Under the pieces are notes generated by a model. The model did no database searches, was not told where the DNA came from, and worked only from the letters and a program-made list of their open reading frames with translations. 64,000 nucleotides of DNA. Source: Xanthomonas sp. AM6 (lineage in GTDB: Bacteria > Pseudomonadota > Gammaproteobacteria > Xanthomonadales > Xanthomonadaceae). Made by a program: the position numbers and the translations under genes. The stretch lies in the NCBI RefSeq assembly GCF_025665335.1, contig NZ_CP106869.1:2878501-2942500 (forward strand), read 5' to 3'. Each line of letters opens with the position of its first letter. Position 1 is the stretch's first letter. Of this stretch, positions 1-64,000 are shown piece by piece.

Positions 1-53
1 TAGGCGCGGGTATATCCGAGCAGCCGACGGTAGATCGGCCAGACCGGTGCCAT
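1..53 (-). CDS. msbA: MsbA lipid A flippase, N-terminal fragment (partial)
   Basis: The minus strand opens an ATG at 53, eight bases after the exbD stop, and reads about 17 codons to the window edge. The start of the peptide (MAPVWPIYRRLLGYTR) resembles the N-terminus of MsbA-type ABC exporters, which flip lipid A across the inner membrane. Gene order exbB-exbD-msbA is usual in Xanthomonas. Only the first residues are visible, so the call rests on this short match and on context. Confidence 0.6.
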   Translation of the reverse strand, partial: MAPVWPIYRRLLGYTRA

Positions 54-61
54 CTTGCCGC

Positions 62-484
62 TCACTGCCTGACTTCCGGCGCGGTGGCGATGGCGATGCG
101 GCGGAAGCCGAGCTGGCCCAGCGCGTCCTGCGCGGTGACCACGGCCTGGTATGGGGTGCGCGCATCGGCGCGCAGCAGCACCGGCTGCTCGCGGTCGTCG
201 CCGGCGACCTGGGCGATGCTGCGCTTGACCGACTCCACGTCGGTGCGCAGCACTTCCTGGTCGTTGACGAAATAGTGCCCGTCGGCATTGACCAGCACGC
301 TCAGCGCGCGCGGCGGCGCCGGATTGTGCTGGTCGCTGGCGTTGGGCAGCTGCAGTTGCAAGGTGGAACGGGCGTCGAAGGTGGTGGTCACAACGAAGAA
401 GATGATCAGGACAAGGATGACGTCGATCAGGGGCACCAGGTCGATGTGCGGCTCGTCCTGGCCGCGGTCGTCGCGGATCCGCAC
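62..484 (-). CDS. exbD: ExbD/TolR-type biopolymer transport protein
   Basis: 140 residues with one N-terminal membrane helix (about residues 15-35, after an Asp-rich leader) and a periplasmic domain, the standard ExbD/TolR layout. The conserved membrane Asp of the family is visible in the LVPLIDVILVL stretch; in ExbD/TolR this residue carries protons to energise TonB or Tol partners. It begins four bases after exbB ends, so the two form one operon, and msbA follows eight bases downstream. The position in front of msbA suggests a dedicated envelope function rather than the TonB-linked exbBD copy, which is usually found next to tonB. That distinction is inference. Confidence 0.93.
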   Translation of the reverse strand: MRIRDDRGQDEPHIDLVPLIDVILVLIIFFVVTTTFDARSTLQLQLPNASDQHNPAPPRALSVLVNADGHYFVNDQEVLRTDVESVKRSIAQVAGDDREQPVLLRADARTPYQAVVTAQDALGQLGFRRIAIATAPEVRQ

Positions 485-488
485 CGGC

Positions 489-1166
489 TCAGCCCTTGGC
501 CGGCGCGGCGGCGCCAGGACGCGATGCCGGGCGCGCCGCGGTCGGCCCCGGCGCGCCGGGGCGGCCGTGGCCGTCGAGGACGTCGCTGAGCGCGGTGGCT
601 TCCTGCTCCATCTCGATGATGTAGCCGGCGATGCGGCCCTTGAAGTAGCGATGGAAGACCAGCGCCGGCACCGCGATGATCATGCCGGTGGCGGTGCACA
701 CCAGCGCCTTGCCGATGCCGCCGGCGAGCTGGTTCACGTCGCCGACGCCGTGGTCGAGGATGCCCAGGAACATCTGGATCATGCCGACCACGGTGCCGAG
801 CAGGCCGAGCAGCGGCCCGGCCGAGGCGACCGTGCCCAACGCGTTCAGGAACCGCTCCATGCGGTGCACGACGTGGCGGCCGGTGTCCTCGATCCGCTCG
901 CGGACGATCTCGCGCGGCCGGTTGCGCACGTCCAGCCCGGCGGCGAGCAGCGCGCCCAGCGGCGAGTTGTGCCGCAACGACTCGATGTGGGTCGGGTCGA
1001 GCTTGCCGCGCGTGGCCCAGTTGCGCACTTCCTGGCCCAGCCCCGGCGGCAGCACTTCGCTACGGCGCAGGCTCCAGAACCGCTCCAGGACGATCGCCAG
1101 CGCGACCACGCCCAACAGCAGCAACGGCACCATCGGCCAGCCACCGGCCTTGACCAGTTCCCACAC
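489..1166 (-). CDS. exbB: ExbB/TolQ/MotA-type proton channel
   Basis: 225 residues with three predicted membrane helices: one near the N-terminus (PMVPLLLLGVVALAIVLERFW) and two in the C-terminal half, where the family signature with small residues and Gly-Pro is seen (ASAGPLLGLLGTVVGM). It is the channel partner of the following exbD. I chose a GTG start at 1166 because a clear GGAGG lies about eight bases upstream and the protein then begins VWELVKAGGW, the typical family N-terminus; an upstream ATG at 1244 would lack this support. The start lies inside the 3' end of comEC, overlapping it by 107 bases. Confidence 0.92.
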   Translation of the reverse strand: MWELVKAGGWPMVPLLLLGVVALAIVLERFWSLRRSEVLPPGLGQEVRNWATRGKLDPTHIESLRHNSPLGALLAAGLDVRNRPREIVRERIEDTGRHVVHRMERFLNALGTVASAGPLLGLLGTVVGMIQMFLGILDHGVGDVNQLAGGIGKALVCTATGMIIAVPALVFHRYFKGRIAGYIIEMEQEATALSDVLDGHGRPGAPGPTAARPASRPGAAAPAKG

Positions 1167-3603
1167 GTCGCAACCCTCCGGCACGTTCGGCCGTTCGTTC
1201 ACTGGCCGATAGGATAGCAGCCGCCCGCGCCCGCTCCGCGGCATCCCACAGCCGCCCCCGCCAGGGCCGCCGCTCGCGCAGCTGCAGGCCCGCGCGTCCC
1301 AGCCACACGCGCAGCGCGCCGCCCTGCGGGGTGGCCGCGACCTCGGTCCCGGCCGCCTGCCAGCGCGCCACCACCGCCGGCCGCGGATGGCCGAAGCGAT
1401 TGCCGTAGCCAGCCGAGACCAGCGCCAGCCGCGCGCCGGTGGCGGCGACGAAGGCCGGCTGCGAGGAATGCGCGCTGCCGTGATGCGGCGCCAGCACCAC
1501 CTCGGCGCGCAGGTCCTGCGGCGCCTGGCGCAGCAGGCGGCTCTCCACGACCTCGCCGATGTCGCCGGTCAGCAGCATCGCGCCATGCGCGCTTTCCACC
1601 CGCAACACGCAGCTCGACTCGTTGGCCAGGTAGGGAAACCCGGGCGTGGGATGCAGGAACCGGAAGCGCACCCCGTCCCATTCCCAGGCCGTCCCGGCCA
1701 GGCATGGCCGGTCCACCCGCACCGGCGCGCCGGCCGGCGCCTCGGCCAGGCCGACCGGCAACGCCGCGCGGACCGCGTCGAAGCCGCCGGCATGGTCGTT
1801 GTCGCCATGGCTGATCACCGCCCGGTCCAGCCGCGCCACGCCCAGCGCGTGCAGCGCCGGCACCACCGCGCGCTCGCCGGCGTCGTAGCCGTCCTGGATC
1901 GCCGGGCCGGCGTCGTACAGCAACTGGTGCCGCGCGGTGCGCACCAGCACCGACAGGCCCTGGCCGACGTCGATCATCACCAGTTCCACCTCGCCCGCCG
2001 CCGGCCGCTCCAGCGGCGGCCAGAACAGCGGCAGCCACAGCAGGGCCGCCAGCGGCTTGCCCGGGACCGCGCGCGGCAGCAACAGCCAGAACGCGCCCAG
2101 CAGCGCCAGCGGCAACGCCCAGTCGCGCGCCTCCGGCAGCCACCACAGCGCGAAGCGGCTTTCGCCCAGCGCGCTGAACCACGGCCAGGACAGGTCGAAG
2201 CACCACGCCGCCGCGCGCCAGGCCCAACGCCCGGCACCGGCGTGCAGCGCTTCCAGCGCGGTGCCGAGCAGCGCCAGCGGCACCACCACCAGGCTCCACC
2301 ACGGGATCGCCAGCAGGTTGGCGAACGGCCCGGCCGCCGAGGCCTGGCCGAACAGCATGGTGCTCAGCGGCAGCAGCCCCAGCGTGGCCACGCCCTGCGC
2401 CGACAGGAATTCGCGCAGCTTCCCGCGCCAGCCGCCGCCCGCGACCGGCATGCACCAGGCCAGCCAGGCCACGCCGAGGAAGCTCAGCCAGAAGCCGGCC
2501 GACAACACCGCCAGCGAATCGAAGGCGAGCATGACGATCGCCGCCAGCGCCAGCGCATCGGCCACTCGCACCGGGCGCCGCCACAGCCGCGCGGCCACCA
2601 CCACCGCGATCATCAGTGCGGTGCGCACGGTCGGCAGTGCCATGCCCGACAGCAAGGTGTAGCCGCCGGCACCGAGCACCGCCAGCAATGCCGCGGCCTG
2701 GCGCCGCGGCCAGTGCCGGCCCAGGGGCGGCCACAGCCGCCACAGGCCGCCGCCGAGCAGCGCGAACGCGCCGGCGACCAGGCCGACATGGAAACCGGAA
2801 ATGGCGATCAGGTGGGTCAGCCCGGCGGCGCGCAGGATGCGCCAGTCGCGGTCGTCCAGCATGCGCGTGTCGCCGAGCGCCAGCGCCTGCACGTAGCGCG
2901 CCGACGCGCGCGGCACCGCGGCCGCGATCCGTGCCGACATGCGTTCGCGCCAGGCATCGATGCCGCGCCCGGGCGCCAGTTCGGTCGCGGCGCGCGGCGC
3001 GACGACGTAGCCGCTGGCGCCGATCCGCTGCGCCAGTGCATACGCTTCGGCATCGAAACCGCCGGGATTGCTGAGCCCGCGCGGCGCGCGCAGGCGCACG
3101 CTCAGCCGCCAGCGCGCGCCGGCATGCAGCGCGGTGCGCGGGCCGGGGACATGCGCGCCGAAGTCGTCGTACCAGGCCAGTTGCAGCAGGCGCCCGCGCA
3201 GCGGCGCCGGTTGGGCGGCATCGGCGTCCACCCGGAACAGGAACCACGTGCGCCGGACCTCGGCCTGCGGCAGTTCCACCACCTGCCCGCTCAGCGTGGC
3301 CACGCGCTTCTCCCAGGCGGCGGGCAGTTGCCGCGCCAACACCATGCCGGCGACCAGCCCCAGCCAGCCGCAGCCCAAGGCGAACGCGCCCAGCCAGCGC
3401 CAGCGCGGCAGGCCGCCCCACACTGCGCCGCCGCCGAGCAGCAGCGCCAGCGACAGCGGCCAGGGTGCCAGCCGCGGCAGCCACAATGCCGCCAGCACGC
3501 CGGCGGCCAGGCTGGCGGCGACGGCGATGCCGAACGGCGCGACCGCGATGCCGCGCGAAGCCGGCATGGGGACCTGGCCGCTGGCAGATGTGGGACAGTG
3601 CAT
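1060..3603 (-). CDS. comEC: ComEC/Rec2 DNA-uptake channel protein
   Basis: 847 residues. The N-terminal third contains hydrophobic helices followed by the DUF4131 region, the middle is the polytopic competence domain (TRMLDDRDWRILRAAGLTHLIAISGFHVGL core, split here across several helices), and the C-terminal part is a metallo-beta-lactamase-like domain with SHGDNDHAGG, LTGDIGE and APHHGSAHSS metal motifs. ComEC carries single-stranded DNA across the inner membrane during transformation. Start chosen at the ATG at 3603, preceded by AGGAG about ten bases away; the open frame continues upstream to 4056 but without homology. The last 35 or so codons overlap exbB and look poorly conserved in character. 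Confidence 0.9.
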   Translation of the reverse strand: MHCPTSASGQVPMPASRGIAVAPFGIAVAASLAAGVLAALWLPRLAPWPLSLALLLGGGAVWGGLPRWRWLGAFALGCGWLGLVAGMVLARQLPAAWEKRVATLSGQVVELPQAEVRRTWFLFRVDADAAQPAPLRGRLLQLAWYDDFGAHVPGPRTALHAGARWRLSVRLRAPRGLSNPGGFDAEAYALAQRIGASGYVVAPRAATELAPGRGIDAWRERMSARIAAAVPRASARYVQALALGDTRMLDDRDWRILRAAGLTHLIAISGFHVGLVAGAFALLGGGLWRLWPPLGRHWPRRQAAALLAVLGAGGYTLLSGMALPTVRTALMIAVVVAARLWRRPVRVADALALAAIVMLAFDSLAVLSAGFWLSFLGVAWLAWCMPVAGGGWRGKLREFLSAQGVATLGLLPLSTMLFGQASAAGPFANLLAIPWWSLVVVPLALLGTALEALHAGAGRWAWRAAAWCFDLSWPWFSALGESRFALWWLPEARDWALPLALLGAFWLLLPRAVPGKPLAALLWLPLFWPPLERPAAGEVELVMIDVGQGLSVLVRTARHQLLYDAGPAIQDGYDAGERAVVPALHALGVARLDRAVISHGDNDHAGGFDAVRAALPVGLAEAPAGAPVRVDRPCLAGTAWEWDGVRFRFLHPTPGFPYLANESSCVLRVESAHGAMLLTGDIGEVVESRLLRQAPQDLRAEVVLAPHHGSAHSSQPAFVAATGARLALVSAGYGNRFGHPRPAVVARWQAAGTEVAATPQGGALRVWLGRAGLQLRERRPWRGRLWDAAERARAAAILSASERTAERAGGLRRVGTGQGRWLADGAVAAVGRGRAGDRPGAVLEPAP

Positions 3604-4037
3604 GCGATCGCCGCTCCTTGGCATGGGACGGTGCAGTGCACGGATGACGGCAGCCGCGACAGACGGCGACGACCACAGCGGGACTGCATCGACAGGCTCG
3701 CGCACCGCCCTGACGCGCGCCATCGGCCAAGCCCTGGACGCCGCGTAGGAATTCGCCTCGAACGTGGCCGGGTACGCATCCAGCGCGGCATCGTCGCGAT
3801 GCGGCAGCCCTGCCACATCGCGCCGGGCGCGGCCGGATCGCGCGAACCCGTGCAGCAGCGGCCACGGCGCCGGCCGCGTCAAGAAACCCAGGCGCTGGTG
3901 GAGAAAGAGGCGGTAGCCGGGCTCGAGCCGCGTATCGAGATCGCGGCCCTGGGCATTGCAACGTCGCTCCAGCCGCTTTCTCCGCATGTTCATCGGCATA
4001 CCGCTAGCGTGGCGGTTTGCTTGAGAGGAATCCGCAC
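3604..4037. other. Intergenic region between divergent comEC and the PRISE reductase gene
   Basis: 434 bases without a recognisable gene. All frames are fairly open because of the high GC content, but none gives a product with family features, and the upstream in-frame extension of comEC (to 4056) looks random. The region must hold both divergent promoters; I could not pick convincing -35/-10 pairs. Confidence 0.5.
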
Positions 4038-5102
4038 ATGCGCAAGGGCATCGCACTGGTGGTCGGGGTCACCGGCATCTCCGGCTACAACCTGGCCAGG
4101 GTGCTGGTCGCGGACGGCTGGACCGTCTATGGACTGGCGCGCCGTCCGGTCGCGCAGGAAGGCGTGATTCCGGTGGCGGCCGACCTGCTGGACCGCGAGG
4201 CGACCGTCGCCGCATTGCGCGGGCTTCCGATCACCCACGTGTTCTTCTGCACCTGGACCCGGCGCGACACCGAGCGGGAGAACGTCGCCGCCAACGGCGC
4301 GATGCTGCGCCACCTGTGCGAAGGCCTGGACGGCGCCACGCTGCAGCACATGGCGCTGGTCACCGGCACCAAGCACTACCTGGGCTCGTTCGAGCACTAC
4401 GGCAGCGGCAAGGCGGAGACGCCGTTCCGCGAGAGCGAGCCGCGCCAGCCGGGCGAGAATTTCTACTACACGCTGGAAGACCTGCTGTTCGACGCCGCCG
4501 CGCGCCATGGTTTCGGCTGGAGCGTGCACCGCTCGCACACCATGATCGGCCAGGCCAACGGCAGCAACGCGATGAACATGGGCGTGACCCTGGCGGTGTA
4601 CGCGACGCTGTGCAAGCACAGCGGGCAGCCGTTCATGTTCCCCGGCTCGCGCGCGCAATGGGACAGCCTCACCGACCTCACCGACGCCGGCCTGCTCGGC
4701 CGCCAGCTGGCCTGGGCCGCGACCAGCCCGGCCGCGCGCGACCAGGCGTTCAACACGGTCAACGGCGACGTGTTCCGCTGGCGCTGGATGTGGGGCGAGA
4801 TCGCCGCGTTCTTCGGCCTGGAGGCGGCGCCGTATCCCGAGGCGCCGATGCCGCTGGAGCCGCGCCTGAAGCACACCGCGCCGGCGCAATGGCGCGACAT
4901 CGCCGCCCGCCACGCGCTGGTGCAGGCGGACGTGGACCAGCTGGCGTCGTGGTGGCATACCGATGCCGACCTCGGCCGCGAGATCGAGTGCGTCAACGAC
5001 ATGACCAAGAGCCGCGATCTCGGCTTCCTCGACCACTACGACAGCCGCGCCTCGTTCCTGGAACTGTTCACGCGGCTGCGCGCGCAGCGGCTGATTCCCT
5101 GA
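4038..5102 (+). CDS. PRISE-family SDR enone reductase (progesterone 5-beta-reductase / iridoid synthase-like)
   Basis: 354 residues. The N-terminus carries a Rossmann NAD(P)-binding motif (GVTGISGYNLA). The PRISE-specific motifs are present: TGTKHYLG with the active-site Lys, and NFYYTLEDLLFD with the catalytic Tyr, followed by WSVHRSHTMIG. In plants this family reduces the C=C bond of 1,4-enones; bacterial members are annotated as SDR oxidoreductases and reduce small enones in vitro. The natural substrate here is unknown. Start at 4038 is supported by AGAGGA nine bases upstream; an earlier in-frame start at 4017 has no ribosome site. It stands alone, divergent from comEC and followed by a REP-rich gap. 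Confidence 0.85.
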   Translation: MRKGIALVVGVTGISGYNLARVLVADGWTVYGLARRPVAQEGVIPVAADLLDREATVAALRGLPITHVFFCTWTRRDTERENVAANGAMLRHLCEGLDGATLQHMALVTGTKHYLGSFEHYGSGKAETPFRESEPRQPGENFYYTLEDLLFDAAARHGFGWSVHRSHTMIGQANGSNAMNMGVTLAVYATLCKHSGQPFMFPGSRAQWDSLTDLTDAGLLGRQLAWAATSPAARDQAFNTVNGDVFRWRWMWGEIAAFFGLEAAPYPEAPMPLEPRLKHTAPAQWRDIAARHALVQADVDQLASWWHTDADLGREIECVNDMTKSRDLGFLDHYDSRASFLELFTRLRAQRLIP

Positions 5103-5273
5103 GGAGCGCGGCCTCGGCGGACCGAATCGGCACAGCCGGGAAACTGTCGGTACGGGATTGTCGAATGGGCAGGCTTTGAGCGGCCTTCATCCGATGTCGC
5201 TCTCCCCATTGCGGAACAGCCTCGGCCCATCGCCCCGACCAGTTCCGCCGCCGGAAGAACCCCGGCTTCGCTC

Positions 5274-5296
5274 GTCGCGGCTGAAGCCGCTCCCAC
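5274..5296 (-). repeat. GTAG-type REP copy
   Basis: Reverse-orientation copy of the unit GTRGGAGCGGCTTCAGCCGC, with an internal 16-base near-perfect palindrome. The first four bases read GTGG rather than GTAG. Confidence 0.75.
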
Positions 5297-5344
5297 AAGG
5301 GCACGCGGCCCGTGAGGAGCACGCGGCCGACACGCGGGGGCACT

Positions 5345-5367
5345 GTAGGAGCGGCTTCAGCCGCGAC
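5345..5367 (+). repeat. GTAG-type REP copy
   Basis: Forward copy starting with GTAG and the core GAGCGGCTTCAGCCGCGAC. It faces the reverse copy at 5274-5296 and the one at 5517-5539. Confidence 0.8.
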
Positions 5368-5516
5368 CGATCGCCGAAACGAGCGTGGTGCCGGACTGCA
5401 CTCGTTGCAGCTCGAGCCGCTCCACAAGGAGCTCGCGGCCCACGTGTCGCGTGCGCTGCGGCCAGGTGTTCAGCGCTGACCGATTGCCGGAGCCGGTGCA
5501 TCCCCCGGCTTCGCTC

Positions 5517-5539
5517 GTCGCGGCTGAAGCCGCTCCTAC
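5517..5539 (-). repeat. GTAG-type REP copy
   Basis: Reverse copy ending in CTAC (GTAG on the minus strand), flanked by CGCTCGTCG as at 5265-5280. The flank is therefore part of the repeated unit. Confidence 0.8.
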
Positions 5540-5627
5540 AAGGGCTTGCGGCCGACGGCTGGGTGCACCGTGGGAGGAACGTCAATCCCGACTGTGTCCG
5601 AAGCCGGATGGCTGGATAGCTCCCTTC

Positions 5628-5650
5628 GTCGCGACTGAAGTCGCTCCCAC
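5628..5650 (-). repeat. GTAG-type REP copy, ACT/AGT variant
   Basis: Reverse copy with the stem variant GCGACTGAAGTCGC. The stem bases have co-varied relative to the GGCTGAAGCC copies, so the hairpin is preserved. Confidence 0.7.
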
Positions 5651-5775
5651 GGTGGCTTGCGGCCTGCGCGCTGGGCGCACTGCAGGAGCCGAACCGCCAT
5701 GCTCCCGGGATGCATTGATCGTGACCGACCGGTCGCGGCCATAGCGACGCGCGTTCCGAGTCGGCACACGCCCTG

Positions 5776-6510
5776 CTACACGTCGGCAGGCGCCAGTTCG
5801 CGCAGCTTGCCCTGGTGCAGTTCCAGCACGCGGTCGAGCTTGCGCGCCAGGCTGCGGTCGTGGGTGACCAACGCCAGGCTGGTGCCGTGCGCGCGGTTGA
5901 GCTCGAGCATCAGCGCGAACACGTTGGCCGCGGTCTTGTCGTCGAGGTTGCCGGTCGGCTCGTCGCCGAGCACGCAGGCCGGGCGGTTGACCAGCGCGCG
6001 CGCCACCGCCGCGCGCTGGCGCTCGCCGCCGGACAGCTCGCCCGGCTTGTGCTCCAGGCGATGGCCCAGGCCCACCGATTCGAGCAAGGCGCGCGCGCGC
6101 GCGGCCGCGTCCTTGACCTCGGCGCCGCCGAGCAGCACCGGCATCATCACGTTCTCCAGCGCGGTGAATTCCGGCAGCAGGTGATGGAACTGGTAGACGA
6201 AGCCGAGCGAGCGGTTGCGCAGCTGGCCGCGCGCCGCGTCCGACAGCGCCGACATGCGCTGCCCGGCCACGTACACCTCGCCTTCGGTGGGCACGTCGAG
6301 GCCGCCGAGCAGGTGCAGCAGCGTGCTCTTGCCGGCGCCGGACGCGCCGACGATGGCCACGGTCTCGCCCGGCGCCACGCTCAGGTCCAGCCCGTCGAAC
6401 ACCGGCGTGCGCATCTTGCCCTCGGCATAGGTCTTGCCCAGCCCCTCGGCGCGGATCGCCGCCTCCGCCTGCTGTGGCTTTTGCATTCCCGACTCCCGGC
6501 CCTCATTCAT
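5776..6510 (-). CDS. lolD: LolD lipoprotein-releasing ATPase
   Basis: 244 residues forming a single ABC ATPase domain: Walker [10 protein letters not shown] (about residues 55-63), signature [15 protein letters not shown], Walker [13 protein letters not shown] with the GNLD form typical of LolD/MacB-type ATPases, and a switch His in LVTHD. It powers extraction of lipoproteins from the inner membrane for transfer to LolA. The gene overlaps the end of the permease gene by eight bases, so the two are translationally coupled. An internal Met at residue 9 is an alternative start. Confidence 0.94.
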
Positions 6511-7747
6511 AGCGCAGCGCCTCCGCCGGCTGCGTGCGCGCCGCGCGCCAGGCCGGATACAGCGTGGCCAGGAAGCTCATCAGCAGCGCGACGATGGTGA
6601 TCACCACCACGTCGTGCGGCTGCATGTCGGTCGGCAGGCCGGTGATGTAGTACACATCCTCCGGCAGCAGCTTGATGTTGAACAGCGCCTCGATGCCGGC
6701 CAGGATCCGCTCCAGGTTCAGGGTCAGCACGATGCCGCCGATCACCCCGGCCACGGTGCCGATCACGCCGATCAGCGTGCCCTGCACCATGAACACCTGC
6801 ATCACCCCGCCCGGGCTCAGCCCCAGCGTGCGCAGGATGGCGATGTCGGCCTGCTTGTCGGTGACCAGCATCACCTGCGAGGACACCAGGTTGAACGCGC
6901 CCATCGCGATGATCAGCGACAGCAGGATGCCCATCACCGTCTTTTCCATCTTCAGCGACTGGTACAGGTTGGCGTTCTCGCGGGTCCAGTCGCTGACCAT
7001 GTACGGGCCGTGCAGGTTCAGCGCCAGGTCGCGGGCCACGTCCCAGGCCAGGTCCATGTTGTGCAGTTTCAGGCGCACGCCGGTGACGCCGTCGCCGAGG
7101 CGCAGCACGCGCTGCAGGTCCGGCATGCTGGTCACCGCCAGGCCGCGGTCGATCTCGTTGTAGCCGGCCTCGAAGATGCCGCTGACGGTGAAGCGCTTGT
7201 AGCGCGGCACCATGCCCATCGGGCTGGCCTGCGGTTCGCCGAGCATCACCACCACCTTGTCGCCCACGCCCACGCCCAGCCACAGCGCCAGTTCCTGGCC
7301 GAGCAGGATGTTGTAGGAGCCGGGCGTGAGGCTGTCGATCGAGCCCTGCTTCATCTTCTGCGCCAGCACCGAGACCTTGGCCTCTTCGCTGGGCAGGATG
7401 CCGCGCACGATCGCCGGCTGGTTGCGCTGCCCGGTGAGCAGCGCTTCTTCTTCCACGTACGGCGCGGCGCCGGCCACGCGCGGGTCGCGCGTGGCCACGT
7501 CCACCGCGTGTTGCCAGTCCTGCATCGGCGCGCCCTGCGCGCTGACCGTGGCGTGCGCGGCCATCTGCAGCAGGCGGTCGCGGATCTCCTTCTGGAAACC
7601 GCTCATCACCGCCAGCGTGGTGATCAGCACGGTCACGCCCAGGGCGATGCCGAGGATCGAGGCCATCGAGATGAAGGAGATGAAGTTGTTGCGGCGCTTG
7701 GCGCGCAGATAGCGCAGGCCGATGGCCACGGATAAGGGTTTGAACAT
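6503..7747 (-). CDS. lolC: LolC/LolE-type lipoprotein-releasing permease
   Basis: 414 residues with the classic layout: one N-terminal helix (about residues 25-45), a large periplasmic domain, then three C-terminal helices. [14 protein letters not shown] and the C-terminal [18 protein letters not shown] are family signatures. Only one LolC/E gene is visible here, next to lolD, so it may form a homodimer like the hybrid LolF permeases. That is inference, as a second copy could lie elsewhere. It begins 23 bases after ygfX and probably belongs to the same minus-strand transcript. Confidence 0.92.
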
Positions 7748-7770
7748 GCGCAGCCACCGTCCAGGGAGCG

Positions 7771-8226
7771 CTATGGTGCCATCTGCGGCGGCGCAGACGA
7801 AGCGGCACGGGCCTGCGCGGCCAGACGCAGTTCACGTCGCGCCGCCGCCGGCAGCGTATCCGGCCACCAGGCCAGGCGCCCCACCCTGCCGCGCGCGTCG
7901 CGCCAGCGCACGAAGGCCAGCGGCCCGCGCCAGTCCACCTGCAGCGCCGCCACCGGCTGGCCATCGACGCTCGCCGCGGCGCTGCCCTGCGGCGGGATCA
8001 GCAGCGCGCGCGGCGGCCGGCGGGCTTCGCGGCGCAACAACAGCACCGCGTACAGCGCGGCCAGCGCCGCGGCCGGCCAGGCCCAGGGCCGCGGCATGTC
8101 CGAGCCCAGGATCGACAGCGGCGCCAGCACGCTCAGCAGCGCAAGCGCCGCCAGCAGCCAGCGCGAGGGGCGCCACTCAAGCCGGCATGGCGCGGATGGC
8201 GGCGATGAGGTCGGCGGCGTGTGCAT
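7771..8226 (-). CDS. ygfX: YgfX/CptA-family small membrane protein
   Basis: 151 residues. The N-terminal half contains two hydrophobic helices (about residues 24-41 and 50-65) after a [10 protein letters not shown] stretch typical of the YgfX family; the C-terminal half is soluble and rich in Trp and Arg. In E. coli ygfX is paired with sdhE (ygfY), as here; it was once described as a toxin (CptA) and its physiological role is unsettled. The ATG at 8226 lies 50 bases inside sdhE; I found no better in-frame start downstream. Confidence 0.8.
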
Positions 8227-8431
8227 CGGGACAAGCCTCGTAGCCCATGAACCAGCGCCACAACTTATCGTCCTCGCAATCGAGCAGGTATAGGAAAACC
8301 CCGCGCTCGGCCTCGGGGGCCTGCGCCCAGCGCCGGTCCAGGTAGCGCCCGAACAGCTGGTCCAGCTCGCGCATGCCGCGCCGGCAACGCCAGCGCAGCT
8401 TCTTCAGTTCGGTGGCTTCGTCCATCGGCAT
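8177..8431 (-). CDS. sdhE: SdhE FAD assembly factor (CptB/YgfY)
   Basis: 84 residues with the RGMRELD motif (RGxxE) at about residues 18-24, the conserved surface through which SdhE/SDHAF2 promotes covalent flavin attachment to SdhA. The length fits the family (about 80-95). It follows sdhB by about 125 bases on the same strand and overlaps ygfX, an arrangement seen in many gammaproteobacteria. Two ATGs (8431 and 8425) are possible; GAGGT sits close to the first and at a better distance from the second. Confidence 0.92.
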
Positions 8432-8556
8432 CGCACCTCGGTCTGGTGGACGGAACGCCGCGTTCGGCGACCGTCGAAAACGCGCGCGGCACCGAACCCG
8501 AAAGCCGGTGCCGCGCAGTCGGACGGGCCTGCCGTCCGTGGTGGAACGCTAGCCGG

Positions 8557-9339
8557 TCAGGCGCGGCGCGCCATCATCAGCTTCTTGATCTCGGCGATCG
8601 CCAGCGCCGGGTTCAGCCCCTTCGGGCAGGTCCGCGCGCAGTTCATGATGGTGTGGCAGCGGTACAGCTTGAACGGGTCTTCCAGGTCGTCCAGGCGCGC
8701 ACCGGTGTCTTCGTCGCGCGAGTCGATGATCCAGCGGTAGGCCTGCAGCAGGATCGCCGGGCCCAGGTAGCGTTCGCCGTTCCACCAGTAGCTCGGGCAG
8801 CTGGTCGAGCAGCACGCGCACAGGATGCACTCGTACAGGCCGTCGAGCTTCTTGCGGTCCTCCGGCGACTGCAGCCGCTCGCGGTCCGGCGGCGGCGGGG
8901 TCTGGGTGCGGATCCACGGCTTGATCGAGGCGTACTGCGCGTAGAAGTGGGTCAGGTCCGGCACCAGATCCTTGATCACGCTCATGTGCGGCAGCGGATA
9001 GATCGGCACCTCGGCCTTGCCGCAGTCGGCGATCGCCTTGGTGCAGGCCAGCGTGTTGGTGCCGTCGATGTTCATCGCGCACGAACCGCAGATGCCTTCG
9101 CGGCAGGACCGGCGGAAGGTCAGGGTCGGATCGATCTCGTTCTTGATCTTGATCAGCGCGTCCAGGACCATCGGGCCGCACGCATCCAGGTCGATCTCGT
9201 AGGTATCGGTCCGCGGATTGCTGTCGTCGTCCGGATTCCAGCGGTAGACCTTGAAGGTGCGTGCATTCTTCGCGCCTTTGGCGGGAAAGTGCTTGCCCTT
9301 GCCGATCTTGGAATTCTTGGGGAGGGTGAACTCTGCCAT
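8557..9339 (-). CDS. sdhB: Succinate dehydrogenase iron-sulfur subunit
   Basis: 260 residues. The N-terminal ferredoxin domain has the [2Fe-2S] ligands in [12 protein letters not shown]; the C-terminal domain carries [12 protein letters not shown] and [17 protein letters not shown] for the [4Fe-4S] and [3Fe-4S] centres. It passes electrons from SdhA flavin to the quinone site. Start set at the ATG at 9339 (MAEFTLPKN); the open frame upstream is only the heptamer repeat. It is separated from sdhA by 103 bases filled by that repeat. Confidence 0.96.
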
Positions 9340-9351
9340 GGCTTTTAAAAT

Positions 9352-9436
9352 CCGGGATTGGGGATTAGGGATTGGGAGGCGTTGAGAGCAGGAAACGAAG
9401 TGCTTCGAATCCCGAATCACCAATCCCCAATCCCGG
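9352..9436. repeat. Inverted pair of GGGATT-type heptamer repeats between sdhA and sdhB
   Basis: The left arm (9352-9377) runs GGGATTGGGGATTAGGGATTGGG and the right arm (about 9405-9436) is its imperfect reverse complement, separated by about 27 bases. The transcript could fold into a long hairpin between the two cistrons. The same design occurs at 20702-20928, 41006-41139 and, in a GGGACGC version, at 45372-45472. Confidence 0.8.
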
Positions 9437-9442
9437 CTTTGG

Positions 9443-11233
9443 TCAGTAGACGCGAGGCTTCGGCGGCACCACGTCAACGTCCTTGCTGAGCGTGTACATG
9501 TGCACCGGGCGGTAATCGAAGCTGCACTGGCCCTTGTCGTCGACGGTGACCAGGGTGTGCTTCTGCCAGTTGACGTCGTCGCGGTCCGGGAAATCCTCGT
9601 GCGCATGCGCGCCGCGGCTTTCCTTGCGCTGCTCGGCCGAGTTGATCGTCGCCACCGCGTTGAGCAGCAGGTTGTTCAGCTCGTAGGTCTCGATCAGGTC
9701 CGAATTCCACACCAGCGAGCGGTCGGAGACCTTGACGTCCTCGAAGGTGGCGAAGATCTCGGCCATCTTGTCCACGCCTTCCTTCAGCGTCTTGCTGGTG
9801 CGGAACACCGCTGCGTCGGACTGCATGGTGCGCTGCATCTTGTCGCGGATCACCGAGGTCGGGGTGCCGCCGTTGGAATTGCGCAGCTTGTCGAGCAGGC
9901 CCAGCGCCTTGTCGCAGGCATCGCCCGGCAGGGTCTTGTGCGGCGCGCCGGTCTTGATCGTCTCGGCGCAGCGGTTGGCCACCGCGCGGCCGAACACCAC
10001 CAGGTCCAGCAGCGAGTTGGAGCCCAGGCGGTTGGCGCCGTGCACCGACACGCAGGCGGCTTCGCCGATCGCGTACAGGCCCGGCACCACCGAATCGGGG
10101 TTGTCGCCGTCCTTGCGCACTACCTCGCCGTGGTAGTTGGTGGGGATGCCGCCCATGTTGTAGTGCACGGTCGGGATCACCGGGATCGGCTGCTTGGCCA
10201 CGTCCACGCCGGCGAAGATGTGCGCGCTCTCGGCGATGCCGGGCAGCTTCTCGTTGATCACTTCCGGGCCGAGGTGGGTCAGGTCGAGCAGGATGTGGTC
10301 CTTGTGCTCGCCGACGCCGCGGCCTTCGCGGATCTCGATGGTCATCGAACGCGACACCACGTCGCGCGAGGCCAGGTCCTTGTAGTGCGGCGCGTAGCGC
10401 TCCATGAAGCGCTCGCCGTTGCTGTTGCGCAGGATGCCGCCTTCGCCGCGCACGCCCTCGGTGATCAGGCAGCCGGCGCCGTAGATGCCGGTGGGATGGA
10501 ACTGCACGAACTCCATGTCCTGCATCGGCAGGCCGGCGCGCATCACCAGGCCGCCGCCGTCGCCGGTGCAGGTGTGCGCGGAGGTGGCGCTGAAGTACGC
10601 GCGGCCGTAGCCGCCGGTGGCCAGCACCACGCCGTGGGCGCGGAACAGGTGCAGCGAGCCTTCGGCCATGTCCAGCGCGAGCACGCCGCGGCACACGCCC
10701 TCTTCGTCGAAGATCAGGTCCAGCGCGAAGTACTCGATCATGAAGCGCGCGTTGTGCGCCAGCGACTGCTGGTACAGCGTGTGCAGCATGGCGTGGCCGG
10801 TGCGGTCGGCGGCGGCGCAGGTGCGCTGCGCGGACGGGCCTTCGCCGTACTTGGTGGTCATGCCGCCAAACGGGCGCTGGTAGATCTTGCCGTCCTCGGT
10901 GCGGCTGAACGGCACGCCGTAGTGCTCCAGCTCGATGATCGCCGGGATCGCCTCGCGGCACATGTACTCGATCGCGTCCTGGTCGCCCAGCCAGTCCGAG
11001 CCCTTGATGGTGTCGTAGAAGTGGTAGCGCCAGTCGTCCTCGCCCATGTTGCCGAGCGCGGCGGAGATGCCGCCCTGCGCGGCCACGGTGTGCGAACGGG
11101 TCGGGAAGACCTTGGTCAGGCAGACCGTCTGCAGGCCCTTCTGGGCCAGGCCGAAGGTGGCGCGCAGGCCGGCGCCGCCGGCGCCGACCACGACCATGTC
11201 GTACTTGTGTTCGGTGATCTTGTAAGCGGACAT
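9443..11233 (-). CDS. sdhA: Succinate dehydrogenase flavoprotein subunit
   Basis: 596 residues. GAGGAGLRA near the N-terminus binds [14 protein letters not shown] contains the His to which FAD is covalently linked; [11 protein letters not shown] and the later [10 protein letters not shown] belong to the catalytic and FAD regions; the C-terminus ends in KPRVY as in other SdhA proteins. It oxidises succinate to fumarate in the TCA cycle at the cytoplasmic face of the inner membrane. Start at 11233 (MSAYKITEH), with no support for the longer frame to 11419. Confidence 0.97.
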
Positions 11234-11267
11234 CGAAATGGGGGTTCCTAGAAGGGTCGCCGGCGGA

Positions 11268-11654
11268 TCAGGCAATGCCCAGCGCGATGCGCGCCACGGC
11301 GAAGATGCTGACGATGGCGCCGAGCACGGCGACGAAACGCACGATGGTCTGCGCGGCCAGGGCCAGCAGCGAGGTGTGCACGTAGTCTTCCAGCACCACC
11401 TGCATGCCCAGCTGCGCATGCCAGAACGCGGCGATGAGGAAGCCGACCAGCAGGATCGCGTTCCACGGCTTGGCCACCGCCTCGGTGGCGGCGACGTAGT
11501 CCGAGCCCATCAGGCCCAGCACGAAGATCAGGAACCAGATCGACAGCGGCACCAGCGCGGTGGCGGTCAGCCGCTGCACCACGAAGTGCTCGGTGCCGGT
11601 CTTGGCCGCGCCCAGGCCGCGCACGTTCTTCAGCGGGGTACGGTAACGGTTCAT
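11268..11654 (-). CDS. sdhD: Succinate dehydrogenase membrane anchor subunit
   Basis: 128 residues with three hydrophobic helices. The N-terminal [19 protein letters not shown] and the [15 protein letters not shown] segment, whose His is a likely haem b ligand and Asp/Tyr part of the quinone site, match SdhD. It overlaps the sdhC stop by four bases (ATGA), showing translational coupling, and ends 34 bases before sdhA. Confidence 0.93.
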
Positions 11655-12043
11655 GCGGTGGCTCCCAGCAACACGTAGGCCCAGACGGCGGCGGTCAGCA
11701 CCAGGCTGAGGATCACCGACAGCCAGCCCATGGTGACGAAGGCACGCACCGCGTAGCCCTGGCCGAAGTCCTGCAGGATGTGGCGCAGGCCGCCGAACAG
11801 GTGGAAGGCGAAGCACCAGGTCCAGCCGAACAGGAACACCTGTCCGTACCAGGCGCCGGCGATGTCGCGGAAGCAGTTCCAGGAGGCCGGGCCGAGCATC
11901 AGCGCCAGCAAGGCTGCGGCGATGATCAGCGCGCCGATCGACAGCACGATGCCGGTGGCTCGATTCAGGATCGAGGTCACCATCTGGATCTGCCAGCGAT
12001 AGACCTGCAGGTGGGGGGAAAGAGGACGTTCGCGGGTCGCCAT
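11651..12043 (-). CDS. sdhC: Succinate dehydrogenase cytochrome b556 subunit
   Basis: 130 residues with three membrane helices. RPLSPHLQVYRW and SILNRATGIVLS near the N-terminus are the SdhC signature with quinone-site Ser/Arg, and FHLFGGLRHILQD contains the haem-ligand His. Start at 12043 (MATRERPLSPH); the frame runs back to 12097 without support. It is the first structural gene of the sdh set, preceded by the SDHAF4-like gene. Confidence 0.94.
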   Translation of the reverse strand: MATRERPLSPHLQVYRWQIQMVTSILNRATGIVLSIGALIIAAALLALMLGPASWNCFRDIAGAWYGQVFLFGWTWCFAFHLFGGLRHILQDFGQGYAVRAFVTMGWLSVILSLVLTAAVWAYVLLGATA

Positions 12044-12103
12044 TCGCTGGGCTCGTTGTCTCGGCTGGGCGGCGTGCTTAAGGCCGCGTTGGCTCAAAGC
12101 TGA

Positions 12104-12274
12104 TCAGAAATCGATGCAGCGTCCGTTTTTCTCCCAGTCGCCGTAGCGCGTCGGCTCGAGGCCGCCGCGACCGCCGATTTCCCGCGGCGCAGGCGCCGCG
12201 TCGGGAGTGTTCTCCTCGGCGGGTCGCTGCGTTTCGGGATCGGGCTCGGGTGTGGGGGTTGGTTGGCCTATCAT
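12104..12274 (-). CDS. SDHAF4-like succinate dehydrogenase assembly factor (DUF1674), 56 residues
   Basis: A small frame from ATG 12274 to TGA 12104. The N-terminal 30 residues are Pro/Glu-rich and probably disordered, then comes GGRGGLEPTRYGDWEKNGRCIDF, ending at the stop. That C-terminal block is the hallmark of DUF1674/SDHAF4, a chaperone that in mitochondria binds flavinylated SdhA and helps form the SdhA-SdhB dimer. Placement directly before sdhC on the same strand supports the role. The gene is short enough to be missed by usual length cut-offs. Its start lies only 38 bases from the divergent ygfZ start. Confidence 0.9.
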   Translation of the reverse strand: MIGQPTPTPEPDPETQRPAEENTPDAAPAPREIGGRGGLEPTRYGDWEKNGRCIDF

Positions 12275-12312
12275 GCGGGTCTCACAACAGCGTAATTTTA
12301 GTCCTCCCCCTC

Positions 12313-13176
12313 GTGCCTGACAACCTGAATCTCACTTCCAGCGGTTTTTCCGCGCTGCCGGACCTGCAATGCGTGGCGCTGAGCGGCACGGATGCGGTCG
12401 CTTTCGCCCAGGCGCAGTTCGCCAACGACGTGCAGGCGCTGCGCAACGGCCACTGGCAATGGAACGCATGGCTGACCGCAAAGGGCCGGGTGATCGCGCT
12501 GTTCGCGCTGCTGCGGCGCGCCGACGACGAACTGCTGGTACTGCTGCCCGACGGCGGCGCCGCGGAACTGGCCGCCGCGCTGAACCGTTTCGTGTTCCGG
12601 CGCAAGGTGCGCATCGCCGCGCGCGAGGACCTGCACGCCTGCGCGCGCCTGGACGCCCCCGCGCAGGCGCGAGGCGCGGCGCTGGCGCAGCGCGACGACG
12701 GCGCGATCGAACTGGACATGGGCGGCACCGGCCTGCCGCGCACGCTGCTGCTGGCGTCGGCGGCCCAGGCCGCGGCCGACCCGGCCCTCGCCGCGGCCTG
12801 GCGGCAGGCCGACTTGCGCCTGGGCCTGGCCCGGCTCGACCCCAGCCAGCGCGAGCAATGGACCCCGCAGCAGCTGGCGCTGGACCGGCTGCATGCGTTC
12901 AGCGTGAAGAAGGGCTGCTATCCGGGCCAGGAAATCGTCGCCCGCACCCATTTCCTGGGCAAGGCCAAGCGCGCGCTGCAGCTGCTGGCGGTGGACGGCA
13001 CGACCGAGGTCGGCGCGCAGGTGCTGCGCGACGGGCAGGCGCTGGGCAGCGTGGTCAGCGTCGCCGGCGCGCTGGCGCTGGCGGTACTGCCGCTGGAAGA
13101 GGCCCCGCCGACCGGCCTGCACATCGGCGCGCAGGCCGCGCAGTGGCAGCCGCTGGAAGACGGCCTCGCCCGCTGA
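12313..13176 (+). CDS. ygfZ: YgfZ/GcvT-like folate-binding iron-sulfur repair protein
   Basis: 287 residues. The family motif KKGCYPGQEIVAR is present in the C-terminal third with the conserved Cys; the N-terminal part has the GcvT-like fold pattern (LSGTDAVAFAQAQFANDV, WLTAKGRVIALF). YgfZ uses tetrahydrofolate and supports assembly or repair of certain Fe-S enzymes. A GTG at 13 bases past the TAA at 12297-12300 region (12313) is chosen because it avoids overlap with the divergent SDHAF4-like gene; the frame is open to 12250, and no start has a strong ribosome site, so the N-terminus is uncertain. Next to sdh this may help the Fe-S subunit, which is inference. Confidence 0.85.
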   Translation: MPDNLNLTSSGFSALPDLQCVALSGTDAVAFAQAQFANDVQALRNGHWQWNAWLTAKGRVIALFALLRRADDELLVLLPDGGAAELAAALNRFVFRRKVRIAAREDLHACARLDAPAQARGAALAQRDDGAIELDMGGTGLPRTLLLASAAQAAADPALAAAWRQADLRLGLARLDPSQREQWTPQQLALDRLHAFSVKKGCYPGQEIVARTHFLGKAKRALQLLAVDGTTEVGAQVLRDGQALGSVVSVAGALALAVLPLEEAPPTGLHIGAQAAQWQPLEDGLAR

Positions 13177-13178
13177 AG

Positions 13179-13198
13179 CAAGCGCCCCAGGGCGCTTG
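13179..13198. terminator. Possible bidirectional terminator hairpin between ygfZ and ugpC
   Basis: CAAGCGCCC and GGGCGCTTG form a nine-base perfect stem with a very short loop, located between the stops of two convergent genes. No T-tract follows, so it is a weak candidate for factor-independent termination. Confidence 0.4.
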
Positions 13199-13205
13199 GC
13201 GTCGC

Positions 13206-14330
13206 TTACTGCCGTTCCGAGTCCCGCGTCCCGAGCCCCGCGTCCCGCGCCTCCAGGCGCTCGCCGCTCTCCGCATCGAAGAAATGCAGCGCTTCGCCGC
13301 GCACCGCCACGCGCAGGCGCTCGCCCAGGCCCGGCAGCGTGCGCGGCGCGACCCGCATCACCAGCGGCTGGCTGCCGTGGCTGAGGTTGACGAAGATCTC
13401 GTTGCCGACCGGCTCGATCACCTCGATGGTCGCCTCGAATCCGCCCTGCCCGTCCGCGCTGGGCTGCAGGTGCTCCGGGCGCACGCCGACCGCGAGCTGG
13501 CGGCCCAGCCACTGCGGCGCGACGTGGGCGCCGTGCAGCGGCACGCGGCCGCCGTCGGCCAGCTGCAGTTGCAGGCCGTCGTCCTCGACCAGCTGGCCCT
13601 GCAGCACGTTCATCGCCGGGCTGCCGAGGAAGCCGGCCACGAACAGGTTGGCCGGGCGCTCGTACAGCGCCATCGGGGTGTCGATCTGCTGGATCAGCCC
13701 GTCCTTGAGCACCACGATGCGCTGGCCCAGGGTCATCGCCTCGACCTGGTCGTGGGTCACGTAGATCATCGTGGTGCCGAGCTTGCGGTGCAGCTGCGCG
13801 ATCTCGGTGCGCACCGAATGGCGCAGCTTGGCGTCCAGGTTGGACAGCGGCTCGTCGAGCAGGAACACCGCCGGCTCGCGCACCAGCGCGCGGCCCAGCG
13901 CCACGCGCTGGCGCTGGCCGCCGGACATCGCCCGCGGCAGCTTGCCCAGCATCGGGGTCAGGCCCAGCGTCTCGGCCGCGGCGGCGACGCGGCGCTCGAT
14001 GACCTCCTTGCTCTCGCCGCGCAGCTTCAGCCCGAACGCCAGGTTCTCGGCCACGGTCATGTGCGGATACAGCGCGTAGCTCTGGAACACCATCGCGATG
14101 TCGCGGTCCTTCGGCGCCACGTCGTTGACCACGTTCTCGCCGATGCGCAGCTCGCCGCCGCTGATCTCCTCCAGCCCGGCGATCATCCGCAGCAGGGTGG
14201 ACTTGCCGCAGCCGGACGGCCCGACCAGCACCATCAGCTCGCCGTCGGCCACTTCGAAGCTGGCCCCGTGCACGGCGACCTGGCCGTTGTCGTAGACCTT
14301 GCGGATGTTGTCCAGTTGTACTTTCGCCAT
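13206..14330 (-). CDS. ugpC: MalK/UgpC-type sugar ABC transporter ATPase
   Basis: 374 residues. ABC domain with Walker A GPSGCGKST (37-45), Q-loop FQSYALYPH, signature MSGGQRQRVALGRAL (135 on) and Walker B FLLDEPLSNLD, then a C-terminal MalK-type OB-fold domain (GVRPEHLQ, VNLSHGSQPLVMR). Such ATPases serve CUT1 sugar importers and one copy can serve several. It has no permeases beside it; the two permease genes at 24-26 kb lack an ATPase, making this the obvious partner. Start at 14330 (MAKVQLDNI). The last 15 or so residues (from LEARDAGLGTRD) are encoded by a GGGACGC-type repeat, so the C-terminus is repeat-derived. Confidence 0.9.
   Translation of the reverse strand: MAKVQLDNIRKVYDNGQVAVHGASFEVADGELMVLVGPSGCGKSTLLRMIAGLEEISGGELRIGENVVNDVAPKDRDIAMVFQSYALYPHMTVAENLAFGLKLRGESKEVIERRVAAAAETLGLTPMLGKLPRAMSGGQRQRVALGRALVREPAVFLLDEPLSNLDAKLRHSVRTEIAQLHRKLGTTMIYVTHDQVEAMTLGQRIVVLKDGLIQQIDTPMALYERPANLFVAGFLGSPAMNVLQGQLVEDDGLQLQLADGGRVPLHGAHVAPQWLGRQLAVGVRPEHLQPSADGQGGFEATIEVIEPVGNEIFVNLSHGSQPLVMRVAPRTLPGLGERLRVAVRGEALHFFDAESGERLEARDAGLGTRDSERQ
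13219..13250 (-). repeat. GGGACGC-type heptamer repeat inside the 3' end of ugpC
   Basis: On the minus strand this reads as imperfect GGGACGC/GGGACTC units. It is the same family as the inverted pair at 45372-45472, but here only one arm is present and it is translated. Confidence 0.7.
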
Positions 14331-14740
14331 GGTGCGGTATCCGGTTTCCGGCTGAGAGACGGGCTGCCGCCGGTCCCTCCCGATGGCAGTGCATACGAAT
14401 GCGGTTCGCATCGTGCCAGCGACACAGGCAACAATGGGAGCGCAATGCGGTATTCTGCCATGTAACCGTTTTCACGGGGCAACATCGATGCCTGCGAGGG
14501 CCAGCGATGCGATCCGCCAGCCGCCGCCCTCCCGGTGCGCGCACGAGCAGCGACCTGATGCTTGAGGCATTAGACAGGTATGCTCAGAGGTCTGGCAGTC
14601 GTATTCATCTCCAGGAGCGTGCGGTCCCGCTGGCGGTCGTCATCCGCTGTGCCCGCGCGCGCTGCTGGACGGATACAGGCCGGTCCCGCCGCTCGTTTAC
14701 CAACGCCACGTCACTATCTAGCCCCCAGGTGATCGACGAA
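14331..14740. promoter_or_regulatory. Divergent control region between ugpC and zwf
   Basis: 410 bases with no supported gene. It holds a 14-base LacI-type operator candidate at 14461-14474 and must contain the promoters of both ugpC (minus) and the zwf-glk-pgl run (plus). I could not fix convincing -35/-10 pairs. Confidence 0.6.
14461..14474. promoter_or_regulatory. LacI-family operator candidate (TGTAACCGTTTTCA)
   Basis: Differs by one base from the site before lacI (33154-33167) and by two from the one before the GH144-like operon (28922-28935). It lies 131 bases before the ugpC start and 267 bases before the zwf start, so it could act on either or both. Confidence 0.6.
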
Positions 14741-16204
14741 ATGTCACCCGAAACCGAAAACCGGTCGATGCACGATACCTTCCTGCTGTTTGGCGCCACC
14801 GGCGACCTGGCCCAGCGCTACCTGTTCCCGTCGCTGCTGCGCATGCTCGACGACGGTTTCCTGCCGGAGGATTTCCGCATCCGCGCGCTGGCGCTGTCGC
14901 CGCACGACACCGCCAAGTTCCACGAGATCCTCAAGCCGCGCCTGCAGGCGGCGATGCCGCAGGTCAGCGAGGCGGTGATCCAATCGCTGCTGGACCGTAC
15001 CGACTACCGCTCGGTGGACCTGCGCAACGCCGAGTCGGTGGCCGACGCGGTGCGCGAGCTGGCCTCGCGCAAGTGCGTCAGCTACCTGGCGATCCCGCCG
15101 GGGCTGTACATCAGCACCTGCCAGGGCCTGGCCCTGGGCGGCGCGCTGGCCGCGCCGAACCGGCTGATGCTGGAGAAGCCGATCGGCCACGACTCGGCCA
15201 GCGCGCGCGAGATCCTGCAGGCGATCGGCGCGCTGATCGACGAGGATCGCGTGTTCCGCCTGGACCACTACCTGGGCAAGGCCGCGGTGCAGAACCTGAT
15301 CGCGCTGCGCTTCGGCAACACGCTGCTGGAAGCGGTGTGGAACCGCAACTACATCGAATCGGTGGAGATCCTGGTCGCCGAGAGCGAGGGCGTGGACGGC
15401 CGCGACGCCTACTACGCGCGTTCCGGCGCGCTGCGCGACATGGTCCAGAGCCACATCCTGCAGCTGCTGTGCCTGGTGGCGATGGAGCCGCCGGCCTCGC
15501 TGGAAGCGGACCGCATCCGCGACGAGAAGGTCAAGGTGCTGCGCGCGCTGCGTCCGCTGCAGGCCGCGCACGCCGCGCGCGACAGCGTGCGCGGGCGCTA
15601 CACCGCCGGCACCATCAACGGCCAGCCGGCGCAGGCCTACCAGCCGCCGGAAGGCAGCGACGTGGAGACCTTCGTCGGCGTCACCGCCTACATCGACAAC
15701 TGGCGCTGGGCCGGCGTGCCGTTCCGGCTGTGCACCGGCAAGCGCCTGGCCGAGCGCACCACGCGCATCGTGGTCACGCTCAAGCCGGTCACCCACTGGC
15801 TGTTCGAGCGCCCCGACGCGACCCACGTGGCGCCGAACCGGCTGACCTTCCAGCTGCAGCCGCAGGAGAACATCGAACTGGGCCTGATGAGCAGCCTGGC
15901 CGGCCCGGAATGGGGCGCGCTGGAACTGCAGCCGCTGGAGCTGGAACTGTCGGTGCCGACCGGCCTGCACCGCCGCATCGCCTACGAGCGGCTGATGCTC
16001 GACGCGCTCAACGGCAACCACGCGCTGTTCGTGCGCGACGACGAAGTGCGCGCGGCCTGGGCCTGGATCGACAGCGTCAGCGACGCCTGGGCGCAGGCGC
16101 AGCTGCCGCTGCTGCCCTACCCGGCCGGCAGCTGGGGCCCGCAGGAGGCCGAACGCTACGTGTCCGCCGACGACGCCAGCGCCGTGCAGCGGGACACGCC
16201 GTGA
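14741..16204 (+). CDS. zwf: Glucose-6-phosphate 1-dehydrogenase
   Basis: 487 residues. The N-terminal LFGATGDLAQR is the NADP-binding motif, EKPIGHD contains the substrate-phosphate Lys, and RLDHYLGKAAVQN is the G6PD active-site signature with the catalytic His. It makes 6-phosphogluconolactone and NAD(P)H, the first step into the Entner-Doudoroff and pentose-phosphate routes. Start 14741 has AGGTG nine bases upstream; a second Met at 14768 (MHDTFLLFG) is possible. The stop overlaps the glk start by four bases. Confidence 0.96.
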   Translation: MSPETENRSMHDTFLLFGATGDLAQRYLFPSLLRMLDDGFLPEDFRIRALALSPHDTAKFHEILKPRLQAAMPQVSEAVIQSLLDRTDYRSVDLRNAESVADAVRELASRKCVSYLAIPPGLYISTCQGLALGGALAAPNRLMLEKPIGHDSASAREILQAIGALIDEDRVFRLDHYLGKAAVQNLIALRFGNTLLEAVWNRNYIESVEILVAESEGVDGRDAYYARSGALRDMVQSHILQLLCLVAMEPPASLEADRIRDEKVKVLRALRPLQAAHAARDSVRGRYTAGTINGQPAQAYQPPEGSDVETFVGVTAYIDNWRWAGVPFRLCTGKRLAERTTRIVVTLKPVTHWLFERPDATHVAPNRLTFQLQPQENIELGLMSSLAGPEWGALELQPLELELSVPTGLHRRIAYERLMLDALNGNHALFVRDDEVRAAWAWIDSVSDAWAQAQLPLLPYPAGSWGPQEAERYVSADDASAVQRDTP

Positions 16205-17208
16205 GCGCGCCGCTGCGGCCGGTGCTGGTCGCCGACATCGGCGGCACCAACGCGCGCTTCGCGCTCGCCGACCTCGGCGCCTCCGCGCCGCTGCTCGACG
16301 ACAGCACCCAGACCTATGCGGTGGTGGATTTCCCGTCGCTGGGCGACGCGGCGCGCCACTACCTGCAGCAGACCGGCGTGGACGCGCGCAGCGGCGTGTT
16401 CGCGGTGGCCGGGCGCGTGGACGGCGACGAGGCGCGGATCACCAACCATCCGTGGGTGATCTCGCGCGCGCGCACCCGCGCCATGCTCGGCTTCGACGAA
16501 CTGCACCTGATCAACGACTTCGCCGCGCAGGCGATGGCGATCAGCCTGCTGCAGCCGCAGGACGTGGTCCAGGTCGGCGGCGCGGTCTGGCAGCCGGCGC
16601 CGATCGCGCAGCCGCGCAACTACGCGGTGATCGGCCCGGGCACCGGCCTGGGCGTGGGCGGCCTGCTGATCCGCGGCGGCCGCTGCTTCCCGCTGGAGAC
16701 CGAGGGCGGCCACGTCAGCTTCCCGCCGGGCACGCCGGAGGAGATCCGCATCCTGGAACTGCTGTCGCAGCAGTTCGGCCGCGTCTCCAACGAGCGCCTG
16801 ATCTGCGGCCCCGGCCTGGTCAACATCCATCGCGCGCTCAGCGAGATCGCCGGCGACGATCCGGGCCCGCTGCAGCCGGCCGACATCACCGCGCGCGCCG
16901 CGCAGAACGATTACCGCGCGATGCGCACGATCGACGTGTTCTGCGCGGTGTTCGGCGCCATCGCCGGCGACCTGGTGCTGATGCACGGCGCCTGGGACGG
17001 CGTGTTCCTGACCGGCGGGCTGGTGCCGAAGATGCTCGACGCGCTCCAGCATTCCGGCTTCCGCCAGCGCTTCGAGCACAAGGGCCGGTTTTCGTCGATC
17101 ATGGCGCGGGTGCCGTCGCTGGCGGTGACCCACCCACGCCCCGGCCTGCTCGGTGCCGCGGCCTACGCGGTCGATGCCGAGCGCGAATCCCCAGGAGTCG
17201 TCGCATGA
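16201..17208 (+). CDS. glk: Glucokinase (bacterial Glk family)
   Basis: 335 residues. ADIGGTNARFAL at the N-terminus is the phosphate-1 motif, PGTGLGVGGL binds ATP, and LETEGGHVSFPP carries the catalytic region of PF02685-type glucokinases. It phosphorylates free glucose and so feeds zwf next door. Start is GTG at 16201, overlapping the zwf stop (GTGA); the stop overlaps the pgl ATG (ATGA). The three genes are therefore translationally coupled. Presence of a kinase fits a pathway starting from glucose released by hydrolysis. Confidence 0.94.
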   Translation: MSAPLRPVLVADIGGTNARFALADLGASAPLLDDSTQTYAVVDFPSLGDAARHYLQQTGVDARSGVFAVAGRVDGDEARITNHPWVISRARTRAMLGFDELHLINDFAAQAMAISLLQPQDVVQVGGAVWQPAPIAQPRNYAVIGPGTGLGVGGLLIRGGRCFPLETEGGHVSFPPGTPEEIRILELLSQQFGRVSNERLICGPGLVNIHRALSEIAGDDPGPLQPADITARAAQNDYRAMRTIDVFCAVFGAIAGDLVLMHGAWDGVFLTGGLVPKMLDALQHSGFRQRFEHKGRFSSIMARVPSLAVTHPRPGLLGAAAYAVDAERESPGVVA

Positions 17209-17924
17209 ACCCCACGCTGTCCGATCGCATCACCCTGGTCCGCTACGACGATCCCGACGAATGGATCGACGCGGCGGCGGCCGAGATCGGCGACGCGCTG
17301 CGCAGGGAAATCGGACGGCGCGGCGCCGCGCGCCTGCTGCTGTCCGGCGGCACCACCCCGGCGCCGGTGTACCAGGCGCTGGCCGAACTGCCGCTGGACT
17401 GGTCGAAGCTGGAAGTGGGCCTGGTCGACGAGCGCTGGCTGTCGCCGCAGGACAGCGACAGCAACGCCTACCTGGTCCGGCAGAGTTTCCTGGAGCGTGC
17501 CGAAGGCGCGCGCTTCGAGCCGCTGGTGCGGGTCGGCAAGCCGCTGCAGGACTGCGTGCACGCCGCCAACCTGCACGCGCAGCACGCGCCGGCCGCGTGC
17601 CTGGCGGTGCTGGGCATGGGCGGCGACGGCCACACCGCCTCGCTGTTCCCCGGCGCCACCGACCTGAGCAAGGCGCTGGCCAACCCGCTGCCCTATGCCG
17701 CGCTCGACGCCACCGGCTGCCCCGGCGCCAACACCTGGCCGCTGCGCATCACCCTGACCCCGGCCGGGCTGGCGCCGATCGGCCAGCGCCTGCTGCTGTT
17801 GCGCGGCAAGCAGAAGCTGCAGGTGCTCGAGCGCGCGCTGGCCGGCAGCGATCCGCACGAATTCCCGATCCGCGTCGCGTTCGACACGCCTGGTGCGCGC
17901 TTGCGCGTGCATTGGTGCGAGTGA
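17205..17924 (+). CDS. pgl: 6-phosphogluconolactonase (DevB/Pgl family)
   Basis: 239 residues. LLLSGGTTPAPVY near residue 45 and LGMGGDGHTASLFPG near residue 140 are the two family motifs. It hydrolyses the lactone made by zwf to 6-phosphogluconate. CAGGAG lies nine bases before the ATG inside the end of glk. It is followed by a 124-base gap with one arm of the heptamer repeat before edd. Confidence 0.94.
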   Translation: MNPTLSDRITLVRYDDPDEWIDAAAAEIGDALRREIGRRGAARLLLSGGTTPAPVYQALAELPLDWSKLEVGLVDERWLSPQDSDSNAYLVRQSFLERAEGARFEPLVRVGKPLQDCVHAANLHAQHAPAACLAVLGMGGDGHTASLFPGATDLSKALANPLPYAALDATGCPGANTWPLRITLTPAGLAPIGQRLLLLRGKQKLQVLERALAGSDPHEFPIRVAFDTPGARLRVHWCE

Positions 17925-17925
17925 G

Positions 17926-17960
17926 GCCGGGACTGGGGATTCGGGAATGGGGATTGGGAA
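17926..17960 (+). repeat. GGGATTC-type heptamer repeat, single arm
   Basis: Imperfect GGGACTG-GGGATTC-GGGAATG-GGGATTG units follow the pgl stop at once. No reverse arm is seen before edd. Confidence 0.7.
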
Positions 17961-18048
17961 CAGCCGCGTGCTGCCACCTCCCCAGTTCGTCCGGGTTCCA
18001 CGTTCCGTTATGCGACCACATCCCCACACTTCATAGCCATTTCAGCCA

Positions 18049-19965
18049 ATGAGCCTGCATCCGAAAATCCATGCTATCACCGAGCGCATCCGCGAGCGCA
18101 GTGCGCCGTCGCGGCGCGCCTACCTGGCCGGCATCGACGCCGCGCTGCGCGACGGTCCGTTCCGCGCGCGCCTGAGCTGCGGCAACCTGGCGCACGGCTT
18201 CGCCGCCTGCGGCCCGACCGACAAGAGCCGGCTGGAAGGCGGGATCACGCCGAACCTGGGCATCGTCACCGCCTACAACGACATGCTGTCGGCGCACCAG
18301 CCGTTCGAGCACTATCCGGAGATGATCCGCAGCACCGCGCGCGCGCTCGGCGCCACCGCGCAGGTCGCCGGCGGCGTGCCGGCGATGTGCGACGGCGTGA
18401 CCCAGGGCCGCCCGGGCATGGAGCTGTCGCTGTTCTCGCGCGACGTGATCGCCCAGGCCACCGCGATCGGCCTGAGCCACGACATGTTCGACACCACCCT
18501 CTACCTGGGCGTGTGCGACAAGATCGTGCCCGGCCTGCTGATCGGCGCGCTGGCCTTCGGCCACCTGCCGGCGGTGTTCGTGCCGGCCGGGCCGATGACC
18601 CCGGGCATCCCCAACAAGCAGAAGGCCGAGGTGCGCGAGCGCTACGCCGCCGGCCAGGCCACCCGCGAGGAACTGCTGGCCGCCGAATCGGCGTCCTACC
18701 ACGCGCCGGGCACCTGCACCTTCTACGGCACCGCCAATTCCAACCAGGTGCTGCTGGAAGCGATGGGCGTGCAGTTGCCGGGCGCCTCGTTCGTCAACCC
18801 GGGCACGCCGCTGCGCGACGCGCTGACCCAGCAGGCCACCGAACGCGCGCTGCGCATCACCGCGCTGGGCAGCGATTTCCGCCCGCTCGGCCGGCTGATC
18901 GACGAGCGCGCGATCGTCAACGCCGCGGTCGCGCTGATGGCCACCGGCGGTTCCACCAACCACACCATCCACTGGGTGGCGGTGGCGCGCGCGGCCGGCA
19001 TCGTGCTGACCTGGGACGACCTGGACGAACTGTCGCAGATCGTGCCGCTGCTGACCCGCGTGTATCCCAACGGCGAAGCCGACGTGAACCATTTCGCCGC
19101 GGCCGGCGGGGTCGGCTTCGTGTTCCGCGAACTGATGGACGCGGGCCTGATGCACGACGACCTGCCCACCATCGTGCCCGGCGGCATGCGCGCCTACGGC
19201 GACGAGCCGTGCGTGCAGAACGGCGCGCTGGCCTACGTGCCGAGCCCGGCCACGAGCGCCGACGAGACGGTGGTGCGCCCGGCGTCGAACCCGTTCGAGG
19301 CGCAGGGCGGGCTGCGCCTGCTGCGCGGCAATCTCGGCCGCTCGCTGATCAAGCTGTCGGCGGTGAAGCCGGAATTCCGCACCATCGAGGCGCCGGCGGT
19401 GGTGATCGACGCGCCGCAGGTGTTGAACAAGCTGCACGCCGCCGGCGTGCTGCCGCACGACTTCGTGGTGGTGCTGCGCTACCAGGGGCCGCGGGCCAAC
19501 GGCATGCCGGAACTGCATTCGCTGGCGCCGCTGCTGGGCCTGCTGCAGAACCAGGGCCGGCGCGTGGCGCTGGTCACCGACGGGCGCCTGTCCGGCGCCT
19601 CGGGCAAGTTCCCGGCGGCGATCCACGTGACCCCGGAAGCGGCGCGCGGCGGTCCGATCGCGCGCGTGCGCGAGGGCGACATCGTGCGCCTGGACGGCGA
19701 GGCCGGCACCCTGGAGGTGCTGGTGGACGCCGCCGAATGGGCGACGCGCGCGCTGGCGCCGAACACCGCGCCGGCCGCGCACGACATCGGCCGCAACCTG
19801 TTCGCGATCAATCGCCGCGTGGTCGGCCCGGCCGACCAGGGCGCGATGTCGATCTCCTGCGGCCCGCCGGCCGCCGACGGCGACGTGTGGGACTACGACG
19901 CCGAATACGACCTGGGCCGCACCAGCGAGGCCGCCGCCGCGCCGCACGAGGAAAAGGACGCCTAG
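18049..19965 (+). CDS. edd: Phosphogluconate dehydratase
   Basis: 638 residues, full length for Edd. The signature CDKIVPGLL, the [11 protein letters not shown] segment and [22 protein letters not shown] (quoted in parts: [10 protein letters not shown]) mark the IlvD/Edd family of Fe-S dehydratases. It converts 6-phosphogluconate to KDPG, the committed Entner-Doudoroff step. It lies 124 bases after pgl and 95 bases before eda on the same strand, so it probably shares the zwf transcript, possibly with an extra promoter. Confidence 0.96.
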
Positions 19966-20060
19966 CCTGCGGCCGGCAGGCGCCGCGCGCGCCTCGCCTC
20001 CCCTGCGCCGGCCGCCTGCGCCGGCGCGCTTGCCACCATCATCGCCAACACGAGACTGTC

Positions 20061-20717
20061 ATGACGATTGCCGAACACCAGAACACCGCCGAAGCGCTGC
20101 TGCGCGCCGCCGGCATCCTGCCGGTTGTCACCGTCCACACCCTGGACGAGGCGCGCCGCGTCTCCGCCGCGCTGCTCGAAGGCGGCCTGCCCGCGATCGA
20201 GCTGACCCTGCGCACGCCGGTGGCGATGGACGCGCTGGCGATGCTCAAGCGCGAGCTGCCGGACATCAAGATCGGCGCCGGCACCGTGCTCAGCGAGACC
20301 CAGCTGCAGCAGTCGATCGACGCCGGCGCCGACTTCATCGTCACCCCGGGCACGCCGCCGGCGCTGGCCGACGCATTGGCGCGGGCGCCGCTGCCGGTGG
20401 TGCCGGGCGCGGCCACCCCGACCGAGCTGCTGGCGCTGATGGCGCGCGGCTTCCGCGTATGCAAGCTGTTCCCGGCCTCGGCGGTCGGCGGCCTGGCCAT
20501 GCTCAAGGGCCTGGCCGGCCCGCTGGCGGAGCTGAAGCTGTGCCCCACCGGCGGCATCGGCGAAAGCACCGCCGCCGAGTACCTGGCGCAGCCGAACGTG
20601 GTCTGCATCGGCGGCTCGTGGATGGTGCCCAAGGACTGGCTGGCCAACGGCGAGTGGGACAAAGTGCGGGAGAGCGCGGCGAAGGCGGCGGAGATCGTGC
20701 GCGGGATTAGGGATTAG
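20061..20717 (+). CDS. eda: KDPG/KHG aldolase
   Basis: 218 residues. Glu47 in PAIELTLRTP, Arg51 in the same motif and the Schiff-base Lys135 in VCKLFPAS are all present. It splits KDPG to pyruvate and glyceraldehyde-3-phosphate. ATG at 20061. The last residues (RGIRD) and the TAG stop are encoded by a GGGATTA heptamer repeat, so the natural 3' end appears to have been replaced or extended by the repeat. A perfect terminator follows at once. Confidence 0.95.
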   Translation: MTIAEHQNTAEALLRAAGILPVVTVHTLDEARRVSAALLEGGLPAIELTLRTPVAMDALAMLKRELPDIKIGAGTVLSETQLQQSIDAGADFIVTPGTPPALADALARAPLPVVPGAATPTELLALMARGFRVCKLFPASAVGGLAMLKGLAGPLAELKLCPTGGIGESTAAEYLAQPNVVCIGGSWMVPKDWLANGEWDKVRESAAKAAEIVRGIRD

Positions 20718-20742
20718 GGATTCGCAACAGCAAAAGCAAAGC

Positions 20743-20774
20743 AAAAAAAGCGCCGGCATGCCGGCGCTTTTTTT
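20743..20774. terminator. Bidirectional intrinsic terminator after eda
   Basis: GCGCCGGCATGCCGGCGC at 20750-20767 is a perfect 18-base palindrome, flanked by seven A on the left and seven T on the right. It can therefore stop transcription from eda (plus) and from the large glycosidase gene (minus), whose stops lie on either side. Confidence 0.9.
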
Positions 20775-20775
20775 G

Positions 20776-20908
20776 CGAATCCCGAATCCCGAATCCCGAA
20801 TCCCGAATCCCGAATCCCGAATCCCGAATCCCGAATCCCGAATCCCGAATCCCGAATCCCGAATCCCGAATCCCGAATCCCGAATCCCGAATCCCGAATC
20901 CCGAATCC
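20776..20908. repeat. Perfect tandem array, 19 copies of CGAATCC
   Basis: 133 bases made of 19 uninterrupted 7-base units. All six frames stay open through it and yield peptides of repeated Arg-Ile-Pro-Asn-Pro-Glu-Ser or Gly-Phe-Gly-Ile-Arg-Asp-Ser, which are spurious. An array this pure is prone to slippage, so copy number probably varies between strains. Confidence 0.95.
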
Positions 20909-20929
20909 CGGCTTTCCCGAATCCCGGCC

Positions 20930-23900
20930 TCACCGCACCTCGACCTGCACATCCGCCGGCAGCGACCGGATCCGCAGTTCGCCGTGTTCCCACTGCGCCG
21001 CTTCGCCGTTGATCTGGGTGCGGCCGGGTTCGTCCGGGTACGGCCACGGCAGCACCAGGCCGCCGCTGGGCACGCGCAGGCCGCCGTCGATGCTCAGGGT
21101 GAGGCGGTTCTTCTGCCGCCGCAGCTGGTAGCTCAGTTCGCCCTGCGGGGTGCGCAGGTCCTGGATCGCGATGCCCTTGCCGTCGAACCACGCCGCCGGC
21201 ACGCCGGCCGCCAGCACCAGGCTGTCGTCGACGTCGCGCGCGTAGGCGAACATGTCCAGCACCGAGCGCACGAAGTCCGAGCCCACCCAGGCATGCGGCA
21301 GGTCGCCGACGAAGAACGGCTTGCGCGGCGTGCGCGAGACCACCTCGGCCCACTGGTTCCAGGGCTGCGGGGCGCGGTCCTTGAAGAAGAACTGGGTCGC
21401 GTCCCAGGCGCGCTCGCGCCAGCCCAGGCGCACGAACGCGGCGACGTTGCGCCATTCGTACGGGGTGTAGTCCTTCCACTCGCGCTTGCCGTCGCGGCGG
21501 CTCACGAATTCGCCCCAGTAGCGCTCGAAGGTGTTGCCCAGCAGCTGCGGCGGCAGCCGTCCCTGCTCGCCGCCCGGCGCCAGCGCGATGGTGCTGGAGG
21601 TGGGGTCGAAATCGCCCAGTTCCGCCGAGCCCGGCAGGAAGTCGATGTGGTGCTGCTGGGTGGCGCTGTCCAGCGAGGCGTACAGGTCCTGGCGGAACTG
21701 GTCGCGAGAAGCGGCGAAGCGCGCCGCATCGTCGATCCGGCCCAGCTCGGCGGCGATCGCCACCGCGTCCTTGTAGCCGCGCAGCGCCCAGAAGTTGTCC
21801 CAGTACGAGTGCATCGGCTTGGCCGAATAGCCTTCGTGGCTGATCGACACCGGCATCATCCCGTAGAACGCCGGGTTGCGCGCGCGGTTGTCCTCGGTGC
21901 GCTCGCTCAGGCGCAACTGCTCCATGTACTCGTAGGCGGCCAGCACGTTCGGCCACATCTTTTCCAGGAACGCGCGGTCGCCGCTGTAGCGGTAGTAGTC
22001 GGCGATGCCGAAGATCAGCTCGCCGTGGCTGTCGTTCTCCGGCACCGGGTCGCTGCCGCGGTCGTCCACGCAGCACGGCACCATGCCGTTGGCGAACTGG
22101 TACGGCGCGTACCACTCCAGGTACTCGCGCGCCACGTCGGCGCGGCCCAGGCGCAGCAGGCCTTCGGAGATCATCGCGCCGTCGCGGATCCAGCTGCGCG
22201 AATACGAGCGCGTGCCCGGCTGCAGGCGCGGCCCGATGCGCGAGATCAGCATGTGCGCCAGCGCAGTGCGCAGCGTGTCGGCCAGCGCCTTGCCCTCGGC
22301 CGGCACGCGCAGCTGCACCCGGTCCAGTTTCTCGCGCCATTGCGCGGCCACCAGTTGCTGCGCCTTGGCCGGGTCGAAACCGGCCGGCAGCGCCTGCGCG
22401 CCGGTCTGCGGGATCAGCAACGCCACCTCGCGCGTTTCGCCCGGGGCCAGGCGCCCGCGGTACAGCAGTGCGCCGGAGGCCAGGCCGTCCGCGTCCTGCG
22501 CCTGCTGCGGCAGCGCCGCGGTGTCGGCGGCCAGCCGCTCCACGTCGATGCCGGCGTCGAACGCGGTGGCGTAGGCGGCGTCGGGTTTCTGCACCGCGAA
22601 CACGCGCGGCTCGCCGTTGACCTCCACCTGCGCGCCGTTGACCGTCAGCAAATGGATCGGGCTGGCCCCGCCGACGGTATTGAGGAACTGGCTGGGCGGG
22701 TTCACCTGGAACGGCCGCACCGCCAGCGCCAGGGTGTAGTCGTGCGGCTTCTTGCTGGGGTTGCTGAGCCGGTAGCGCGCGACCAGCTGCGCCTGCTCGG
22801 GCGTGCCCTGGACGAAGGCGGTGATGCGCAGGCCGGCATCGTCGTGGCTCCAGTCCACGCTCGGGATCGGCAGGTAGTCGTCCTGCAGGCTCTGCGCGGT
22901 CTTCACGTCGGCCCAGCTCAGGCGCTTGCCGTCCAGCAGCAGGAACGGCTCGATGCTGAAACCGCCCTTGCCGACCTCGATCGCGCCGTCCTCGCCGACC
23001 AGGCCCTGCTCGCGGCCGCCGTCCAGGCCGACGATGGTCCAGTACGGCTGCTCGCCGCTGAAGCCGCGCGGGAACCAGCCGCGGGTGGAGTCGGCCGCCA
23101 CCGACTTGACGAAATCGTTCGGGGTGGCGGCGAAGGCCAGCGGCTGCAGCGCGATGTCGGCGATGCCGTAGCGGAAGCTGGGGCCGTCCTCCAGGTCGAT
23201 GCGCACGTAGCGCGCCTCGGTCTCCGGCATCGGCAGCCAGTCGGTGCCGCCGTTGCCGGCGGTGACGCTGCGCAGGTCGCGCCAGCTGCGGCCGTCGGCC
23301 GAGCCCTGCAGCCTGTAGCGCGATGCGTACACGCCCGGCGCCCACTGCAGCTTGGCGCCGCCGAACTCGCGCACCTTGCCCAGGTCCAGCATGATGGTCT
23401 GGGTCTTGGCGTTGCCGCTGTACCACACCGTGTCCGCCTTGCCGTCGGCGATGCGCTGCTCCAGCGCCGGCGCGGTGTCGGCGCTGACCTTCACCGCCAG
23501 CGGCGAGGTGTCCTGCGGCGGCAGCGGGGTCAGCGCCAGCTGGTCGAAGCACACCGTGCCCTTGCCGCCGACCTGGTTGTAGATGGTGAACTCGATCTGC
23601 GCGCTGCGCTTGAGCTCCTTCTCCGGGCTCGGTCCCCAGGCCTTCTCGATCTGCCGTTTCTTGAAAGCGACCGCGGTCCATTGCTTGGGGAACTCGTAGC
23701 GCGGCCGGTTGACCCACCACACGTTGTCGCCGCTGGCGTCGACCAGCTTGAACTGCAGGTCGTTGCTCGGCGAATCGCCGCGCAGCTGGAACGAGAGCTG
23801 GTAGTTGTCCGGATACTCGACCGGCAGCGCGCGGCGGATGCCGGCGTAGCCGGAGACGCCGTTGAAGTCGTAGTCCAGGCAGATCGCCTTGGCGCGGCCG

Positions 23901-24091
23901 CCGCTGGCGGCCTGCACCAGCCGGGTCGAGGCGGTGACCTGGTTGGAGACGACGATCTGCCAGTTGTCCAGGTTGTTGAAGCCGTCCAGCGCCAGCGGCG
24001 CGGTCGGCGCCGCGGCGAAGGCGTGCGCCGCCGCCAGTCCCAGCATCGCCACCAGCAACCGCCCGCCCGTCATCGCCGCACCGTCCGTCAT
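20930..24091 (-). CDS. Secreted discoidin-domain six-hairpin glycosidase
   Basis: 1053 residues. Signal peptide (LLVAMLGLAAAHAFA at about 12-26), then a CBM-like beta domain (to about 200), an F5/8 type C (discoidin) domain (about 205-330), a beta-sandwich region, and an (alpha/alpha)6 barrel in the C-terminal half with SYSRSWIRDGAM and ENDSHGELIFG, typical of GH15/GH63/GH94-like catalytic regions. Likely a periplasmic or outer-membrane glycoside hydrolase, substrate unknown. It is the last gene of the uptake operon, 162 bases after the permease. Start 24091 has AGGG upstream; Met at 24073 is an alternative. The frame to 24214 is not supported. Confidence 0.78.
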   Translation of the reverse strand: MTDGAAMTGGRLLVAMLGLAAAHAFAAAPTAPLALDGFNNLDNWQIVVSNQVTASTRLVQAASGGRAKAICLDYDFNGVSGYAGIRRALPVEYPDNYQLSFQLRGDSPSNDLQFKLVDASGDNVWWVNRPRYEFPKQWTAVAFKKRQIEKAWGPSPEKELKRSAQIEFTIYNQVGGKGTVCFDQLALTPLPPQDTSPLAVKVSADTAPALEQRIADGKADTVWYSGNAKTQTIMLDLGKVREFGGAKLQWAPGVYASRYRLQGSADGRSWRDLRSVTAGNGGTDWLPMPETEARYVRIDLEDGPSFRYGIADIALQPLAFAATPNDFVKSVAADSTRGWFPRGFSGEQPYWTIVGLDGGREQGLVGEDGAIEVGKGGFSIEPFLLLDGKRLSWADVKTAQSLQDDYLPIPSVDWSHDDAGLRITAFVQGTPEQAQLVARYRLSNPSKKPHDYTLALAVRPFQVNPPSQFLNTVGGASPIHLLTVNGAQVEVNGEPRVFAVQKPDAAYATAFDAGIDVERLAADTAALPQQAQDADGLASGALLYRGRLAPGETREVALLIPQTGAQALPAGFDPAKAQQLVAAQWREKLDRVQLRVPAEGKALADTLRTALAHMLISRIGPRLQPGTRSYSRSWIRDGAMISEGLLRLGRADVAREYLEWYAPYQFANGMVPCCVDDRGSDPVPENDSHGELIFGIADYYRYSGDRAFLEKMWPNVLAAYEYMEQLRLSERTEDNRARNPAFYGMMPVSISHEGYSAKPMHSYWDNFWALRGYKDAVAIAAELGRIDDAARFAASRDQFRQDLYASLDSATQQHHIDFLPGSAELGDFDPTSSTIALAPGGEQGRLPPQLLGNTFERYWGEFVSRRDGKREWKDYTPYEWRNVAAFVRLGWRERAWDATQFFFKDRAPQPWNQWAEVVSRTPRKPFFVGDLPHAWVGSDFVRSVLDMFAYARDVDDSLVLAAGVPAAWFDGKGIAIQDLRTPQGELSYQLRRQKNRLTLSIDGGLRVPSGGLVLPWPYPDEPGRTQINGEAAQWEHGELRIRSLPADVQVEVR

Positions 24092-24253
24092 AGACCTCGC
24101 CCTGCTCGTCGTTGGTTTTTGCAGGAGGCTCTCGTCCCCGTTCCGGGATCGGCTCCGACGCGCGACCGGCAAGGCGTCGGGGCCCGGGCCCCTCCTACAC
24201 GTACGTCCCATCATGGCCTGCGCGCTGGCGCGCAGCGACCCAGGCGCGTTCCC

Positions 24254-25090
24254 TCACCCCTTCACGCTGCCCAGCAACAGGCCCTGGATGTAGTAGCGCT
24301 GCAGCGCCAGGAACAGCGCCAGCACCGGGATCACCGTCACCACCGCGCCGGCCATCATCATCTCCACGTCCATGATGTGCTCGCGCGACAGCGCCGCCAG
24401 CGCCACCGGCAAGGTGTAGTGCTCCTGGTCGGTCAGCACGATCAGCGGCCACATGAAGTCGTTCCACGCGGCCATGAAGGTGAAGATGGTCAGCGTCACC
24501 AGCACCGGCTTGAGCATCGGCAGCACGATCTGGAAGAAGATGCGCAGTTCGCCGGCGCCGTCGATGCGCGCCGCCTCCAGCAGTTCGTCCGGGATCGAGC
24601 GCGCGTACTGGCGCACCAGGAAGATGCCGAACACCGTGGCCAGCGCCGGCACCACCACCCCGCCGAAGTTGTTGACCAGGTGCAGCTGCTTCATCAGCAG
24701 GAACAGCGGCAGCATCGCTACCTGCGCCGGGATCACCAGCGCCGCCAGCAGGATCTGGAAGATCCGCTCCTTGCCGACGAAGCGCAGCTTGGCGAAGGCG
24801 TAGCCGGCCATGGTGTTGATCAGCAGCGAGCCGAAGGTGATCGCGCACGACACCAGCAGGCTGTTGGCGAAGTTGCGCGCCATGCCGGTGCGCGAGAACA
24901 GCTCGCCGTAGTTGGCCAGGGTCGGGCCGGTCGGCAGCAGCGGCGGCGGGAAGCGGCTGGCCTGCCCGGCCGGCATGAACGACACCGACACCATCCACAG
25001 CAACGGCGCCAGGCTGACCAGCGCCAGCAGCAGCAGCCCGCCGTTGACCAGCAGCGTGTTCCAGCGCGAGGCGCCGATCTCGCGGCTCAT
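24254..25090 (-). CDS. Carbohydrate ABC transporter permease, MalG type
   Basis: 278 residues with six predicted helices. The EAA loop motif (ELLEAARIDGAGELRIFFQIVLP, here EAARIDGAG) marks a CUT1 permease, and the C-terminal LQRYYIQGLLLGSVKG is a MalG-like ending. It pairs with the permease gene immediately upstream, which it overlaps by four bases (ATGA). It moves the sugar bound by the lipoprotein at 25965-27281 into the cytoplasm, driven by an ATPase not encoded here. Confidence 0.92.
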   Translation of the reverse strand: MSREIGASRWNTLLVNGGLLLLALVSLAPLLWMVSVSFMPAGQASRFPPPLLPTGPTLANYGELFSRTGMARNFANSLLVSCAITFGSLLINTMAGYAFAKLRFVGKERIFQILLAALVIPAQVAMLPLFLLMKQLHLVNNFGGVVVPALATVFGIFLVRQYARSIPDELLEAARIDGAGELRIFFQIVLPMLKPVLVTLTIFTFMAAWNDFMWPLIVLTDQEHYTLPVALAALSREHIMDVEMMMAGAVVTVIPVLALFLALQRYYIQGLLLGSVKG

Positions 25091-25968
25091 ACCAGGTCCT
25101 TCTTGCGGCCGAAGCGCAACATCACGGAGGTCACTCCCAGGATGATCAGGAACAGCAGGAACGCCACCGCCGACGCGCGGCCGAGGTTCCACCACTTGAA
25201 GCCTTCCTCGAACATGAAGTACAGCACGCTGACCGTGCTCTGCAGCGGGTCGCCGCGGGTCATCACGTAGGGTTCGGCGAACAGCTGGAAGTAGCCGGAT
25301 ACGGTGATCACCCCGACCACCAGCAGCACCGGCCCCAGCATCGGCAGGGTGATGTGCAGGAACTGCCGCCACTTCGAGGCGCCGTCGATGCGCGCGGCCT
25401 CGTACAGGTCCTGCGGGATGCCCTGCAGGCCGGCCAGGAAGATCACCATGTTGTAGCCGAAGTTCTTCCATACCGCGAACAGCATGATCGTCGGCATCGC
25501 CCAGTGCGGATCGCCCAGCCAGTCGACCGGGCCGATGCCCAGGTGGCTCAGGCCGTAGTTGACCAGGCCGTAGCTGGTGTGGAACAGGTAGCGCCAGATC
25601 ACCGCCACCGCCACCAGCGTGGTCACCACCGGCGCGAACAGCGCGGTGCGGAACAGCGGCTTGAACCGCGCCACCGGCGCGTTGAGCAGCAATGCCGCGC
25701 CCAGCGAGGCGCCGATCGACAGCGGCACGCCGACGATGACGAAGTAGGTGGTGTTCCACAGCGACTTCCAGAACATCTGCGTCTGCAGCAACTCGATGTA
25801 GTTGCCGAAGCCGACGAAGCGCAGGTGGTTGCTGTCGGCCAGCGCGTACAGGTCGAAGTCGGTGACGCTCAGCGCCAGCGCCGACAGCACCGGCAGGCCG
25901 AAGAACACGCCGATCACGATCAGCGCCGGCCCGGCGAACAGCCAGCCGGCCAGGGAACCGCGCTTCAT
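25087..25968 (-). CDS. Carbohydrate ABC transporter permease, MalF type
   Basis: 293 residues with six helices and the EAA motif YEAARIDGASKWRQF. N-terminal LFAGPALIVIGVFFGLPV is typical of the MalF/UgpA side of CUT1 importers. It overlaps both the solute-binding gene upstream and the MalG-type gene downstream by four bases each, so the three are coupled. Confidence 0.92.
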   Translation of the reverse strand: MKRGSLAGWLFAGPALIVIGVFFGLPVLSALALSVTDFDLYALADSNHLRFVGFGNYIELLQTQMFWKSLWNTTYFVIVGVPLSIGASLGAALLLNAPVARFKPLFRTALFAPVVTTLVAVAVIWRYLFHTSYGLVNYGLSHLGIGPVDWLGDPHWAMPTIMLFAVWKNFGYNMVIFLAGLQGIPQDLYEAARIDGASKWRQFLHITLPMLGPVLLVVGVITVSGYFQLFAEPYVMTRGDPLQSTVSVLYFMFEEGFKWWNLGRASAVAFLLFLIILGVTSVMLRFGRKKDLV

Positions 25969-27281
25969 GGCGCCGCTCCCGCGGCCGGGGCCGTCGCCGC
26001 CGCCTGCGGATGCTGCTGCTGGTAGATCCAGCGCCGCTTCTCCAGGATCTCGTCCACGCGCTTGTCCAGGTCCTGCACCGCCTTCTCCTGGCTTTCGCCG
26101 CCGCGCACCACGCGCTCGGTGACCAGCCGCATTTCCTGCACGATGCGCTCCCATTCCAGCACCTTCGGCGCCGGCTTGACCCGCTCCAGCTGGTCGCGGA
26201 ACGCATGCGCCAGCGGATCGTTGGCCAGCGACGGATACGCCCAGGTGCTGCGCCGCGGCGGCATGTCGCCGATCAGCGCATGGAAGCGCGCCTGCGTCTG
26301 CGGCCGCGACAGGAACTCGATCAGCTTCCAGGCCGCGTCCTTCTGCTGCGACTTGCGGAAGATCACCAGGCTGGTGCCGCCGGCGATGCCGGCGCCCGGA
26401 CCGTCCGGGCCCGGCAGCGGCATCGTGCCCCACTGCCCTTTCAGCGCGGCCGGCTCCAGCTTGCGGAACTCGCGGATGTTCCACGGCCCGGAGATGTAGA
26501 ACGCGTAGAAGCCGTTGAAGAACTCGTCCCAGACGTTGGAGATCTGGGTCTCGGACATCTTCGGCGCCCAGTCCTGCTCGAACATGTTGGCGTAGAAGCC
26601 CAGCGCCTTGCGGAAGCCCGGGCTGCGGAAGTTGCCGTAGTTGTTGTGGTCGCGCAGCAGCGGATCGTCCAGCTGCAGGCCCAGCGACAGCTGCTGCTCG
26701 AACTCGTTGATCGGCATCAGGATCGCGTAGCGCTTGGGCCCCACGTGCCGCTTCACCGCGGCCATGGCCTGTTCCCACTCGGCCCAGGTCTGCGGCAACT
26801 TCTCCACGCCGGCGTCCCTGAGCATGTCCTTGCGGTAGAACAGCAGGCGCGTGTCCACGTACCACGGCACCCCGTACAGCTGGCCGTCGATGACGCTGGT
26901 GTCCCAGATGCCGGCGAAGTAGTCCTTCGGATCGACCACCTTGGACTGGTCGACGTAGGGCTGCAGCGGCTGCAGCGTGTCCAACGCGGCGAATTCGGGG
27001 ATCCAGGTGTTGCCGAGCTGGCACACGTCCGGCAGGCCGTCGGCGGCGAAGGCGGTCAGCAGCTTCTCGTGCGCGGCGGTCCACGGGATGTTCTGGATGT
27101 CCACGCGGATGCCGGGGTTCTCCTTCTCGAACTCGGGGATCAGCTCGGCCACCACCTCGGCCTCGCGGCCCATCGCCCAGAACCGCACCACCTCGCCCTG
27201 CGGCGCGCGCGCGCAGCCGCACAGGGCCAGCATCAGCATGCCCAGCAGCAGCCAGCGACGGGTCATCGGCGATGCGCTCAT
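25965..27281 (-). CDS. Sugar ABC transporter solute-binding lipoprotein
   Basis: 438 residues. Lipobox LCGC puts the acylated Cys at residue 23. The rest is an extracellular solute-binding protein of the MalE/UgpB cluster: VVRFWAMG, a hinge region, and Trp-rich carbohydrate-contact segments (VPWYVDTRLLFYRKD). A short coiled-coil-like Gln/Lys-rich tail and an Ala/Pro C-terminus follow. ATG at 27281 overlaps the stop of the upstream hydrolase gene (ATGA). It should capture oligosaccharides released in the periplasm. Confidence 0.9.
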   Translation of the reverse strand: MSASPMTRRWLLLGMLMLALCGCARAPQGEVVRFWAMGREAEVVAELIPEFEKENPGIRVDIQNIPWTAAHEKLLTAFAADGLPDVCQLGNTWIPEFAALDTLQPLQPYVDQSKVVDPKDYFAGIWDTSVIDGQLYGVPWYVDTRLLFYRKDMLRDAGVEKLPQTWAEWEQAMAAVKRHVGPKRYAILMPINEFEQQLSLGLQLDDPLLRDHNNYGNFRSPGFRKALGFYANMFEQDWAPKMSETQISNVWDEFFNGFYAFYISGPWNIREFRKLEPAALKGQWGTMPLPGPDGPGAGIAGGTSLVIFRKSQQKDAAWKLIEFLSRPQTQARFHALIGDMPPRRSTWAYPSLANDPLAHAFRDQLERVKPAPKVLEWERIVQEMRLVTERVVRGGESQEKAVQDLDKRVDEILEKRRWIYQQQHPQAAATAPAAGAAP

Positions 27282-28906
27282 TCGGGCTGCTGCTGCGGTT
27301 GGCGCTGCGCGGGATTGGGCTGCGCCTCGGCGGACGCGGCGCGCGACTCGGCGATGCCCAGCGCGCGCGCGACGGCGGCCTGCTCGTCCTTCTTCGGCAG
27401 CGACTGGGTCTCCCCTTCCGGGGTCAGCCAGCCGCCGCTGAAGCCGGCGCGTTCCAGGCCGGTACGCAGGTACTTGTTCTTCTTCATCACGTTCCAGACG
27501 AACTCGTTGCGGTAGTTGGCGATCATGGTGACGATCGCGCCCTGGTCGATGCCGATGTAGTCGCCGGCCACCCAGCCGCGGTTGGGCAGCATGCGCCCGG
27601 TCTTGAGCGGGATATCGTAGTTGAAGCTGGGGTTGAACGAATCCAGGAAGCCGTAGCTGGAATAGATGTAGTCGCCGAAGCGCTTGTGCATCTCCTGGGT
27701 CGCCGGGATCACCACTTCCGGCGCGAACACGATCGAGGACACCGCCGCGGTCGGCGCGATCGTGCCGTCGTCGAAGGCCTCGAACAGCCCGGCGCCGCGG
27801 GTGCGGTAGTGGAAGAACTGGCGCTGCTCGCCGCGGTAGTCCTGGGTGGTGTTCTGCGGGCCGTCGCTGGCGGTCAGGCCCCACACGTTCTCGCCGTACT
27901 CCTTCCACTTCATCGGGTTGTCGATGGCGTACTCGCGCTGCGCCAGCGTGGCGCGGCGGCTGTTGAGGAAGTAGTCGATGCCGTGCTCGCGCATGTACTG
28001 GTCCTGGATGTCGCGGAAGTCGATCCAGACGTGGTTGTACTGGTGCGCGAACAGCGGCCCGAACGCCAGGTATTCCTGGCCGTAGTACACGCCCCAGTCC
28101 TTGTTGTAGGTGCGGGTCCACTCCAGCCACGCGTCGGGTTCCACCGGATGGGTCGGCGAGCCCAGCGCCAGCAGGTAGACCATCATGCCTTCGTTGTAGC
28201 CCATCCAGTCGTGCTGGATGAACCCGCGCTCGGGATACCAGCCCATCGTGATCAGCGGCGTGCGCTGCTGCATCCACTTCCAGTCCACGCGGCGGTACAG
28301 CGTGTCGGCGATCTGGCGGATCTCCTTCTCATCGGCGCTGTCGCCCTCGTAATAGGACTGCGCGAACAGCACGCCCATCATCAGCAGCGCGGTGTCCACG
28401 CTGGACAGTTCCACCCACTGGTCGTAGCGCAGGCCTTTCTGCATGTCCAGGAAGTGGTAGTAGAAGCCCTTGTAGCCGGCGCGGCCGGTGCGCTGCGGGC
28501 CGACCGGCACGTCGCGCAGGAAGCGCAGCGTGGTCAGGGTGCGTTGCACCGCCTGCTCGCGGCTGATCCAGCCGTTCTCGTAGCCGAGCGGATACACGGT
28601 GAGCGCAAAGCCGATGGAGGCGATGGAGGCGAACGGGCGCGACGGGTAGCGGTCCACCGCCATGCCGTTCTGCTCGTTGGTGGTGTCCCAGAAGAACTGG
28701 AAGGTGCGCCGTTCGATATCGTCGAACAGCGGCGGCAATTCGGGTTTGACCAGCTTGGGGGGCAGTTCGGCTTCGATCAGGATCACTTTCACCGGTTTCT
28801 TGTCCGCAACGGCCGGTTCCTCGGTTTTCTTGCACGACGTCAACAACACGCCGACCGCGATCGTCAGCATCAGCGAAAAGCGTACGAAAACGCGCTGCTT
28901 CATCAT
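27278..28906 (-). CDS. PF10091 glycoamylase-like lipoprotein hydrolase (GH144-like)
   Basis: 542 residues. Lipoprotein signal with LLTSC (Cys25), followed by KK rather than Asp, which favours the outer membrane. The core matches the PF10091 domain: RRTFQFFWDTTNEQNGM, DRYPSRPFASIASIGFAL, VELSSVDTALLM, GWYPERGFI. The family includes GH144 endo-beta-1,2-glucanases and relatives with other substrates, so a beta-glucan is likely but not proven. The C-terminal 20 residues are Gln/Pro-rich low complexity. It is the first gene of the operon, with a TATATT -10 box and a LacI-type operator just upstream. Confidence 0.82.
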   Translation of the reverse strand: MMKQRVFVRFSLMLTIAVGVLLTSCKKTEEPAVADKKPVKVILIEAELPPKLVKPELPPLFDDIERRTFQFFWDTTNEQNGMAVDRYPSRPFASIASIGFALTVYPLGYENGWISREQAVQRTLTTLRFLRDVPVGPQRTGRAGYKGFYYHFLDMQKGLRYDQWVELSSVDTALLMMGVLFAQSYYEGDSADEKEIRQIADTLYRRVDWKWMQQRTPLITMGWYPERGFIQHDWMGYNEGMMVYLLALGSPTHPVEPDAWLEWTRTYNKDWGVYYGQEYLAFGPLFAHQYNHVWIDFRDIQDQYMREHGIDYFLNSRRATLAQREYAIDNPMKWKEYGENVWGLTASDGPQNTTQDYRGEQRQFFHYRTRGAGLFEAFDDGTIAPTAAVSSIVFAPEVVIPATQEMHKRFGDYIYSSYGFLDSFNPSFNYDIPLKTGRMLPNRGWVAGDYIGIDQGAIVTMIANYRNEFVWNVMKKNKYLRTGLERAGFSGGWLTPEGETQSLPKKDEQAAVARALGIAESRAASAEAQPNPAQRQPQQQPE

Positions 28907-28921
28907 CGTGCGAAACCCCTG

Positions 28922-28935
28922 TGTAATCGTTTACA
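28922..28935. promoter_or_regulatory. LacI-family operator candidate (TGTAATCGTTTACA)
   Basis: Near-perfect palindrome around a central CG, 15 bases before the hydrolase start. On the minus strand a TATATT box (28948-28953) sits 12 bases before it, so the site would cover the transcription start, a classic repressor position. Confidence 0.72.
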
Positions 28936-28968
28936 TCCACATCCGAAAATATACCCCACTCCGCGACC

Positions 28969-29000
28969 GCCGCGGCCCCTGACCATTCGGGAGCCGCGGC
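28969..29000. terminator. Hairpin after the TonB-dependent receptor gene
   Basis: GCCGCGGC at 28969-28976 and 28993-29000 form a stem with extra C-G pairs inside. It lies eight bases beyond the receptor stop on the minus strand and may end or attenuate that transcript before the separate hydrolase promoter. No T-run follows. Confidence 0.4.
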
Positions 29001-29007
29001 AGCAGGC

Positions 29008-31971
29008 TTACCAGTTCAAGCCGAAGGACAGCTTGAACGTGCGCATCGGCGAGGCCAGCACCCCGTTCGGCGTGCCGTACGACGTGTTGAGGTCGTCGAG
29101 GGTGCCGGTGGCGGTGTTGTAGTCCGCATAGTTGGTCCAGTTGAACAGGTTGATGACGTCGGCGCGCACGTTGAACTTGATGCCCGCGCCGGTATCCCAT
29201 TCCTTGTTCGCCGCCAGGCTGAATTCCTTGTAGCCCAGCGTGGAATCCGGCTTGTACTGGATGATATAGCACTGGTCGTTGCCTGCCAGGCAATTGGTGC
29301 CGTAGCGCGGGGTCTGGCTGGCCAGCGACAGCTTGCCCGACAGGGTGATGGCGTACGGCAGGTCGTAGATGCCGGTCACCACCAGGCGGTTCTTCGGGAT
29401 GCCGCCGGCCTCGCGCCAGCCGTAGCCGGCCATCGACTCCTGGTCCAACGCGTAGTGCTCGCCGTACTGGCGGTTCTCCTTGGCGTCGGAGAAGGTGTAG
29501 GCCACGGTCAGGCCCCAGCCCGACTCCTTGTCGTACGGCTTGTCCAGCTTCAGCGCCAGCTGGTTGTTGCGCGTCTCCAGGCCGTTGGTGCCCAGCACGA
29601 TCGCGTTGTAGCCGTCCGGCGAATCGGTCGGCACGCCGGAGGTGGTGCCCGGCAGGAAGAACGAGCCGTCGGCACGGCGGTTGCCGCGCAGGAACACGAA
29701 ACCGTCCTTGCTCACGATCCGGCTCAGGGTCACGTCGGTGTACCAGTCGTTGCCCCAGAAGTGCAGCATGTTGCGCATGCCGATGCTGAACTGGTCGGAG
29801 TACGGCACCTTGATGTTGTTGTCGATCAGGTAGATCTCGCGGCCGCCGCCGCCGGTGCTGGCAGCGGTCAGCGCGTCCAGGCCGGCCTGGGTGGCGTAGC
29901 TGTCGTTCCAGGCCACGCACGGGTCGCCCAGGCAGGGGTTGTTGGCGCTGTTGAAGTAGTAGCTGTAGGACCTGAAGCTGTTGTTGAGCTGCTCCAGCGC
30001 CAGGTAGTCGAAGATGTTGCGGTCGTAGGCGCGGCCGGCGCCGCCGTAGATCACGTGCGCCTGGTCGCCGGCCAGGTCGTAGGAGAAGCCCAGGCGCGGC
30101 TGCCAGGCGTCCTTGAACGCCTTGCGGTTGTTGCCGGTGCTGATGTAGTTGGCGATGTCGTAGTTGGCGTTGTTGAGGTTGCTCCAGTTCAACAGCGCGC
30201 CGGCGACGTCGGCCGGGGTGACGAAGTCGAGGAACGAGGGGGTCTTCTCGTAGTCGTAGCGCACGCCGATGTTGAGCGTCAGGTGCTCGTTGACCTCCCA
30301 GTCGTCCTGCAGGTAGATGCCGTACTGCTTGTTCTTGGACACCACCGAGCCGCCGCTGCCGGTGTCGCCCCAGCGCACCCGGTACGGCGTGTCGGTATCG
30401 GTCAGGATGTTGTAGTAGTACTGCGGATTGGCCGGATTGATCTGGGTCGAGTCAAGTTCGATGTCCTTGTACTTGAAGCCCATCTTGACGGTGTGGCTGC
30501 CGTGCCAGTCCATGCTGTTCAAGGTCAGGTCGTCCTGCAGCGTCCAGCCTTCCTGGCCCTTGTTCTGGTAGCTGCTGCCGGCGCCGGCGGTGAGGATGGT
30601 GGTCTCGTTGCCCGCCTGCGGCACGTACGACAGCACGTAGCCGCTGCCGTTGGTGAGCGGGTCCTGGGTCCAGTACGCGCTCTCGTAGCTCAGGTTCAGG
30701 TCGTTGAGGAACGCCGCGCCGGTGTACTGCCAGCGCAGGTTGGCGCGCTTCTCTTCCTGGCCGTTGGTGCTGCCGTGCTGGTAGGTGGTGGTGTCGCCGA
30801 TGTCCGACAGCTCGTCTTCCTTGCGGTACTTGGCGGACAGCTCGAACAGGTGGTTGTCGCCGATCGTCCAGTCGATCTTGCCGAAGTACAGGTCTTCCTT
30901 GAACGGGGTGCTGTAGGTGGCGACCAGCGGCTGCAGGTCGGCCGGCAGCTGGTCGACGCGGTCGGCATAGATGCCGCCCGGGATCACCGTGTTGGGCGTG
31001 GTGTATTCCTTGGCCTCGTAGGCGACGAAGAAGTGCGCGCGGTCCTGCAGGATCGGGCCGCTGAAGGTCGCCCCGTACTGGGTCTCGGAGAAATCGTCGC
31101 GCTCGCCGGCCTTGCGTTCCAGCGGGCTCTCGGCGCGCCAGTCGTCGTTGGTGGTATCCCAGAAGAAGCTGCCGTGGAAATCGTTGCCGCCGGACTTGGT
31201 CGAGGCGACGATCGCCGCGCTGCTGACCTGGTCGAACTCGGCCTTGTAGTTGGAAGTGATGACCTTGTACTCGCCGATCGCCGACTGCGGGAACGGGTTG
31301 CCGCGGCTGGAGTCCTGGCCGCTGACGCCGCCGGTCAGCACGTAGTTCTTCTGGCTGATGCCGTCGATGTAGACGTTGGTGCCGTTGGCCGAGGTCGCGC
31401 CGGAGCGCACCGAGGTGTTGCCCTTGGCGTCGCGCTGGAACTGCACGCTGGGCACGCTGTCGGCCAGCTCGAGGAAGTTGCGCGTGGCCTGCGGCAGCTT
31501 CTCGATCTGCACGTTGGAGATGTAGGTGGCGTTCTCGGAGGTGCGGGTTTCCACCAGCACCGGCGGCGCGGTGACCTGCACCGCGTCGAGCGTGGTGGCG
31601 CCCTCGCCGTTGGCGGTGGCGGCCGGCGCGGCGCCGCCGAGGTTCAGCGTCGCGGTCTGGCCGACCTGCACGGTGACGTTCTGGGTGGTGGTCTGGCCGT
31701 TGGCGGTCAGATCGATGCGGTACGCGCCCGGCGGCAGGCCGCCGACCGAATAGCTGCCGTTGCTGACCTGCACGGTGCGCGACAGGCCGGTCGCCAGGTT
31801 GGTGGCGGTGACCTGGGCCTGCGCGGCGGCGTCGGCCGAAACCTGGCCGCGGATGGTGGCGGCGGTGCTCTGCGCGAACGCCGGCGCGGCGCTCAACAGC
31901 AGGCAGCTGGCCAATGCGGTGCTGAGCAGCTTGCGGACCGGCCTAGTCGCCGTGTTGGAACGATGGTGCAT
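29008..31971 (-). CDS. TonB-dependent outer-membrane receptor with carboxypeptidase-like N-domain
   Basis: 987 residues. Signal peptide ending at AFA, then a carboxypeptidase regulatory-like domain (about 30-115), a plug (from about 130: LPQATRNFLELADSVPSV, GTNVYIDGISQ) and a 22-strand barrel ending in LSFGLNW with the terminal aromatic needed for BamA recognition. This Oar-like architecture is common in Xanthomonas receptors for plant or bacterial glycans. Start 31971 has GGAGGG close upstream; the frame to 32016 is not used. Its place between the LacI gene and the hydrolase operon suggests it imports the glycan across the outer membrane. Confidence 0.92.
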   Translation of the reverse strand: MHHRSNTATRPVRKLLSTALASCLLLSAAPAFAQSTAATIRGQVSADAAAQAQVTATNLATGLSRTVQVSNGSYSVGGLPPGAYRIDLTANGQTTTQNVTVQVGQTATLNLGGAAPAATANGEGATTLDAVQVTAPPVLVETRTSENATYISNVQIEKLPQATRNFLELADSVPSVQFQRDAKGNTSVRSGATSANGTNVYIDGISQKNYVLTGGVSGQDSSRGNPFPQSAIGEYKVITSNYKAEFDQVSSAAIVASTKSGGNDFHGSFFWDTTNDDWRAESPLERKAGERDDFSETQYGATFSGPILQDRAHFFVAYEAKEYTTPNTVIPGGIYADRVDQLPADLQPLVATYSTPFKEDLYFGKIDWTIGDNHLFELSAKYRKEDELSDIGDTTTYQHGSTNGQEEKRANLRWQYTGAAFLNDLNLSYESAYWTQDPLTNGSGYVLSYVPQAGNETTILTAGAGSSYQNKGQEGWTLQDDLTLNSMDWHGSHTVKMGFKYKDIELDSTQINPANPQYYYNILTDTDTPYRVRWGDTGSGGSVVSKNKQYGIYLQDDWEVNEHLTLNIGVRYDYEKTPSFLDFVTPADVAGALLNWSNLNNANYDIANYISTGNNRKAFKDAWQPRLGFSYDLAGDQAHVIYGGAGRAYDRNIFDYLALEQLNNSFRSYSYYFNSANNPCLGDPCVAWNDSYATQAGLDALTAASTGGGGREIYLIDNNIKVPYSDQFSIGMRNMLHFWGNDWYTDVTLSRIVSKDGFVFLRGNRRADGSFFLPGTTSGVPTDSPDGYNAIVLGTNGLETRNNQLALKLDKPYDKESGWGLTVAYTFSDAKENRQYGEHYALDQESMAGYGWREAGGIPKNRLVVTGIYDLPYAITLSGKLSLASQTPRYGTNCLAGNDQCYIIQYKPDSTLGYKEFSLAANKEWDTGAGIKFNVRADVINLFNWTNYADYNTATGTLDDLNTSYGTPNGVLASPMRTFKLSFGLNW

Positions 31972-32001
31972 GAAACCCTCCAGGTTGGTTCTTGGTGTTG
32001 T

Positions 32002-32015
32002 AGTGATTGCGTACA
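32002..32015. promoter_or_regulatory. Weak LacI-type operator candidate before the receptor gene
   Basis: AGTGATTGCGTACA matches 9 of 14 positions of the hydrolase-operon site and lies 31 bases before the receptor start. It could be a degenerate operator or chance. Confidence 0.3.
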
Positions 32016-32088
32016 CAAGGGAGAAAAGTGCAACAAGTGAAGCGTTACGAACGACAGCGACGAACAGGCGGCGACGACGTTGCGCCGC

Positions 32089-33108
32089 CTATTCCTTCCT
32101 TACGTTGATGCTCGAATCGCGCACGACCAGCAGCGGCGTCAGCGTCTGCCGATGCCCCGCGTCGCTTCCCGGCTGATCGATCAGTTGCAGCAAACGCCGC
32201 ATCGCCTGCTCGCCAAGGCCGGCGATACTCACCTGCATCGTGGTGAGAGAGGGGTGAACGAAACGCGCCAGCGGAATGTCGTCGAAGCCGGCCAGGGCGA
32301 CGTCGTCGGGCACGCGCACGCCGGCCTGGGCGAAGGCGTACAGGCAGCCGAGCGCGGTCATGTCGTTGGCGGCGAACACCGCGTCCGGCAGCGCGCCGGC
32401 CTGCAGCATCGCCTGCCCCGCCCGGTGGCCCGAGGCCTCGTCGAACTCGCCCGGGAACTCCACGCCCTCGGCCACGTCCGGATGCGCGGCGATGACGTCG
32501 CGGAACCCGCGAAGGCGCTCGCGCGCATCGAAGTTCAGTTCCGGGCCGCCGACGAAGGCGATGCGGCGATGGCCCATCGCCAGCAGGTGCTCGGTCATCG
32601 CCACCGCGCCGGCATGGTCGTCGATGCTCAGCACCGGGTAGTCGGCATCGGGCAGATGGGTGTTGATCAGCACCGTCGGCAGCGCCTGCGGCAGGTTGTC
32701 GGTGAGGAAGCCGGGACGCTCGGCGTACGGCGACAGCACCAGCAGGCCGTCCACGCGCCCGCGCATCGCGCGCAGCGCGCGGCCCTGTTCCTCGGGATCG
32801 CCGTGGTAGCTGGACACCAGCAGGTGCTGGCGGCGCGCGCGGGCGGCGCCGTCGATGCCGCGGATCAGTTCGGAGAAGAATTCGCCGTACAGGTCCGGCA
32901 GCACCACGCCGATGGTCTGGGTGCGGCGGCTGCTCAGGCTGCGCGCGGCCGCGTGCGGGCTGTAGCGCAGGCGCTCGGCCACTTCCAGCACCAGCGTGCG
33001 CACCGGCTCGGCGACGTTCTCGTGCCCGTTGAGCGCACGCGACACCGTGGCCACCGATACCCGGGCCTCGCGTGCGACATCTTTGATGGTGACCGCGCTC
33101 TTCGCCAT
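32089..33108 (-). CDS. LacI-family transcriptional regulator
   Basis: 339 residues. HTH at the N-terminus (TIKDVAREARVSVATVSRALNG, given in part) with the hinge helix YSPHAAARSLSS, then a periplasmic-binding-protein-like ligand domain (GVVLPDLYGEFFSELIRG, FAANDMTALG, FDDIPLARFVHPSLTT). It probably senses a sugar from the adjacent locus. A TGTAATCGTTTTCA site lies 46 bases before its start, suggesting autoregulation. It is followed (on the minus strand) by the receptor gene after 117 bases. Confidence 0.93.
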   Translation of the reverse strand: MAKSAVTIKDVAREARVSVATVSRALNGHENVAEPVRTLVLEVAERLRYSPHAAARSLSSRRTQTIGVVLPDLYGEFFSELIRGIDGAARARRQHLLVSSYHGDPEEQGRALRAMRGRVDGLLVLSPYAERPGFLTDNLPQALPTVLINTHLPDADYPVLSIDDHAGAVAMTEHLLAMGHRRIAFVGGPELNFDARERLRGFRDVIAAHPDVAEGVEFPGEFDEASGHRAGQAMLQAGALPDAVFAANDMTALGCLYAFAQAGVRVPDDVALAGFDDIPLARFVHPSLTTMQVSIAGLGEQAMRRLLQLIDQPGSDAGHRQTLTPLLVVRDSSINVRKE

Positions 33109-33153
33109 CGTGCCGCCCTCCGCGGCAGAGACTATTGAGAAACTGGCGCGGAC

Positions 33154-33167
33154 TGTAATCGTTTTCA
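33154..33167. promoter_or_regulatory. LacI-family operator candidate (TGTAATCGTTTTCA)
   Basis: One base from the hydrolase-operon operator. It lies 46 bases before the lacI start, fitting negative autoregulation. Confidence 0.65.
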
Positions 33168-33290
33168 GCGCGAGGCAGAAGCCTTTTGTTATTTTTCCAA
33201 TAAAGTCTTTTGGATTCAGCTAGTTGGGCAAACAGAAAATCAGCCGAATCATGATGCGTCGCAACATAATCGACGTGCCGATTCCGGTTT

Positions 33291-33587
33291 TCAGCCCTGT
33301 TTCGGCGTCTCGGCGCGGATCGACAGGGCGTGGATGTCGGTCTGCATCATCTCCCCGAGCGCGGCATACACCGCGCGGTGCCGGGCCAGCGGCGCCATGC
33401 CGGCGAACGCGGCGCTGACGATATGGACATTGAAATGGCCGCGCCCGTCGCGCGCGCCGGCGTGGCCGGCATGGCGGTGGCCGTCGTCCTCGACCTCCAG
33501 CGCCTGCGGCGCGAACGCGGCCTGCAGCGCGGCGCGGATGCGCTCGGCCCGGCGCGCGGCGGTCTCGTTCGGCGCGGGCCCGCTCAT
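33291..33587 (-). CDS. bolA: BolA-family protein
   Basis: 98 residues, full length. The [30 protein letters not shown] block with the conserved RHR-type helix is the BolA class II nucleic-acid-binding-like fold, and the HIVSAAF strand follows a His-rich loop ([10 protein letters not shown]) that could bind an Fe-S cluster with monothiol glutaredoxin. ATG overlaps the yciI stop by four bases, so the pair is coupled. Confidence 0.9.
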
Positions 33588-33883
33588 GGCAGGGTCTTCC
33601 GGAACGGCCGCACCTCGACCCGCGCATACACGCCCGCGGCCACGTACGGATCGGCCTCGGCCCAGGCCCAGGCCTGCGCCAGCGAGTCGAACTCGGCCAC
33701 CACCAGGCTGCCGCTGAACCCGGCCGGGCCCGGATCCTCGGCGTCGATCGCCGGGCACGGGCCGGCCAGCAACAGCCGCCCGGCCTCCTGCAGCGCCACC
33801 AGCCGGGCCAGGTGCGGCGGCCGCGCCGCCGCCCGCCGCGGCAGCGCATCGGCGCCGTCGTATCCCTCGATCACGTACCACAT
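33584..33883 (-). CDS. yciI: YciI-family protein
   Basis: 99 residues starting [17 protein letters not shown]. The YciI/dimeric alpha-beta barrel pattern is clear: N-terminal strand with the Asp, ARPPHLARL with the conserved His, [11 protein letters not shown], and [22 protein letters not shown]. The exact biochemical role of YciI is unknown. Start at 33883; the longer frame to 33922 lacks the family N-terminus. Confidence 0.9.
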
Positions 33884-34245
33884 CCCGCCACCTGTCCTTC
33901 GCTTCGCATATGAACCCCGCACAATTCTAGCGCCACAGCGCTGGACACCGACCCGGCAGGCGCATTACCCTTGGTTCCATTGCACGCGGCCGGATGCAGC
34001 GGCCCGTCGGTGATTGGCGCCCCAGCCCCTTCCGACGACCGATTCGCTGCCTGACACCCGCCCGCGCAGACGTCCTCCTCGAGCTGTTCCGTCGCCGCGA
34101 CTCGTGCGGCGTGCGCCTTGTGTCCTGTTGAAGTGTGGATCGCGTTGCGGGGATGACGCGACGTGAACCGCAGTACTGCAGGCAAGGAGCCGAGCCGGAT
34201 CGCCCTGCCCGGCCCTTCGCTACCGCAACACCTGATGTCCAATCG
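33884..34245. other. Divergent intergenic region yciI / scpA
   Basis: 362 bases. The scpA frame is open back to 34135 but without conserved sequence, and I see no other gene. Promoters for both directions must lie here; I could not define them. Confidence 0.45.
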
Positions 34246-35184
34246 ATGACCTCCGAACTCGCGCTCGCCGCGAACCCGCCAATCCAGCCGACCGCGCCAC
34301 AGCAGCAGGAAATGCCGCTGGCGGTGGTGCATGGGCAGCCGGTGCTGCAGATCCCGCAGGACCTGTACATCCCGCCGGACGCGCTGGAAGTGATCCTGGA
34401 TGCGTTCGAAGGCCCGCTGGACCTGCTGCTGTACCTGATCCGCCGGCAGAACCTGGACATCCTGGACATCCCCGTGGCCGAGATCACCCGGCAGTACGTG
34501 GACTACATCAACGTGATGCAGGAGCTGCGCTTCGAACTGGCGGCCGAATACCTGGTGATGGCCGCGATCCTGGCCGAGATCAAGTCGCGCATGCTGCTGC
34601 CGCGGCCGCCGGCGCAGGAAGGCGAGGAAGCCGACCCGCGCGCCGAACTGGTGCGTCGCCTGCAGGAATACGAACGCTTCAAGCAGGCCGCCGAGGACAT
34701 CGACGCGCTGCCGCGGCAGGACCGCGACACCGTGCCGGTGCAGGCGCACGTGCCCGACCGCGCCGCGGTGAAGCTGCCGCCGCCGGTGGAGCTGAAGGAG
34801 ATGCTGCTGGCGCTGTACGACGTGCTCAAGCGCGCCGAGCTGTTCAGCGGCCACGCGATCAAGCGCGAGGCGCTGAGCGTGCGGCAGCGGATGGGCGACG
34901 TGCTGAGCCGCCTGGAAGACGGCAGGTTCTACCGGTTCGAATCGCTGTTCAACGCCGAGGAAGGCAAGCTCGGCGTGCTGGTCACCTTCCTGGCCCTGCT
35001 GGAACTGGCCAAGGAACAGCTGCTGGACATCGTCCAGGAGCCGATGGAACACGCCGGCGTCCCGGGCGAACGGCGCCCGCTGGCGCCGATCTACGTCAAG
35101 TCGCTGGCGCTGGGCAACACCAACGAACCGCTGCAGTTCAACAGCGAGTTCGACGACAGCGACGCCGCCAACGACCCTACCTGA
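34246..35184 (+). CDS. scpA: Segregation and condensation protein A
   Basis: 312 residues. The kleisin N-terminal block AFEGPLDLLLYLIRRQNLDILDIP and the helical middle (LAAEYLVMAAILAEIKSRMLLP) are diagnostic; the C-terminal winged-helix region (FLALLELAKEQLLDIVQ) contacts the SMC head. It bridges SMC and ScpB in the condensin that organises the chromosome. Start at 34246 gives MTSELALAANPP; ATG 34312 (MPLAVVHGQ) is possible. It is 22 bases before scpB. Confidence 0.94.
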   Translation: MTSELALAANPPIQPTAPQQQEMPLAVVHGQPVLQIPQDLYIPPDALEVILDAFEGPLDLLLYLIRRQNLDILDIPVAEITRQYVDYINVMQELRFELAAEYLVMAAILAEIKSRMLLPRPPAQEGEEADPRAELVRRLQEYERFKQAAEDIDALPRQDRDTVPVQAHVPDRAAVKLPPPVELKEMLLALYDVLKRAELFSGHAIKREALSVRQRMGDVLSRLEDGRFYRFESLFNAEEGKLGVLVTFLALLELAKEQLLDIVQEPMEHAGVPGERRPLAPIYVKSLALGNTNEPLQFNSEFDDSDAANDPT

Positions 35185-35206
35185 GTCCACGAAGACCCAC
35201 CTACGC

Positions 35207-36205
35207 ATGGATCAAGCGCTGATCAACCGCATCGTCGAGGCCGCCCTGCTCGCCGCCAACCAGCCGCTGCCGCTGGCCCAGCTGCACGGCCTGTTCCCCG
35301 AGGACGAGCCGGCGCCGCCGGGCAGCATCGAGCGCGCGCTGGAGCAGTTGCGCGAGGCCTGCGCCGGGCGCGGCGTGGAACTGGTGGAAGTGGCCTCGGG
35401 CTTCCGCTACCAAGTCAACAGCGAGGTGCACCCGTGGGTGGCGCGGCTGTGGACCGAACGCAAGACCCGCTACACCCGCGCCACGCTGGAGACCCTGGCG
35501 CTGATCGCCTACCGCCAGCCGATCACCCGCGGCGAGATCGAACAGGTGCGCGGCGTGGCGGTCAGCAGCAACATCATCCAGGCGCTGGAAGAGCGCGAAT
35601 GGATCCGCGTGGTCGGCCACCGCGACGTGCCCGGCAAGCCGGCGCTGTTCGGCACCACCAAGGGCTTCCTGGACTACTTCGGGCTCAAGCGCCTGGACGA
35701 ACTGCCGCCGCTGTCGGAACTGAAGGACATCGGCGAACTGGAACCGCAACTGCAGCTGGACCGCGACACCCTGCCGGTCGGCGACATCGCCCAGGCCGGC
35801 GCGGCCGATGCCGAGGCCGATCCCGACGCGGCCCCCGCCGAGGCGAGCGGCGATGACGACGCCGCAGCCGACCTGGCGCCCGCATCCGATCCGGACGCAG
35901 CGCAGGCCGACGCCGATACCGCAGCCGACACCACGGCCGTGGACGACACCGGCGCGACGGACGACACCGCCGCCGCGCCCGGCGACACCGAAAGCGATAC
36001 CGATGCAGACGCCGTCACGGCCGATGCCTCGTCTGCCGATACCGCCCCGACGGGCGAACCCGAAGCCGCGCCGGGCGAGCGCGCGGCGGATGCGAACGAA
36101 GCCGAAGACAACGCCGTCGCGACGACGACCGTGGCTGTTGACGATGCCGATTCCGAACCACAGGCCGACGCAGCCCGCGCCGGCCGGAGCCAAGTAAATG
36201 AGTGA
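35207..36205 (+). CDS. scpB: Segregation and condensation protein B with long acidic tail
   Basis: 332 residues. Residues 1 to about 195 are the two winged-helix domains (LETLALIAYRQPITRGEIEQVRGV, GHRDVPGKPALFGTT and FLDYFGL are signatures). From about 198 to the end it is a 135-residue Ala/Asp/Thr-rich, strongly acidic, low-complexity tail. ScpB from most bacteria ends near residue 190-200, so the tail is an addition. The stop overlaps rluB by eight bases. Confidence 0.93.
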   Translation: MDQALINRIVEAALLAANQPLPLAQLHGLFPEDEPAPPGSIERALEQLREACAGRGVELVEVASGFRYQVNSEVHPWVARLWTERKTRYTRATLETLALIAYRQPITRGEIEQVRGVAVSSNIIQALEEREWIRVVGHRDVPGKPALFGTTKGFLDYFGLKRLDELPPLSELKDIGELEPQLQLDRDTLPVGDIAQAGAADAEADPDAAPAEASGDDDAAADLAPASDPDAAQADADTAADTTAVDDTGATDDTAAAPGDTESDTDADAVTADASSADTAPTGEPEAAPGERAADANEAEDNAVATTTVAVDDADSEPQADAARAGRSQVNE

Positions 36206-37742
36206 CACCTCCCGCAAGCTGTCGTTGAACAAGCTCTCGCTCAAGCGCGATGCCGCCGAGCAGCCGAAACTGGAAGAACGCCTGCACAAGGTCCTGGCGC
36301 AGGCCGGCCTGGGGTCGCGCCGCGCGCTGGAGCAGCGCATCGCCGACGGCCTGGTCAAGGTCAACGGCGACGTCGCGCAGACCGGCATGTCGGTCAAGAG
36401 CGGCGACAGGATCGAGCTGGACGGCCGCAGCTTCGTCGCCAGCGCGCTGACCGAGCCCTCGCGCGTGCTGATCTACAACAAGCCCGAAGGCGAAGTGACC
36501 ACGCGCGAGGATCCCGAAGGCCGCCCGACCATCTTCGAGGCGCTGCCGGCGCTGAAGGGCGCGCGCTGGATCGCGATCGGCCGCCTGGACATCAACACCA
36601 CCGGCCTGCTGCTGCTGACCACCGATGGCGAGATGGCCAACGCGATGATGCATCCGTCCTACGAGATCGAGCGCGAGTACGTGGTGCGCGTGCGCGCCCC
36701 GGAAGGCGAGGACAAGGTGCCCGACAGCATGGTCGAGCGGCTCTCGCGCGGCGTGCTGCTGGAGGACGGCGGCGCCAAGTTCGATGAGATCGAGCGCATC
36801 GGCGGCACCGACTCGCACGACTGGTTCCGGGTGGTGGTCAAGGAAGGCCGCAACCGCGAAGTGCGCCGCCTGTGGGAATCGCAGGGCTGCCAGGTCAGCC
36901 GCCTCAAGCGCACCCGCTACGGCAAGGTGGCGCTGCCGCGCGAACTGCTGCGCGGGCAGTCGATCGAGTTGGCGCCGGACAAGGTCGAGGCGCTGCGCGC
37001 CGAACTGAAGCTGGAGGAAGGCACGCCGTCGGCGCTGACCCTGCAGCCGGTGATCGGCCAGCGCAAGGCGGCCAAGGCCACCGTGCAGGTCGGCCGCGGC
37101 GGCAACGCCTACGTCAACGGCCACAACGTCGCCGACGAAGGCCGCGAGCTGCGCCGCTTCGACAACTTCCGCGAGGACCGCGGCCGCGGCCGCGGCGGCA
37201 AGAAGCCGCACGGCGGGCTGACCGTCAGCGGCGAGATGGCCGCCAAGCAGGCGCAGAAGCCGTTCAAGCAGCGCAACCCGAAGGGTCCCAAGCCGCTGCC
37301 GGACGGCAACCCGGCCGCGTTCCGCACCTGGTACGTGCCCGACGGCGTCAGCACCGGCCCGACCGGCCACCGCAATGCCGGTCCCGCCGCCCGCGGCGGC
37401 CCGGGCCAGGGCCGTCCCTACGGCAAGCCGCGCCCCGCCGCGGCCGGCGCCGGTGCCGGCCAGGGCGCTGGCCGCGGCCAGGGCCAGGGCCAGCGCAAGG
37501 CGCACCCGTACGGGCACCCGGGCAACGCACCGAGCTTCCCGTCCGACCACGCCAACCCCGGGTTCAGTCCCTACGGCGCCGCGCCGCGCTCGGCGCGTCC
37601 GGCCGGCCCGCGCGCCGACGGGCAGAAGCGCGGCCCGGGCGGCCCCGGCGGTCGTCCGGGCGGCAACCGCCCCGGTGGCGGGCGTCCGGGTGGCGGCGGC
37701 CGCCCCGGCGGCGGCAACCGCGGCCCGCGCGGCGGCGGCTGA
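36198..37742 (+). CDS. rluB: 23S rRNA pseudouridine synthase RluB with long basic Gly-rich tail
   Basis: 514 residues. S4 RNA-binding domain (about 24-75), then the RsuA/RluB/E/F catalytic domain with GRLDINTTGLLLLT (catalytic Asp131) and KEGRNREVRRLW. It modifies U2605 of 23S rRNA. From about residue 290 the protein becomes Gly/Arg/Pro-rich, ending in repeated RPGGG-type units, an intrinsically disordered basic tail that may bind RNA. The usual RluB is about 290-330 residues in enterobacteria, so the tail is about 200 residues. It overlaps scpB by eight bases. Confidence 0.93.
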   Translation: MSDTSRKLSLNKLSLKRDAAEQPKLEERLHKVLAQAGLGSRRALEQRIADGLVKVNGDVAQTGMSVKSGDRIELDGRSFVASALTEPSRVLIYNKPEGEVTTREDPEGRPTIFEALPALKGARWIAIGRLDINTTGLLLLTTDGEMANAMMHPSYEIEREYVVRVRAPEGEDKVPDSMVERLSRGVLLEDGGAKFDEIERIGGTDSHDWFRVVVKEGRNREVRRLWESQGCQVSRLKRTRYGKVALPRELLRGQSIELAPDKVEALRAELKLEEGTPSALTLQPVIGQRKAAKATVQVGRGGNAYVNGHNVADEGRELRRFDNFREDRGRGRGGKKPHGGLTVSGEMAAKQAQKPFKQRNPKGPKPLPDGNPAAFRTWYVPDGVSTGPTGHRNAGPAARGGPGQGRPYGKPRPAAAGAGAGQGAGRGQGQGQRKAHPYGHPGNAPSFPSDHANPGFSPYGAAPRSARPAGPRADGQKRGPGGPGGRPGGNRPGGGRPGGGGRPGGGNRGPRGGG

Positions 37743-38081
37743 GCGGCACGCGACCGGCGCCCAGCGCCGGCCGGCCAGGCCTGACACACGAAGGGCGCCC
37801 GCGGATGCGGCGCCCTTTTTGCTGGGCGGATGCGCAGGCCGATGCAACCAGCGCGGGATCAAATAGCGATGCCGGTGCGGAGGCGCGCCGAACCGGTGCG
37901 TCGGACAACGGGGCATTCCTCGACCATCGCCGCGTCGCGCGCAGCGAGCCTCCTGCGCCCTCCGCAGGAAGGGCATGGCACGCCGGATGGCGTGGTCACT
38001 GCCGAGGACGGCAGCGCCCGATCCGCAATCGCGGGAACGCCGCTGCCCGGCGCCCAGAACACATCGCCCCCGTGACGGCGG
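37743..38081. other. Gap between convergent rluB and a secreted-protein gene
   Basis: 339 bases. Apart from the rluB terminator at 37792-37820 I see no gene, repeat or other signal. Confidence 0.5.
37792..37820 (+). terminator. Intrinsic terminator after rluB
   Basis: AGGGCGCC and GGCGCCCT form an eight-base stem around a nine-base loop, followed by TTTTT. It lies about 50 bases after the rluB stop. Confidence 0.85.
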
Positions 38082-38717
38082 CTAGGGAGTGCTGGCGCGG
38101 CATGCCGAGCTATAGGCCACGGCATAGGGTTTATCCAGGCATCGCGCCAACCCCTCGACGACGTCGGCATTGGGCGGCCACTGCATCTTGAGCGTCTGCC
38201 CGTCCTGCATCGGCAATTCGATGACACCGTCTTTGAGCGGCGGCAACTCCGGCGACGGCGGCACCGACGCCAGCGCCTTCCGTGCCGCTGCCAACGCCCG
38301 CCCATCGTGGGCAAGGAACGCCACGGTCGCATCGACGTAGGGATTCCAGCCGGCGGGATCCTGCTGCGCAGGCTTCCTGGACGCCCGCATCAGCGCCATC
38401 GCGGCGGTGTAGTCGCCGGCGAACGCGCGCAGTTGCCCCTCATGCCAATACAGGACGCCGGTATCGGCGAGTCCCGGATGCGCGGTTTGGTAGTCCCGGA
38501 TCAGGTCGGCCGCCGCCGTTTCGCATCCCGGCCGCGCCGCGAGCGCTCGCCAGCCACCGCCACCGTTGCGCACGTCCTGGTCGAACTGCTGCTGATCCAG
38601 CGCCAGCAGCGCGGGCCTGTCGACCTTGCACGCGTCCATGTCCGGCCCGGCCGCGGCCGCGGCATGCGCCGACAAGAGGGCCACAAATGCACCGGACAGC
38701 ACCATCGCGCTCTTCAT
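38082..38717 (-). CDS. Secreted protein of unknown function
   Basis: 211 residues. Signal peptide (MVLSGAFVALLSAHAAAAA). The mature part has two Cys near the N-terminus and several Cys later (ACKVDRP, RPGCET, ARCLDK, SACRAS), probably disulfides in the periplasm. The helical segment around GVLYWHEGQLRAFAGDYTAAMALM has a TPR-like repeat pattern. No family recognised. AGGAG lies seven bases before the ATG at 38717. It converges on rluB and is divergent from the lipoprotein gene at 38871. Confidence 0.7.
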   Translation of the reverse strand: MKSAMVLSGAFVALLSAHAAAAAGPDMDACKVDRPALLALDQQQFDQDVRNGGGGWRALAARPGCETAAADLIRDYQTAHPGLADTGVLYWHEGQLRAFAGDYTAAMALMRASRKPAQQDPAGWNPYVDATVAFLAHDGRALAAARKALASVPPSPELPPLKDGVIELPMQDGQTLKMQWPPNADVVEGLARCLDKPYAVAYSSACRASTP

Positions 38718-38870
38718 CGCCTTTCTCCTGCTCCGGCGCGCATGCGCCGAAATGGCCGTCGCGCGGCGTCGCGGCGCGCCGCCAGCCCATGCGCGGCGCA
38801 GGCGAAGCCGATATCCTAGACGGCCTTGCTGCCGAACCGCCGGCGGCACCCTGCCATCCGAGGATAATCC

Positions 38871-39563
38871 ATGTCACGGAAGATGCTGCTGCCCCTGTTG
38901 ATCGCCGCCGTGCTGAGCCTGGGCGCCTGCAAGAAGGTGCAGGAAGAAGTCGCCGCCGCGCAGAACCCCTACCCCAAGAGCTCGCCGCTGCACGAACCGT
39001 TCGACCGCATGCTGCGCAAGCTGGTCAACGATCCGCGCTACGTGGCGCTGCTCAAGCAGGGCGACAAGGCGCAGGCGCAGCGCGCCGGCTTCGAACTGGC
39101 GCAGAAGGGCATCGCGCGGCTGGACCACGCCACGCTGGAACAGCGCCTGGAGATCCTCGCCGCGGTCAGCGAGAAGGTCGACGTGCCCAAGTGCGCGCTG
39201 CTGGCGCGCGGTGGCAACCCGAACGATGCACAGGCGATGAGCGCGGCGATGCTGCAGGGCCTGGAGACGCTGCCGCCGGCGCAGATCGACCGATGGTTCG
39301 ACGTGTCGCTCAAGGCCACCGATGCGCAGCTGAGCAACACGCCGCCGCAGACGGTGGCGCCGGCCGACGTGGAAGCGGCGATGACCAGCCTGGTCACCTC
39401 CCTGCCCGCCGACGAACAGCAGCGCCTGGTGAAGGTGTTGCCGCAGATGGCGCAGTCCAGCGACGAGGACGCCTGCTGGGCCGCGCGGACGCTGTACAAG
39501 CAGGCACTGGCCGCCAAGGAACCGGTGCGCGGCCAACTGGCCTGGGTGTTCGCCCAGCAGTAG
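38871..39563 (+). CDS. Lipoprotein of unknown function
   Basis: 230 residues with an LGAC lipobox (Cys20) followed by KK. The mature part is helical, with a QNPYPKSSPLHEPFDRML start and no domain I recognise. It probably sits in the outer membrane as a periplasm-facing lipoprotein. It stands alone, divergent from the secreted-protein gene. Confidence 0.72.
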   Translation: MSRKMLLPLLIAAVLSLGACKKVQEEVAAAQNPYPKSSPLHEPFDRMLRKLVNDPRYVALLKQGDKAQAQRAGFELAQKGIARLDHATLEQRLEILAAVSEKVDVPKCALLARGGNPNDAQAMSAAMLQGLETLPPAQIDRWFDVSLKATDAQLSNTPPQTVAPADVEAAMTSLVTSLPADEQQRLVKVLPQMAQSSDEDACWAARTLYKQALAAKEPVRGQLAWVFAQQ

Positions 39564-39641
39564 GCGGGACAGCGCGCGCCGCGGGCGTTACCGGCCCGCG
39601 GCGCTCTGGCGCCGCCGCGATCGCAGGCGGCGCCGCGCGAC

Positions 39642-40076
39642 TCAGCGCCGCTCGATGGTGAAGCCGCCGACCGCCACGCCCAGGTCCCAGCCCTTGCCGG
39701 TGCCGGCCAGGGCCAGCGAGATGTCGCCCTTGGTCATCACCTGCGCATCGGAAGACTTGACCGCGCCGGCATGCGCCTCGGCCACCGCGTAGGTGCCGAA
39801 CAGGTCGTTGAGCGTGTACGCGCCGGTGAAGCGGCCGCGGCCGTCGACGATCTTCGACTTGCCCACGCTCAGCCCGCCGCCCTTGGCGCTGATCTTGACC
39901 GGGATGCTGGAGCCGTTGTCGCAGGTGATGGTGCCGGTGCCGGTGGCGGTCTTGTAGAACACCGACCAGCCCGACAGGCTGAAGCGCAGCTGGCAATCGA
40001 TGTTGCCGGCGGCATGCGCCTGGGGCATGAAGGCGATGCCGGCGAGCAGCGCGGCGGTGGTCAACAGCTTGTTCAT
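39642..40076 (-). CDS. Secreted small protein of unknown function
   Basis: 144 residues. Signal peptide ending at AHA; the mature part starts GNIDCQLRF and is beta-rich with Gly-rich strands and two Cys (NIDCQLRF, TITCDNG). The pattern of short strands ending GTYAVAEAHAGAV is suggestive of a small beta-barrel, but I recognise no family. Start at 40076 (MNKLLTTAALL); the longer frame to 40130 is not supported. Confidence 0.68.
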   Translation of the reverse strand: MNKLLTTAALLAGIAFMPQAHAAGNIDCQLRFSLSGWSVFYKTATGTGTITCDNGSSIPVKISAKGGGLSVGKSKIVDGRGRFTGAYTLNDLFGTYAVAEAHAGAVKSSDAQVMTKGDISLALAGTGKGWDLGVAVGGFTIERR

Positions 40077-40167
40077 GGCGACGCTCCGTGGATGTGAAGA
40101 CGGAGCCGAGCCTAGCAGCGCGCCGCGCAAGGCGGCGTGGTGGACAGCGCGTCCGGCACAGCGCCGT

Positions 40168-40998
40168 TCAGCGATCGGCGTTGGCCACGCCGAGGGTGAA
40201 GGCGTCGGCGTCGAGCATCGCGGGGAAGCGTTCGCGGTGCGCGGCCAGCGCCGCCGCCGAGATCGTGGTGGTGGCCACCTGCTCGCGCTCGCGGATCTCC
40301 AGCTGCGGCTGGCCGAGGAAGTCGATCACCGCGCTGTCGCCGGCGTAGTGCAGGCCGTTGCCGTCCACGCCCACCCGGTTGACCGCGGCCACGAAGCACA
40401 GGTTCTCGATCGCCCGCGCGCGCAGCAGGGTGCGCCACGGGTAGGCGCGCGCCGAGGGCCAGTTGGCGACGAAGATCTGCAGGTCGAAGTCCAGCTGGCC
40501 CGGGCGCTCGACGTCGTAGCGGTTGCGGCAGAACACCGGGAAACGCAGGTCGTAGCAGACCTGCGGATTGATCCGCCAGCCCTTCCACTCCACGCACAGC
40601 CGCTCGCGCCCGGCGGCATAGCGCTGGTGCTCGTTGGCGTAGCGGAACAGGTGGCGCTTGTCGTAGTGCTGCACTTCGCCGTCGGGGGTGGCCCACAGCA
40701 GGCGGTTGAAGACCTTGGCCGCGCCGTCCTCGCCGGCCACGCGCAACTGCACGCTGCCGGTCACCGCCGCACCCAGCCGCGCCGCCTGCTCGCGGATCCA
40801 GGCCACGGTCGGCCCGTCCATGCCCTCGGCCTGGTCCAGCGCCTCGTTGGAGAAGCCGCTGGTGAACGTCTCCGGCAGGATCACCAGATCGGTGCCCCCG
40901 GCCAGCGGCGCCAGCAGCTCGGCGTAATGCGCGCGATTGCCGGCCGGATCGTGCCAGCGGGTGTCGCCTTGGACGAGGGAGATGCGGAGGTCGTTCAT
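40168..40998 (-). CDS. Omega-amidase, nitrilase superfamily (YafV/Nit2 type)
   Basis: 276 residues. The Glu-Lys-Cys triad is visible: Glu43 in LPETF, Lys114 in YDKRHLF and Cys148 in QVCYDLRFP. YafV/Nit2 enzymes hydrolyse alpha-ketoglutaramate and alpha-ketosuccinamate, side products of transaminases that use Gln or Asn as donor. Just upstream on the same strand is a YbdL-type transaminase, the expected partner. Start at 40998; the frame to 41178 only reads repeat sequence. Confidence 0.88.
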
Positions 40999-41005
40999 GG
41001 TGGGG

Positions 41006-41139
41006 CCGGGAATTGGGATTGGGGATTCGGGATTGGCAAAAGCGGGATTCGGAACTCGTGATTGGGATCGGGGAACCGGACTTTCAGGCAGCGGGCTAAC
41101 CGCTTCTACGAATCCCGAATCCCGAATCCCAAATCCCGG
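41006..41139. repeat. Inverted pair of GGGATTC heptamer repeats between the transaminase and omega-amidase genes
   Basis: The left arm (41006 to about 41075) has several imperfect GGGATT units; the right arm (about 41108-41139) carries AATCCCGAATCCC in reverse. The pair can fold into a long stem in the mRNA between the two cistrons. Confidence 0.8.
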
Positions 41140-41146
41140 CGGCTCA

Positions 41147-42295
41147 TCAGAGCCGCACCAGCCGCTCGATCGCCGCATCCAGCGTCGCCTCGTTCTTGGC
41201 GAAGCACAGCCGCGCCAGGCGCTGGCCGGGCGGCGGGGTCTGGTAGAACGGCGACAGCGGGATCGCGGCCACGCCCTTCTCGATCGTCAGCCACTTCACG
41301 AACTCGGTGTCGGGCAGGTCGCTGACCGCCGAGTAGTCGACCAGCTGGAAATAGCCGCCGGGCACCGGCAGCGGCTTGAGCCGGGTGGTCAGCAGCTGTT
41401 CGCGGAAGCGGTCGCGCTTGGCCTGGTAGAACGCGCCGAGCTGTTCGTCGTGCTCGGGTTCGTCGCGGATCATCGCGGCGAAGGCGTACTGCGCCGGGCC
41501 GAAGCTGGTGAAGGTGTTGTACTGGTGGACCTTGCGGAACTCGGCGCTGAGCGCCGGCGGCGCGATCGCGTAGCCGATCTTCCAGCCGGTGCAGTGGTAG
41601 GTCTTGCCGAAGCTGGAGACGACGAAGGCGCGTTCGCGCAGTTCCGGCCAGCGCAGCACCGATTCGTGGCGGCGGCCGTCGAACACGATGTGCTCGTAGA
41701 CTTCGTCGGAGACCAGGAAGATGTCGGTGCCGCGCAGCAGCTCGGCCACCGCCCGCAGGTCGTCGGCGCCGAGCATCGCGCCGGACGGGTTGTGCGGGCT
41801 GTTGAGCATCAGCAGGCGCGTGCGCGGGGTGATCGCCGCGCGCACCCGCTCCCAGTCCACCGCGAAGGTCTGCGGGTCCAGCGGCACGTGCACCGCGCGC
41901 GCGCCGGCCAGGTCGATCGCCGGCTCGTAGCTGTCGTAGGCCGGATCCAGCACGATCACCTCCTCGCCCGGCCGCACCACCGCGTGGATGGCGTTGAACA
42001 GCGCCTCGGTGGCGCCGCTGGTGACGGTGACCTCGGTGTCGGGGTCGACCTGCGCGCCGTAGCAGCGCAGCGCCTTGCCGGCGATCGCCTGGCGCAGCGC
42101 CGGCACCCCGGTCATCGGCGGATACTGGTTGTGGCCCTCGCGCATCGCCTGGGCCAGCGTGTCGATCAGCCGCGCCGGCGCGGCGAAGTCGGGAAAGCCC
42201 TGGCCCAGGTTGACCGCGCCGTGTTCGGCGGCCAGTTGCGACATCACGGTGAAGATGGTGGTGCCCACCTTGGGCAGCTTGGTCTGCGGGTGCAT
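41147..42295 (-). CDS. YbdL-type methionine/aromatic aminotransferase
   Basis: 382 residues, PLP fold type I. The Schiff-base Lys231 is in [32 protein letters not shown] and the N-terminal NLGQGFPDF are characteristic of the YbdL/KAT subgroup. E. coli YbdL transaminates methionine, His and Phe, and related enzymes use glutamine as donor. Paired with the omega-amidase it would form the glutamine transaminase-omega-amidase couple, serving methionine salvage (KMTB to Met). Start at 42295. Confidence 0.9.
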
Positions 42296-42529
42296 GCGTC
42301 GGCTACGGCAACGGGAAAGCGCCGAGTGTACGCAAAGCCGCCTGCCGGCGATGCGGCGTCGGCGCGCAAAACAGCGTTCTCCGCGCGGCGCGCCCGCGCG
42401 CGGCCATTGCGCAGGACCGCACCGCAGGCATCGCAGCGGCGCCCGCGCCGGGCCGCCGCATGCCGATACAATGCGCGGCTCCCGCACCCACCGCCTGCCG
42501 CCGCGCCCGCCCGCTGCGGCCTTTCGCCG

Positions 42530-43177
42530 ATGACCGATCCGCTGCATTCCCCGCCGCCGCTGCTGGCCGCGCACGGGCTCACCTTCGCCCGCGACGACGC
42601 CGCCGTGTTCGGTCCGCTGGACTTCCGCCTGGACGCGGGCGAAGCGTTGCTGGTGCAGGGCGACAACGGCGCCGGCAAGACCACCCTGCTGCGGGTGCTG
42701 GTCGGGCTGCTGCGCGCCGAGGCCGGGCGCATCGAGATCGACGGCCGGCCGCTGCGGCGCGGCGACCGCGCGCGCTACATGGCCTACCTGGGCCACCTGG
42801 GCGCGCTGAAGGCGGACCTGAGCACGCTGGAGAACCTGCACTACCTGTGCGGCCTGCAGGGCCGCCGCGCCAAGCAGATGCCGGGCAGCGCACTGGCCAT
42901 CGTCGGCCTGGCCGGCTACGAGGACACCCTGGTGCGGCAGCTGTCGGCCGGGCAGAAGAAGCGCCTGGCGCTGGCCCGGGTGTGGCTGTCGCCGGCGCCG
43001 CTGTGGCTGCTCGACGAGCCCTACGCCAACCTCGACCTGGACGGCATCACCCTGGTCAACCGGATGATCGCCGCGCATCTGCGCAGCGGCGGCGCGGCGC
43101 TGGTCACCACCCATGGCGCCTACGCCGCGCCGCCGGTGCGCACGCGCACGCTGCGCCTGAGCGGGGTGGCCGCATGA
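42530..43177 (+). CDS. ccmA: Haem export ATPase CcmA
   Basis: 215 residues. ABC ATPase with Walker [10 protein letters not shown], signature [16 protein letters not shown] (CcmA-specific SAGQ) and Walker [13 protein letters not shown]. It drives release of holo-CcmE from CcmC. ATG 42530, 234 bases from the divergent transaminase start. It overlaps ccmB by four bases. Confidence 0.95.
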
Positions 43178-43869
43178 GCCTGGCCGCGCCGGTACCCTCG
43201 TTGTGGCAGGCCACCCGCGCGCTGCTGCTGCGCGACCTGCGCCTGCTGTGGCGGCGCCGCGGCGACGCGCTGCAGCCGGCGCTGTTCGCGCTGCTGATCG
43301 TGGCCCTGTTCGCGCTGGCGCTGGGCAACCAGCCGCGCCTGCTCGGCGAGGTCGCCGGCGCCGCGCTGTGGCTGGCGGCGCTGCTGGCCGGGTTGCTGGC
43401 GCTGGACAGCCTGTTCCGCAGCGACGCCGAGGACGGGTCGCTGGAGCAGTGGCTGCTGGCGCCGGTGCCGCTGGCCTGGCTGGTGCTGGTGCGGGTGCTG
43501 CTGCACTGGCTGACCACCGCGCTGCCGCTGCTGGTGGCGACCCCGCTGCTGGGCGAATTGCTGCACCTGCCGCATGACCGCATGCCGGTGCTGCTGGCAT
43601 CGTTGGCGCTGGGCACGCCGCTGCTGAGCCTGATCGGCGCGGTGGTGGCGGCGTTGACGGTGAGCATGAAGCGCGCCGGGATCCTGGTCGCGCTGCTGGC
43701 GCTGCCGCTGTACGTGCCGGTGCTGGTGTTCGGCGCCGGCAGCGTGGCGGCCGCCGCGCAGGGCCTGGACCCCGGCGGCGGCCTGCTGCTGCTGGCGGCC
43801 GGGCTGGTGCTGGGACTGGTGCTGGCGCCGCTGGCGGCGGCGGCGGCGATCCGCATCTCGCTGAGCTGA
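43174..43869 (+). CDS. ccmB: Haem exporter membrane protein CcmB
   Basis: 231 residues with six predicted helices. [17 protein letters not shown] is the CcmB signature loop; the C-terminus is strongly hydrophobic. It is the membrane partner of CcmA. ATG overlaps the ccmA stop. Confidence 0.94.
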
Positions 43870-43990
43870 GCGCGTCAGGCGCGGCGCGGGCCTTACCATC
43901 GCGCCGGCCGTACCATCGCGTTGTCCTGCGTTATCGTCGCACCGTTGCCGCCGCACCGTCGCAAGCCCTCCGCCCGCTAGAATCGACCGC

Positions 43991-44740
43991 ATGTCCTCCG
44001 TCGTCCGCTGGTTCCACCAACTCGGCTCGCCCCCCGCCTTCGACCGCTTCGCCGCGCGCTGGACGCCGTGGTGCTACCTGGCCGCGCTGTTGCTGGGCGG
44101 GCTCGGCATCTGGCAGGCGCTGTTCGTGGTGCCGGCCGACCGCCTGCAGAGCGACGCCTTCCGGATCCTCTACATCCACGTGCCCAGCGCCTGGATGAGC
44201 CTGTTCGTGTTCGGGCTGATGGCGCTGTACGCGGCGATCGCGGCGGTGTGGCGGATCAAGCTGTGCGAAGTGCTGGCGATGGCCTGCGCGCCGATCGGCG
44301 CGGCCTTCACCGTGATCACCCTGCTGACCGGCAGCATCTGGGGCAAGCCGATGTGGGGCGCCTGGTGGGACTGGGACCCGCGCCTGACCACCGAGCTGAT
44401 CCTGCTGTTCCTGTACATCGGGGTGATGGGCCTGTACCTGGCGATCGAGGACCGCCGCAATGCCGCGCGCGCGGCCGGGCTGCTGGCCATTGTCGGCGTG
44501 GTGCTGCTGCCGGTGATCCGCTATTCGGTGGTGTGGTGGAACTCGCTGCACCAGGGCCAGACCATCCGCCTGTTCGGCCAGTCGAGCATGGACCCGAGCA
44601 TGCTGCCGCCGCTGTGGCTGATGGTGGCAGCGACCAAGTTCTGGTTCGCCGGCTCGCTGCTGGCGCGCGCGCGCGCCGACAACCTGCGCCGCGAGGCCGG
44701 CAAGGACTGGGTCACGAAACTGGCGGAGGCGCGCGCATGA
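43991..44740 (+). CDS. ccmC: CcmC haem-handling protein
   Basis: 249 residues with six helices. The WWDWDPRLT tryptophan-rich motif on the periplasmic side and two conserved His ([10 protein letters not shown], and SLHQGQTI) hold haem for transfer to CcmE. A 121-base gap separates it from ccmB, and it overlaps ccmD by four bases. Confidence 0.95.
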
Positions 44741-44910
44741 ACTACCTGCCCTACGTGGTCGGCGCCTACGCGGTGTTCGCCGGGGTGCTGCTGGCCGACT
44801 TCGTGCTGGCGCGGCTGCAGCTGCGCGGCGCCCTGCGCGCGGCGCGGCTGCGCGTGCAGCGCCGGCAGCAGCCCAAGGCCGACCCGGCCACGCTGGACCT
44901 GAGCCGATGA
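44737..44910 (+). CDS. ccmD: CcmD small membrane protein
   Basis: 57 residues with one membrane helix (about 6-26) and a basic cytoplasmic tail ([13 protein letters not shown]). It helps hold CcmC-CcmE together. ATG overlaps ccmC by four bases and the stop overlaps ccmE by four. Confidence 0.92.
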
Positions 44911-45359
44911 ACCCGCAACGCAAGCGCCGCCTGCTGCTGCTGATGGTGCTGGTGCTGGCCGCCGGCCTGACCACCACGCTGGTGGCGATGGCTTTGCAGC
45001 GCAACACCGCCTACCTGTACACCCCGGCCGAGGTGCTGGCCGGCAAGACCGGCGAGCATGCGCGCTTCCGCCTCGGCGGCATGGTCGAGAAGGGCTCGTT
45101 CCAGCGCCCGCCCGGCTCGCTGCTGGCGCGGTTCCGGGTCACCGACGGCGATGCGCAGCTGACCGTCAGCTACGACCGGATCCTGCCCGACCTGTTCCGC
45201 GAGGGCCAGGCGGTGGTGGCCACCGGGCGCATGCGCGACGGCGTGTTCGTGGCCGAGGACGTGCTGGCCAAGCACGACGAGACCTACATGCCCAAGGAAC
45301 TGGAAGACAAGATGGGCAACGCGCATCGCAAGCACGATGTGGCGGAGGCGGCGCGGTGA
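44907..45359 (+). CDS. ccmE: CcmE haem chaperone
   Basis: 150 residues. One N-terminal anchor helix, then a periplasmic OB-fold. The covalent haem ligand His is in [11 protein letters not shown]. It carries haem from CcmC to CcmF. A 123-base gap with heptamer repeats follows. Confidence 0.95.
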
Positions 45360-45371
45360 TTGGAGCTTTTC

Positions 45372-45472
45372 GCGGGACGCGGGACGCGGGACGCGGGACT
45401 CGTAACAGCAAGACCGCGCACGGCGTGAGCGTTCGCATTTCCGGGCCCCGCGTCCCGCGTCCCGCGTCCCGG
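45372..45472. repeat. Inverted pair of GGGACGC heptamer repeats between ccmE and ccmF
   Basis: The left arm (45372-45402) has GGGACGC x3 plus GGGACTC, and the right arm (45443-45472) reads the reverse complement (GCGTCCC x3). About 40 bases separate the arms. It is the same architecture as the GGGATTC modules but with different bases at positions 5-7. Confidence 0.85.
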
Positions 45473-45482
45473 CGCACGCCCC

Positions 45483-47417
45483 ATGCTTCCTGAGCTCGGC
45501 CAGATCCTGCTCATCCTGGCGCTGCTCGCCGCGCTGTTGCAGGCGGTGGTGCCGCTGGCCGGCGCGCAGCGCGGCGACGCGCGCTGGATGGCGGTGGCGC
45601 GGCCGGCCGCGTTCGCGCAACTGGCGCTGGTCGCCGGCGCCTTCGCGCTGCTGACCCATGCGTTCCTGGTGCAGGATTTCTCGGTGGCCTACGTGGCCGA
45701 GAACTCCAACTCGCTGCTGCCGCTGATGTACCGCTATTCGGCGGTGTGGGGCGCACACGAGGGGTCGCTGCTGCTGTGGACGCTGATCCTGGCGCTGTGG
45801 ACCGGCGCGGTGGCGCTGTTCTCGCGCAGCCTGCCGACGCCGGTGATGGCGCGGGTGATCGGCACGCTGGCGCTGGTCAGCCTGGGTTTCCTGGCGTTCC
45901 TGCTGTTCACCTCCAACCCGTTCGCGCGGCTGCTGCCGGCGCCGCTGGAAGGCCGCGACCTCAATCCGCTGCTGCAGGACCCGGGGCTGGTGATCCACCC
46001 GCCGCTGCTGTACGCCGGCTACGTCGGCTTCGCGGTGCCGTTCGCGTTCGCCATCGCCGCGCTGCTCGACGGCCAGGTCGATGCGCGCTGGCTGCGCTGG
46101 ACGCGGCCATGGACCAACGTGGCCTGGGGCTTTCTGACCATCGGCATCGCGCTGGGCAGCTGGTGGGCGTACTACGAACTGGGCTGGGGCGGCTGGTGGT
46201 TCTGGGACCCGGTGGAGAACGCCAGCTTCATGCCGTGGCTGGCCGGCGCGGCGCTGCTGCATTCGCAGGCGGTGACCGAAAAGCGCGGCAGCTTCACCGC
46301 GTGGACGCTGCTGCTGGCGATCGCCGCGTTCTCGCTGTCGCTGCTGGGCACGTTCCTGGTGCGCTCGGGCGTGCTGACCAGCGTGCATTCGTTCGCCGCC
46401 GATCCCGGCCGCGGACTGTTCATCCTGGTGTTCCTGAGCCTGGTCTGCGGCGGCGCGCTGCTGCTGTACGCGCTGCGCGGCGGGCGCATCGGCGCCGTCG
46501 CCGGCGACGAGCGCCAGCGCTTCGCCGCGTCCTCGCGCGAGACCCTGCTGCTGGCCAACAACCTGCTGCTGACCTGCGCCTGCGCGATGGTGCTGCTGGG
46601 CACGCTGTATCCGCTGCTGGCCGACGCGCTGGGGCTGGGCAAGCTGTCGGTCGGCCCGCCCTACTTCGGCACCCTGTTCGTGGTGCTGATGGCGCCGCTG
46701 GTGGCGCTGCTGCCGTTCGGGCCGCTGACCCGCTGGCAGCGCGAACAGCCGTCGCGGCCGTTGGCGCTGCTGGCGCCGTGGGCCGGGCTGGCGTTGCTGG
46801 CCGGCGTGCTCGGCTTCTTCCTGGCGCCGCAGGGGCCGTGGAAGACCGCCGCCGGCGTGGCCGGCGCCGCCTGGGTGCTGCTCGGCACCGCGCGCTTCGT
46901 CTGGAGCCGCTTCCAGCTCAAGGGCAGCCGCTTCACCGCCGAGATGCTGGGCATGACCCTGGCCCACGCCGGCATCGCGGTGTTCCTGGCCGGCGCATTG
47001 CTGGTCGAGGCGCTGGACCAGCAGCGCGAAGTGGCGCTGGCGCCGGGGCAGAGCCTGCAGATGGGCCGCTACCGCTTCGAGTTCCAGAGCCTGGAGCAGA
47101 CCCGCGGCCCCAACTACGTGTCCGAGCGTGCGCACCTGCAGGTGCTGCGCGACGACCGCCCGCTGGCGCTGCTGCATCCGGAAAAGCGCGCCTACGCCAG
47201 CGGCGGCCAGAGCCTGACCGAAGCCGGCATCCACCCCGGCCTGTTCGGCGACGTCTATGTCGCCCTGGGCGAACCGCTGGGCGGCAACGCCTGGGCGATG
47301 CGCCTGCATGTCAAACCGTTCGTGCGCTGGATCTGGCTGGGCGCAGCGCTGATGGCGCTGGGCGGCTTCGTCACCGCCAGCGACCGGCGTTTCCGTCGTT
47401 CCCCGGAGAAATCCTGA
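45483..47417 (+). CDS. ccmF: CcmF haem lyase subunit
   Basis: 644 residues, polytopic. WGGWWFWDPVENASFMPWLAGAALLHS contains the Trp-rich WWD domain; conserved His ligands lie in LLHSQAV and the VIHPPLLYAGYVG segment. With CcmH it attaches haem to apocytochrome c. Its stop shares one base with the ccmG start. Confidence 0.96.
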   Translation: MLPELGQILLILALLAALLQAVVPLAGAQRGDARWMAVARPAAFAQLALVAGAFALLTHAFLVQDFSVAYVAENSNSLLPLMYRYSAVWGAHEGSLLLWTLILALWTGAVALFSRSLPTPVMARVIGTLALVSLGFLAFLLFTSNPFARLLPAPLEGRDLNPLLQDPGLVIHPPLLYAGYVGFAVPFAFAIAALLDGQVDARWLRWTRPWTNVAWGFLTIGIALGSWWAYYELGWGGWWFWDPVENASFMPWLAGAALLHSQAVTEKRGSFTAWTLLLAIAAFSLSLLGTFLVRSGVLTSVHSFAADPGRGLFILVFLSLVCGGALLLYALRGGRIGAVAGDERQRFAASSRETLLLANNLLLTCACAMVLLGTLYPLLADALGLGKLSVGPPYFGTLFVVLMAPLVALLPFGPLTRWQREQPSRPLALLAPWAGLALLAGVLGFFLAPQGPWKTAAGVAGAAWVLLGTARFVWSRFQLKGSRFTAEMLGMTLAHAGIAVFLAGALLVEALDQQREVALAPGQSLQMGRYRFEFQSLEQTRGPNYVSERAHLQVLRDDRPLALLHPEKRAYASGGQSLTEAGIHPGLFGDVYVALGEPLGGNAWAMRLHVKPFVRWIWLGAALMALGGFVTASDRRFRRSPEKS

Positions 47418-48022
47418 TGTCCGCCCCTGCTCCCCGTCGCCGCCTGCCGCTTGCCGCCATCGTGCTCGGCGCGTTGTTCTTCCTCGGCCTGCTGGCGCTG
47501 ATGTTCTACGCGGTGCAGCGTTCCGGCGTGGCCGATCGCGATGCGCTGCCGTCGGCGCTGATCGGCAAGCCGGCGCCGGCGTTCGAGCTGCCGGTGCTGC
47601 ACGATGCGTCGATCCGCGTGCGCAGCGCCGAACTGCGCGGCGCGCCGTACGTGCTCAACGTGTGGGGCAGCTGGTGCCCGGCCTGCCGCGAGGAACATCC
47701 GGTGCTGACCCGCTTCGCGCTGACCAAGCGCGTGCGGGTGATCGGCTACGACTGGAAGGACACCCGCGAGGATGCGCTGCATTGGCTGGAGCAGCTGGGC
47801 AATCCGTTCTTCGTGGTGCTGTTCGATCCGGACGGGCGCACCGCGATCGACTGGGGCGTGGCCGCCGCGCCGGAGACCTTCCTGGTCGATGCGCACGGCG
47901 TGGTGCGCTGGAAGCATTCGGGCCCGCTGACCGACCAGATCGTCCACGACGAACTGCTGCCGGCGCTGCTCAGGGCCGAGCGCGATGCGCCGACCTCCAC
48001 GCAGGGCCGGGCCGCGCCGTGA
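47417..48022 (+). CDS. ccmG: CcmG/DsbE thiol-disulfide oxidoreductase
   Basis: 201 residues. N-terminal anchor helix (about 11-32) and a thioredoxin fold with WCPAC as the active site and GAPETFL with the cis-Pro loop. It reduces the CXXCH thiols before haem attachment. It overlaps ccmF by one base and ccmH by four. Confidence 0.95.
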   Translation: MSAPAPRRRLPLAAIVLGALFFLGLLALMFYAVQRSGVADRDALPSALIGKPAPAFELPVLHDASIRVRSAELRGAPYVLNVWGSWCPACREEHPVLTRFALTKRVRVIGYDWKDTREDALHWLEQLGNPFFVVLFDPDGRTAIDWGVAAAPETFLVDAHGVVRWKHSGPLTDQIVHDELLPALLRAERDAPTSTQGRAAP

Positions 48023-48462
48023 GCTGGCGCCGGCTCGCGCTGCTGGTGTTGCTGGCATGCGCCGCGAACGTAGGCGCGCAGCCGGCCTCCGATCCGACGC
48101 CGCTGGCGTATCGCTCGGCGGCCGAGGAAGCGCGCTTCCATGCGCTGACCGCCGAACTGCGCTGCGTGCAGTGCCAGAACCAGTCGCTGGCCGATTCGCA
48201 CGCGCAGATCGCGCTGGACCTGCGCCGCGAAGTGCTGCAGCTGATGCAGCAGGGCCAATCGGACGCGCAGATCAAGCGCTTCCTGGTCGACCGCTACGGC
48301 GAGTTCGTGCTGTACCGACCGCAGGTGGAATCGCGCACCTGGCTGCTGTGGTTCGGGCCGCTGGCGCTGCTCGGCGGCGGCGCGCTGCTGCTGGCGTGGG
48401 TGGTCCGCCGTCGCGCGCCGGCCGGCGCCGCGCCGCTCGCGCAGGACGAACAGGAATGGTGA
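48019..48462 (+). CDS. ccmH: CcmH (CycL-type) thioredoxin-like subunit
   Basis: 147 residues. Signal sequence, then LRCVQCQNQSLADS (LRCxxC active site) and a C-terminal helix (TWLLWFGPLALLGGGALLLAW). GTG start at 48019 overlaps the ccmG stop. Only the short CcmH domain is here; the TPR part is the separate ccmI. Confidence 0.93.
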   Translation: MSWRRLALLVLLACAANVGAQPASDPTPLAYRSAAEEARFHALTAELRCVQCQNQSLADSHAQIALDLRREVLQLMQQGQSDAQIKRFLVDRYGEFVLYRPQVESRTWLLWFGPLALLGGGALLLAWVVRRRAPAGAAPLAQDEQEW

Positions 48463-48466
48463 GGCG

Positions 48467-49549
48467 ATGCTGAGCTGGGGCATGCATGGCGCCGCGGCGG
48501 TGCTGGCCGCGCTGGTGTTCGGTGCGGTGCTGTGGCCGTTGCGGCGCGGCCGCGGCGGCACCGCGCTGCTGGTCGTCGCGGTGCTGGCGCTGGGCGTGGC
48601 GTCGGCGGCGCTGTACGCGCTGGTCGGCACCCCGCGCGCGCTGCAGGCGCAGAACCGCGAGGCGCCGCGCAGCCTGGAAGACGGCATTGCGCAACTGCAG
48701 GCGGCCCTGGCCAAGGATCCCGGTCGCGCCGACGGCTGGGCGCTGCTGGGGCGCTCGCAGATGTCGCTGGGCCGCCCCGCCGAGGCGGCCGCCGCGTTCG
48801 CGCGCGCGGTGCAGCTGGCGCCGGACGAAGCGCAATGGCTGGTGCCGGCGGCCGAAGCGCGCGCGCTGGCCGATCCGCAGCGCCGGTTCGACGAGCAGGG
48901 CATCGCCTGGCTGCGTCACGCCTTGCAGGTGGCGCCGGACAGCGAGCGCGCCGCCTGGTTCCTGGGCATCGCGCAGCGCCAGCGCGGCCAGAACGCCGAG
49001 GCCGCGGCGACCTGGGAAGCGCTGCTGCCGCGCGTGGATGCAGCCACCGCCGCCGCGCTGCGCCCGCAGATCGACGCGGCACGCAGCGAAGCCGGTCTGC
49101 CGGCGCTGCCTGCTGCGGCGCCAGGCGCGGCGGCTGCGGCCGCGGCCGCGGCCAGCGCGACAGGCGCGCCGGATGCCGGCGCATCGCCTGCGCCTGCCGC
49201 GGCCGGCGCGCTGACCGTCGCGGTGTCGCTGGATCCGGAGTTCGCCGCGCGCGTACGCCTGCGCGGCGACGCCAGCGTGTTCGTGATCGCGCGCGTGCCC
49301 GGTGGGCCGCCGATGCCGGTCGCGGTGCAGAAGCACCCGCTGCAGGCGCTGCCGCTGCGCGTGACCCTCAGCGACGCCGACAGTCCGATGCCGACGCAGA
49401 GGCTGTCGCAGCTCAGGCAGGTGCAGGTCCTGGCGCGGCTCTCGGCCAGCGGCAACGCGATGCGCCAGGAAGGCGACCTGGAATCGGCGCCGGTGACGGT
49501 GACGCTGCCGGCCGCGGCGCCGGTGGAGTTGGTGATCGGCAAGCCATAA
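48467..49549 (+). CDS. ccmI: CcmI apocytochrome chaperone with TPR
   Basis: 360 residues. Two N-terminal helices, then TPR motifs (DGWALLGRSQMSLGRPAEAAAAFARAV is one), and a C-terminal beta domain after an Ala-rich linker (about 215-240). CcmI binds the C-terminus of apocytochrome c and presents it to CcmFH. Last gene of the ccm run. Confidence 0.88.
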   Translation: MLSWGMHGAAAVLAALVFGAVLWPLRRGRGGTALLVVAVLALGVASAALYALVGTPRALQAQNREAPRSLEDGIAQLQAALAKDPGRADGWALLGRSQMSLGRPAEAAAAFARAVQLAPDEAQWLVPAAEARALADPQRRFDEQGIAWLRHALQVAPDSERAAWFLGIAQRQRGQNAEAAATWEALLPRVDAATAAALRPQIDAARSEAGLPALPAAAPGAAAAAAAAASATGAPDAGASPAPAAAGALTVAVSLDPEFAARVRLRGDASVFVIARVPGGPPMPVAVQKHPLQALPLRVTLSDADSPMPTQRLSQLRQVQVLARLSASGNAMRQEGDLESAPVTVTLPAAAPVELVIGKP

Positions 49550-49573
49550 CGCAGCGCGTACGGATGTCCCCCT

Positions 49574-49656
49574 GTAGGAGCGGCTTCAGCCGCGACAGCA
49601 GTTTTCCGCAGCCGATATCCGTCCGGCGCCGATGTCGCGGCTGCAGCCGCTCCTAC
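49574..49656. repeat. Inverted pair of GTAG-type REP elements upstream of metX (REPIN-like)
   Basis: A forward copy at 49574-49596 (GTAGGAGCGGCTTCAGCCGC) and a reverse copy at 49634-49656 ending CTAC face each other over 37 bases. This is the REPIN design of paired REP sequences. It lies between ccmI and metX. Confidence 0.85.
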
Positions 49657-49746
49657 AGGCAGCATCGCCTTCGTGCATCGCCTCAGCATCGCCCTTCGCC
49701 ACACCGTACGCACGCGCGTCCGCCGTGGCGCGGCTAGAATCGGCGC

Positions 49747-50859
49747 ATGACCGAATTCATTCCCCCCGGCAGCCGCTTCCTCGCCCTGCCCTCGCCGTTC
49801 CCGATGAAGCGCGGCGGCCAGCTGCGCGATGCGCGCGTCGCCTACGAGACCTGGGGCACGCTGGCGCCGGACCGCGACAACGCGATCCTGATCGTCACCG
49901 GGCTGTCGCCGGACGCGCATGCCGCCGCGCATCCCGGCGATCCCAGCCCCGGCTGGTGGGAGGCGATGCTCGGCGCCGGCAAGCCGATCGACACGCAGCG
50001 CTGGTTCGTGATCTGCGTGAACTCGCTGGGCAGCTGCAAGGGTTCGACCGGCCCGGCCTCGCCCGATCCGGACGACGCGCGACCGTATCGGCTGCGCTTT
50101 CCGGAGCTGTCGATCGAGGACGTCGCCGATGCCGCCGCGCACGTGGTGCGCGCGCTGGGCATCGAGCGGCTGGCATGCCTGATCGGCAACTCGATGGGCG
50201 GCATGACCGCGCTGGCGCTGCTGCGCCGGCACCCGGGGCTGGCGCGCAGCCACATCAACATCTCCGGCAGCGCGCAGGCGCTGCCGTTCTCGATCGCGAT
50301 CCGCTCGCTGCAGCGCGAGGCGATCCGCCTGGACCCGAACTGGAACGGCGGCGACTACGACGAGGCCACTTACCCGGAGTCCGGCATGCGCATGGCGCGC
50401 AAGCTGGGCGTGATCACCTACCGCTCGGCGCTGGAATGGGACGGCCGCTTCGGCCGCGTGCGGCTGGATTCGGACCAGGCCGACGACGATCCGTTCGGGC
50501 TGGAATTCCAGGTCGAAAGCTACCTGGAAGGCCATGCGCGGCGCTTCGTGCGCCGCTTCGATCCGAACTGCTACCTGTACCTGAGCCGTTCGATGGACTG
50601 GTTCGACCTGGCCGAATACGCCGGCGGCGACGCGCTGGCCGGGCTGGCGACGATCCGCGTCGAGCGCGCGCTGGCGATCGGCGCCAACACCGACATCCTG
50701 TTCCCGGTGCAGCAACAGCAGCAGATCGCCGACGGCCTGCGCGCCGGTGGCGCCGACGCGCAGTTCCTGGGTCTGGATTCGCCGCAGGGACACGATGCGT
50801 TCCTGGTCGATTTCGCGCGCTTCGGGCCGGCGGTGAGAGGCTTCCTGGACGCGCTGTAG
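49747..50859 (+). CDS. metX: MetX-type O-acyltransferase (homoserine O-acetyltransferase or serine O-succinyltransferase)
   Basis: 370 residues, alpha/beta-hydrolase fold. Nucleophile Ser149 in LIGNSMGGM, Asp316 in GANTDILFP and His349 in SPQGHDAFL form the triad; NSLGSCKGSTGPAS is a MetX motif. The enzyme activates homoserine or serine for sulfur incorporation. MetX proteins of Xanthomonas-type bacteria have been reported as serine O-succinyltransferases, so the acceptor and donor cannot be fixed from sequence alone. It is a monocistronic gene after a REPIN. Confidence 0.88.
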   Translation: MTEFIPPGSRFLALPSPFPMKRGGQLRDARVAYETWGTLAPDRDNAILIVTGLSPDAHAAAHPGDPSPGWWEAMLGAGKPIDTQRWFVICVNSLGSCKGSTGPASPDPDDARPYRLRFPELSIEDVADAAAHVVRALGIERLACLIGNSMGGMTALALLRRHPGLARSHINISGSAQALPFSIAIRSLQREAIRLDPNWNGGDYDEATYPESGMRMARKLGVITYRSALEWDGRFGRVRLDSDQADDDPFGLEFQVESYLEGHARRFVRRFDPNCYLYLSRSMDWFDLAEYAGGDALAGLATIRVERALAIGANTDILFPVQQQQQIADGLRAGGADAQFLGLDSPQGHDAFLVDFARFGPAVRGFLDAL

Positions 50860-50922
50860 GCGGTCGCGGCCGCCGCTCGGGTCGCGATGCGGCATTGGGC
50901 GCGGTGGGTGGTCTTATCGTTG

Positions 50923-51415
50923 CGTGCGTCGCGACTGAAGTCGCTCCCACAAGGGGGCTTGGAACCGCGGGAGCCTGTGTTTCATGTAGAAGAGGCTTGA
51001 GCGCTGACATGGATTCGCGAGCGGATGGCACGTGGCTGCGTTCGTCGCGGCTGAAGCCGCTCCTACAGAGGGGCTTGGAATTGCGGGAGTCCGGGTTTCA
51101 CGTTGAAGAAGCTTCAGCGCTGACATGGGTCGCGAGCGGATGGCGCGTGACTGCGTTCGTCGCGGCTGAAGCCGCTCCTACAGAGGGGCTTGGAATTGCG
51201 GGAGTCCGGGTTTCACGTTGAAGAAGCTTCAGCGCTGACATGGATTCGCGAGCGGATGGCGCGTGACTGCGTTCGTCGCGGCTGAAGCCGCTCCTGCAAA
51301 GGAAGCTTGGAACTGCGGGAGTCTGTGTTTCCTGTTGAAGAGCTTCAGCCCTGACATGGGTCGCGAACGGATGGCGCGTGGCTGCGTTCGTCGCGACTGA
51401 AGTCGCTCCTACAGA
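50923..51415 (-). repeat. Tandem array of about 4.3 units of 115-116 bases, each with a GTAG-type REP
   Basis: Units begin at about 50923, 51039, 51154, 51270 and 51385. Each starts with CGTTCGTCGCGGCTGAAGCC (the reverse REP) and continues with a unit-specific spacer (GGGGCTTGGAATTGCGGGAG, AGCGCTGACATGG). The units at 51039 and 51154 are nearly identical; the first and fourth differ at several positions, so they are older or have been partly converted. The last unit is cut off after the REP. Confidence 0.9.
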
Positions 51416-51500
51416 GGCGGCCCTGTTGGTCCGAGAGCAGGAGGTATCGGACCGCGAGAGCGGCATGGCGCGCTTCGGATAGCGCAGACCTGCTGCCCTT

Positions 51501-51524
51501 GTGGGAGGGACTTCAGTCCCGACT
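51501..51524 (+). repeat. GTGG-type REP variant
   Basis: GTGGGAGGGACTTCAGTCCC, a forward copy with a co-varied stem (GGGACT/AGTCCC). Outside the tandem array. Confidence 0.65.
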
Positions 51525-51764
51525 GCATCGTCTTCGACGAGTCACGAGCAAGCGGATCCGTTCCAGCATCGCAGGCACTGGCCGCTACAAACACCGGTAG
51601 TTATCTGGCTGAAAGGCGTCGACCGACTCCCACGCCCATTGCCGTTGAGGATCGAAGCCTCCCGGACCGCTCGGTCGCGGACGATCGCCAAGCCCTTGCT
51701 TGGTGCGGAGAGTCCCTGCAGAAGCCTGCGCCTCGCCGAAGGCGCCATGGTGCAACCGCCCCGC

Positions 51765-53438
51765 TCACCCCGCTTGCAGCCGCCCCTGCTGCAGGCGGTA
51801 GCGCGTATGCACCACGCCTTCGGGCAAGGCGTCGTGGCTGATCAGCAGCAGGCTGCGCTGGCCCAGCGCCTGGGTCAGGTCGCGCAGCAGGGCCTGGGCG
51901 GTGTCCACGTCCAGGCCTTCGGTGGGTTCGTCCAGCACCAGCAGCGGCGCGTTGCGCAGCAGCGCGCGGGCCAGGGCCAGGCGCCGCGCCTGGCCGGCGG
52001 ACATGGTCGCGCCGTTCTCGCCCAGCCATGCATCCAGACCGCCGACCTCGTGCAGCCAGGCGTCCAGGCGCACGTCGGCGAGCGCGCGTTGCAGGGTGGC
52101 GTCGTCGGCGTCGGGCGCGCCCAGCCGCAGGTTGTCGCGCACGCTGCCGGCGAACACCGGAGCGCCCTGCGGCAGCCAGGCGATGCGCTGGTGCCATTGC
52201 GCCTGGGCCAGGTCGCGCAGGTCCGCGCCGGCGAAGCGGATGCTGCCGTGCTGCGGATCCCACAGCCGCAGCAGCAGCGCCGACAAGGTGGTCTTGCCGC
52301 TGCCGCTGTCGCCGCTGATGGCGATGCGTTCGCCCGGCGCGATGCGCAGATCGATGCCGTCGAGCACGCGCCGGGTCTCGCCGGGCCAGGCGAAGACCAC
52401 GCCGTCGAAGCGCACCTCGCCACCAGTGGGCACCGGCTGCGGCTGCGCGACGTCGGCCACCGGCGCGCTCTGCCCGGCGATCGCCTGCAGCCGCTGCGCG
52501 GCCACGCGCCCGGATTGCAGCGCCTGCCAGGCCAGGCCGGCGCCGGCCCAGACCTCGAGCAGGGCCACGGTCAGGAACACCAGCCCGGCCGCCTGCGCGG
52601 CGCCGATCTGGTCGGCGCGCGCCGCGCCCAGCGCCAGCCACAGCATCGCCAGCAAACCGAGCGCGGCGCACAGCGCATGCAGCGCATTGCCGCCGATCAG
52701 GCGCTGCCGCTGCTGGCGGTCCTGCGCGCGCAGGTCCTGCGCGCTGGCCTCCACGCGCGCGATCCAGTCGGCCTGCGCGTCCAGCGCGGCCAGGTCGGCG
52801 GCGCCTTCCAGGCCTTCGTAGGCCAACGTGCGCAAGGTCTCGCGCCGCTGCGCGCGGCGCTGCTCGCGCACGCGCCCGCCGCGCGCGACCACCCATGGCA
52901 CGCCCGCGCCGATGACCAGCGCCAGCGCCGCCAGCGCCACGGCCGCCGGCCAGTAGATCGCCGCGGCGGCGGCCACGCCGGTCACGCCGATGCCGAGCAG
53001 CGCCGCCAGCGGCCCCAAGGCGCGCACCACCAGCCCGTCGACCTCGCCGATGTCGGACATCAGCCGCGCCAGCAGTTCGCCGGTGCGGCTGGCGCCGAGC
53101 CGGGCCGGCGCCAGCGGCAGCGCGCGGCGGAAGAACCACACGCGCAGGTCGCGGGCGATGCGCAAGGTGGCGTCGTGGCCGACCAGCTTCTCGCCGTAGC
53201 GCGAGGCGATGCGGGCGAAGGTCAGCGCGCGGATGCCGGCCGAGGGCGAGAAGAAGTTGAAGCCGCTGCCCATGCCGGCCACGCCGGCCAGTGCCGCGGC
53301 GGTCAGGAAGCCGCCGGACAGACCGAGCAGGCCGACCCCGGCCAGCATCGTGCACAGCAGCAGCAACGCGGTCAGCAGCAAGCGGCCGTAGTGGCGGCCG
53401 AACACGCTGCGCAGGTCGTCGCGCGCAGGGCCGCTCAC
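51765..53438 (-). CDS. cydC: CydC, heterodimeric ABC exporter for cytochrome bd assembly
   Basis: 557 residues: six-helix membrane domain, then ATPase with Walker A GDSGSGKTT, signature MSAGQARRLALARALL and Walker B LLVLDEPTEGLD. With CydD it moves reduced thiols (cysteine or glutathione) and is needed for cytochrome bd. GTG start at 53438 overlaps the cydD stop by four bases (GTGA). Confidence 0.92.
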   Translation of the reverse strand: MSGPARDDLRSVFGRHYGRLLLTALLLLCTMLAGVGLLGLSGGFLTAAALAGVAGMGSGFNFFSPSAGIRALTFARIASRYGEKLVGHDATLRIARDLRVWFFRRALPLAPARLGASRTGELLARLMSDIGEVDGLVVRALGPLAALLGIGVTGVAAAAAIYWPAAVALAALALVIGAGVPWVVARGGRVREQRRAQRRETLRTLAYEGLEGAADLAALDAQADWIARVEASAQDLRAQDRQQRQRLIGGNALHALCAALGLLAMLWLALGAARADQIGAAQAAGLVFLTVALLEVWAGAGLAWQALQSGRVAAQRLQAIAGQSAPVADVAQPQPVPTGGEVRFDGVVFAWPGETRRVLDGIDLRIAPGERIAISGDSGSGKTTLSALLLRLWDPQHGSIRFAGADLRDLAQAQWHQRIAWLPQGAPVFAGSVRDNLRLGAPDADDATLQRALADVRLDAWLHEVGGLDAWLGENGATMSAGQARRLALARALLRNAPLLVLDEPTEGLDVDTAQALLRDLTQALGQRSLLLISHDALPEGVVHTRYRLQQGRLQAG

Positions 53439-55372
53439 CGCGCGGCTCCGATCGCGTCGCCGGCCGCGGCGCGCGCCGGCAACCGCAGCACGCTGTCGGC
53501 CCAGCGCATCGCCGCCGCGCTGTGGGTGGCGACGATCACGCTGCGGCCCTGGCTGAAGGCGGCCAGCGTGCGCAGCAGGTCGGCCTCGGTGTCCGGGTCG
53601 AGGAAGGCGGTAGGTTCGTCGAGCAGCAGCAGCTCCGGATCGCGCAGCAGCAGCCGCGCCAGGCCGATGCGCCGCGCCTCGCCGCCGGACAGGCCGAAGC
53701 CGCGTTCGCCGATCACCGTGTCCAGGCCCAGCGGCAGGCGCGCGGCGAAGCGCATGACCTGCGCCGCCTCGGCCGCGGCCTGCAGGTGCGCGGCGCTGGC
53801 CTGCGGGTCGGCCAGGCGCAGGTTGTCGGCGATGCTGCCGTGGAACAGGTACGGGCGCTGCCCGGCATAGCCGACGCGCAGTCCCGGACGCAGCTGCAGG
53901 CGGCCGGCGCGCGGCGGCAGCCAGCCGGCCAGCGCTTCGAGCAAGGTGCTCTTGCCGCTGCCGCTGGGCCCGACCAGGGCCAGGCGCTGGCCGGGTTGCA
54001 GGCTGAAGGACAGCTCGACCAGCGCGTCGCAACGCGCGCCCTGCGGCCGCAAGGTCAGGCCTTCGGCATGCAGCAGCGGCTGTGCGGGAGCTGACGGCGT
54101 CGCCAGGACCGTGGACGTCGCGGGTAATGAAGACCCTTCAGGCACTGCGAGCGTTGCAGGCACCGCAGGTGTTGCAGGTGTTTCCGATGCTGCGGTCGCG
54201 GCGGGCACGAGCGGCGACGGAGGCGCGGCAGACCCACCAGGCGCTTCCGGCAGGGCCGGAGCAGGTTGCGCAGGCGCAGGCGAAGGCGGCGACGCGGCGG
54301 CAGCGGGCGAGGCCATGGACGGCACCGGCACGCCCGCCGCATCGGGCAGTTCGCCGAGCAGGCGCTCCACCTCGGCCGCCGCCGCCAGTGCGTTGGCGCG
54401 GTCGTGGTAGTGCGCGGCCAGGCGCCGCAGCGGCGCGTAGAACTCCGGCGCCAGCAACAGGCAGAACACGCCCACCCCCAGCGTCGGCACCGCCGCATGC
54501 AGCGCGATCATGCCCAGGTAGCTCAGGCCCAGGTACATCGCCACCATCGCCACGCTGACCGAGGCGAAGAACTCGAGCACGGTCGAGGACAGGAACGCGA
54601 TGCGCAACACCTTCAACGTGCGTTCGCGCACGCCCTCGGCGGCGGCGGCGATGCCGTGCAGTTCGTCCTCGCCGCGGCCGTACAGGCGCAGCAGGCCCAG
54701 GCCCTTGAGCCGGTCGGCGAAATGCCCGCCCATCCGCGCCAGCGCGCGCAGCTGGCGGCGCCCGGCGGCCTCGGCGCCCCAGCCCACCAGCATCATGAAG
54801 ATCGGCACCAGCGGCGCGGTGCACAGCAGCAGCAGGCCCACCACCCAGTCGCTCCAGCCGACCGCGAACAGGATCAGCAGCGGCACCACGCCCACTTCCA
54901 GCCGCGCCGGCTGGTAGCCGGCGTAGTAGCCGTCCAGTGCGTCGCCGTGCGCCAGCAGCAGTTCGCCCAGTTCGCCGTTGCGCTGTCCGCGCAGCCACAG
55001 CGGGCCGCGCTGCAGCAGGCGCCGGTACACGCGCCGGCGCAGTTCGAACTTGGCCGCGTCGGCGACGTCGCCGGCCGCGCGCTGCGCGCAGGCGCCGAGC
55101 AGCGCGCGCAGCGCCAGCACCAGCGCCAGCAGCGCGAACGCTGGCAGCGACGACGCCAGCTCGCGGCGCTCCACCAGCAACGCCTGCAACAGCCAGGCGA
55201 TGGCGCCGGCCTGCACGATCAGCAGCGCGCCGGACAGGCCGATCGCCAGGCCCGCCACCCGCTGGCGCCCGCGCGCCGCCGTCGCCAGGCCTGCCAGCCA
55301 GCGCACGCGCAGCTGCCGCAGCTGCGGCGACTCGGCGGGCGATGCGGTGGACGGCGCGGCGGGATCGGTCAA
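53435..55372 (-). CDS. cydD: CydD, heterodimeric ABC exporter for cytochrome bd assembly
   Basis: 645 residues. Six-helix membrane domain to about residue 340, then an 85-residue Ala/Pro/Ser linker (about 343-430), then ATPase with Walker A GPSGSGKST, signature LSGGEARRIGLARLLL and Walker B LLLLDEPTAFLD. Start taken at TTG 55372 (LTDPAAPST), where the conserved region begins; an ATG at 55486 exists in frame but lies inside a perfect FNR box and would give an Arg/Gly-rich leader with no helix. The start remains uncertain. Confidence 0.88.
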   Translation of the reverse strand: MTDPAAPSTASPAESPQLRQLRVRWLAGLATAARGRQRVAGLAIGLSGALLIVQAGAIAWLLQALLVERRELASSLPAFALLALVLALRALLGACAQRAAGDVADAAKFELRRRVYRRLLQRGPLWLRGQRNGELGELLLAHGDALDGYYAGYQPARLEVGVVPLLILFAVGWSDWVVGLLLLCTAPLVPIFMMLVGWGAEAAGRRQLRALARMGGHFADRLKGLGLLRLYGRGEDELHGIAAAAEGVRERTLKVLRIAFLSSTVLEFFASVSVAMVAMYLGLSYLGMIALHAAVPTLGVGVFCLLLAPEFYAPLRRLAAHYHDRANALAAAAEVERLLGELPDAAGVPVPSMASPAAAASPPSPAPAQPAPALPEAPGGSAAPPSPLVPAATAASETPATPAVPATLAVPEGSSLPATSTVLATPSAPAQPLLHAEGLTLRPQGARCDALVELSFSLQPGQRLALVGPSGSGKSTLLEALAGWLPPRAGRLQLRPGLRVGYAGQRPYLFHGSIADNLRLADPQASAAHLQAAAEAAQVMRFAARLPLGLDTVIGERGFGLSGGEARRIGLARLLLRDPELLLLDEPTAFLDPDTEADLLRTLAAFSQGRSVIVATHSAAAMRWADSVLRLPARAAAGDAIGAAR

Positions 55373-55472
55373 AACGGGCTCGGCAGGGCGAACGGGCCGC
55401 CATTGTAAGGCGGCACCTGGGTCGCAACCCCGCCGCGTGCCGCCAGCTTGCCCGCGGCGGCCGGCGCGGACA

Positions 55473-55486
55473 TTGATCTGGATCAA
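55473..55486. promoter_or_regulatory. Perfect FNR/Anr-type box (TTGATCTGGATCAA)
   Basis: Matches TTGAT-N4-ATCAA exactly and lies in the 203-base region between the divergent cydD and cydA genes, 90 bases before the cydA start. An FNR-like regulator could switch on cytochrome bd, and perhaps cydDC, at low oxygen. Confidence 0.78.
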
Positions 55487-55575
55487 GGCCGAAGCCGCGG
55501 CGGAAGCGGAACATCGCCCTCAACCTACCGCCACCCGGCCACCCAGATGCACATTCTCCACGAGGTAGCACAGCC

Positions 55576-57165
55576 ATGATCGACACCACTGTCGTAGAGC
55601 TGTCGCGGCTGCAGTTCGCCATGACCGCCATGTACCACTTCCTGTTCGTCCCGCTCACCCTCGGCCTGTCCTTCATGATCGCGATCATGGAGAGCGTGTA
55701 CGTCATGACCCGCAAGGAGGTGTGGCGGCGCATGACCCTGTTCTGGGGCGTGCTGTTTGGCATCAACTTCGCCATGGGCGTGGCCACCGGCATCGTGATG
55801 GAGTTCCAGTTCGGCATGAACTGGTCCTACTACAGCCACTACGTCGGCGACATCTTCGGCGCGCCGCTGGCGATCGAGGGGCTGATGGCGTTCTTCCTGG
55901 AAGCCAGCTTCATCGGCCTGTTCTTCTTCGGCTGGAACAAGCTCTCGCCGGTCAAGCACCTGATGGTGACCTGGCTGGTGGCGCTGGGCACCAACCTGTC
56001 GGCGGTGTGGATCCTGATCGCCAACGGCTGGATGCAGAACCCGACCGGCGCGGTGTTCAACCCGGACACGATGCGCATGGAAGTGGTCGACTTCGCGGCG
56101 GTGCTGTTCAACCCGGTGGCGCAGGCCAAGTTCGTGCACACGGTCAGTGCCGGCTACGTGACCGGCGCGGTGTTCGTGATGTCGATCAGCGCGCTGTACC
56201 TGCTGCGCGGCAAGCACCGCGACATGGCGCGGCGCTCGTTCGCGGTGGCCGCCGCGTTCGGCTTGGCGTCCTCGCTGTCGGTGGTGGTGCTCGGCGACGA
56301 GAGCGGCTACGCCGCCAACGAACACCAGAAGATGAAGCTGGCTGCGATCGAGGCGATGTGGGAGACCGAGCAGGCCCCGGCCGACTTCACCGCCTTCGGC
56401 ATCCCCAACCAGGCCACCGGCAAGAACGACTACGCGATCAAGGTGCCGTACCTGATGGGCCTGGTCGCCACGCGTTCGCTGGACACGCCGATCCCCGGCA
56501 TCCTGGAACTGGTCGGGCGCGCCGAGCACCGCATCCGCGGCGGGCAGATCGCCTACGGTGCGCTGGAACGGCTCAAGGCCGACCGCAACGACGCGCAGGC
56601 GCGCGAGGTGTTCGACCGCCACTGGCAGGACCTGGGCCACGGCCTGCTGCTCAAGCGCTACCGCGACGACATCCTCAACGCCACGCCGGAGGAGATCTCC
56701 AAGGCCGCGCTGGACACCGTGCCGCGCGTGCTGCCGCTGTTCTGGACGTTCCGGGTCATGGCCGGCCTGGGCTTCTACCTGATCGCGTTCTTCATCGCCG
56801 CAATGTGGTTCTCGTGCAAGCACAACTTCGAGCAAAAGCGCTGGTTCCTGAAGCTGGCGCTGTGGACCCTGCCGGCGCCGTGGATCGCGATCGAGTGCGG
56901 CTGGTTCGTCGCCGAGTACGGCCGCCAGCCGTGGGCGGTGGAAGGCGTGCTGCCGACGTTCTACGCCGCCTCCGGCCTGGCCCTGCACGACATCCTGATC
57001 ACCCTGGCCGGCTTCGTGGCGATCTACACCGTGCTGCTGGTCATCGAGATCAAGTTGATGCTCAAGGCGATCGGCAAGGGCCCGGACAACCTGCCCGCGC
57101 TGCTGCAGCCGACCCCGCGCCCCGCCGCGCCCCTTGCCGCCACCGCGGCCGCCGGCCAACTCTGA
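55576..57165 (+). CDS. cydA: Cytochrome bd quinol oxidase subunit I
   Basis: 529 residues, long-Q-loop type. Key marks: MYHFLFVPLTLG with a haem-ligand His, GRQPWAVEGVLPT (GRQPW motif), and the His and Met ligands in the N-terminal helices. It oxidises ubiquinol and reduces oxygen with high affinity. ATG 55576 is 90 bases after the FNR box. Confidence 0.96.
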   Translation: MIDTTVVELSRLQFAMTAMYHFLFVPLTLGLSFMIAIMESVYVMTRKEVWRRMTLFWGVLFGINFAMGVATGIVMEFQFGMNWSYYSHYVGDIFGAPLAIEGLMAFFLEASFIGLFFFGWNKLSPVKHLMVTWLVALGTNLSAVWILIANGWMQNPTGAVFNPDTMRMEVVDFAAVLFNPVAQAKFVHTVSAGYVTGAVFVMSISALYLLRGKHRDMARRSFAVAAAFGLASSLSVVVLGDESGYAANEHQKMKLAAIEAMWETEQAPADFTAFGIPNQATGKNDYAIKVPYLMGLVATRSLDTPIPGILELVGRAEHRIRGGQIAYGALERLKADRNDAQAREVFDRHWQDLGHGLLLKRYRDDILNATPEEISKAALDTVPRVLPLFWTFRVMAGLGFYLIAFFIAAMWFSCKHNFEQKRWFLKLALWTLPAPWIAIECGWFVAEYGRQPWAVEGVLPTFYAASGLALHDILITLAGFVAIYTVLLVIEIKLMLKAIGKGPDNLPALLQPTPRPAAPLAATAAAGQL

Positions 57166-57184
57166 TCCCGGCAGGAGAATGACG

Positions 57185-58336
57185 ATGGACTTCATTGCAT
57201 TGGACTACACCACGCTGCGCGTGATCTGGTGGCTGCTGCTGGGCATCCTGCTGGTCGGTTTCGCGGTGATGGACGGTTTCGACCTGGGCGTCGGCGCGCT
57301 GCTGCCGTTCGTGGCGAAGAACGACGCCGAGCGGCGGCTGGTGGTCAACACCATCGGCCCGGTCTGGGAAGGCAACCAGGTCTGGCTGGTGCTCGGCGGC
57401 GGCGCGATCTTCGCCGCCTGGCCGCCGCTGTACGCGGTCAGCTTCTCCGGCTTCTACCTGGCCATGTTCGTGATCCTGTTCGCGCTGATCCTGCGCCCGG
57501 TCGGGTTCAAGTTCCGCGGCAAGCTGCCCAGCCAGCGCTGGCGCAACGGCTGGGACTGGGCGCTGTTCGTCGGCGGCTTCATCCCGGCGCTGATCATGGG
57601 CGTGGCGGTGGGCAACGTGCTGCTCGGCGTGCCGTTCCACTTCGACGACACGCTGCGGGTGTTCTACACCGGCTCGTTCTTCGGCCTGCTGATGCCGTTC
57701 GCGCTGCTCGCCGGCCTGCTCAGCGTGAGCATGCTGGTGGCGCACGGCGCGGCGATGCTGGTGCTGAAGACCGACGGCCCGGTGGCCGAACGCGCGGCCC
57801 GCTACGGCAGCGCGGCGGCGCTGGTGGCCTGCGCGCTGTTCGCCGCGGGCGGGGCCTGGGTCGCCATGGGCCTGCCCGGCTATGCGGTGACCTCGCAGGC
57901 GGTCACCGACGGCGCCACCAACCCGCTGCTGAAGACCGCGGTGCTGGGCGAGGTCGGCGGCTGGATGCACAACTACCAGGCGATGCCGCTGACCGCGCTG
58001 GCGCCGGTCGCCGGCCTGCTCGGCCTGCTGCTGAGCGCGCTGCTGCTGCACCGGCGCCGCGGCGGCCTGGCGTTCATCGCCTCGGGTACGGCGATCGCCG
58101 GCATCATCCTCACCGTCGGCTTCGCGATCTTCCCGTTCCTGCTGCCCTCCTCCAGCCAGCCCGGCTCCAGCCTGACCGTGTGGGACGCCTCCAGCAGCCG
58201 CCTGACCCTGTGGATCATGCTGCTGGCCACGGTGCTGTTCCTGCCGATCGTCATCGGCTACACCACCTGGGTGTACCGGGTGCTGAAGGGCAAGGTCAGC
58301 GCCGCCTCGCTGGACGACAACCCCAACGCGTACTGA
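57185..58336 (+). CDS. cydB: Cytochrome bd quinol oxidase subunit II
   Basis: 383 residues, eight to nine helices. VMDGFDLGVGALLPFV near the N-terminus and GPVWEGNQVWLVLGGGAIFAAWP are CydB signatures. Two ATGs compete: 57179 and 57185. AGGAG ends one base before the first and seven before the second, so 57185 (MDFIALDY) is the likely start. 19 bases after cydA. Confidence 0.95.
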   Translation: MDFIALDYTTLRVIWWLLLGILLVGFAVMDGFDLGVGALLPFVAKNDAERRLVVNTIGPVWEGNQVWLVLGGGAIFAAWPPLYAVSFSGFYLAMFVILFALILRPVGFKFRGKLPSQRWRNGWDWALFVGGFIPALIMGVAVGNVLLGVPFHFDDTLRVFYTGSFFGLLMPFALLAGLLSVSMLVAHGAAMLVLKTDGPVAERAARYGSAAALVACALFAAGGAWVAMGLPGYAVTSQAVTDGATNPLLKTAVLGEVGGWMHNYQAMPLTALAPVAGLLGLLLSALLLHRRRGGLAFIASGTAIAGIILTVGFAIFPFLLPSSSQPGSSLTVWDASSSRLTLWIMLLATVLFLPIVIGYTTWVYRVLKGKVSAASLDDNPNAY

Positions 58337-58369
58337 GCGCGTCCACCCCATCGCATAGGAGATCGCATC

Positions 58370-58489
58370 ATGTGGTATTTCGCCTGGATTCTCGGGGTCG
58401 GCCTGGCCTCCACCGCCGCCATCCTCAACGGCATGTGGTTCGAGGCGCGCGAGGGCGCGGCCACGGACGCTGCGGACGCCGCCGACTGA
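58370..58489 (+). CDS. cydX: CydX small subunit of cytochrome bd
   Basis: 39 residues starting MWYFAWILGVGLA, the CydX/YbgT signature, with one membrane helix and an acidic Ala/Asp tail. It stabilises the oxidase haems. Follows cydB by 33 bases with a TAGGAGA ribosome site. Too short for most ORF cut-offs. Confidence 0.95.
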   Translation: MWYFAWILGVGLASTAAILNGMWFEAREGAATDAADAAD

Positions 58490-58508
58490 AATTTTTTCGC
58501 AAAGGATC

Positions 58509-58537
58509 TTGCCGAATGCGGGTGACCCCCGTATCAT
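58509..58537 (+). promoter_or_regulatory. Promoter of tRNA-Pro
   Basis: TTGCCG (58509-58514) and TATCAT (58532-58537) are separated by 17 bases, and the tRNA begins 12 bases after the -10 box. A GC-rich discriminator (GTGCGGC) follows, as in stable RNA promoters. Confidence 0.65.
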
Positions 58538-58549
58538 GTGCGGCTCCTT

Positions 58550-58626
<77 letters not shown>

Positions 58627-58645
58627 GTTTCACGGTCACAAGAAG

Positions 58646-58676
58646 CCTGGAAAACCAACGTTTTCCGGGTTTTTTT
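58646..58676 (+). terminator. Intrinsic terminator after tRNA-Pro
   Basis: CCTGGAAAAC and GTTTTCCGGG pair over ten bases (one T-G) around CAAC, followed by seven T. Confidence 0.9.
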
Positions 58677-58942
58677 GTGTCTGCGGCATGGCGTCGGCCC
58701 GCCTCGCACGATGCAGGCCGGGCGCATGCCTCGCGGCCACTGCTGTCTATCGGGCGGGACGCCGCACCCTACTGCAGCCAAGTGCGGCCGGCGCCACACG
58801 CGCGGGTTTGCGCGATGGCGCCATCCGCCCGCTCCGGCACAACGCGCGCAGCACCCGGCCGGCTTTCGGCCTACCGGCGGCGGACGCCAACCTGTACCCG
58901 ATGCAGGTCGCCGGCCGCGGCGCATGCAGGTCGCCCCCGCCA
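58677..58942. other. Gap between tRNA-Pro terminator and a decayed gene
   Basis: About 266 bases with no gene, repeat or site I can support. Confidence 0.45.
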
Positions 58943-59257
58943 GTCCCTGGTGAACGCGACCCGGACGCCGCGCAGGCCCAATGTCCCGGGCCAGCCCAGT
59001 CGGGTCGTCCACACATTCCAGCCGGGTATAGGAATAGGAAAACGCGAGCTCACATAAAAGACGACCAGCGTCTGCGCGCGATAGCGCATCAGGTCGCCCG
59101 CATGGAGCGAGCCCGGCCGGCGCGTCAACGCCGGCAACGCCTGCGGCAGCGCGGCGTGCTTCTCGTTGCCGTTGCGCTCGCCCATTTCCAGCGCCAGCGG
59201 CGACTGCGTGGCGAACGCGCGGGCCGCTACGGCGTCGCTAGCGATGGACGGCGCCAT
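58943..59257 (-). pseudogene. Decayed cyclophilin-like domain gene (PF18050 type), two frameshifts
   Basis: On the minus strand one frame reads SPLALEMGERNGNEKHAALP and then PGSLHAGDLMRYRAQTLVVFY, the pattern of bacterial cyclophilin-like proteins (LPLxLEMG, NEKxxxLPxxLP, AGDLMLYG, LVLFY). At about 59040 the match jumps to the next frame (FSYSYTRLECVDDPTGLA) and near 58980 returns to the first (GLRGVRVAF). The N-terminal strands are not recognisable. Such genes often cluster with LysR, alcohol dehydrogenase and alpha/beta-hydrolase genes, as here. Two frameshifts argue that it is inactive unless the sequence has errors. Confidence 0.65.
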
Positions 59258-59341
59258 TGCCGACGACGGGCCGCTGCGTGCCGGGCCGAGCGCCGCCATC
59301 GTCCAGTGGCAGGTCATCGCCACGGCGGAGACTTGCGGCGG

Positions 59342-60553
59342 TCACCCGGCGGGCGCCCCGCGCGCGCGCGATGCCAGCCAGGCAAGCGCGGCCGCGAGCA
59401 GCAGCAACGCGGCGCTCGCCACGAAGGTCGCCGCGTAGCCCTCGCGATCGAACAGCATGCCGCCGACGGTCGAGCCCAGCGCGATGGCCAGTTGGATCAC
59501 CGCCACCATCAGTCCGCCGCCGGCCTCTGCGTTCTTCGGCATGGCGCACGCGATCCAGCTCCACCAACCCACCGGCGCGGCGGTGGCGAGCAATCCCCAC
59601 AGTGCCAACAACGCGGCCACGGCGGCGACGCGCGTGCCGAATGGAATCAGGATCAAGGCGATCGCCGCCATCAGCACCGGAATCGCGATCAGGGTGCGAT
59701 ACAGGCCGCGCCTCAGCGCGACGCCGACGAGCATGGTGCCGACCAGACCGGCGACGCCGATACCCAGCAGGATCAGCGACAACGCGGACACGTTCGCCAG
59801 CGTCACGGTCTCCAGGAACGGGCGTACGTAGGTGAACAACGCGAACTGTCCCATGAAGAACGCACCGCAGGCGGCCATGCCCAAGGCGACCGCCCGGTCC
59901 CTGAACAATCCGAACGCGTTGCCCGCGCCAGCCGCGCACGACCCGCCCATGCTCGGCAGGCTCGCCCATTGCCAGGCGAATGCGAGCGCCGCCACCGGCA
60001 CCAGGCACAGGAATGCGCCGCGCCAGCCGATCACCGCTCCCAGATAGCTGCCGAGCGGCGCCGCGATCACCGTGGCCAAGGCGTTGCCGCCGTTGAAGAT
60101 GGCCAGGGCGCGGGGCACCTGGCCGGGCGGCACCAGGCGCATCGCGGTTGCGGCCGACATCGACCAGAAGCCGCCGATCACCACGCCGATGAGCGCGCGG
60201 CCGGCCATGTAGGCCGTATGGTTCGGGGCCAACGCGACCACCGCGCCGGAGACCGCCATCAGCCCGGTCAACGCCAGCAACAGGCGCTTGCGGTCCATGG
60301 CGCCGGCCAACGCAGGAATGGCCAGGCTGGTGAGCACCGCGAACGCGCCGGAGATGGCGATGCCGTAGCCGGCCAGGCCTTGGCTGACACGCAGGTCCGC
60401 GGCGATCGGCGTCAGCAGGCTGACCGGCATGAACTCGGACGCGATCAGTGCGAACACGCACAGCGTCATCGCACACACGCCGCCCCAGTGGGCGGGCTGT
60501 GGCGCGGCGTCGCTTGGCATGTCCGCCGTGCGCGCCTGGATCGGTGCGCTCAT
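59342..60553 (-). CDS. MFS drug/metabolite efflux transporter
   Basis: 403 residues with 12 predicted helices. SEFMPVSLLTPIAADL and GRALIGVVIGGFWSMSAATAMRLVP are typical of the DHA1 group near NepI/AraJ-type exporters. Start at 60553 has GAGG seven bases upstream. 61 bases downstream of the hydrolase gene, probably the same transcript. Substrate unknown. Confidence 0.85.
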   Translation of the reverse strand: MSAPIQARTADMPSDAAPQPAHWGGVCAMTLCVFALIASEFMPVSLLTPIAADLRVSQGLAGYGIAISGAFAVLTSLAIPALAGAMDRKRLLLALTGLMAVSGAVVALAPNHTAYMAGRALIGVVIGGFWSMSAATAMRLVPPGQVPRALAIFNGGNALATVIAAPLGSYLGAVIGWRGAFLCLVPVAALAFAWQWASLPSMGGSCAAGAGNAFGLFRDRAVALGMAACGAFFMGQFALFTYVRPFLETVTLANVSALSLILLGIGVAGLVGTMLVGVALRRGLYRTLIAIPVLMAAIALILIPFGTRVAAVAALLALWGLLATAAPVGWWSWIACAMPKNAEAGGGLMVAVIQLAIALGSTVGGMLFDREGYAATFVASAALLLLAAALAWLASRARGAPAG

Positions 60554-60614
60554 GCCACCACCTCACTGCGTACCGGAAACGCAGAACGACGCGCCGTGTT
60601 CGCCATGCGCGGCA

Positions 60615-61649
60615 CTACCGGACGCCCAGGTTCTGCTTGAAGAAGGACGTCAGCTTGTCGAACGGGATCAGGTCGGTGCGGTCGTACAGGTCGACGTGGC
60701 CCGCGCCCTTCACCCAGTACAGTTCCTTCGGCTGCCCCGCAAGGCGGAACGCCTCCTCGCTGAACTCCTTCGAGTGCGCCTGGTCGCCGGCGATGAACAG
60801 CATCGGCCGCGGCGCGATGGTCTCGATGTCGTTGAACGGATAGAAGTTAATGAACCTGCCGAGGCTGCTGAGCATGGGCTTGGTGGTGTTTTCCGCCGAC
60901 TCGCCTTTCGGCGTGTAGGCGCCACGCGGCGTGCGATAGAAATCGTAGAACTCGCGCTGGATCGCCGGCGTGTCCTGCGCCAGTTCGTTGACCGTCCCGG
61001 GGATGTACCTGGTTTGGCCACCCGTGGATTCCACGACGCGCTGGTCGATGGCCGACCTGATGATCTCCCGGCGCTGCTCGAGGCTAGTGGCATTGCCGAG
61101 TCCATTGCGCGCGGCCGCCCCCATGTCGTACATGCTGACAGTCGCGATCGCCTTCATGCGCGGATCGATCTTGGCCGCGCTGATGACGAAGCTGCCGCTG
61201 CCGCAGATGCCGAGCACGCCGATCCGCTGCGGGTCCACGATGGCCTGCATGGCGAGGAAGTCCACCGCCGCGCTGAAGTCGTCGGAGTAGATGTCCGGCG
61301 CGATCAGATGCCTTGGCTCGCCCTCGCTCTCTCCCCAGTACGACAGGTCGATCGACAGGGTCACGAACCCCTGCTCAGCCAGCTTCGTCGCGTAGAGATT
61401 CGCGCTCTGCTCCTTCACCGCGCCCATCGGATGGCCCACCACGATGGCGGCGTTGCGGGCGCCGCGATCCAGGCCTTTCGGCACGAACAGGTTGCCCGCC
61501 ACAAGCATCCGGTACTGGTTCTTGAAGGCGACCTTGCGCACGGTCACCTTGTCGCTGTTGTAGAAGTTGTTCGCGCCTCGGGACATGTCTGCGCCCGTTG
61601 CGGCAAGGGGACTGATCAACAGCGCGAGCAGCGCCAAAAACTTTTGCAT
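60615..61649 (-). CDS. Secreted YcjY-like alpha/beta hydrolase
   Basis: 344 residues. Signal peptide (FLALLALLISPLAATGA). Dienelactone-hydrolase-like fold: AIVVGHPMGAVKEQ, LSIDLSYWGESEG, and LGICGSGSF, where a Cys rather than Ser sits in the nucleophile elbow; C-terminal GAGHVDLYD with the His. The Cys matches YcjY/DLH-type enzymes. Start at 61649 with GGAG seven bases upstream. Unknown substrate. Between MFS and alcohol dehydrogenase genes. Confidence 0.82.
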   Translation of the reverse strand: MQKFLALLALLISPLAATGADMSRGANNFYNSDKVTVRKVAFKNQYRMLVAGNLFVPKGLDRGARNAAIVVGHPMGAVKEQSANLYATKLAEQGFVTLSIDLSYWGESEGEPRHLIAPDIYSDDFSAAVDFLAMQAIVDPQRIGVLGICGSGSFVISAAKIDPRMKAIATVSMYDMGAAARNGLGNATSLEQRREIIRSAIDQRVVESTGGQTRYIPGTVNELAQDTPAIQREFYDFYRTPRGAYTPKGESAENTTKPMLSSLGRFINFYPFNDIETIAPRPMLFIAGDQAHSKEFSEEAFRLAGQPKELYWVKGAGHVDLYDRTDLIPFDKLTSFFKQNLGVR

Positions 61650-61697
61650 GGGGTTCTCCACTGCGGGAAGGAAAGCGGCATTCGCCCTTCCGGGCGA

Positions 61698-62747
61698 TCA
61701 GGCGGCGAGCGAGGCGTTGTCGATGACAAAGCGGTACTTCACGTCGCCCTGTAGCATCCGCTCGTAGGCGGCGTTGATCTGGTCGGCGCGGATCAGCTCG
61801 ATCTCGGCGACGATGCCGTGCTCGGCGCAGAAATCCAGCATCTGCTGGGTCTCGGCAATTCCGCCGATCATCGAGCCGGCCAAGGTGCGGCGCTTGGTGA
61901 TCAGGCCGAACACCGCCGGCGACGGATGCGGGCTGGCCGGCGCACCGACCAGTACCATCGCGCCATCGCGCTTGAGCAGGATCAGGAACGCATCCAGGTC
62001 GTGCGGCGCGGCCACCGTGTTGACGATCAGGTCGAATCGCTTGGCGTGTGCCGCCATCTCCTGCGCATTGCGCGAGACCACGACCTCGTCGGCACCCAAT
62101 GCGAACGCGGCGTCGCGCTTGGCATCGGAGGTGGTGAAGGCGACGACATGCGCCCCCATCGCACGGGCCAGCTTCACGCCGACGTGGCCGAGGCCGCCGA
62201 TGCCGACCACGCCCACTTTCTTGCCGGGGCCGGCGCCCCAGTGGCGCAGCGGCGAATAGGTGGTGATGCCAGCGCACAGCAGCGGCGCCACCGCGGCCAG
62301 TTGCTCTGCCGGGTGACGGATGCGCAGCACGTAGCGCTCGTGGACCACGATCTGCTGCGAATAACCACCCAGGGTGTGGCCAGGCGCATCGGCGCATGGG
62401 AAGTTGTAGGTTCCGATCATGCCGTCGCAGTAGTTCTCCAGCCCGCTGTCGCACTCCTCACAGTGCCTGCAGCTGTCGACGATGCAGCCGACGCCGACCA
62501 GGTCGCCTGGCCGGAAGCCGGCGACATGCACGCCGACCGCCGCGACCCGGCCCACGATCTCGTGGCCCGGCACGCACGGGAACACGGTGCCGGCCCATTC
62601 GCCGCGCGCCTGGTGCAGGTCGGAATGGCAGATGCCGCAGAAGGCGATGTCGATGCGCACGTCGTGCGGGCCGGGAGTGCGGCGCGCGATCTGCAATGGC
62701 TCCAGTGGCTTGTCGCCGGCATAGGTGCCGTAGGCGTTGACGGACAT
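61698..62747 (-). CDS. Zinc-dependent NAD(P) alcohol dehydrogenase (YahK/CAD type)
   Basis: 349 residues. CGICHSDLH has the catalytic-zinc Cys, GHEIVGRV the His-Glu motif, SCRHCEECDSGLENYC the structural-zinc Cys cluster, and GIGGLGHVGVKLA the cofactor fold. Such enzymes reduce aldehydes with NADPH. Start at 62747 (MSVNAYGTYAG); the frame to 62846 is not supported. Divergent from a lysR gene, first in the minus-strand run. Confidence 0.92.
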   Translation of the reverse strand: MSVNAYGTYAGDKPLEPLQIARRTPGPHDVRIDIAFCGICHSDLHQARGEWAGTVFPCVPGHEIVGRVAAVGVHVAGFRPGDLVGVGCIVDSCRHCEECDSGLENYCDGMIGTYNFPCADAPGHTLGGYSQQIVVHERYVLRIRHPAEQLAAVAPLLCAGITTYSPLRHWGAGPGKKVGVVGIGGLGHVGVKLARAMGAHVVAFTTSDAKRDAAFALGADEVVVSRNAQEMAAHAKRFDLIVNTVAAPHDLDAFLILLKRDGAMVLVGAPASPHPSPAVFGLITKRRTLAGSMIGGIAETQQMLDFCAEHGIVAEIELIRADQINAAYERMLQGDVKYRFVIDNASLAA

Positions 62748-62828
62748 GGCTGGAATCCTGGGGATGGGAGGTGGCCATTCTCGGCAAGGCGCATATGCCT
62801 GATAAGATGATGAATCCTTGCATACCCT

Positions 62829-62843
62829 ATTAGCCTGACTAAT
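62829..62843. promoter_or_regulatory. LysR-type binding site candidate (ATTAG-N5-CTAAT)
   Basis: Perfect inverted repeat with T-N11-A spacing in the 120-base region between the divergent adh and lysR genes, 24 bases before lysR. Fits binding by the adjacent LysR protein. Confidence 0.7.
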
Positions 62844-62867
62844 CAATCAAGCTGTCAGACTCCGCAC

Positions 62868-63755
62868 ATGGCACGACGCAACCTCAACGACCTGCTGGCC
62901 TTCGTCACCGTCGCCCGGGAAGGAAGCTTCACCCGAGCCGGTGCGGTGCTCGGGGTCACCCAGTCGGCGCTCAGCCAGGCGATCAAGGCGTTGGAAACGC
63001 GGCTGGAGATCCGCCTGCTGACGCGCACCACGCGCAGCGTGTCGCCCACCGCGGCGGGCCAGCGCCTGCTGCAGGCCATCGGCAACCGCTTCGACGAGAT
63101 CGAGTCGGAACTGGACGCGCTGACCGCGCTGCGCGACAAGCCCGCCGGCGTCGTGCGCATCACCAGCGGCGACCACATCCTGCACACCACCCTGCTGCCC
63201 AAGCTGACGCCGCTGCTGCACCGCTACCCGGACGTGCAGATCGAATTCGATGTCAGCTACGGGTTCCGCGACATCGTCGCCGACCGTTTCGATGCCGGCG
63301 TGCGCTTGGGCGAAAGCCTGGACAAGGACATGATCGCGATGCCGATCGGCCCGCCGCTGCGCATGGCCGCGGCCGCGGCGCCGGCCTACTTCCAGCAGCG
63401 CCCGGTGCCGAAGGTACCGGGCGACCTGACCCAACACCGCTGCATCAACATCCGCTTCCCCACCCATGGCGGCGTCTACGTGTGGGAGTTCGAGCGGCGC
63501 AACCGGCAGGTGAACGTGCGGGTCGAAGGCCAGGTGATCTTCAGCACCTCGCCGCCGATCGTGCGCGCCGCGCTGGACGGACTCGGCATCGCATTCCTGC
63601 CCGAGCAGGAATTCGCGCCCCATCTCGAGGACGGGCGCCTGCTGCGGGTGCTGGAGGACTGGTGCCCGCCGTTCTCCGGCTACCACCTCTACTATCCCAG
63701 CCGCCGCCAGCACTCGCCGGCGTTCTCGCTGGTCCTGGACGCGCTGCGTCTTTGA
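62868..63755 (+). CDS. LysR-family transcriptional regulator
   Basis: 295 residues. N-terminal HTH (VAREGSFTRAGAVLGVTQSALSQ is the recognition region), then the effector domain (VVRITSGDHILHTTLLPKL, RFDAGVRLGESLDKDMI). It likely controls the divergent alcohol dehydrogenase-hydrolase-MFS genes through the ATTAG site. Confidence 0.94.
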   Translation: MARRNLNDLLAFVTVAREGSFTRAGAVLGVTQSALSQAIKALETRLEIRLLTRTTRSVSPTAAGQRLLQAIGNRFDEIESELDALTALRDKPAGVVRITSGDHILHTTLLPKLTPLLHRYPDVQIEFDVSYGFRDIVADRFDAGVRLGESLDKDMIAMPIGPPLRMAAAAAPAYFQQRPVPKVPGDLTQHRCINIRFPTHGGVYVWEFERRNRQVNVRVEGQVIFSTSPPIVRAALDGLGIAFLPEQEFAPHLEDGRLLRVLEDWCPPFSGYHLYYPSRRQHSPAFSLVLDALRL

Positions 63756-63863
63756 GCGCGCGACGCCGCCGCGCCACGACGAGCGGCCTGCGCATGTCGC
63801 CTGCCCCCGCGCGGTACGCGCCGCATCTGGCGGCGCGCCCGCACGGCCGCCCTGCAGCAGTGC

Positions 63864-64000
63864 TCAGCGCACCGGCAGGCTGATGTAGCTCGCCTGCTGC
63901 GGCGTGTGCCAGATGCGCTGCGTCGCCTTCTGGTAGTCGCCGGGCTTGGCGAAGTAGATGTTGGGCACGTAGGTCTGCGGGTTGCGGTCGTACAGCGGGA
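63864..64000 (-). CDS. CocE/NonD-type hydrolase, C-terminal fragment (partial)
   Basis: 44 codons visible before the window edge. LYDRNPQTYVPNIYFAKPGD followed by KATQRIW and a final ISLPVR matches the beta-jelly-roll end of X-Pro dipeptidyl-peptidase/CocE-like hydrolases. It converges on lysR. Confidence 0.55.
   Translation of the reverse strand, partial: PLYDRNPQTYVPNIYFAKPGDYQKATQRIWHTPQQASYISLPVR

Follow-up and report, generated by a model that had tools for sequence, protein, structure and literature searches.

The window analysed here, a stretch of 64,000 nucleotides, carries a glycan-uptake locus and an Entner-Doudoroff cluster, which raises the question of whether a single LacI-type repressor could control both, as the preliminary description proposed. 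The gene identities of ugpC, the GH144 gene, the TonB-dependent receptor, lacI, zwf and edd held up in Pfam searches. The predicted LacI-family repressor (32089..33108, minus strand) combines a LacI helix-turn-helix with a periplasmic-binding-type sensor domain (Pfam LacI and Peripla_BP_3; PF00356 and PF13377), and the TonB-dependent outer-membrane receptor (29008..31971, minus; Pfam TonB_dep_Rec_b-barrel and OMP_b-brl_4) lies downstream of it. On the catabolic side, ugpC (13206..14330, minus; Pfam) encodes an ABC ATPase with a MalK OB fold, the sole OB_MalK protein in the genome. It diverges from zwf (14741..16204, plus; glucose-6-phosphate dehydrogenase, Pfam G6PD_N and G6PD_C). The zwf stop is overlapped by a frame that we take to be the glucokinase gene glk (16201..17208, plus), a homologue of which stands behind zwf in the regions of 35 relatives. 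The frames at 17205..17924 (plus) and 20061..20717 (plus) are presumably pgl (6-phosphogluconolactonase) and eda (KDPG aldolase), and between them lies edd (18049..19965, plus; 6-phosphogluconate dehydratase, Pfam ILVD_EDD_N and ILV_EDD_C).

The glycan operon runs on the minus strand. Its two ABC permeases (25087..25971, UgpA/MalF-like, and 24254..25090, UgpE/MalG-like; both Pfam BPD_transp_1) are ones that we assume to be UgpA and UgpE. The ABC solute-binding protein (25968..27266, minus) gave as its first match 3uor (E 3.2e-221), an entry titled just "ABC transporter sugar binding protein" that we take to be X. citri MalE, and as its second Lin1841 (E 2.7e-63), its nearest relative with a described ligand. 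That ligand is β-1,2-glucooligosaccharides (PMC12369401). The first gene of the operon encodes a GH144 endo-β-1,2-glucanase (27278..28906, minus; Pfam Glycoamylase), which matched 8xul in phmmer over residues 19-540 of 542 (E=0) and is an orthologue of XCC2207 (XcSGL), described as a characterised β-1,2-glucanase of solved structure (PMC12102758). The last gene (20930..24214, minus; Pfam) encodes a predicted secreted glycoside hydrolase with an F5/8C domain, the only part matched in a PDB sequence search, and an (alpha/alpha)6-type barrel. Its AlphaFold model (pLDDT 82.8 over residues 76-1094) has as closest PDB folds GH94-, GH15- and GH116-type enzymes at 9-14% identity (Foldseek), a broad (alpha/alpha)6 group that does not indicate the substrate.

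Three operator-like sequences stand in this region. A window scan placed exact matches to TGTAAYCGTTTWCA at 14461, 28922 and 33154, the coordinates originally reported, and 12 of 14 positions are common to all three. TGTAACCGTTTTCA (14461..14474, plus; exact match) lies between the divergent ugpC and zwf. TGTAAACGATTACA (28922..28935, minus) is a palindrome except for one pair, with the GH144 start codon 16 bases from its edge, and TGAAAACGATTACA (33154..33167, minus; exact match) precedes lacI, a position we read as predicted autoregulation. The sites, of the form TGTAAYC/GTTTWCA, are even palindromes with a central CG upstream of their targets and fit the rule for LacI-family operators, which are generally of this type (PMC4052901). 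The claim that nothing else in the window matches as well also stood, the sole extra place with ≤3 mismatches being 20126 (3 mismatches), inside the eda-like frame. At ≤3 mismatches on both strands, 7 matches compare with a shuffle mean of 1.13, and 1 of 100 shuffles reached 7. Under Markov models of orders 0-3 built from the window, 3 exact matches were observed in the window against 9e-6 to 7e-5 expected, and 5 in the genome against 0.0007 to 0.0055 expected. The reversed pattern gave no match in the own genome (≤1 mismatch) and none across all 20 genomes of the genus. The looser pattern used for the counts in relatives, TGNAANCGNTTNCA, is generic, with 16 places in the own genome versus 1 for its reverse. 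Eleven of its places are further ones, and the one at 4812457 is at the locus of a LacI paralogue.

If the sites are operators, they should persist in orthologous promoters, and with the TGNAANCGNTTNCA pattern they did. A site precedes lacI in 80/80 named loci, the nearest lying 46-60 bp upstream, and precedes GH144 in 66/76 (absent in 10/76); within the genus, all 18 LacI-bearing genomes have a site at GH144. Outside the genus, 31 regions have ugpC beside zwf, and in 26 of them a site stands between the two genes; counted over LacI-bearing genomes with that arrangement, this is 26 of 30. Within the genus, 14 genomes, our own included, carry an exact copy there. That these 14-mers reflect chance or shared ancestry, kept merely since the promoters of close relatives are alike, is barely credible. 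Promoters are indeed broadly similar across the genus, but in a family-level alignment of the ugpC-zwf sites the palindrome and TATTCTGCCA are retained while the flanks are scrambled, and the reversed pattern, absent from the genus, also gave 0 matches in the 1.16 Mb of the 80 named loci. Chance was rejected on the Markov and shuffle expectations and on the contrast between the 80/80 lacI loci and the zero for the reversed pattern.

Sites also follow the regulator. They occur in 62/63 genomes with the LacI versus 7/56 without it, counts that ignore relatedness. Since the reversed pattern matched in 18/119 genomes of the family scan and sites occur in seven LacI-less genomes, a single match per genome proves little. 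Two congeners without a LacI orthologue have no exact site, though the paralogue, GH144 and zwf are kept, and their zwf sites have changed by one base and by two; in G001, from which LacI is gone, the zwf site is only one base off. In these two congeners a single deletion seems to have removed lacI together with the GH144 promoter and most of the receptor, so their losses count as one event.

The two congeners also bear on a different assignment, in which the operators are real but serve mainly the 63% identical LacI paralogue (genome 4808215-4809210), or serve both proteins. We consider this quite improbable. The paralogue has the same recognition helix, SVATVSR, as the window LacI, making cross-binding possible, and next to it lie a TonB receptor of its own and a copy, 34% identical, of the gene that ends the window operon. 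However, no exact site occurs in the congeners left with the paralogue alone, and at the paralogue loci a palindrome that differs at two positions, TGTAACCGCTTGCA, is present in three of four cases (L041, L060 and L252; not L253); on these grounds the paralogue was set aside as sole regulator. In addition, 63 family genomes have a LacI match at E≤1e-60, and in 52 of them it is the sole match at that threshold.

With the window LacI as the preferred regulator, the zwf side remains the part of the proposal that reaches beyond the local locus. A -10-like TATTCT (14451..14456, plus) stands 4 nt before the operator and points at zwf, and TATTCTGcCA is kept in most of the 26 relatives' ugpC-zwf sites (21 unique). 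We read TATTCT as the probable -10 of a zwf promoter; a consensus promoter scan of 14200-14850 found no promoters. The zwf site is kept where zwf and lacI are unlinked (~115 kb apart in G016, 74-90 kb in G035, G081 and G133, and ~518 kb in G079). In four LacI-bearing genomes (G047, G103, G128 and G028) ugpC adjoins zwf with no good site there, so this branch of the regulon is not found throughout. In 12 of the 26 regions a gap of 1.4-1.9 kb separates site and zwf, and the three gap regions translated all contain a GH1-type frame, one of them confirmed by Pfam. A GH1 β-glucosidase gene sits between operator and zwf in some distant genera. In Pseudoxanthomonas, an operator is found upstream of a GH3 gene (L184 by Pfam, L189 by eye). 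No β-glucosidase or phosphorylase gene under an operator was identified in the own genome; GH1 and GH3 genes are so placed in some relatives.

It is unlikely, in our estimate, that LacI controls the local glycan locus only and that the ugpC-zwf palindrome serves another LacI-family or GluR-like regulator with a similar site. The 14-mer core has the even palindrome with a central CG that is general in the LacI family (PMC4052901), and three genomes without the LacI (G056, G112 and G086) have a different zwf with TGTAATCGTTTGCA ~50 bp upstream, which indicates that such sites at zwf are available to other regulators. The LacI-less control is also small. Four genomes without the LacI have an orthologous zwf; in G126, G101 and G025 ugpC is not beside it, which leaves, outside the genus, one genome (G077) in which ugpC adjoins zwf, with no site. 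Against a separate regulator speak the 26/30 count outside the genus, the drift of the zwf site in both LacI-less congeners, and the GH1 β-glucosidase genes that join the zwf side in relatives.

For outer-membrane uptake, also part of the original claim, lacI has its operator and the receptor has none of its own in the window. Its control would therefore be via read-through from lacI, across a gap of 117 bp in which no terminator-like site was found. Among relatives, a site directly precedes the TonB receptor in 11/78 and is absent in 67/78.

Beyond the window, two more exact copies stand at genome positions 122180 and 2154275, directly upstream of a DUF3829 gene and a DUF2628 gene; for the latter the site is absent in 2/7 genomes. 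The predicted regulon is wider than first proposed, with these two genes added. The own-genome scan gave two one-mismatch sites, 3096340 and 4109058. By reading, one is beside a tRNA-like stretch and the other before an unclear frame; both were set aside.

Site conservation and the co-occurrence of LacI and sites support a single-LacI regulon that links the glycan locus to the Entner-Doudoroff cluster, and, at the level of sequence, we consider it highly probable that the window encodes a repressor of both its own gene and β-1,2-glucan use, which also frees that cluster. The LacI protein would bind TGWAANCGNTTWCA-type palindromes on or just behind promoters, presumably as a repressor rather than an activator. 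It would repress its own gene, in keeping with the operator before lacI, and by read-through the TonB receptor; the operon for the GH144 glucanase, solute-binding protein, two ABC permeases and accessory hydrolase; the divergent ugpC / zwf-glk-pgl-edd-eda region; and, outside the window, the DUF3829 lipoprotein-like gene and the DUF2628 gene. From position and logic, we infer that the 14461 site acts in both directions, on ugpC and on zwf. The effector, and with it the fate of the sugar, is likewise one we infer: a β-1,2-glucan-derived sugar (a sophoro-oligosaccharide, or glucose) would release LacI. Receptor, glucanase and importer would then be made, together with the single MalK-type ATPase able to drive the importer and the enzymes that take freed glucose via glucokinase into the Entner-Doudoroff pathway.

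A broader reading is possible, though doubtful. A glycan-specific repressor, and not a general sensor of glucose or Entner-Doudoroff intermediates, might set Entner-Doudoroff capacity in Xanthomonadaceae as an independent replacement of HexR-type control. β-1,2-Glucan, perhaps the cell's own cyclic periplasmic glucan or that of neighbours, might then be the signal that opens glucose catabolism, with the shared MalK-type ATPase also switched. In X. campestris, cyclic periplasmic glucan is described as a polymer related to virulence (PMC11228985).

The portions of the literature searched yielded no regulator or cellular role for XcSGL, and the proposed regulon would supply one. It would link the glucanase with a receptor, with an importer and the ATPase that this importer had been missing, and with central glucose catabolism; it names five promoters, and it would offer an example of how a local sugar repressor has captured a central pathway. 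On this view the 3uor-type binding protein, too, is worth re-examining as a β-1,2-glucooligosaccharide binder. No title or abstract opening among the matches listed describes the regulon; a prediction may exist in RegPrecise or in the supplement of PMC4052901, the main text of which does not contain "Xanthomon" and lists SuxR as an example.

Several known systems share parts of this arrangement. HexR controls zwf and Entner-Doudoroff genes in many gammaproteobacteria but belongs to the RpiR family, not LacI (PMC5343134). SuxR of X. campestris is a LacI repressor beside a TonB receptor and a sugar importer; there, however, the sugar is sucrose and the importer of the MFS type, and Entner-Doudoroff genes do not figure in that paper's account of the locus (Blanvillain et al. 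2007, PMC1790865). The β-1,2-glucan clusters of Listeria innocua (Lin1839-1841) and Streptomyces griseus (SGR_2423-2427) pair an ABC importer that has a Lin1841-like binding protein with a β-glucosidase and a β-1,2-glucanase or phosphorylase, whereas their description does not mention a TonB receptor or Entner-Doudoroff genes, and the words "LacI" and "regulator" are absent from its main text (PMC12369401). One component of such systems, a GH144 β-1,2-glucanase, is present here as a near-full-length match to XCC2207/8xul. Comparable too are GluR and BglR1-3 of Caulobacter, where a LacI-family repressor is predicted at zwf-pgl-edd-glk and at its own gene, with paralogues of β-glucoside type (Ravcheev et al. 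2014, PMC4052901). The GluR-type feature, an operator at the zwf operon, is found here in the 14461 site and in its counterparts outside the genus. In Caulobacter, separate paralogues are proposed, GluR for Entner-Doudoroff genes and BglR for β-glucoside operons (PMC4052901); here, unlike Caulobacter, one LacI would be placed at both Entner-Doudoroff and glucan genes, plus an ABC importer and a separate ATPase gene. On our best reading, the predicted regulon is new and of a kind already known, comparable to that of Caulobacter GluR/BglR.

Three predicted 14-bp palindromic operators of the LacI type mark two gene clusters: TGTAATCGTTTTCA (33154-33167) before lacI (32089-33108, minus strand), TGTAATCGTTTACA (28922-28935) before the endo-β-1,2-glucanase gene GH144 (27278-28906, minus) and TGTAACCGTTTTCA (14461-14474) between ugpC, encoding a MalK-type ABC ATPase (13206-14330, minus), and the divergent zwf (14741-16204, plus). 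Downstream of lacI lies a TonB-dependent receptor gene (29008-31971, minus), and GH144 is followed on the same strand by genes for a solute-binding protein (25968-27266), two permeases (25087-25971 and 24254-25090) and, last in the operon, a 1,094-aa protein (20930-24214). Behind zwf, on the plus strand, come edd and the genes that we take to be glk, pgl and eda (order glk, pgl, edd, eda). The closest named LacI, from X. bonasiae, was 94% identical among the best 80 of 534 confirmed loci, from which the protein's own record may be absent. The preliminary description had called the three sites near-identical and without equal in the window; their coordinates were exact, 12 of 14 positions are common to all, and the sole other place with up to three mismatches (20126, with three) lies in the eda-like open reading frame (ORF). 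Under Markov models (orders 0 to 3) trained on the window (70% G+C), a window is expected to have 9e-6 to 7e-5 exact matches and a genome 0.0007 to 0.0055. The whole genome (4,917,337 bases) contained five exact matches and two with one mismatch, and a control scan of it with the reversed pattern returned none. The looser pattern TGNAANCGNTTNCA occurred at 16 genome places versus 1 for its reverse; the other 11 of these may belong to other LacI-family proteins.

Exact matches were present in 18 of the 20 genomes of the genus, and the control pattern in none of the 20. The same 18 genomes carry a LacI orthologue (90% or more), while G001 and G013 have just the 60-61% paralogue. A TGNAANCGNTTNCA site preceded GH144 in 18/18 LacI-bearing genomes versus 0/2 others. 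Both LacI-less genomes retain zwf, where the site reads TGTAACCGTTTCCA (G001) or TGCAACCGTTTCCA (G013), and GH144; lacI, nearly all of the receptor gene and the promoter are gone, probably through one shared deletion. By tblastn on retrieved loci, an exact site adjoins ugpC-zwf in 14 genomes, own included; in G005, G015, G017 and G018, the identical 14-mer was placed by position only, 19-22 kb from another exact site. The zwf site is the sole exact match in G019. In seven genus members (loci L220, L221, L222, L223, L224, L227 and L231), the counterpart of the receptor (29008-31971) is about 53-54% or 69-70% identical over the C-terminal part in view, and the flanking GH144 and binding protein exceed 92%. 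Judged by these identities, the receptor between lacI and GH144 looks like a module swapped between Xanthomonas species.

Across the family, a LacI match (E≤1e-60; some possibly paralogues) was found in 63 of 119 genomes and TGTAANCGNTTNCA in 69, with its reverse in 18. LacI and site occurred together in 62 genomes, LacI only in 1 (G072), the site only in 7 and neither in 49 (Fisher p 1.4e-24, ignoring kinship of the genomes). Twenty stretches around LacI-like genes comprised 2 paralogue loci and 18 loci from other genera. A site precedes lacI in all 18. Fifteen of them display the set of lacI, receptor, GH144, permease pair and last gene, and L045 lacks just the receptor from this set; no permeases are visible in L046, and in L055 lacI is the only one of these genes seen. 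One more site, ahead of either the receptor gene or GH144, was seen in 14/16 synteny loci (not L049 and L058) and also in L046. In the named loci, which are the best 80 of 534 confirmed and come from Xanthomonas, Stenotrophomonas, Pseudoxanthomonas and others, the 250 bp before lacI contain a site in 80/80, those before GH144 in 66/76 and those before the receptor in 11/78, and the reversed pattern was absent from their 1.16 Mb.

The zwf branch was followed in 40 regions from other genera, 35 with a zwf of at least 59% identity and 5 with a different zwf; G023, whose zwf is split over two contigs, was left out. Divergent ugpC adjoins zwf in 31/35 regions, with an intervening site in 26 of the 31, namely, 26/30 with LacI versus 0/1 without. 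The site was missing there from G047, G103, G128 and G028 (LacI bearing) and G077 (without LacI), and also from four regions with no ugpC in view: G074 (LacI bearing; its contig stops 248 bp upstream) and G126, G101 and G025 (without LacI). In all 26, the operator lies 59-133 bp from the ugpC start, and in most TATTCTGcCA abuts it on the zwf side, with four extra bases between in G071. Conservation of the stretch TGggcTATTCTGcCA (14445-14460) ahead of the zwf operator almost equals that of the operator core, and G071 retains TATTCTGCCA despite the changed spacing; 14445-14460 may hold more than a -10 element. Since zwf and lacI are separated by about 518 kb in G079, about 115 kb in G016 and 74-90 kb in three further genomes (G035, G081 and G133), site conservation is not explained by physical linkage. 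In G056, G112, G086 and G031, the zwf is a different one (46-48% identity), and 46-55 bp upstream of it lies a palindrome of the LacI type, TGTAATCGTTTGCA or TGCAAACGTTTACA (L107, L108, L109 and L110); the first three genomes are without this LacI, and G031 has a LacI match. These palindromes hint at a separate GluR-like regulator of zwf in the four genomes.

The two exact sites outside the window each stand upstream of a DUF gene: the one at 122180 begins 31 bases ahead of the start codon in the case of DUF2628 (133 aa), and the one at 2154275 begins 30 bases ahead of it in the case of DUF3829 (329 aa). DUF3829 homologues occur in 6/79 family genomes, all 6 with a site right before the gene (before the first of two when tandem), and DUF2628 homologues in 7/79, 5 with a site (not G088 and G020); second DUF2628 copies in G007 and G010 have none. 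The same operator stands at the DUF2628 and DUF3829 promoters of several Xanthomonas genomes (L001:1501-1514 and L002:1501-1514). In our reading, -10-like hexamers at four promoters (zwf, GH144, DUF3829 and DUF2628) are either overlapped by the operator or lie ahead of it, an operator position that fits a repressor; no such hexamer was obvious at lacI, and a consensus promoter scanner found none at GH144 or zwf.

The importer operon contains no ATPase gene, and UgpC is the genome's only protein with a MalK OB domain (a search for that domain alone, positive in 10/14 reference genomes); ugpC under the shared predicted operator would therefore complete the importer. The gap between site and zwf measures 1.4-1.9 kb in 12/26 regions, and each of the three gaps translated contains a GH1-type ORF oriented like zwf, one confirmed by Pfam. 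The operator also precedes a GH3 gene in both Pseudoxanthomonas loci inspected (identified by Pfam in L184 and by eye in L189). Such GH1 or GH3 genes under the operator in relatives, with zwf and glk behind GH1, are compatible with a path in which β-1,2-oligosaccharides yield glucose, then glucose-6-phosphate, and so feed the Entner-Doudoroff pathway. No equivalent β-glucosidase was identified in this genome.

The best PDB match of the solute-binding protein was 3uor, presumably X. citri 'MalE', and the second was Lin1841. As Lin1841, the next solved relative, is described as a β-1,2-glucooligosaccharide binding protein (PMC12369401), the maltose role of 3uor-type 'MalE' may be a misnomer. GH144 matched XCC2207 (PDB 8xul) over nearly its full length; narrow specificity for β-1,2-glucan is reported for this enzyme, XcSGL (PMC12102758). 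The last operon protein (20930-24214) was modeled from 17 sequences (pLDDT 82.8), and the 50 Foldseek matches listed included enzymes with a β-sandwich and an (alpha/alpha)6 barrel from several GH families at 9-14% identity, from which no substrate could be deduced. It is a conserved predicted secreted hydrolase with an F5/8C domain and a GH94/GH15-like fold but without clear family, and a 34% paralogue (L041:9316-12030) belongs to another locus of LacI and receptor genes, which carries a palindrome of its own, TGTAACCGCTTGCA. As a candidate function, the last operon protein might act on cyclic β-1,2-glucan by cutting the odd linkage or side groups.

The proposal that one LacI controls uptake, hydrolysis, ABC import and glucose catabolism is thus supported by comparative evidence: in the related genomes scanned, sites were kept before lacI (80/80), before GH144 (66/76) and between ugpC and zwf (26/31). 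The predicted regulon is larger than first proposed. No paper on a LacI β-1,2-glucan/Entner-Doudoroff regulon was among the literature matches listed, a coverage that lies outside RegPrecise. In Caulobacter, GluR is predicted to control zwf-pgl-edd-glk and BglR1-3 to control β-glucoside operons (Ravcheev et al. 2014, PMC4052901). The predicted LacI regulon would be a new one of an already known kind; whereas GluR and BglR1-3 are proposed as separate regulators in Caulobacter, the predicted Xanthomonas regulon merges their roles in one LacI.
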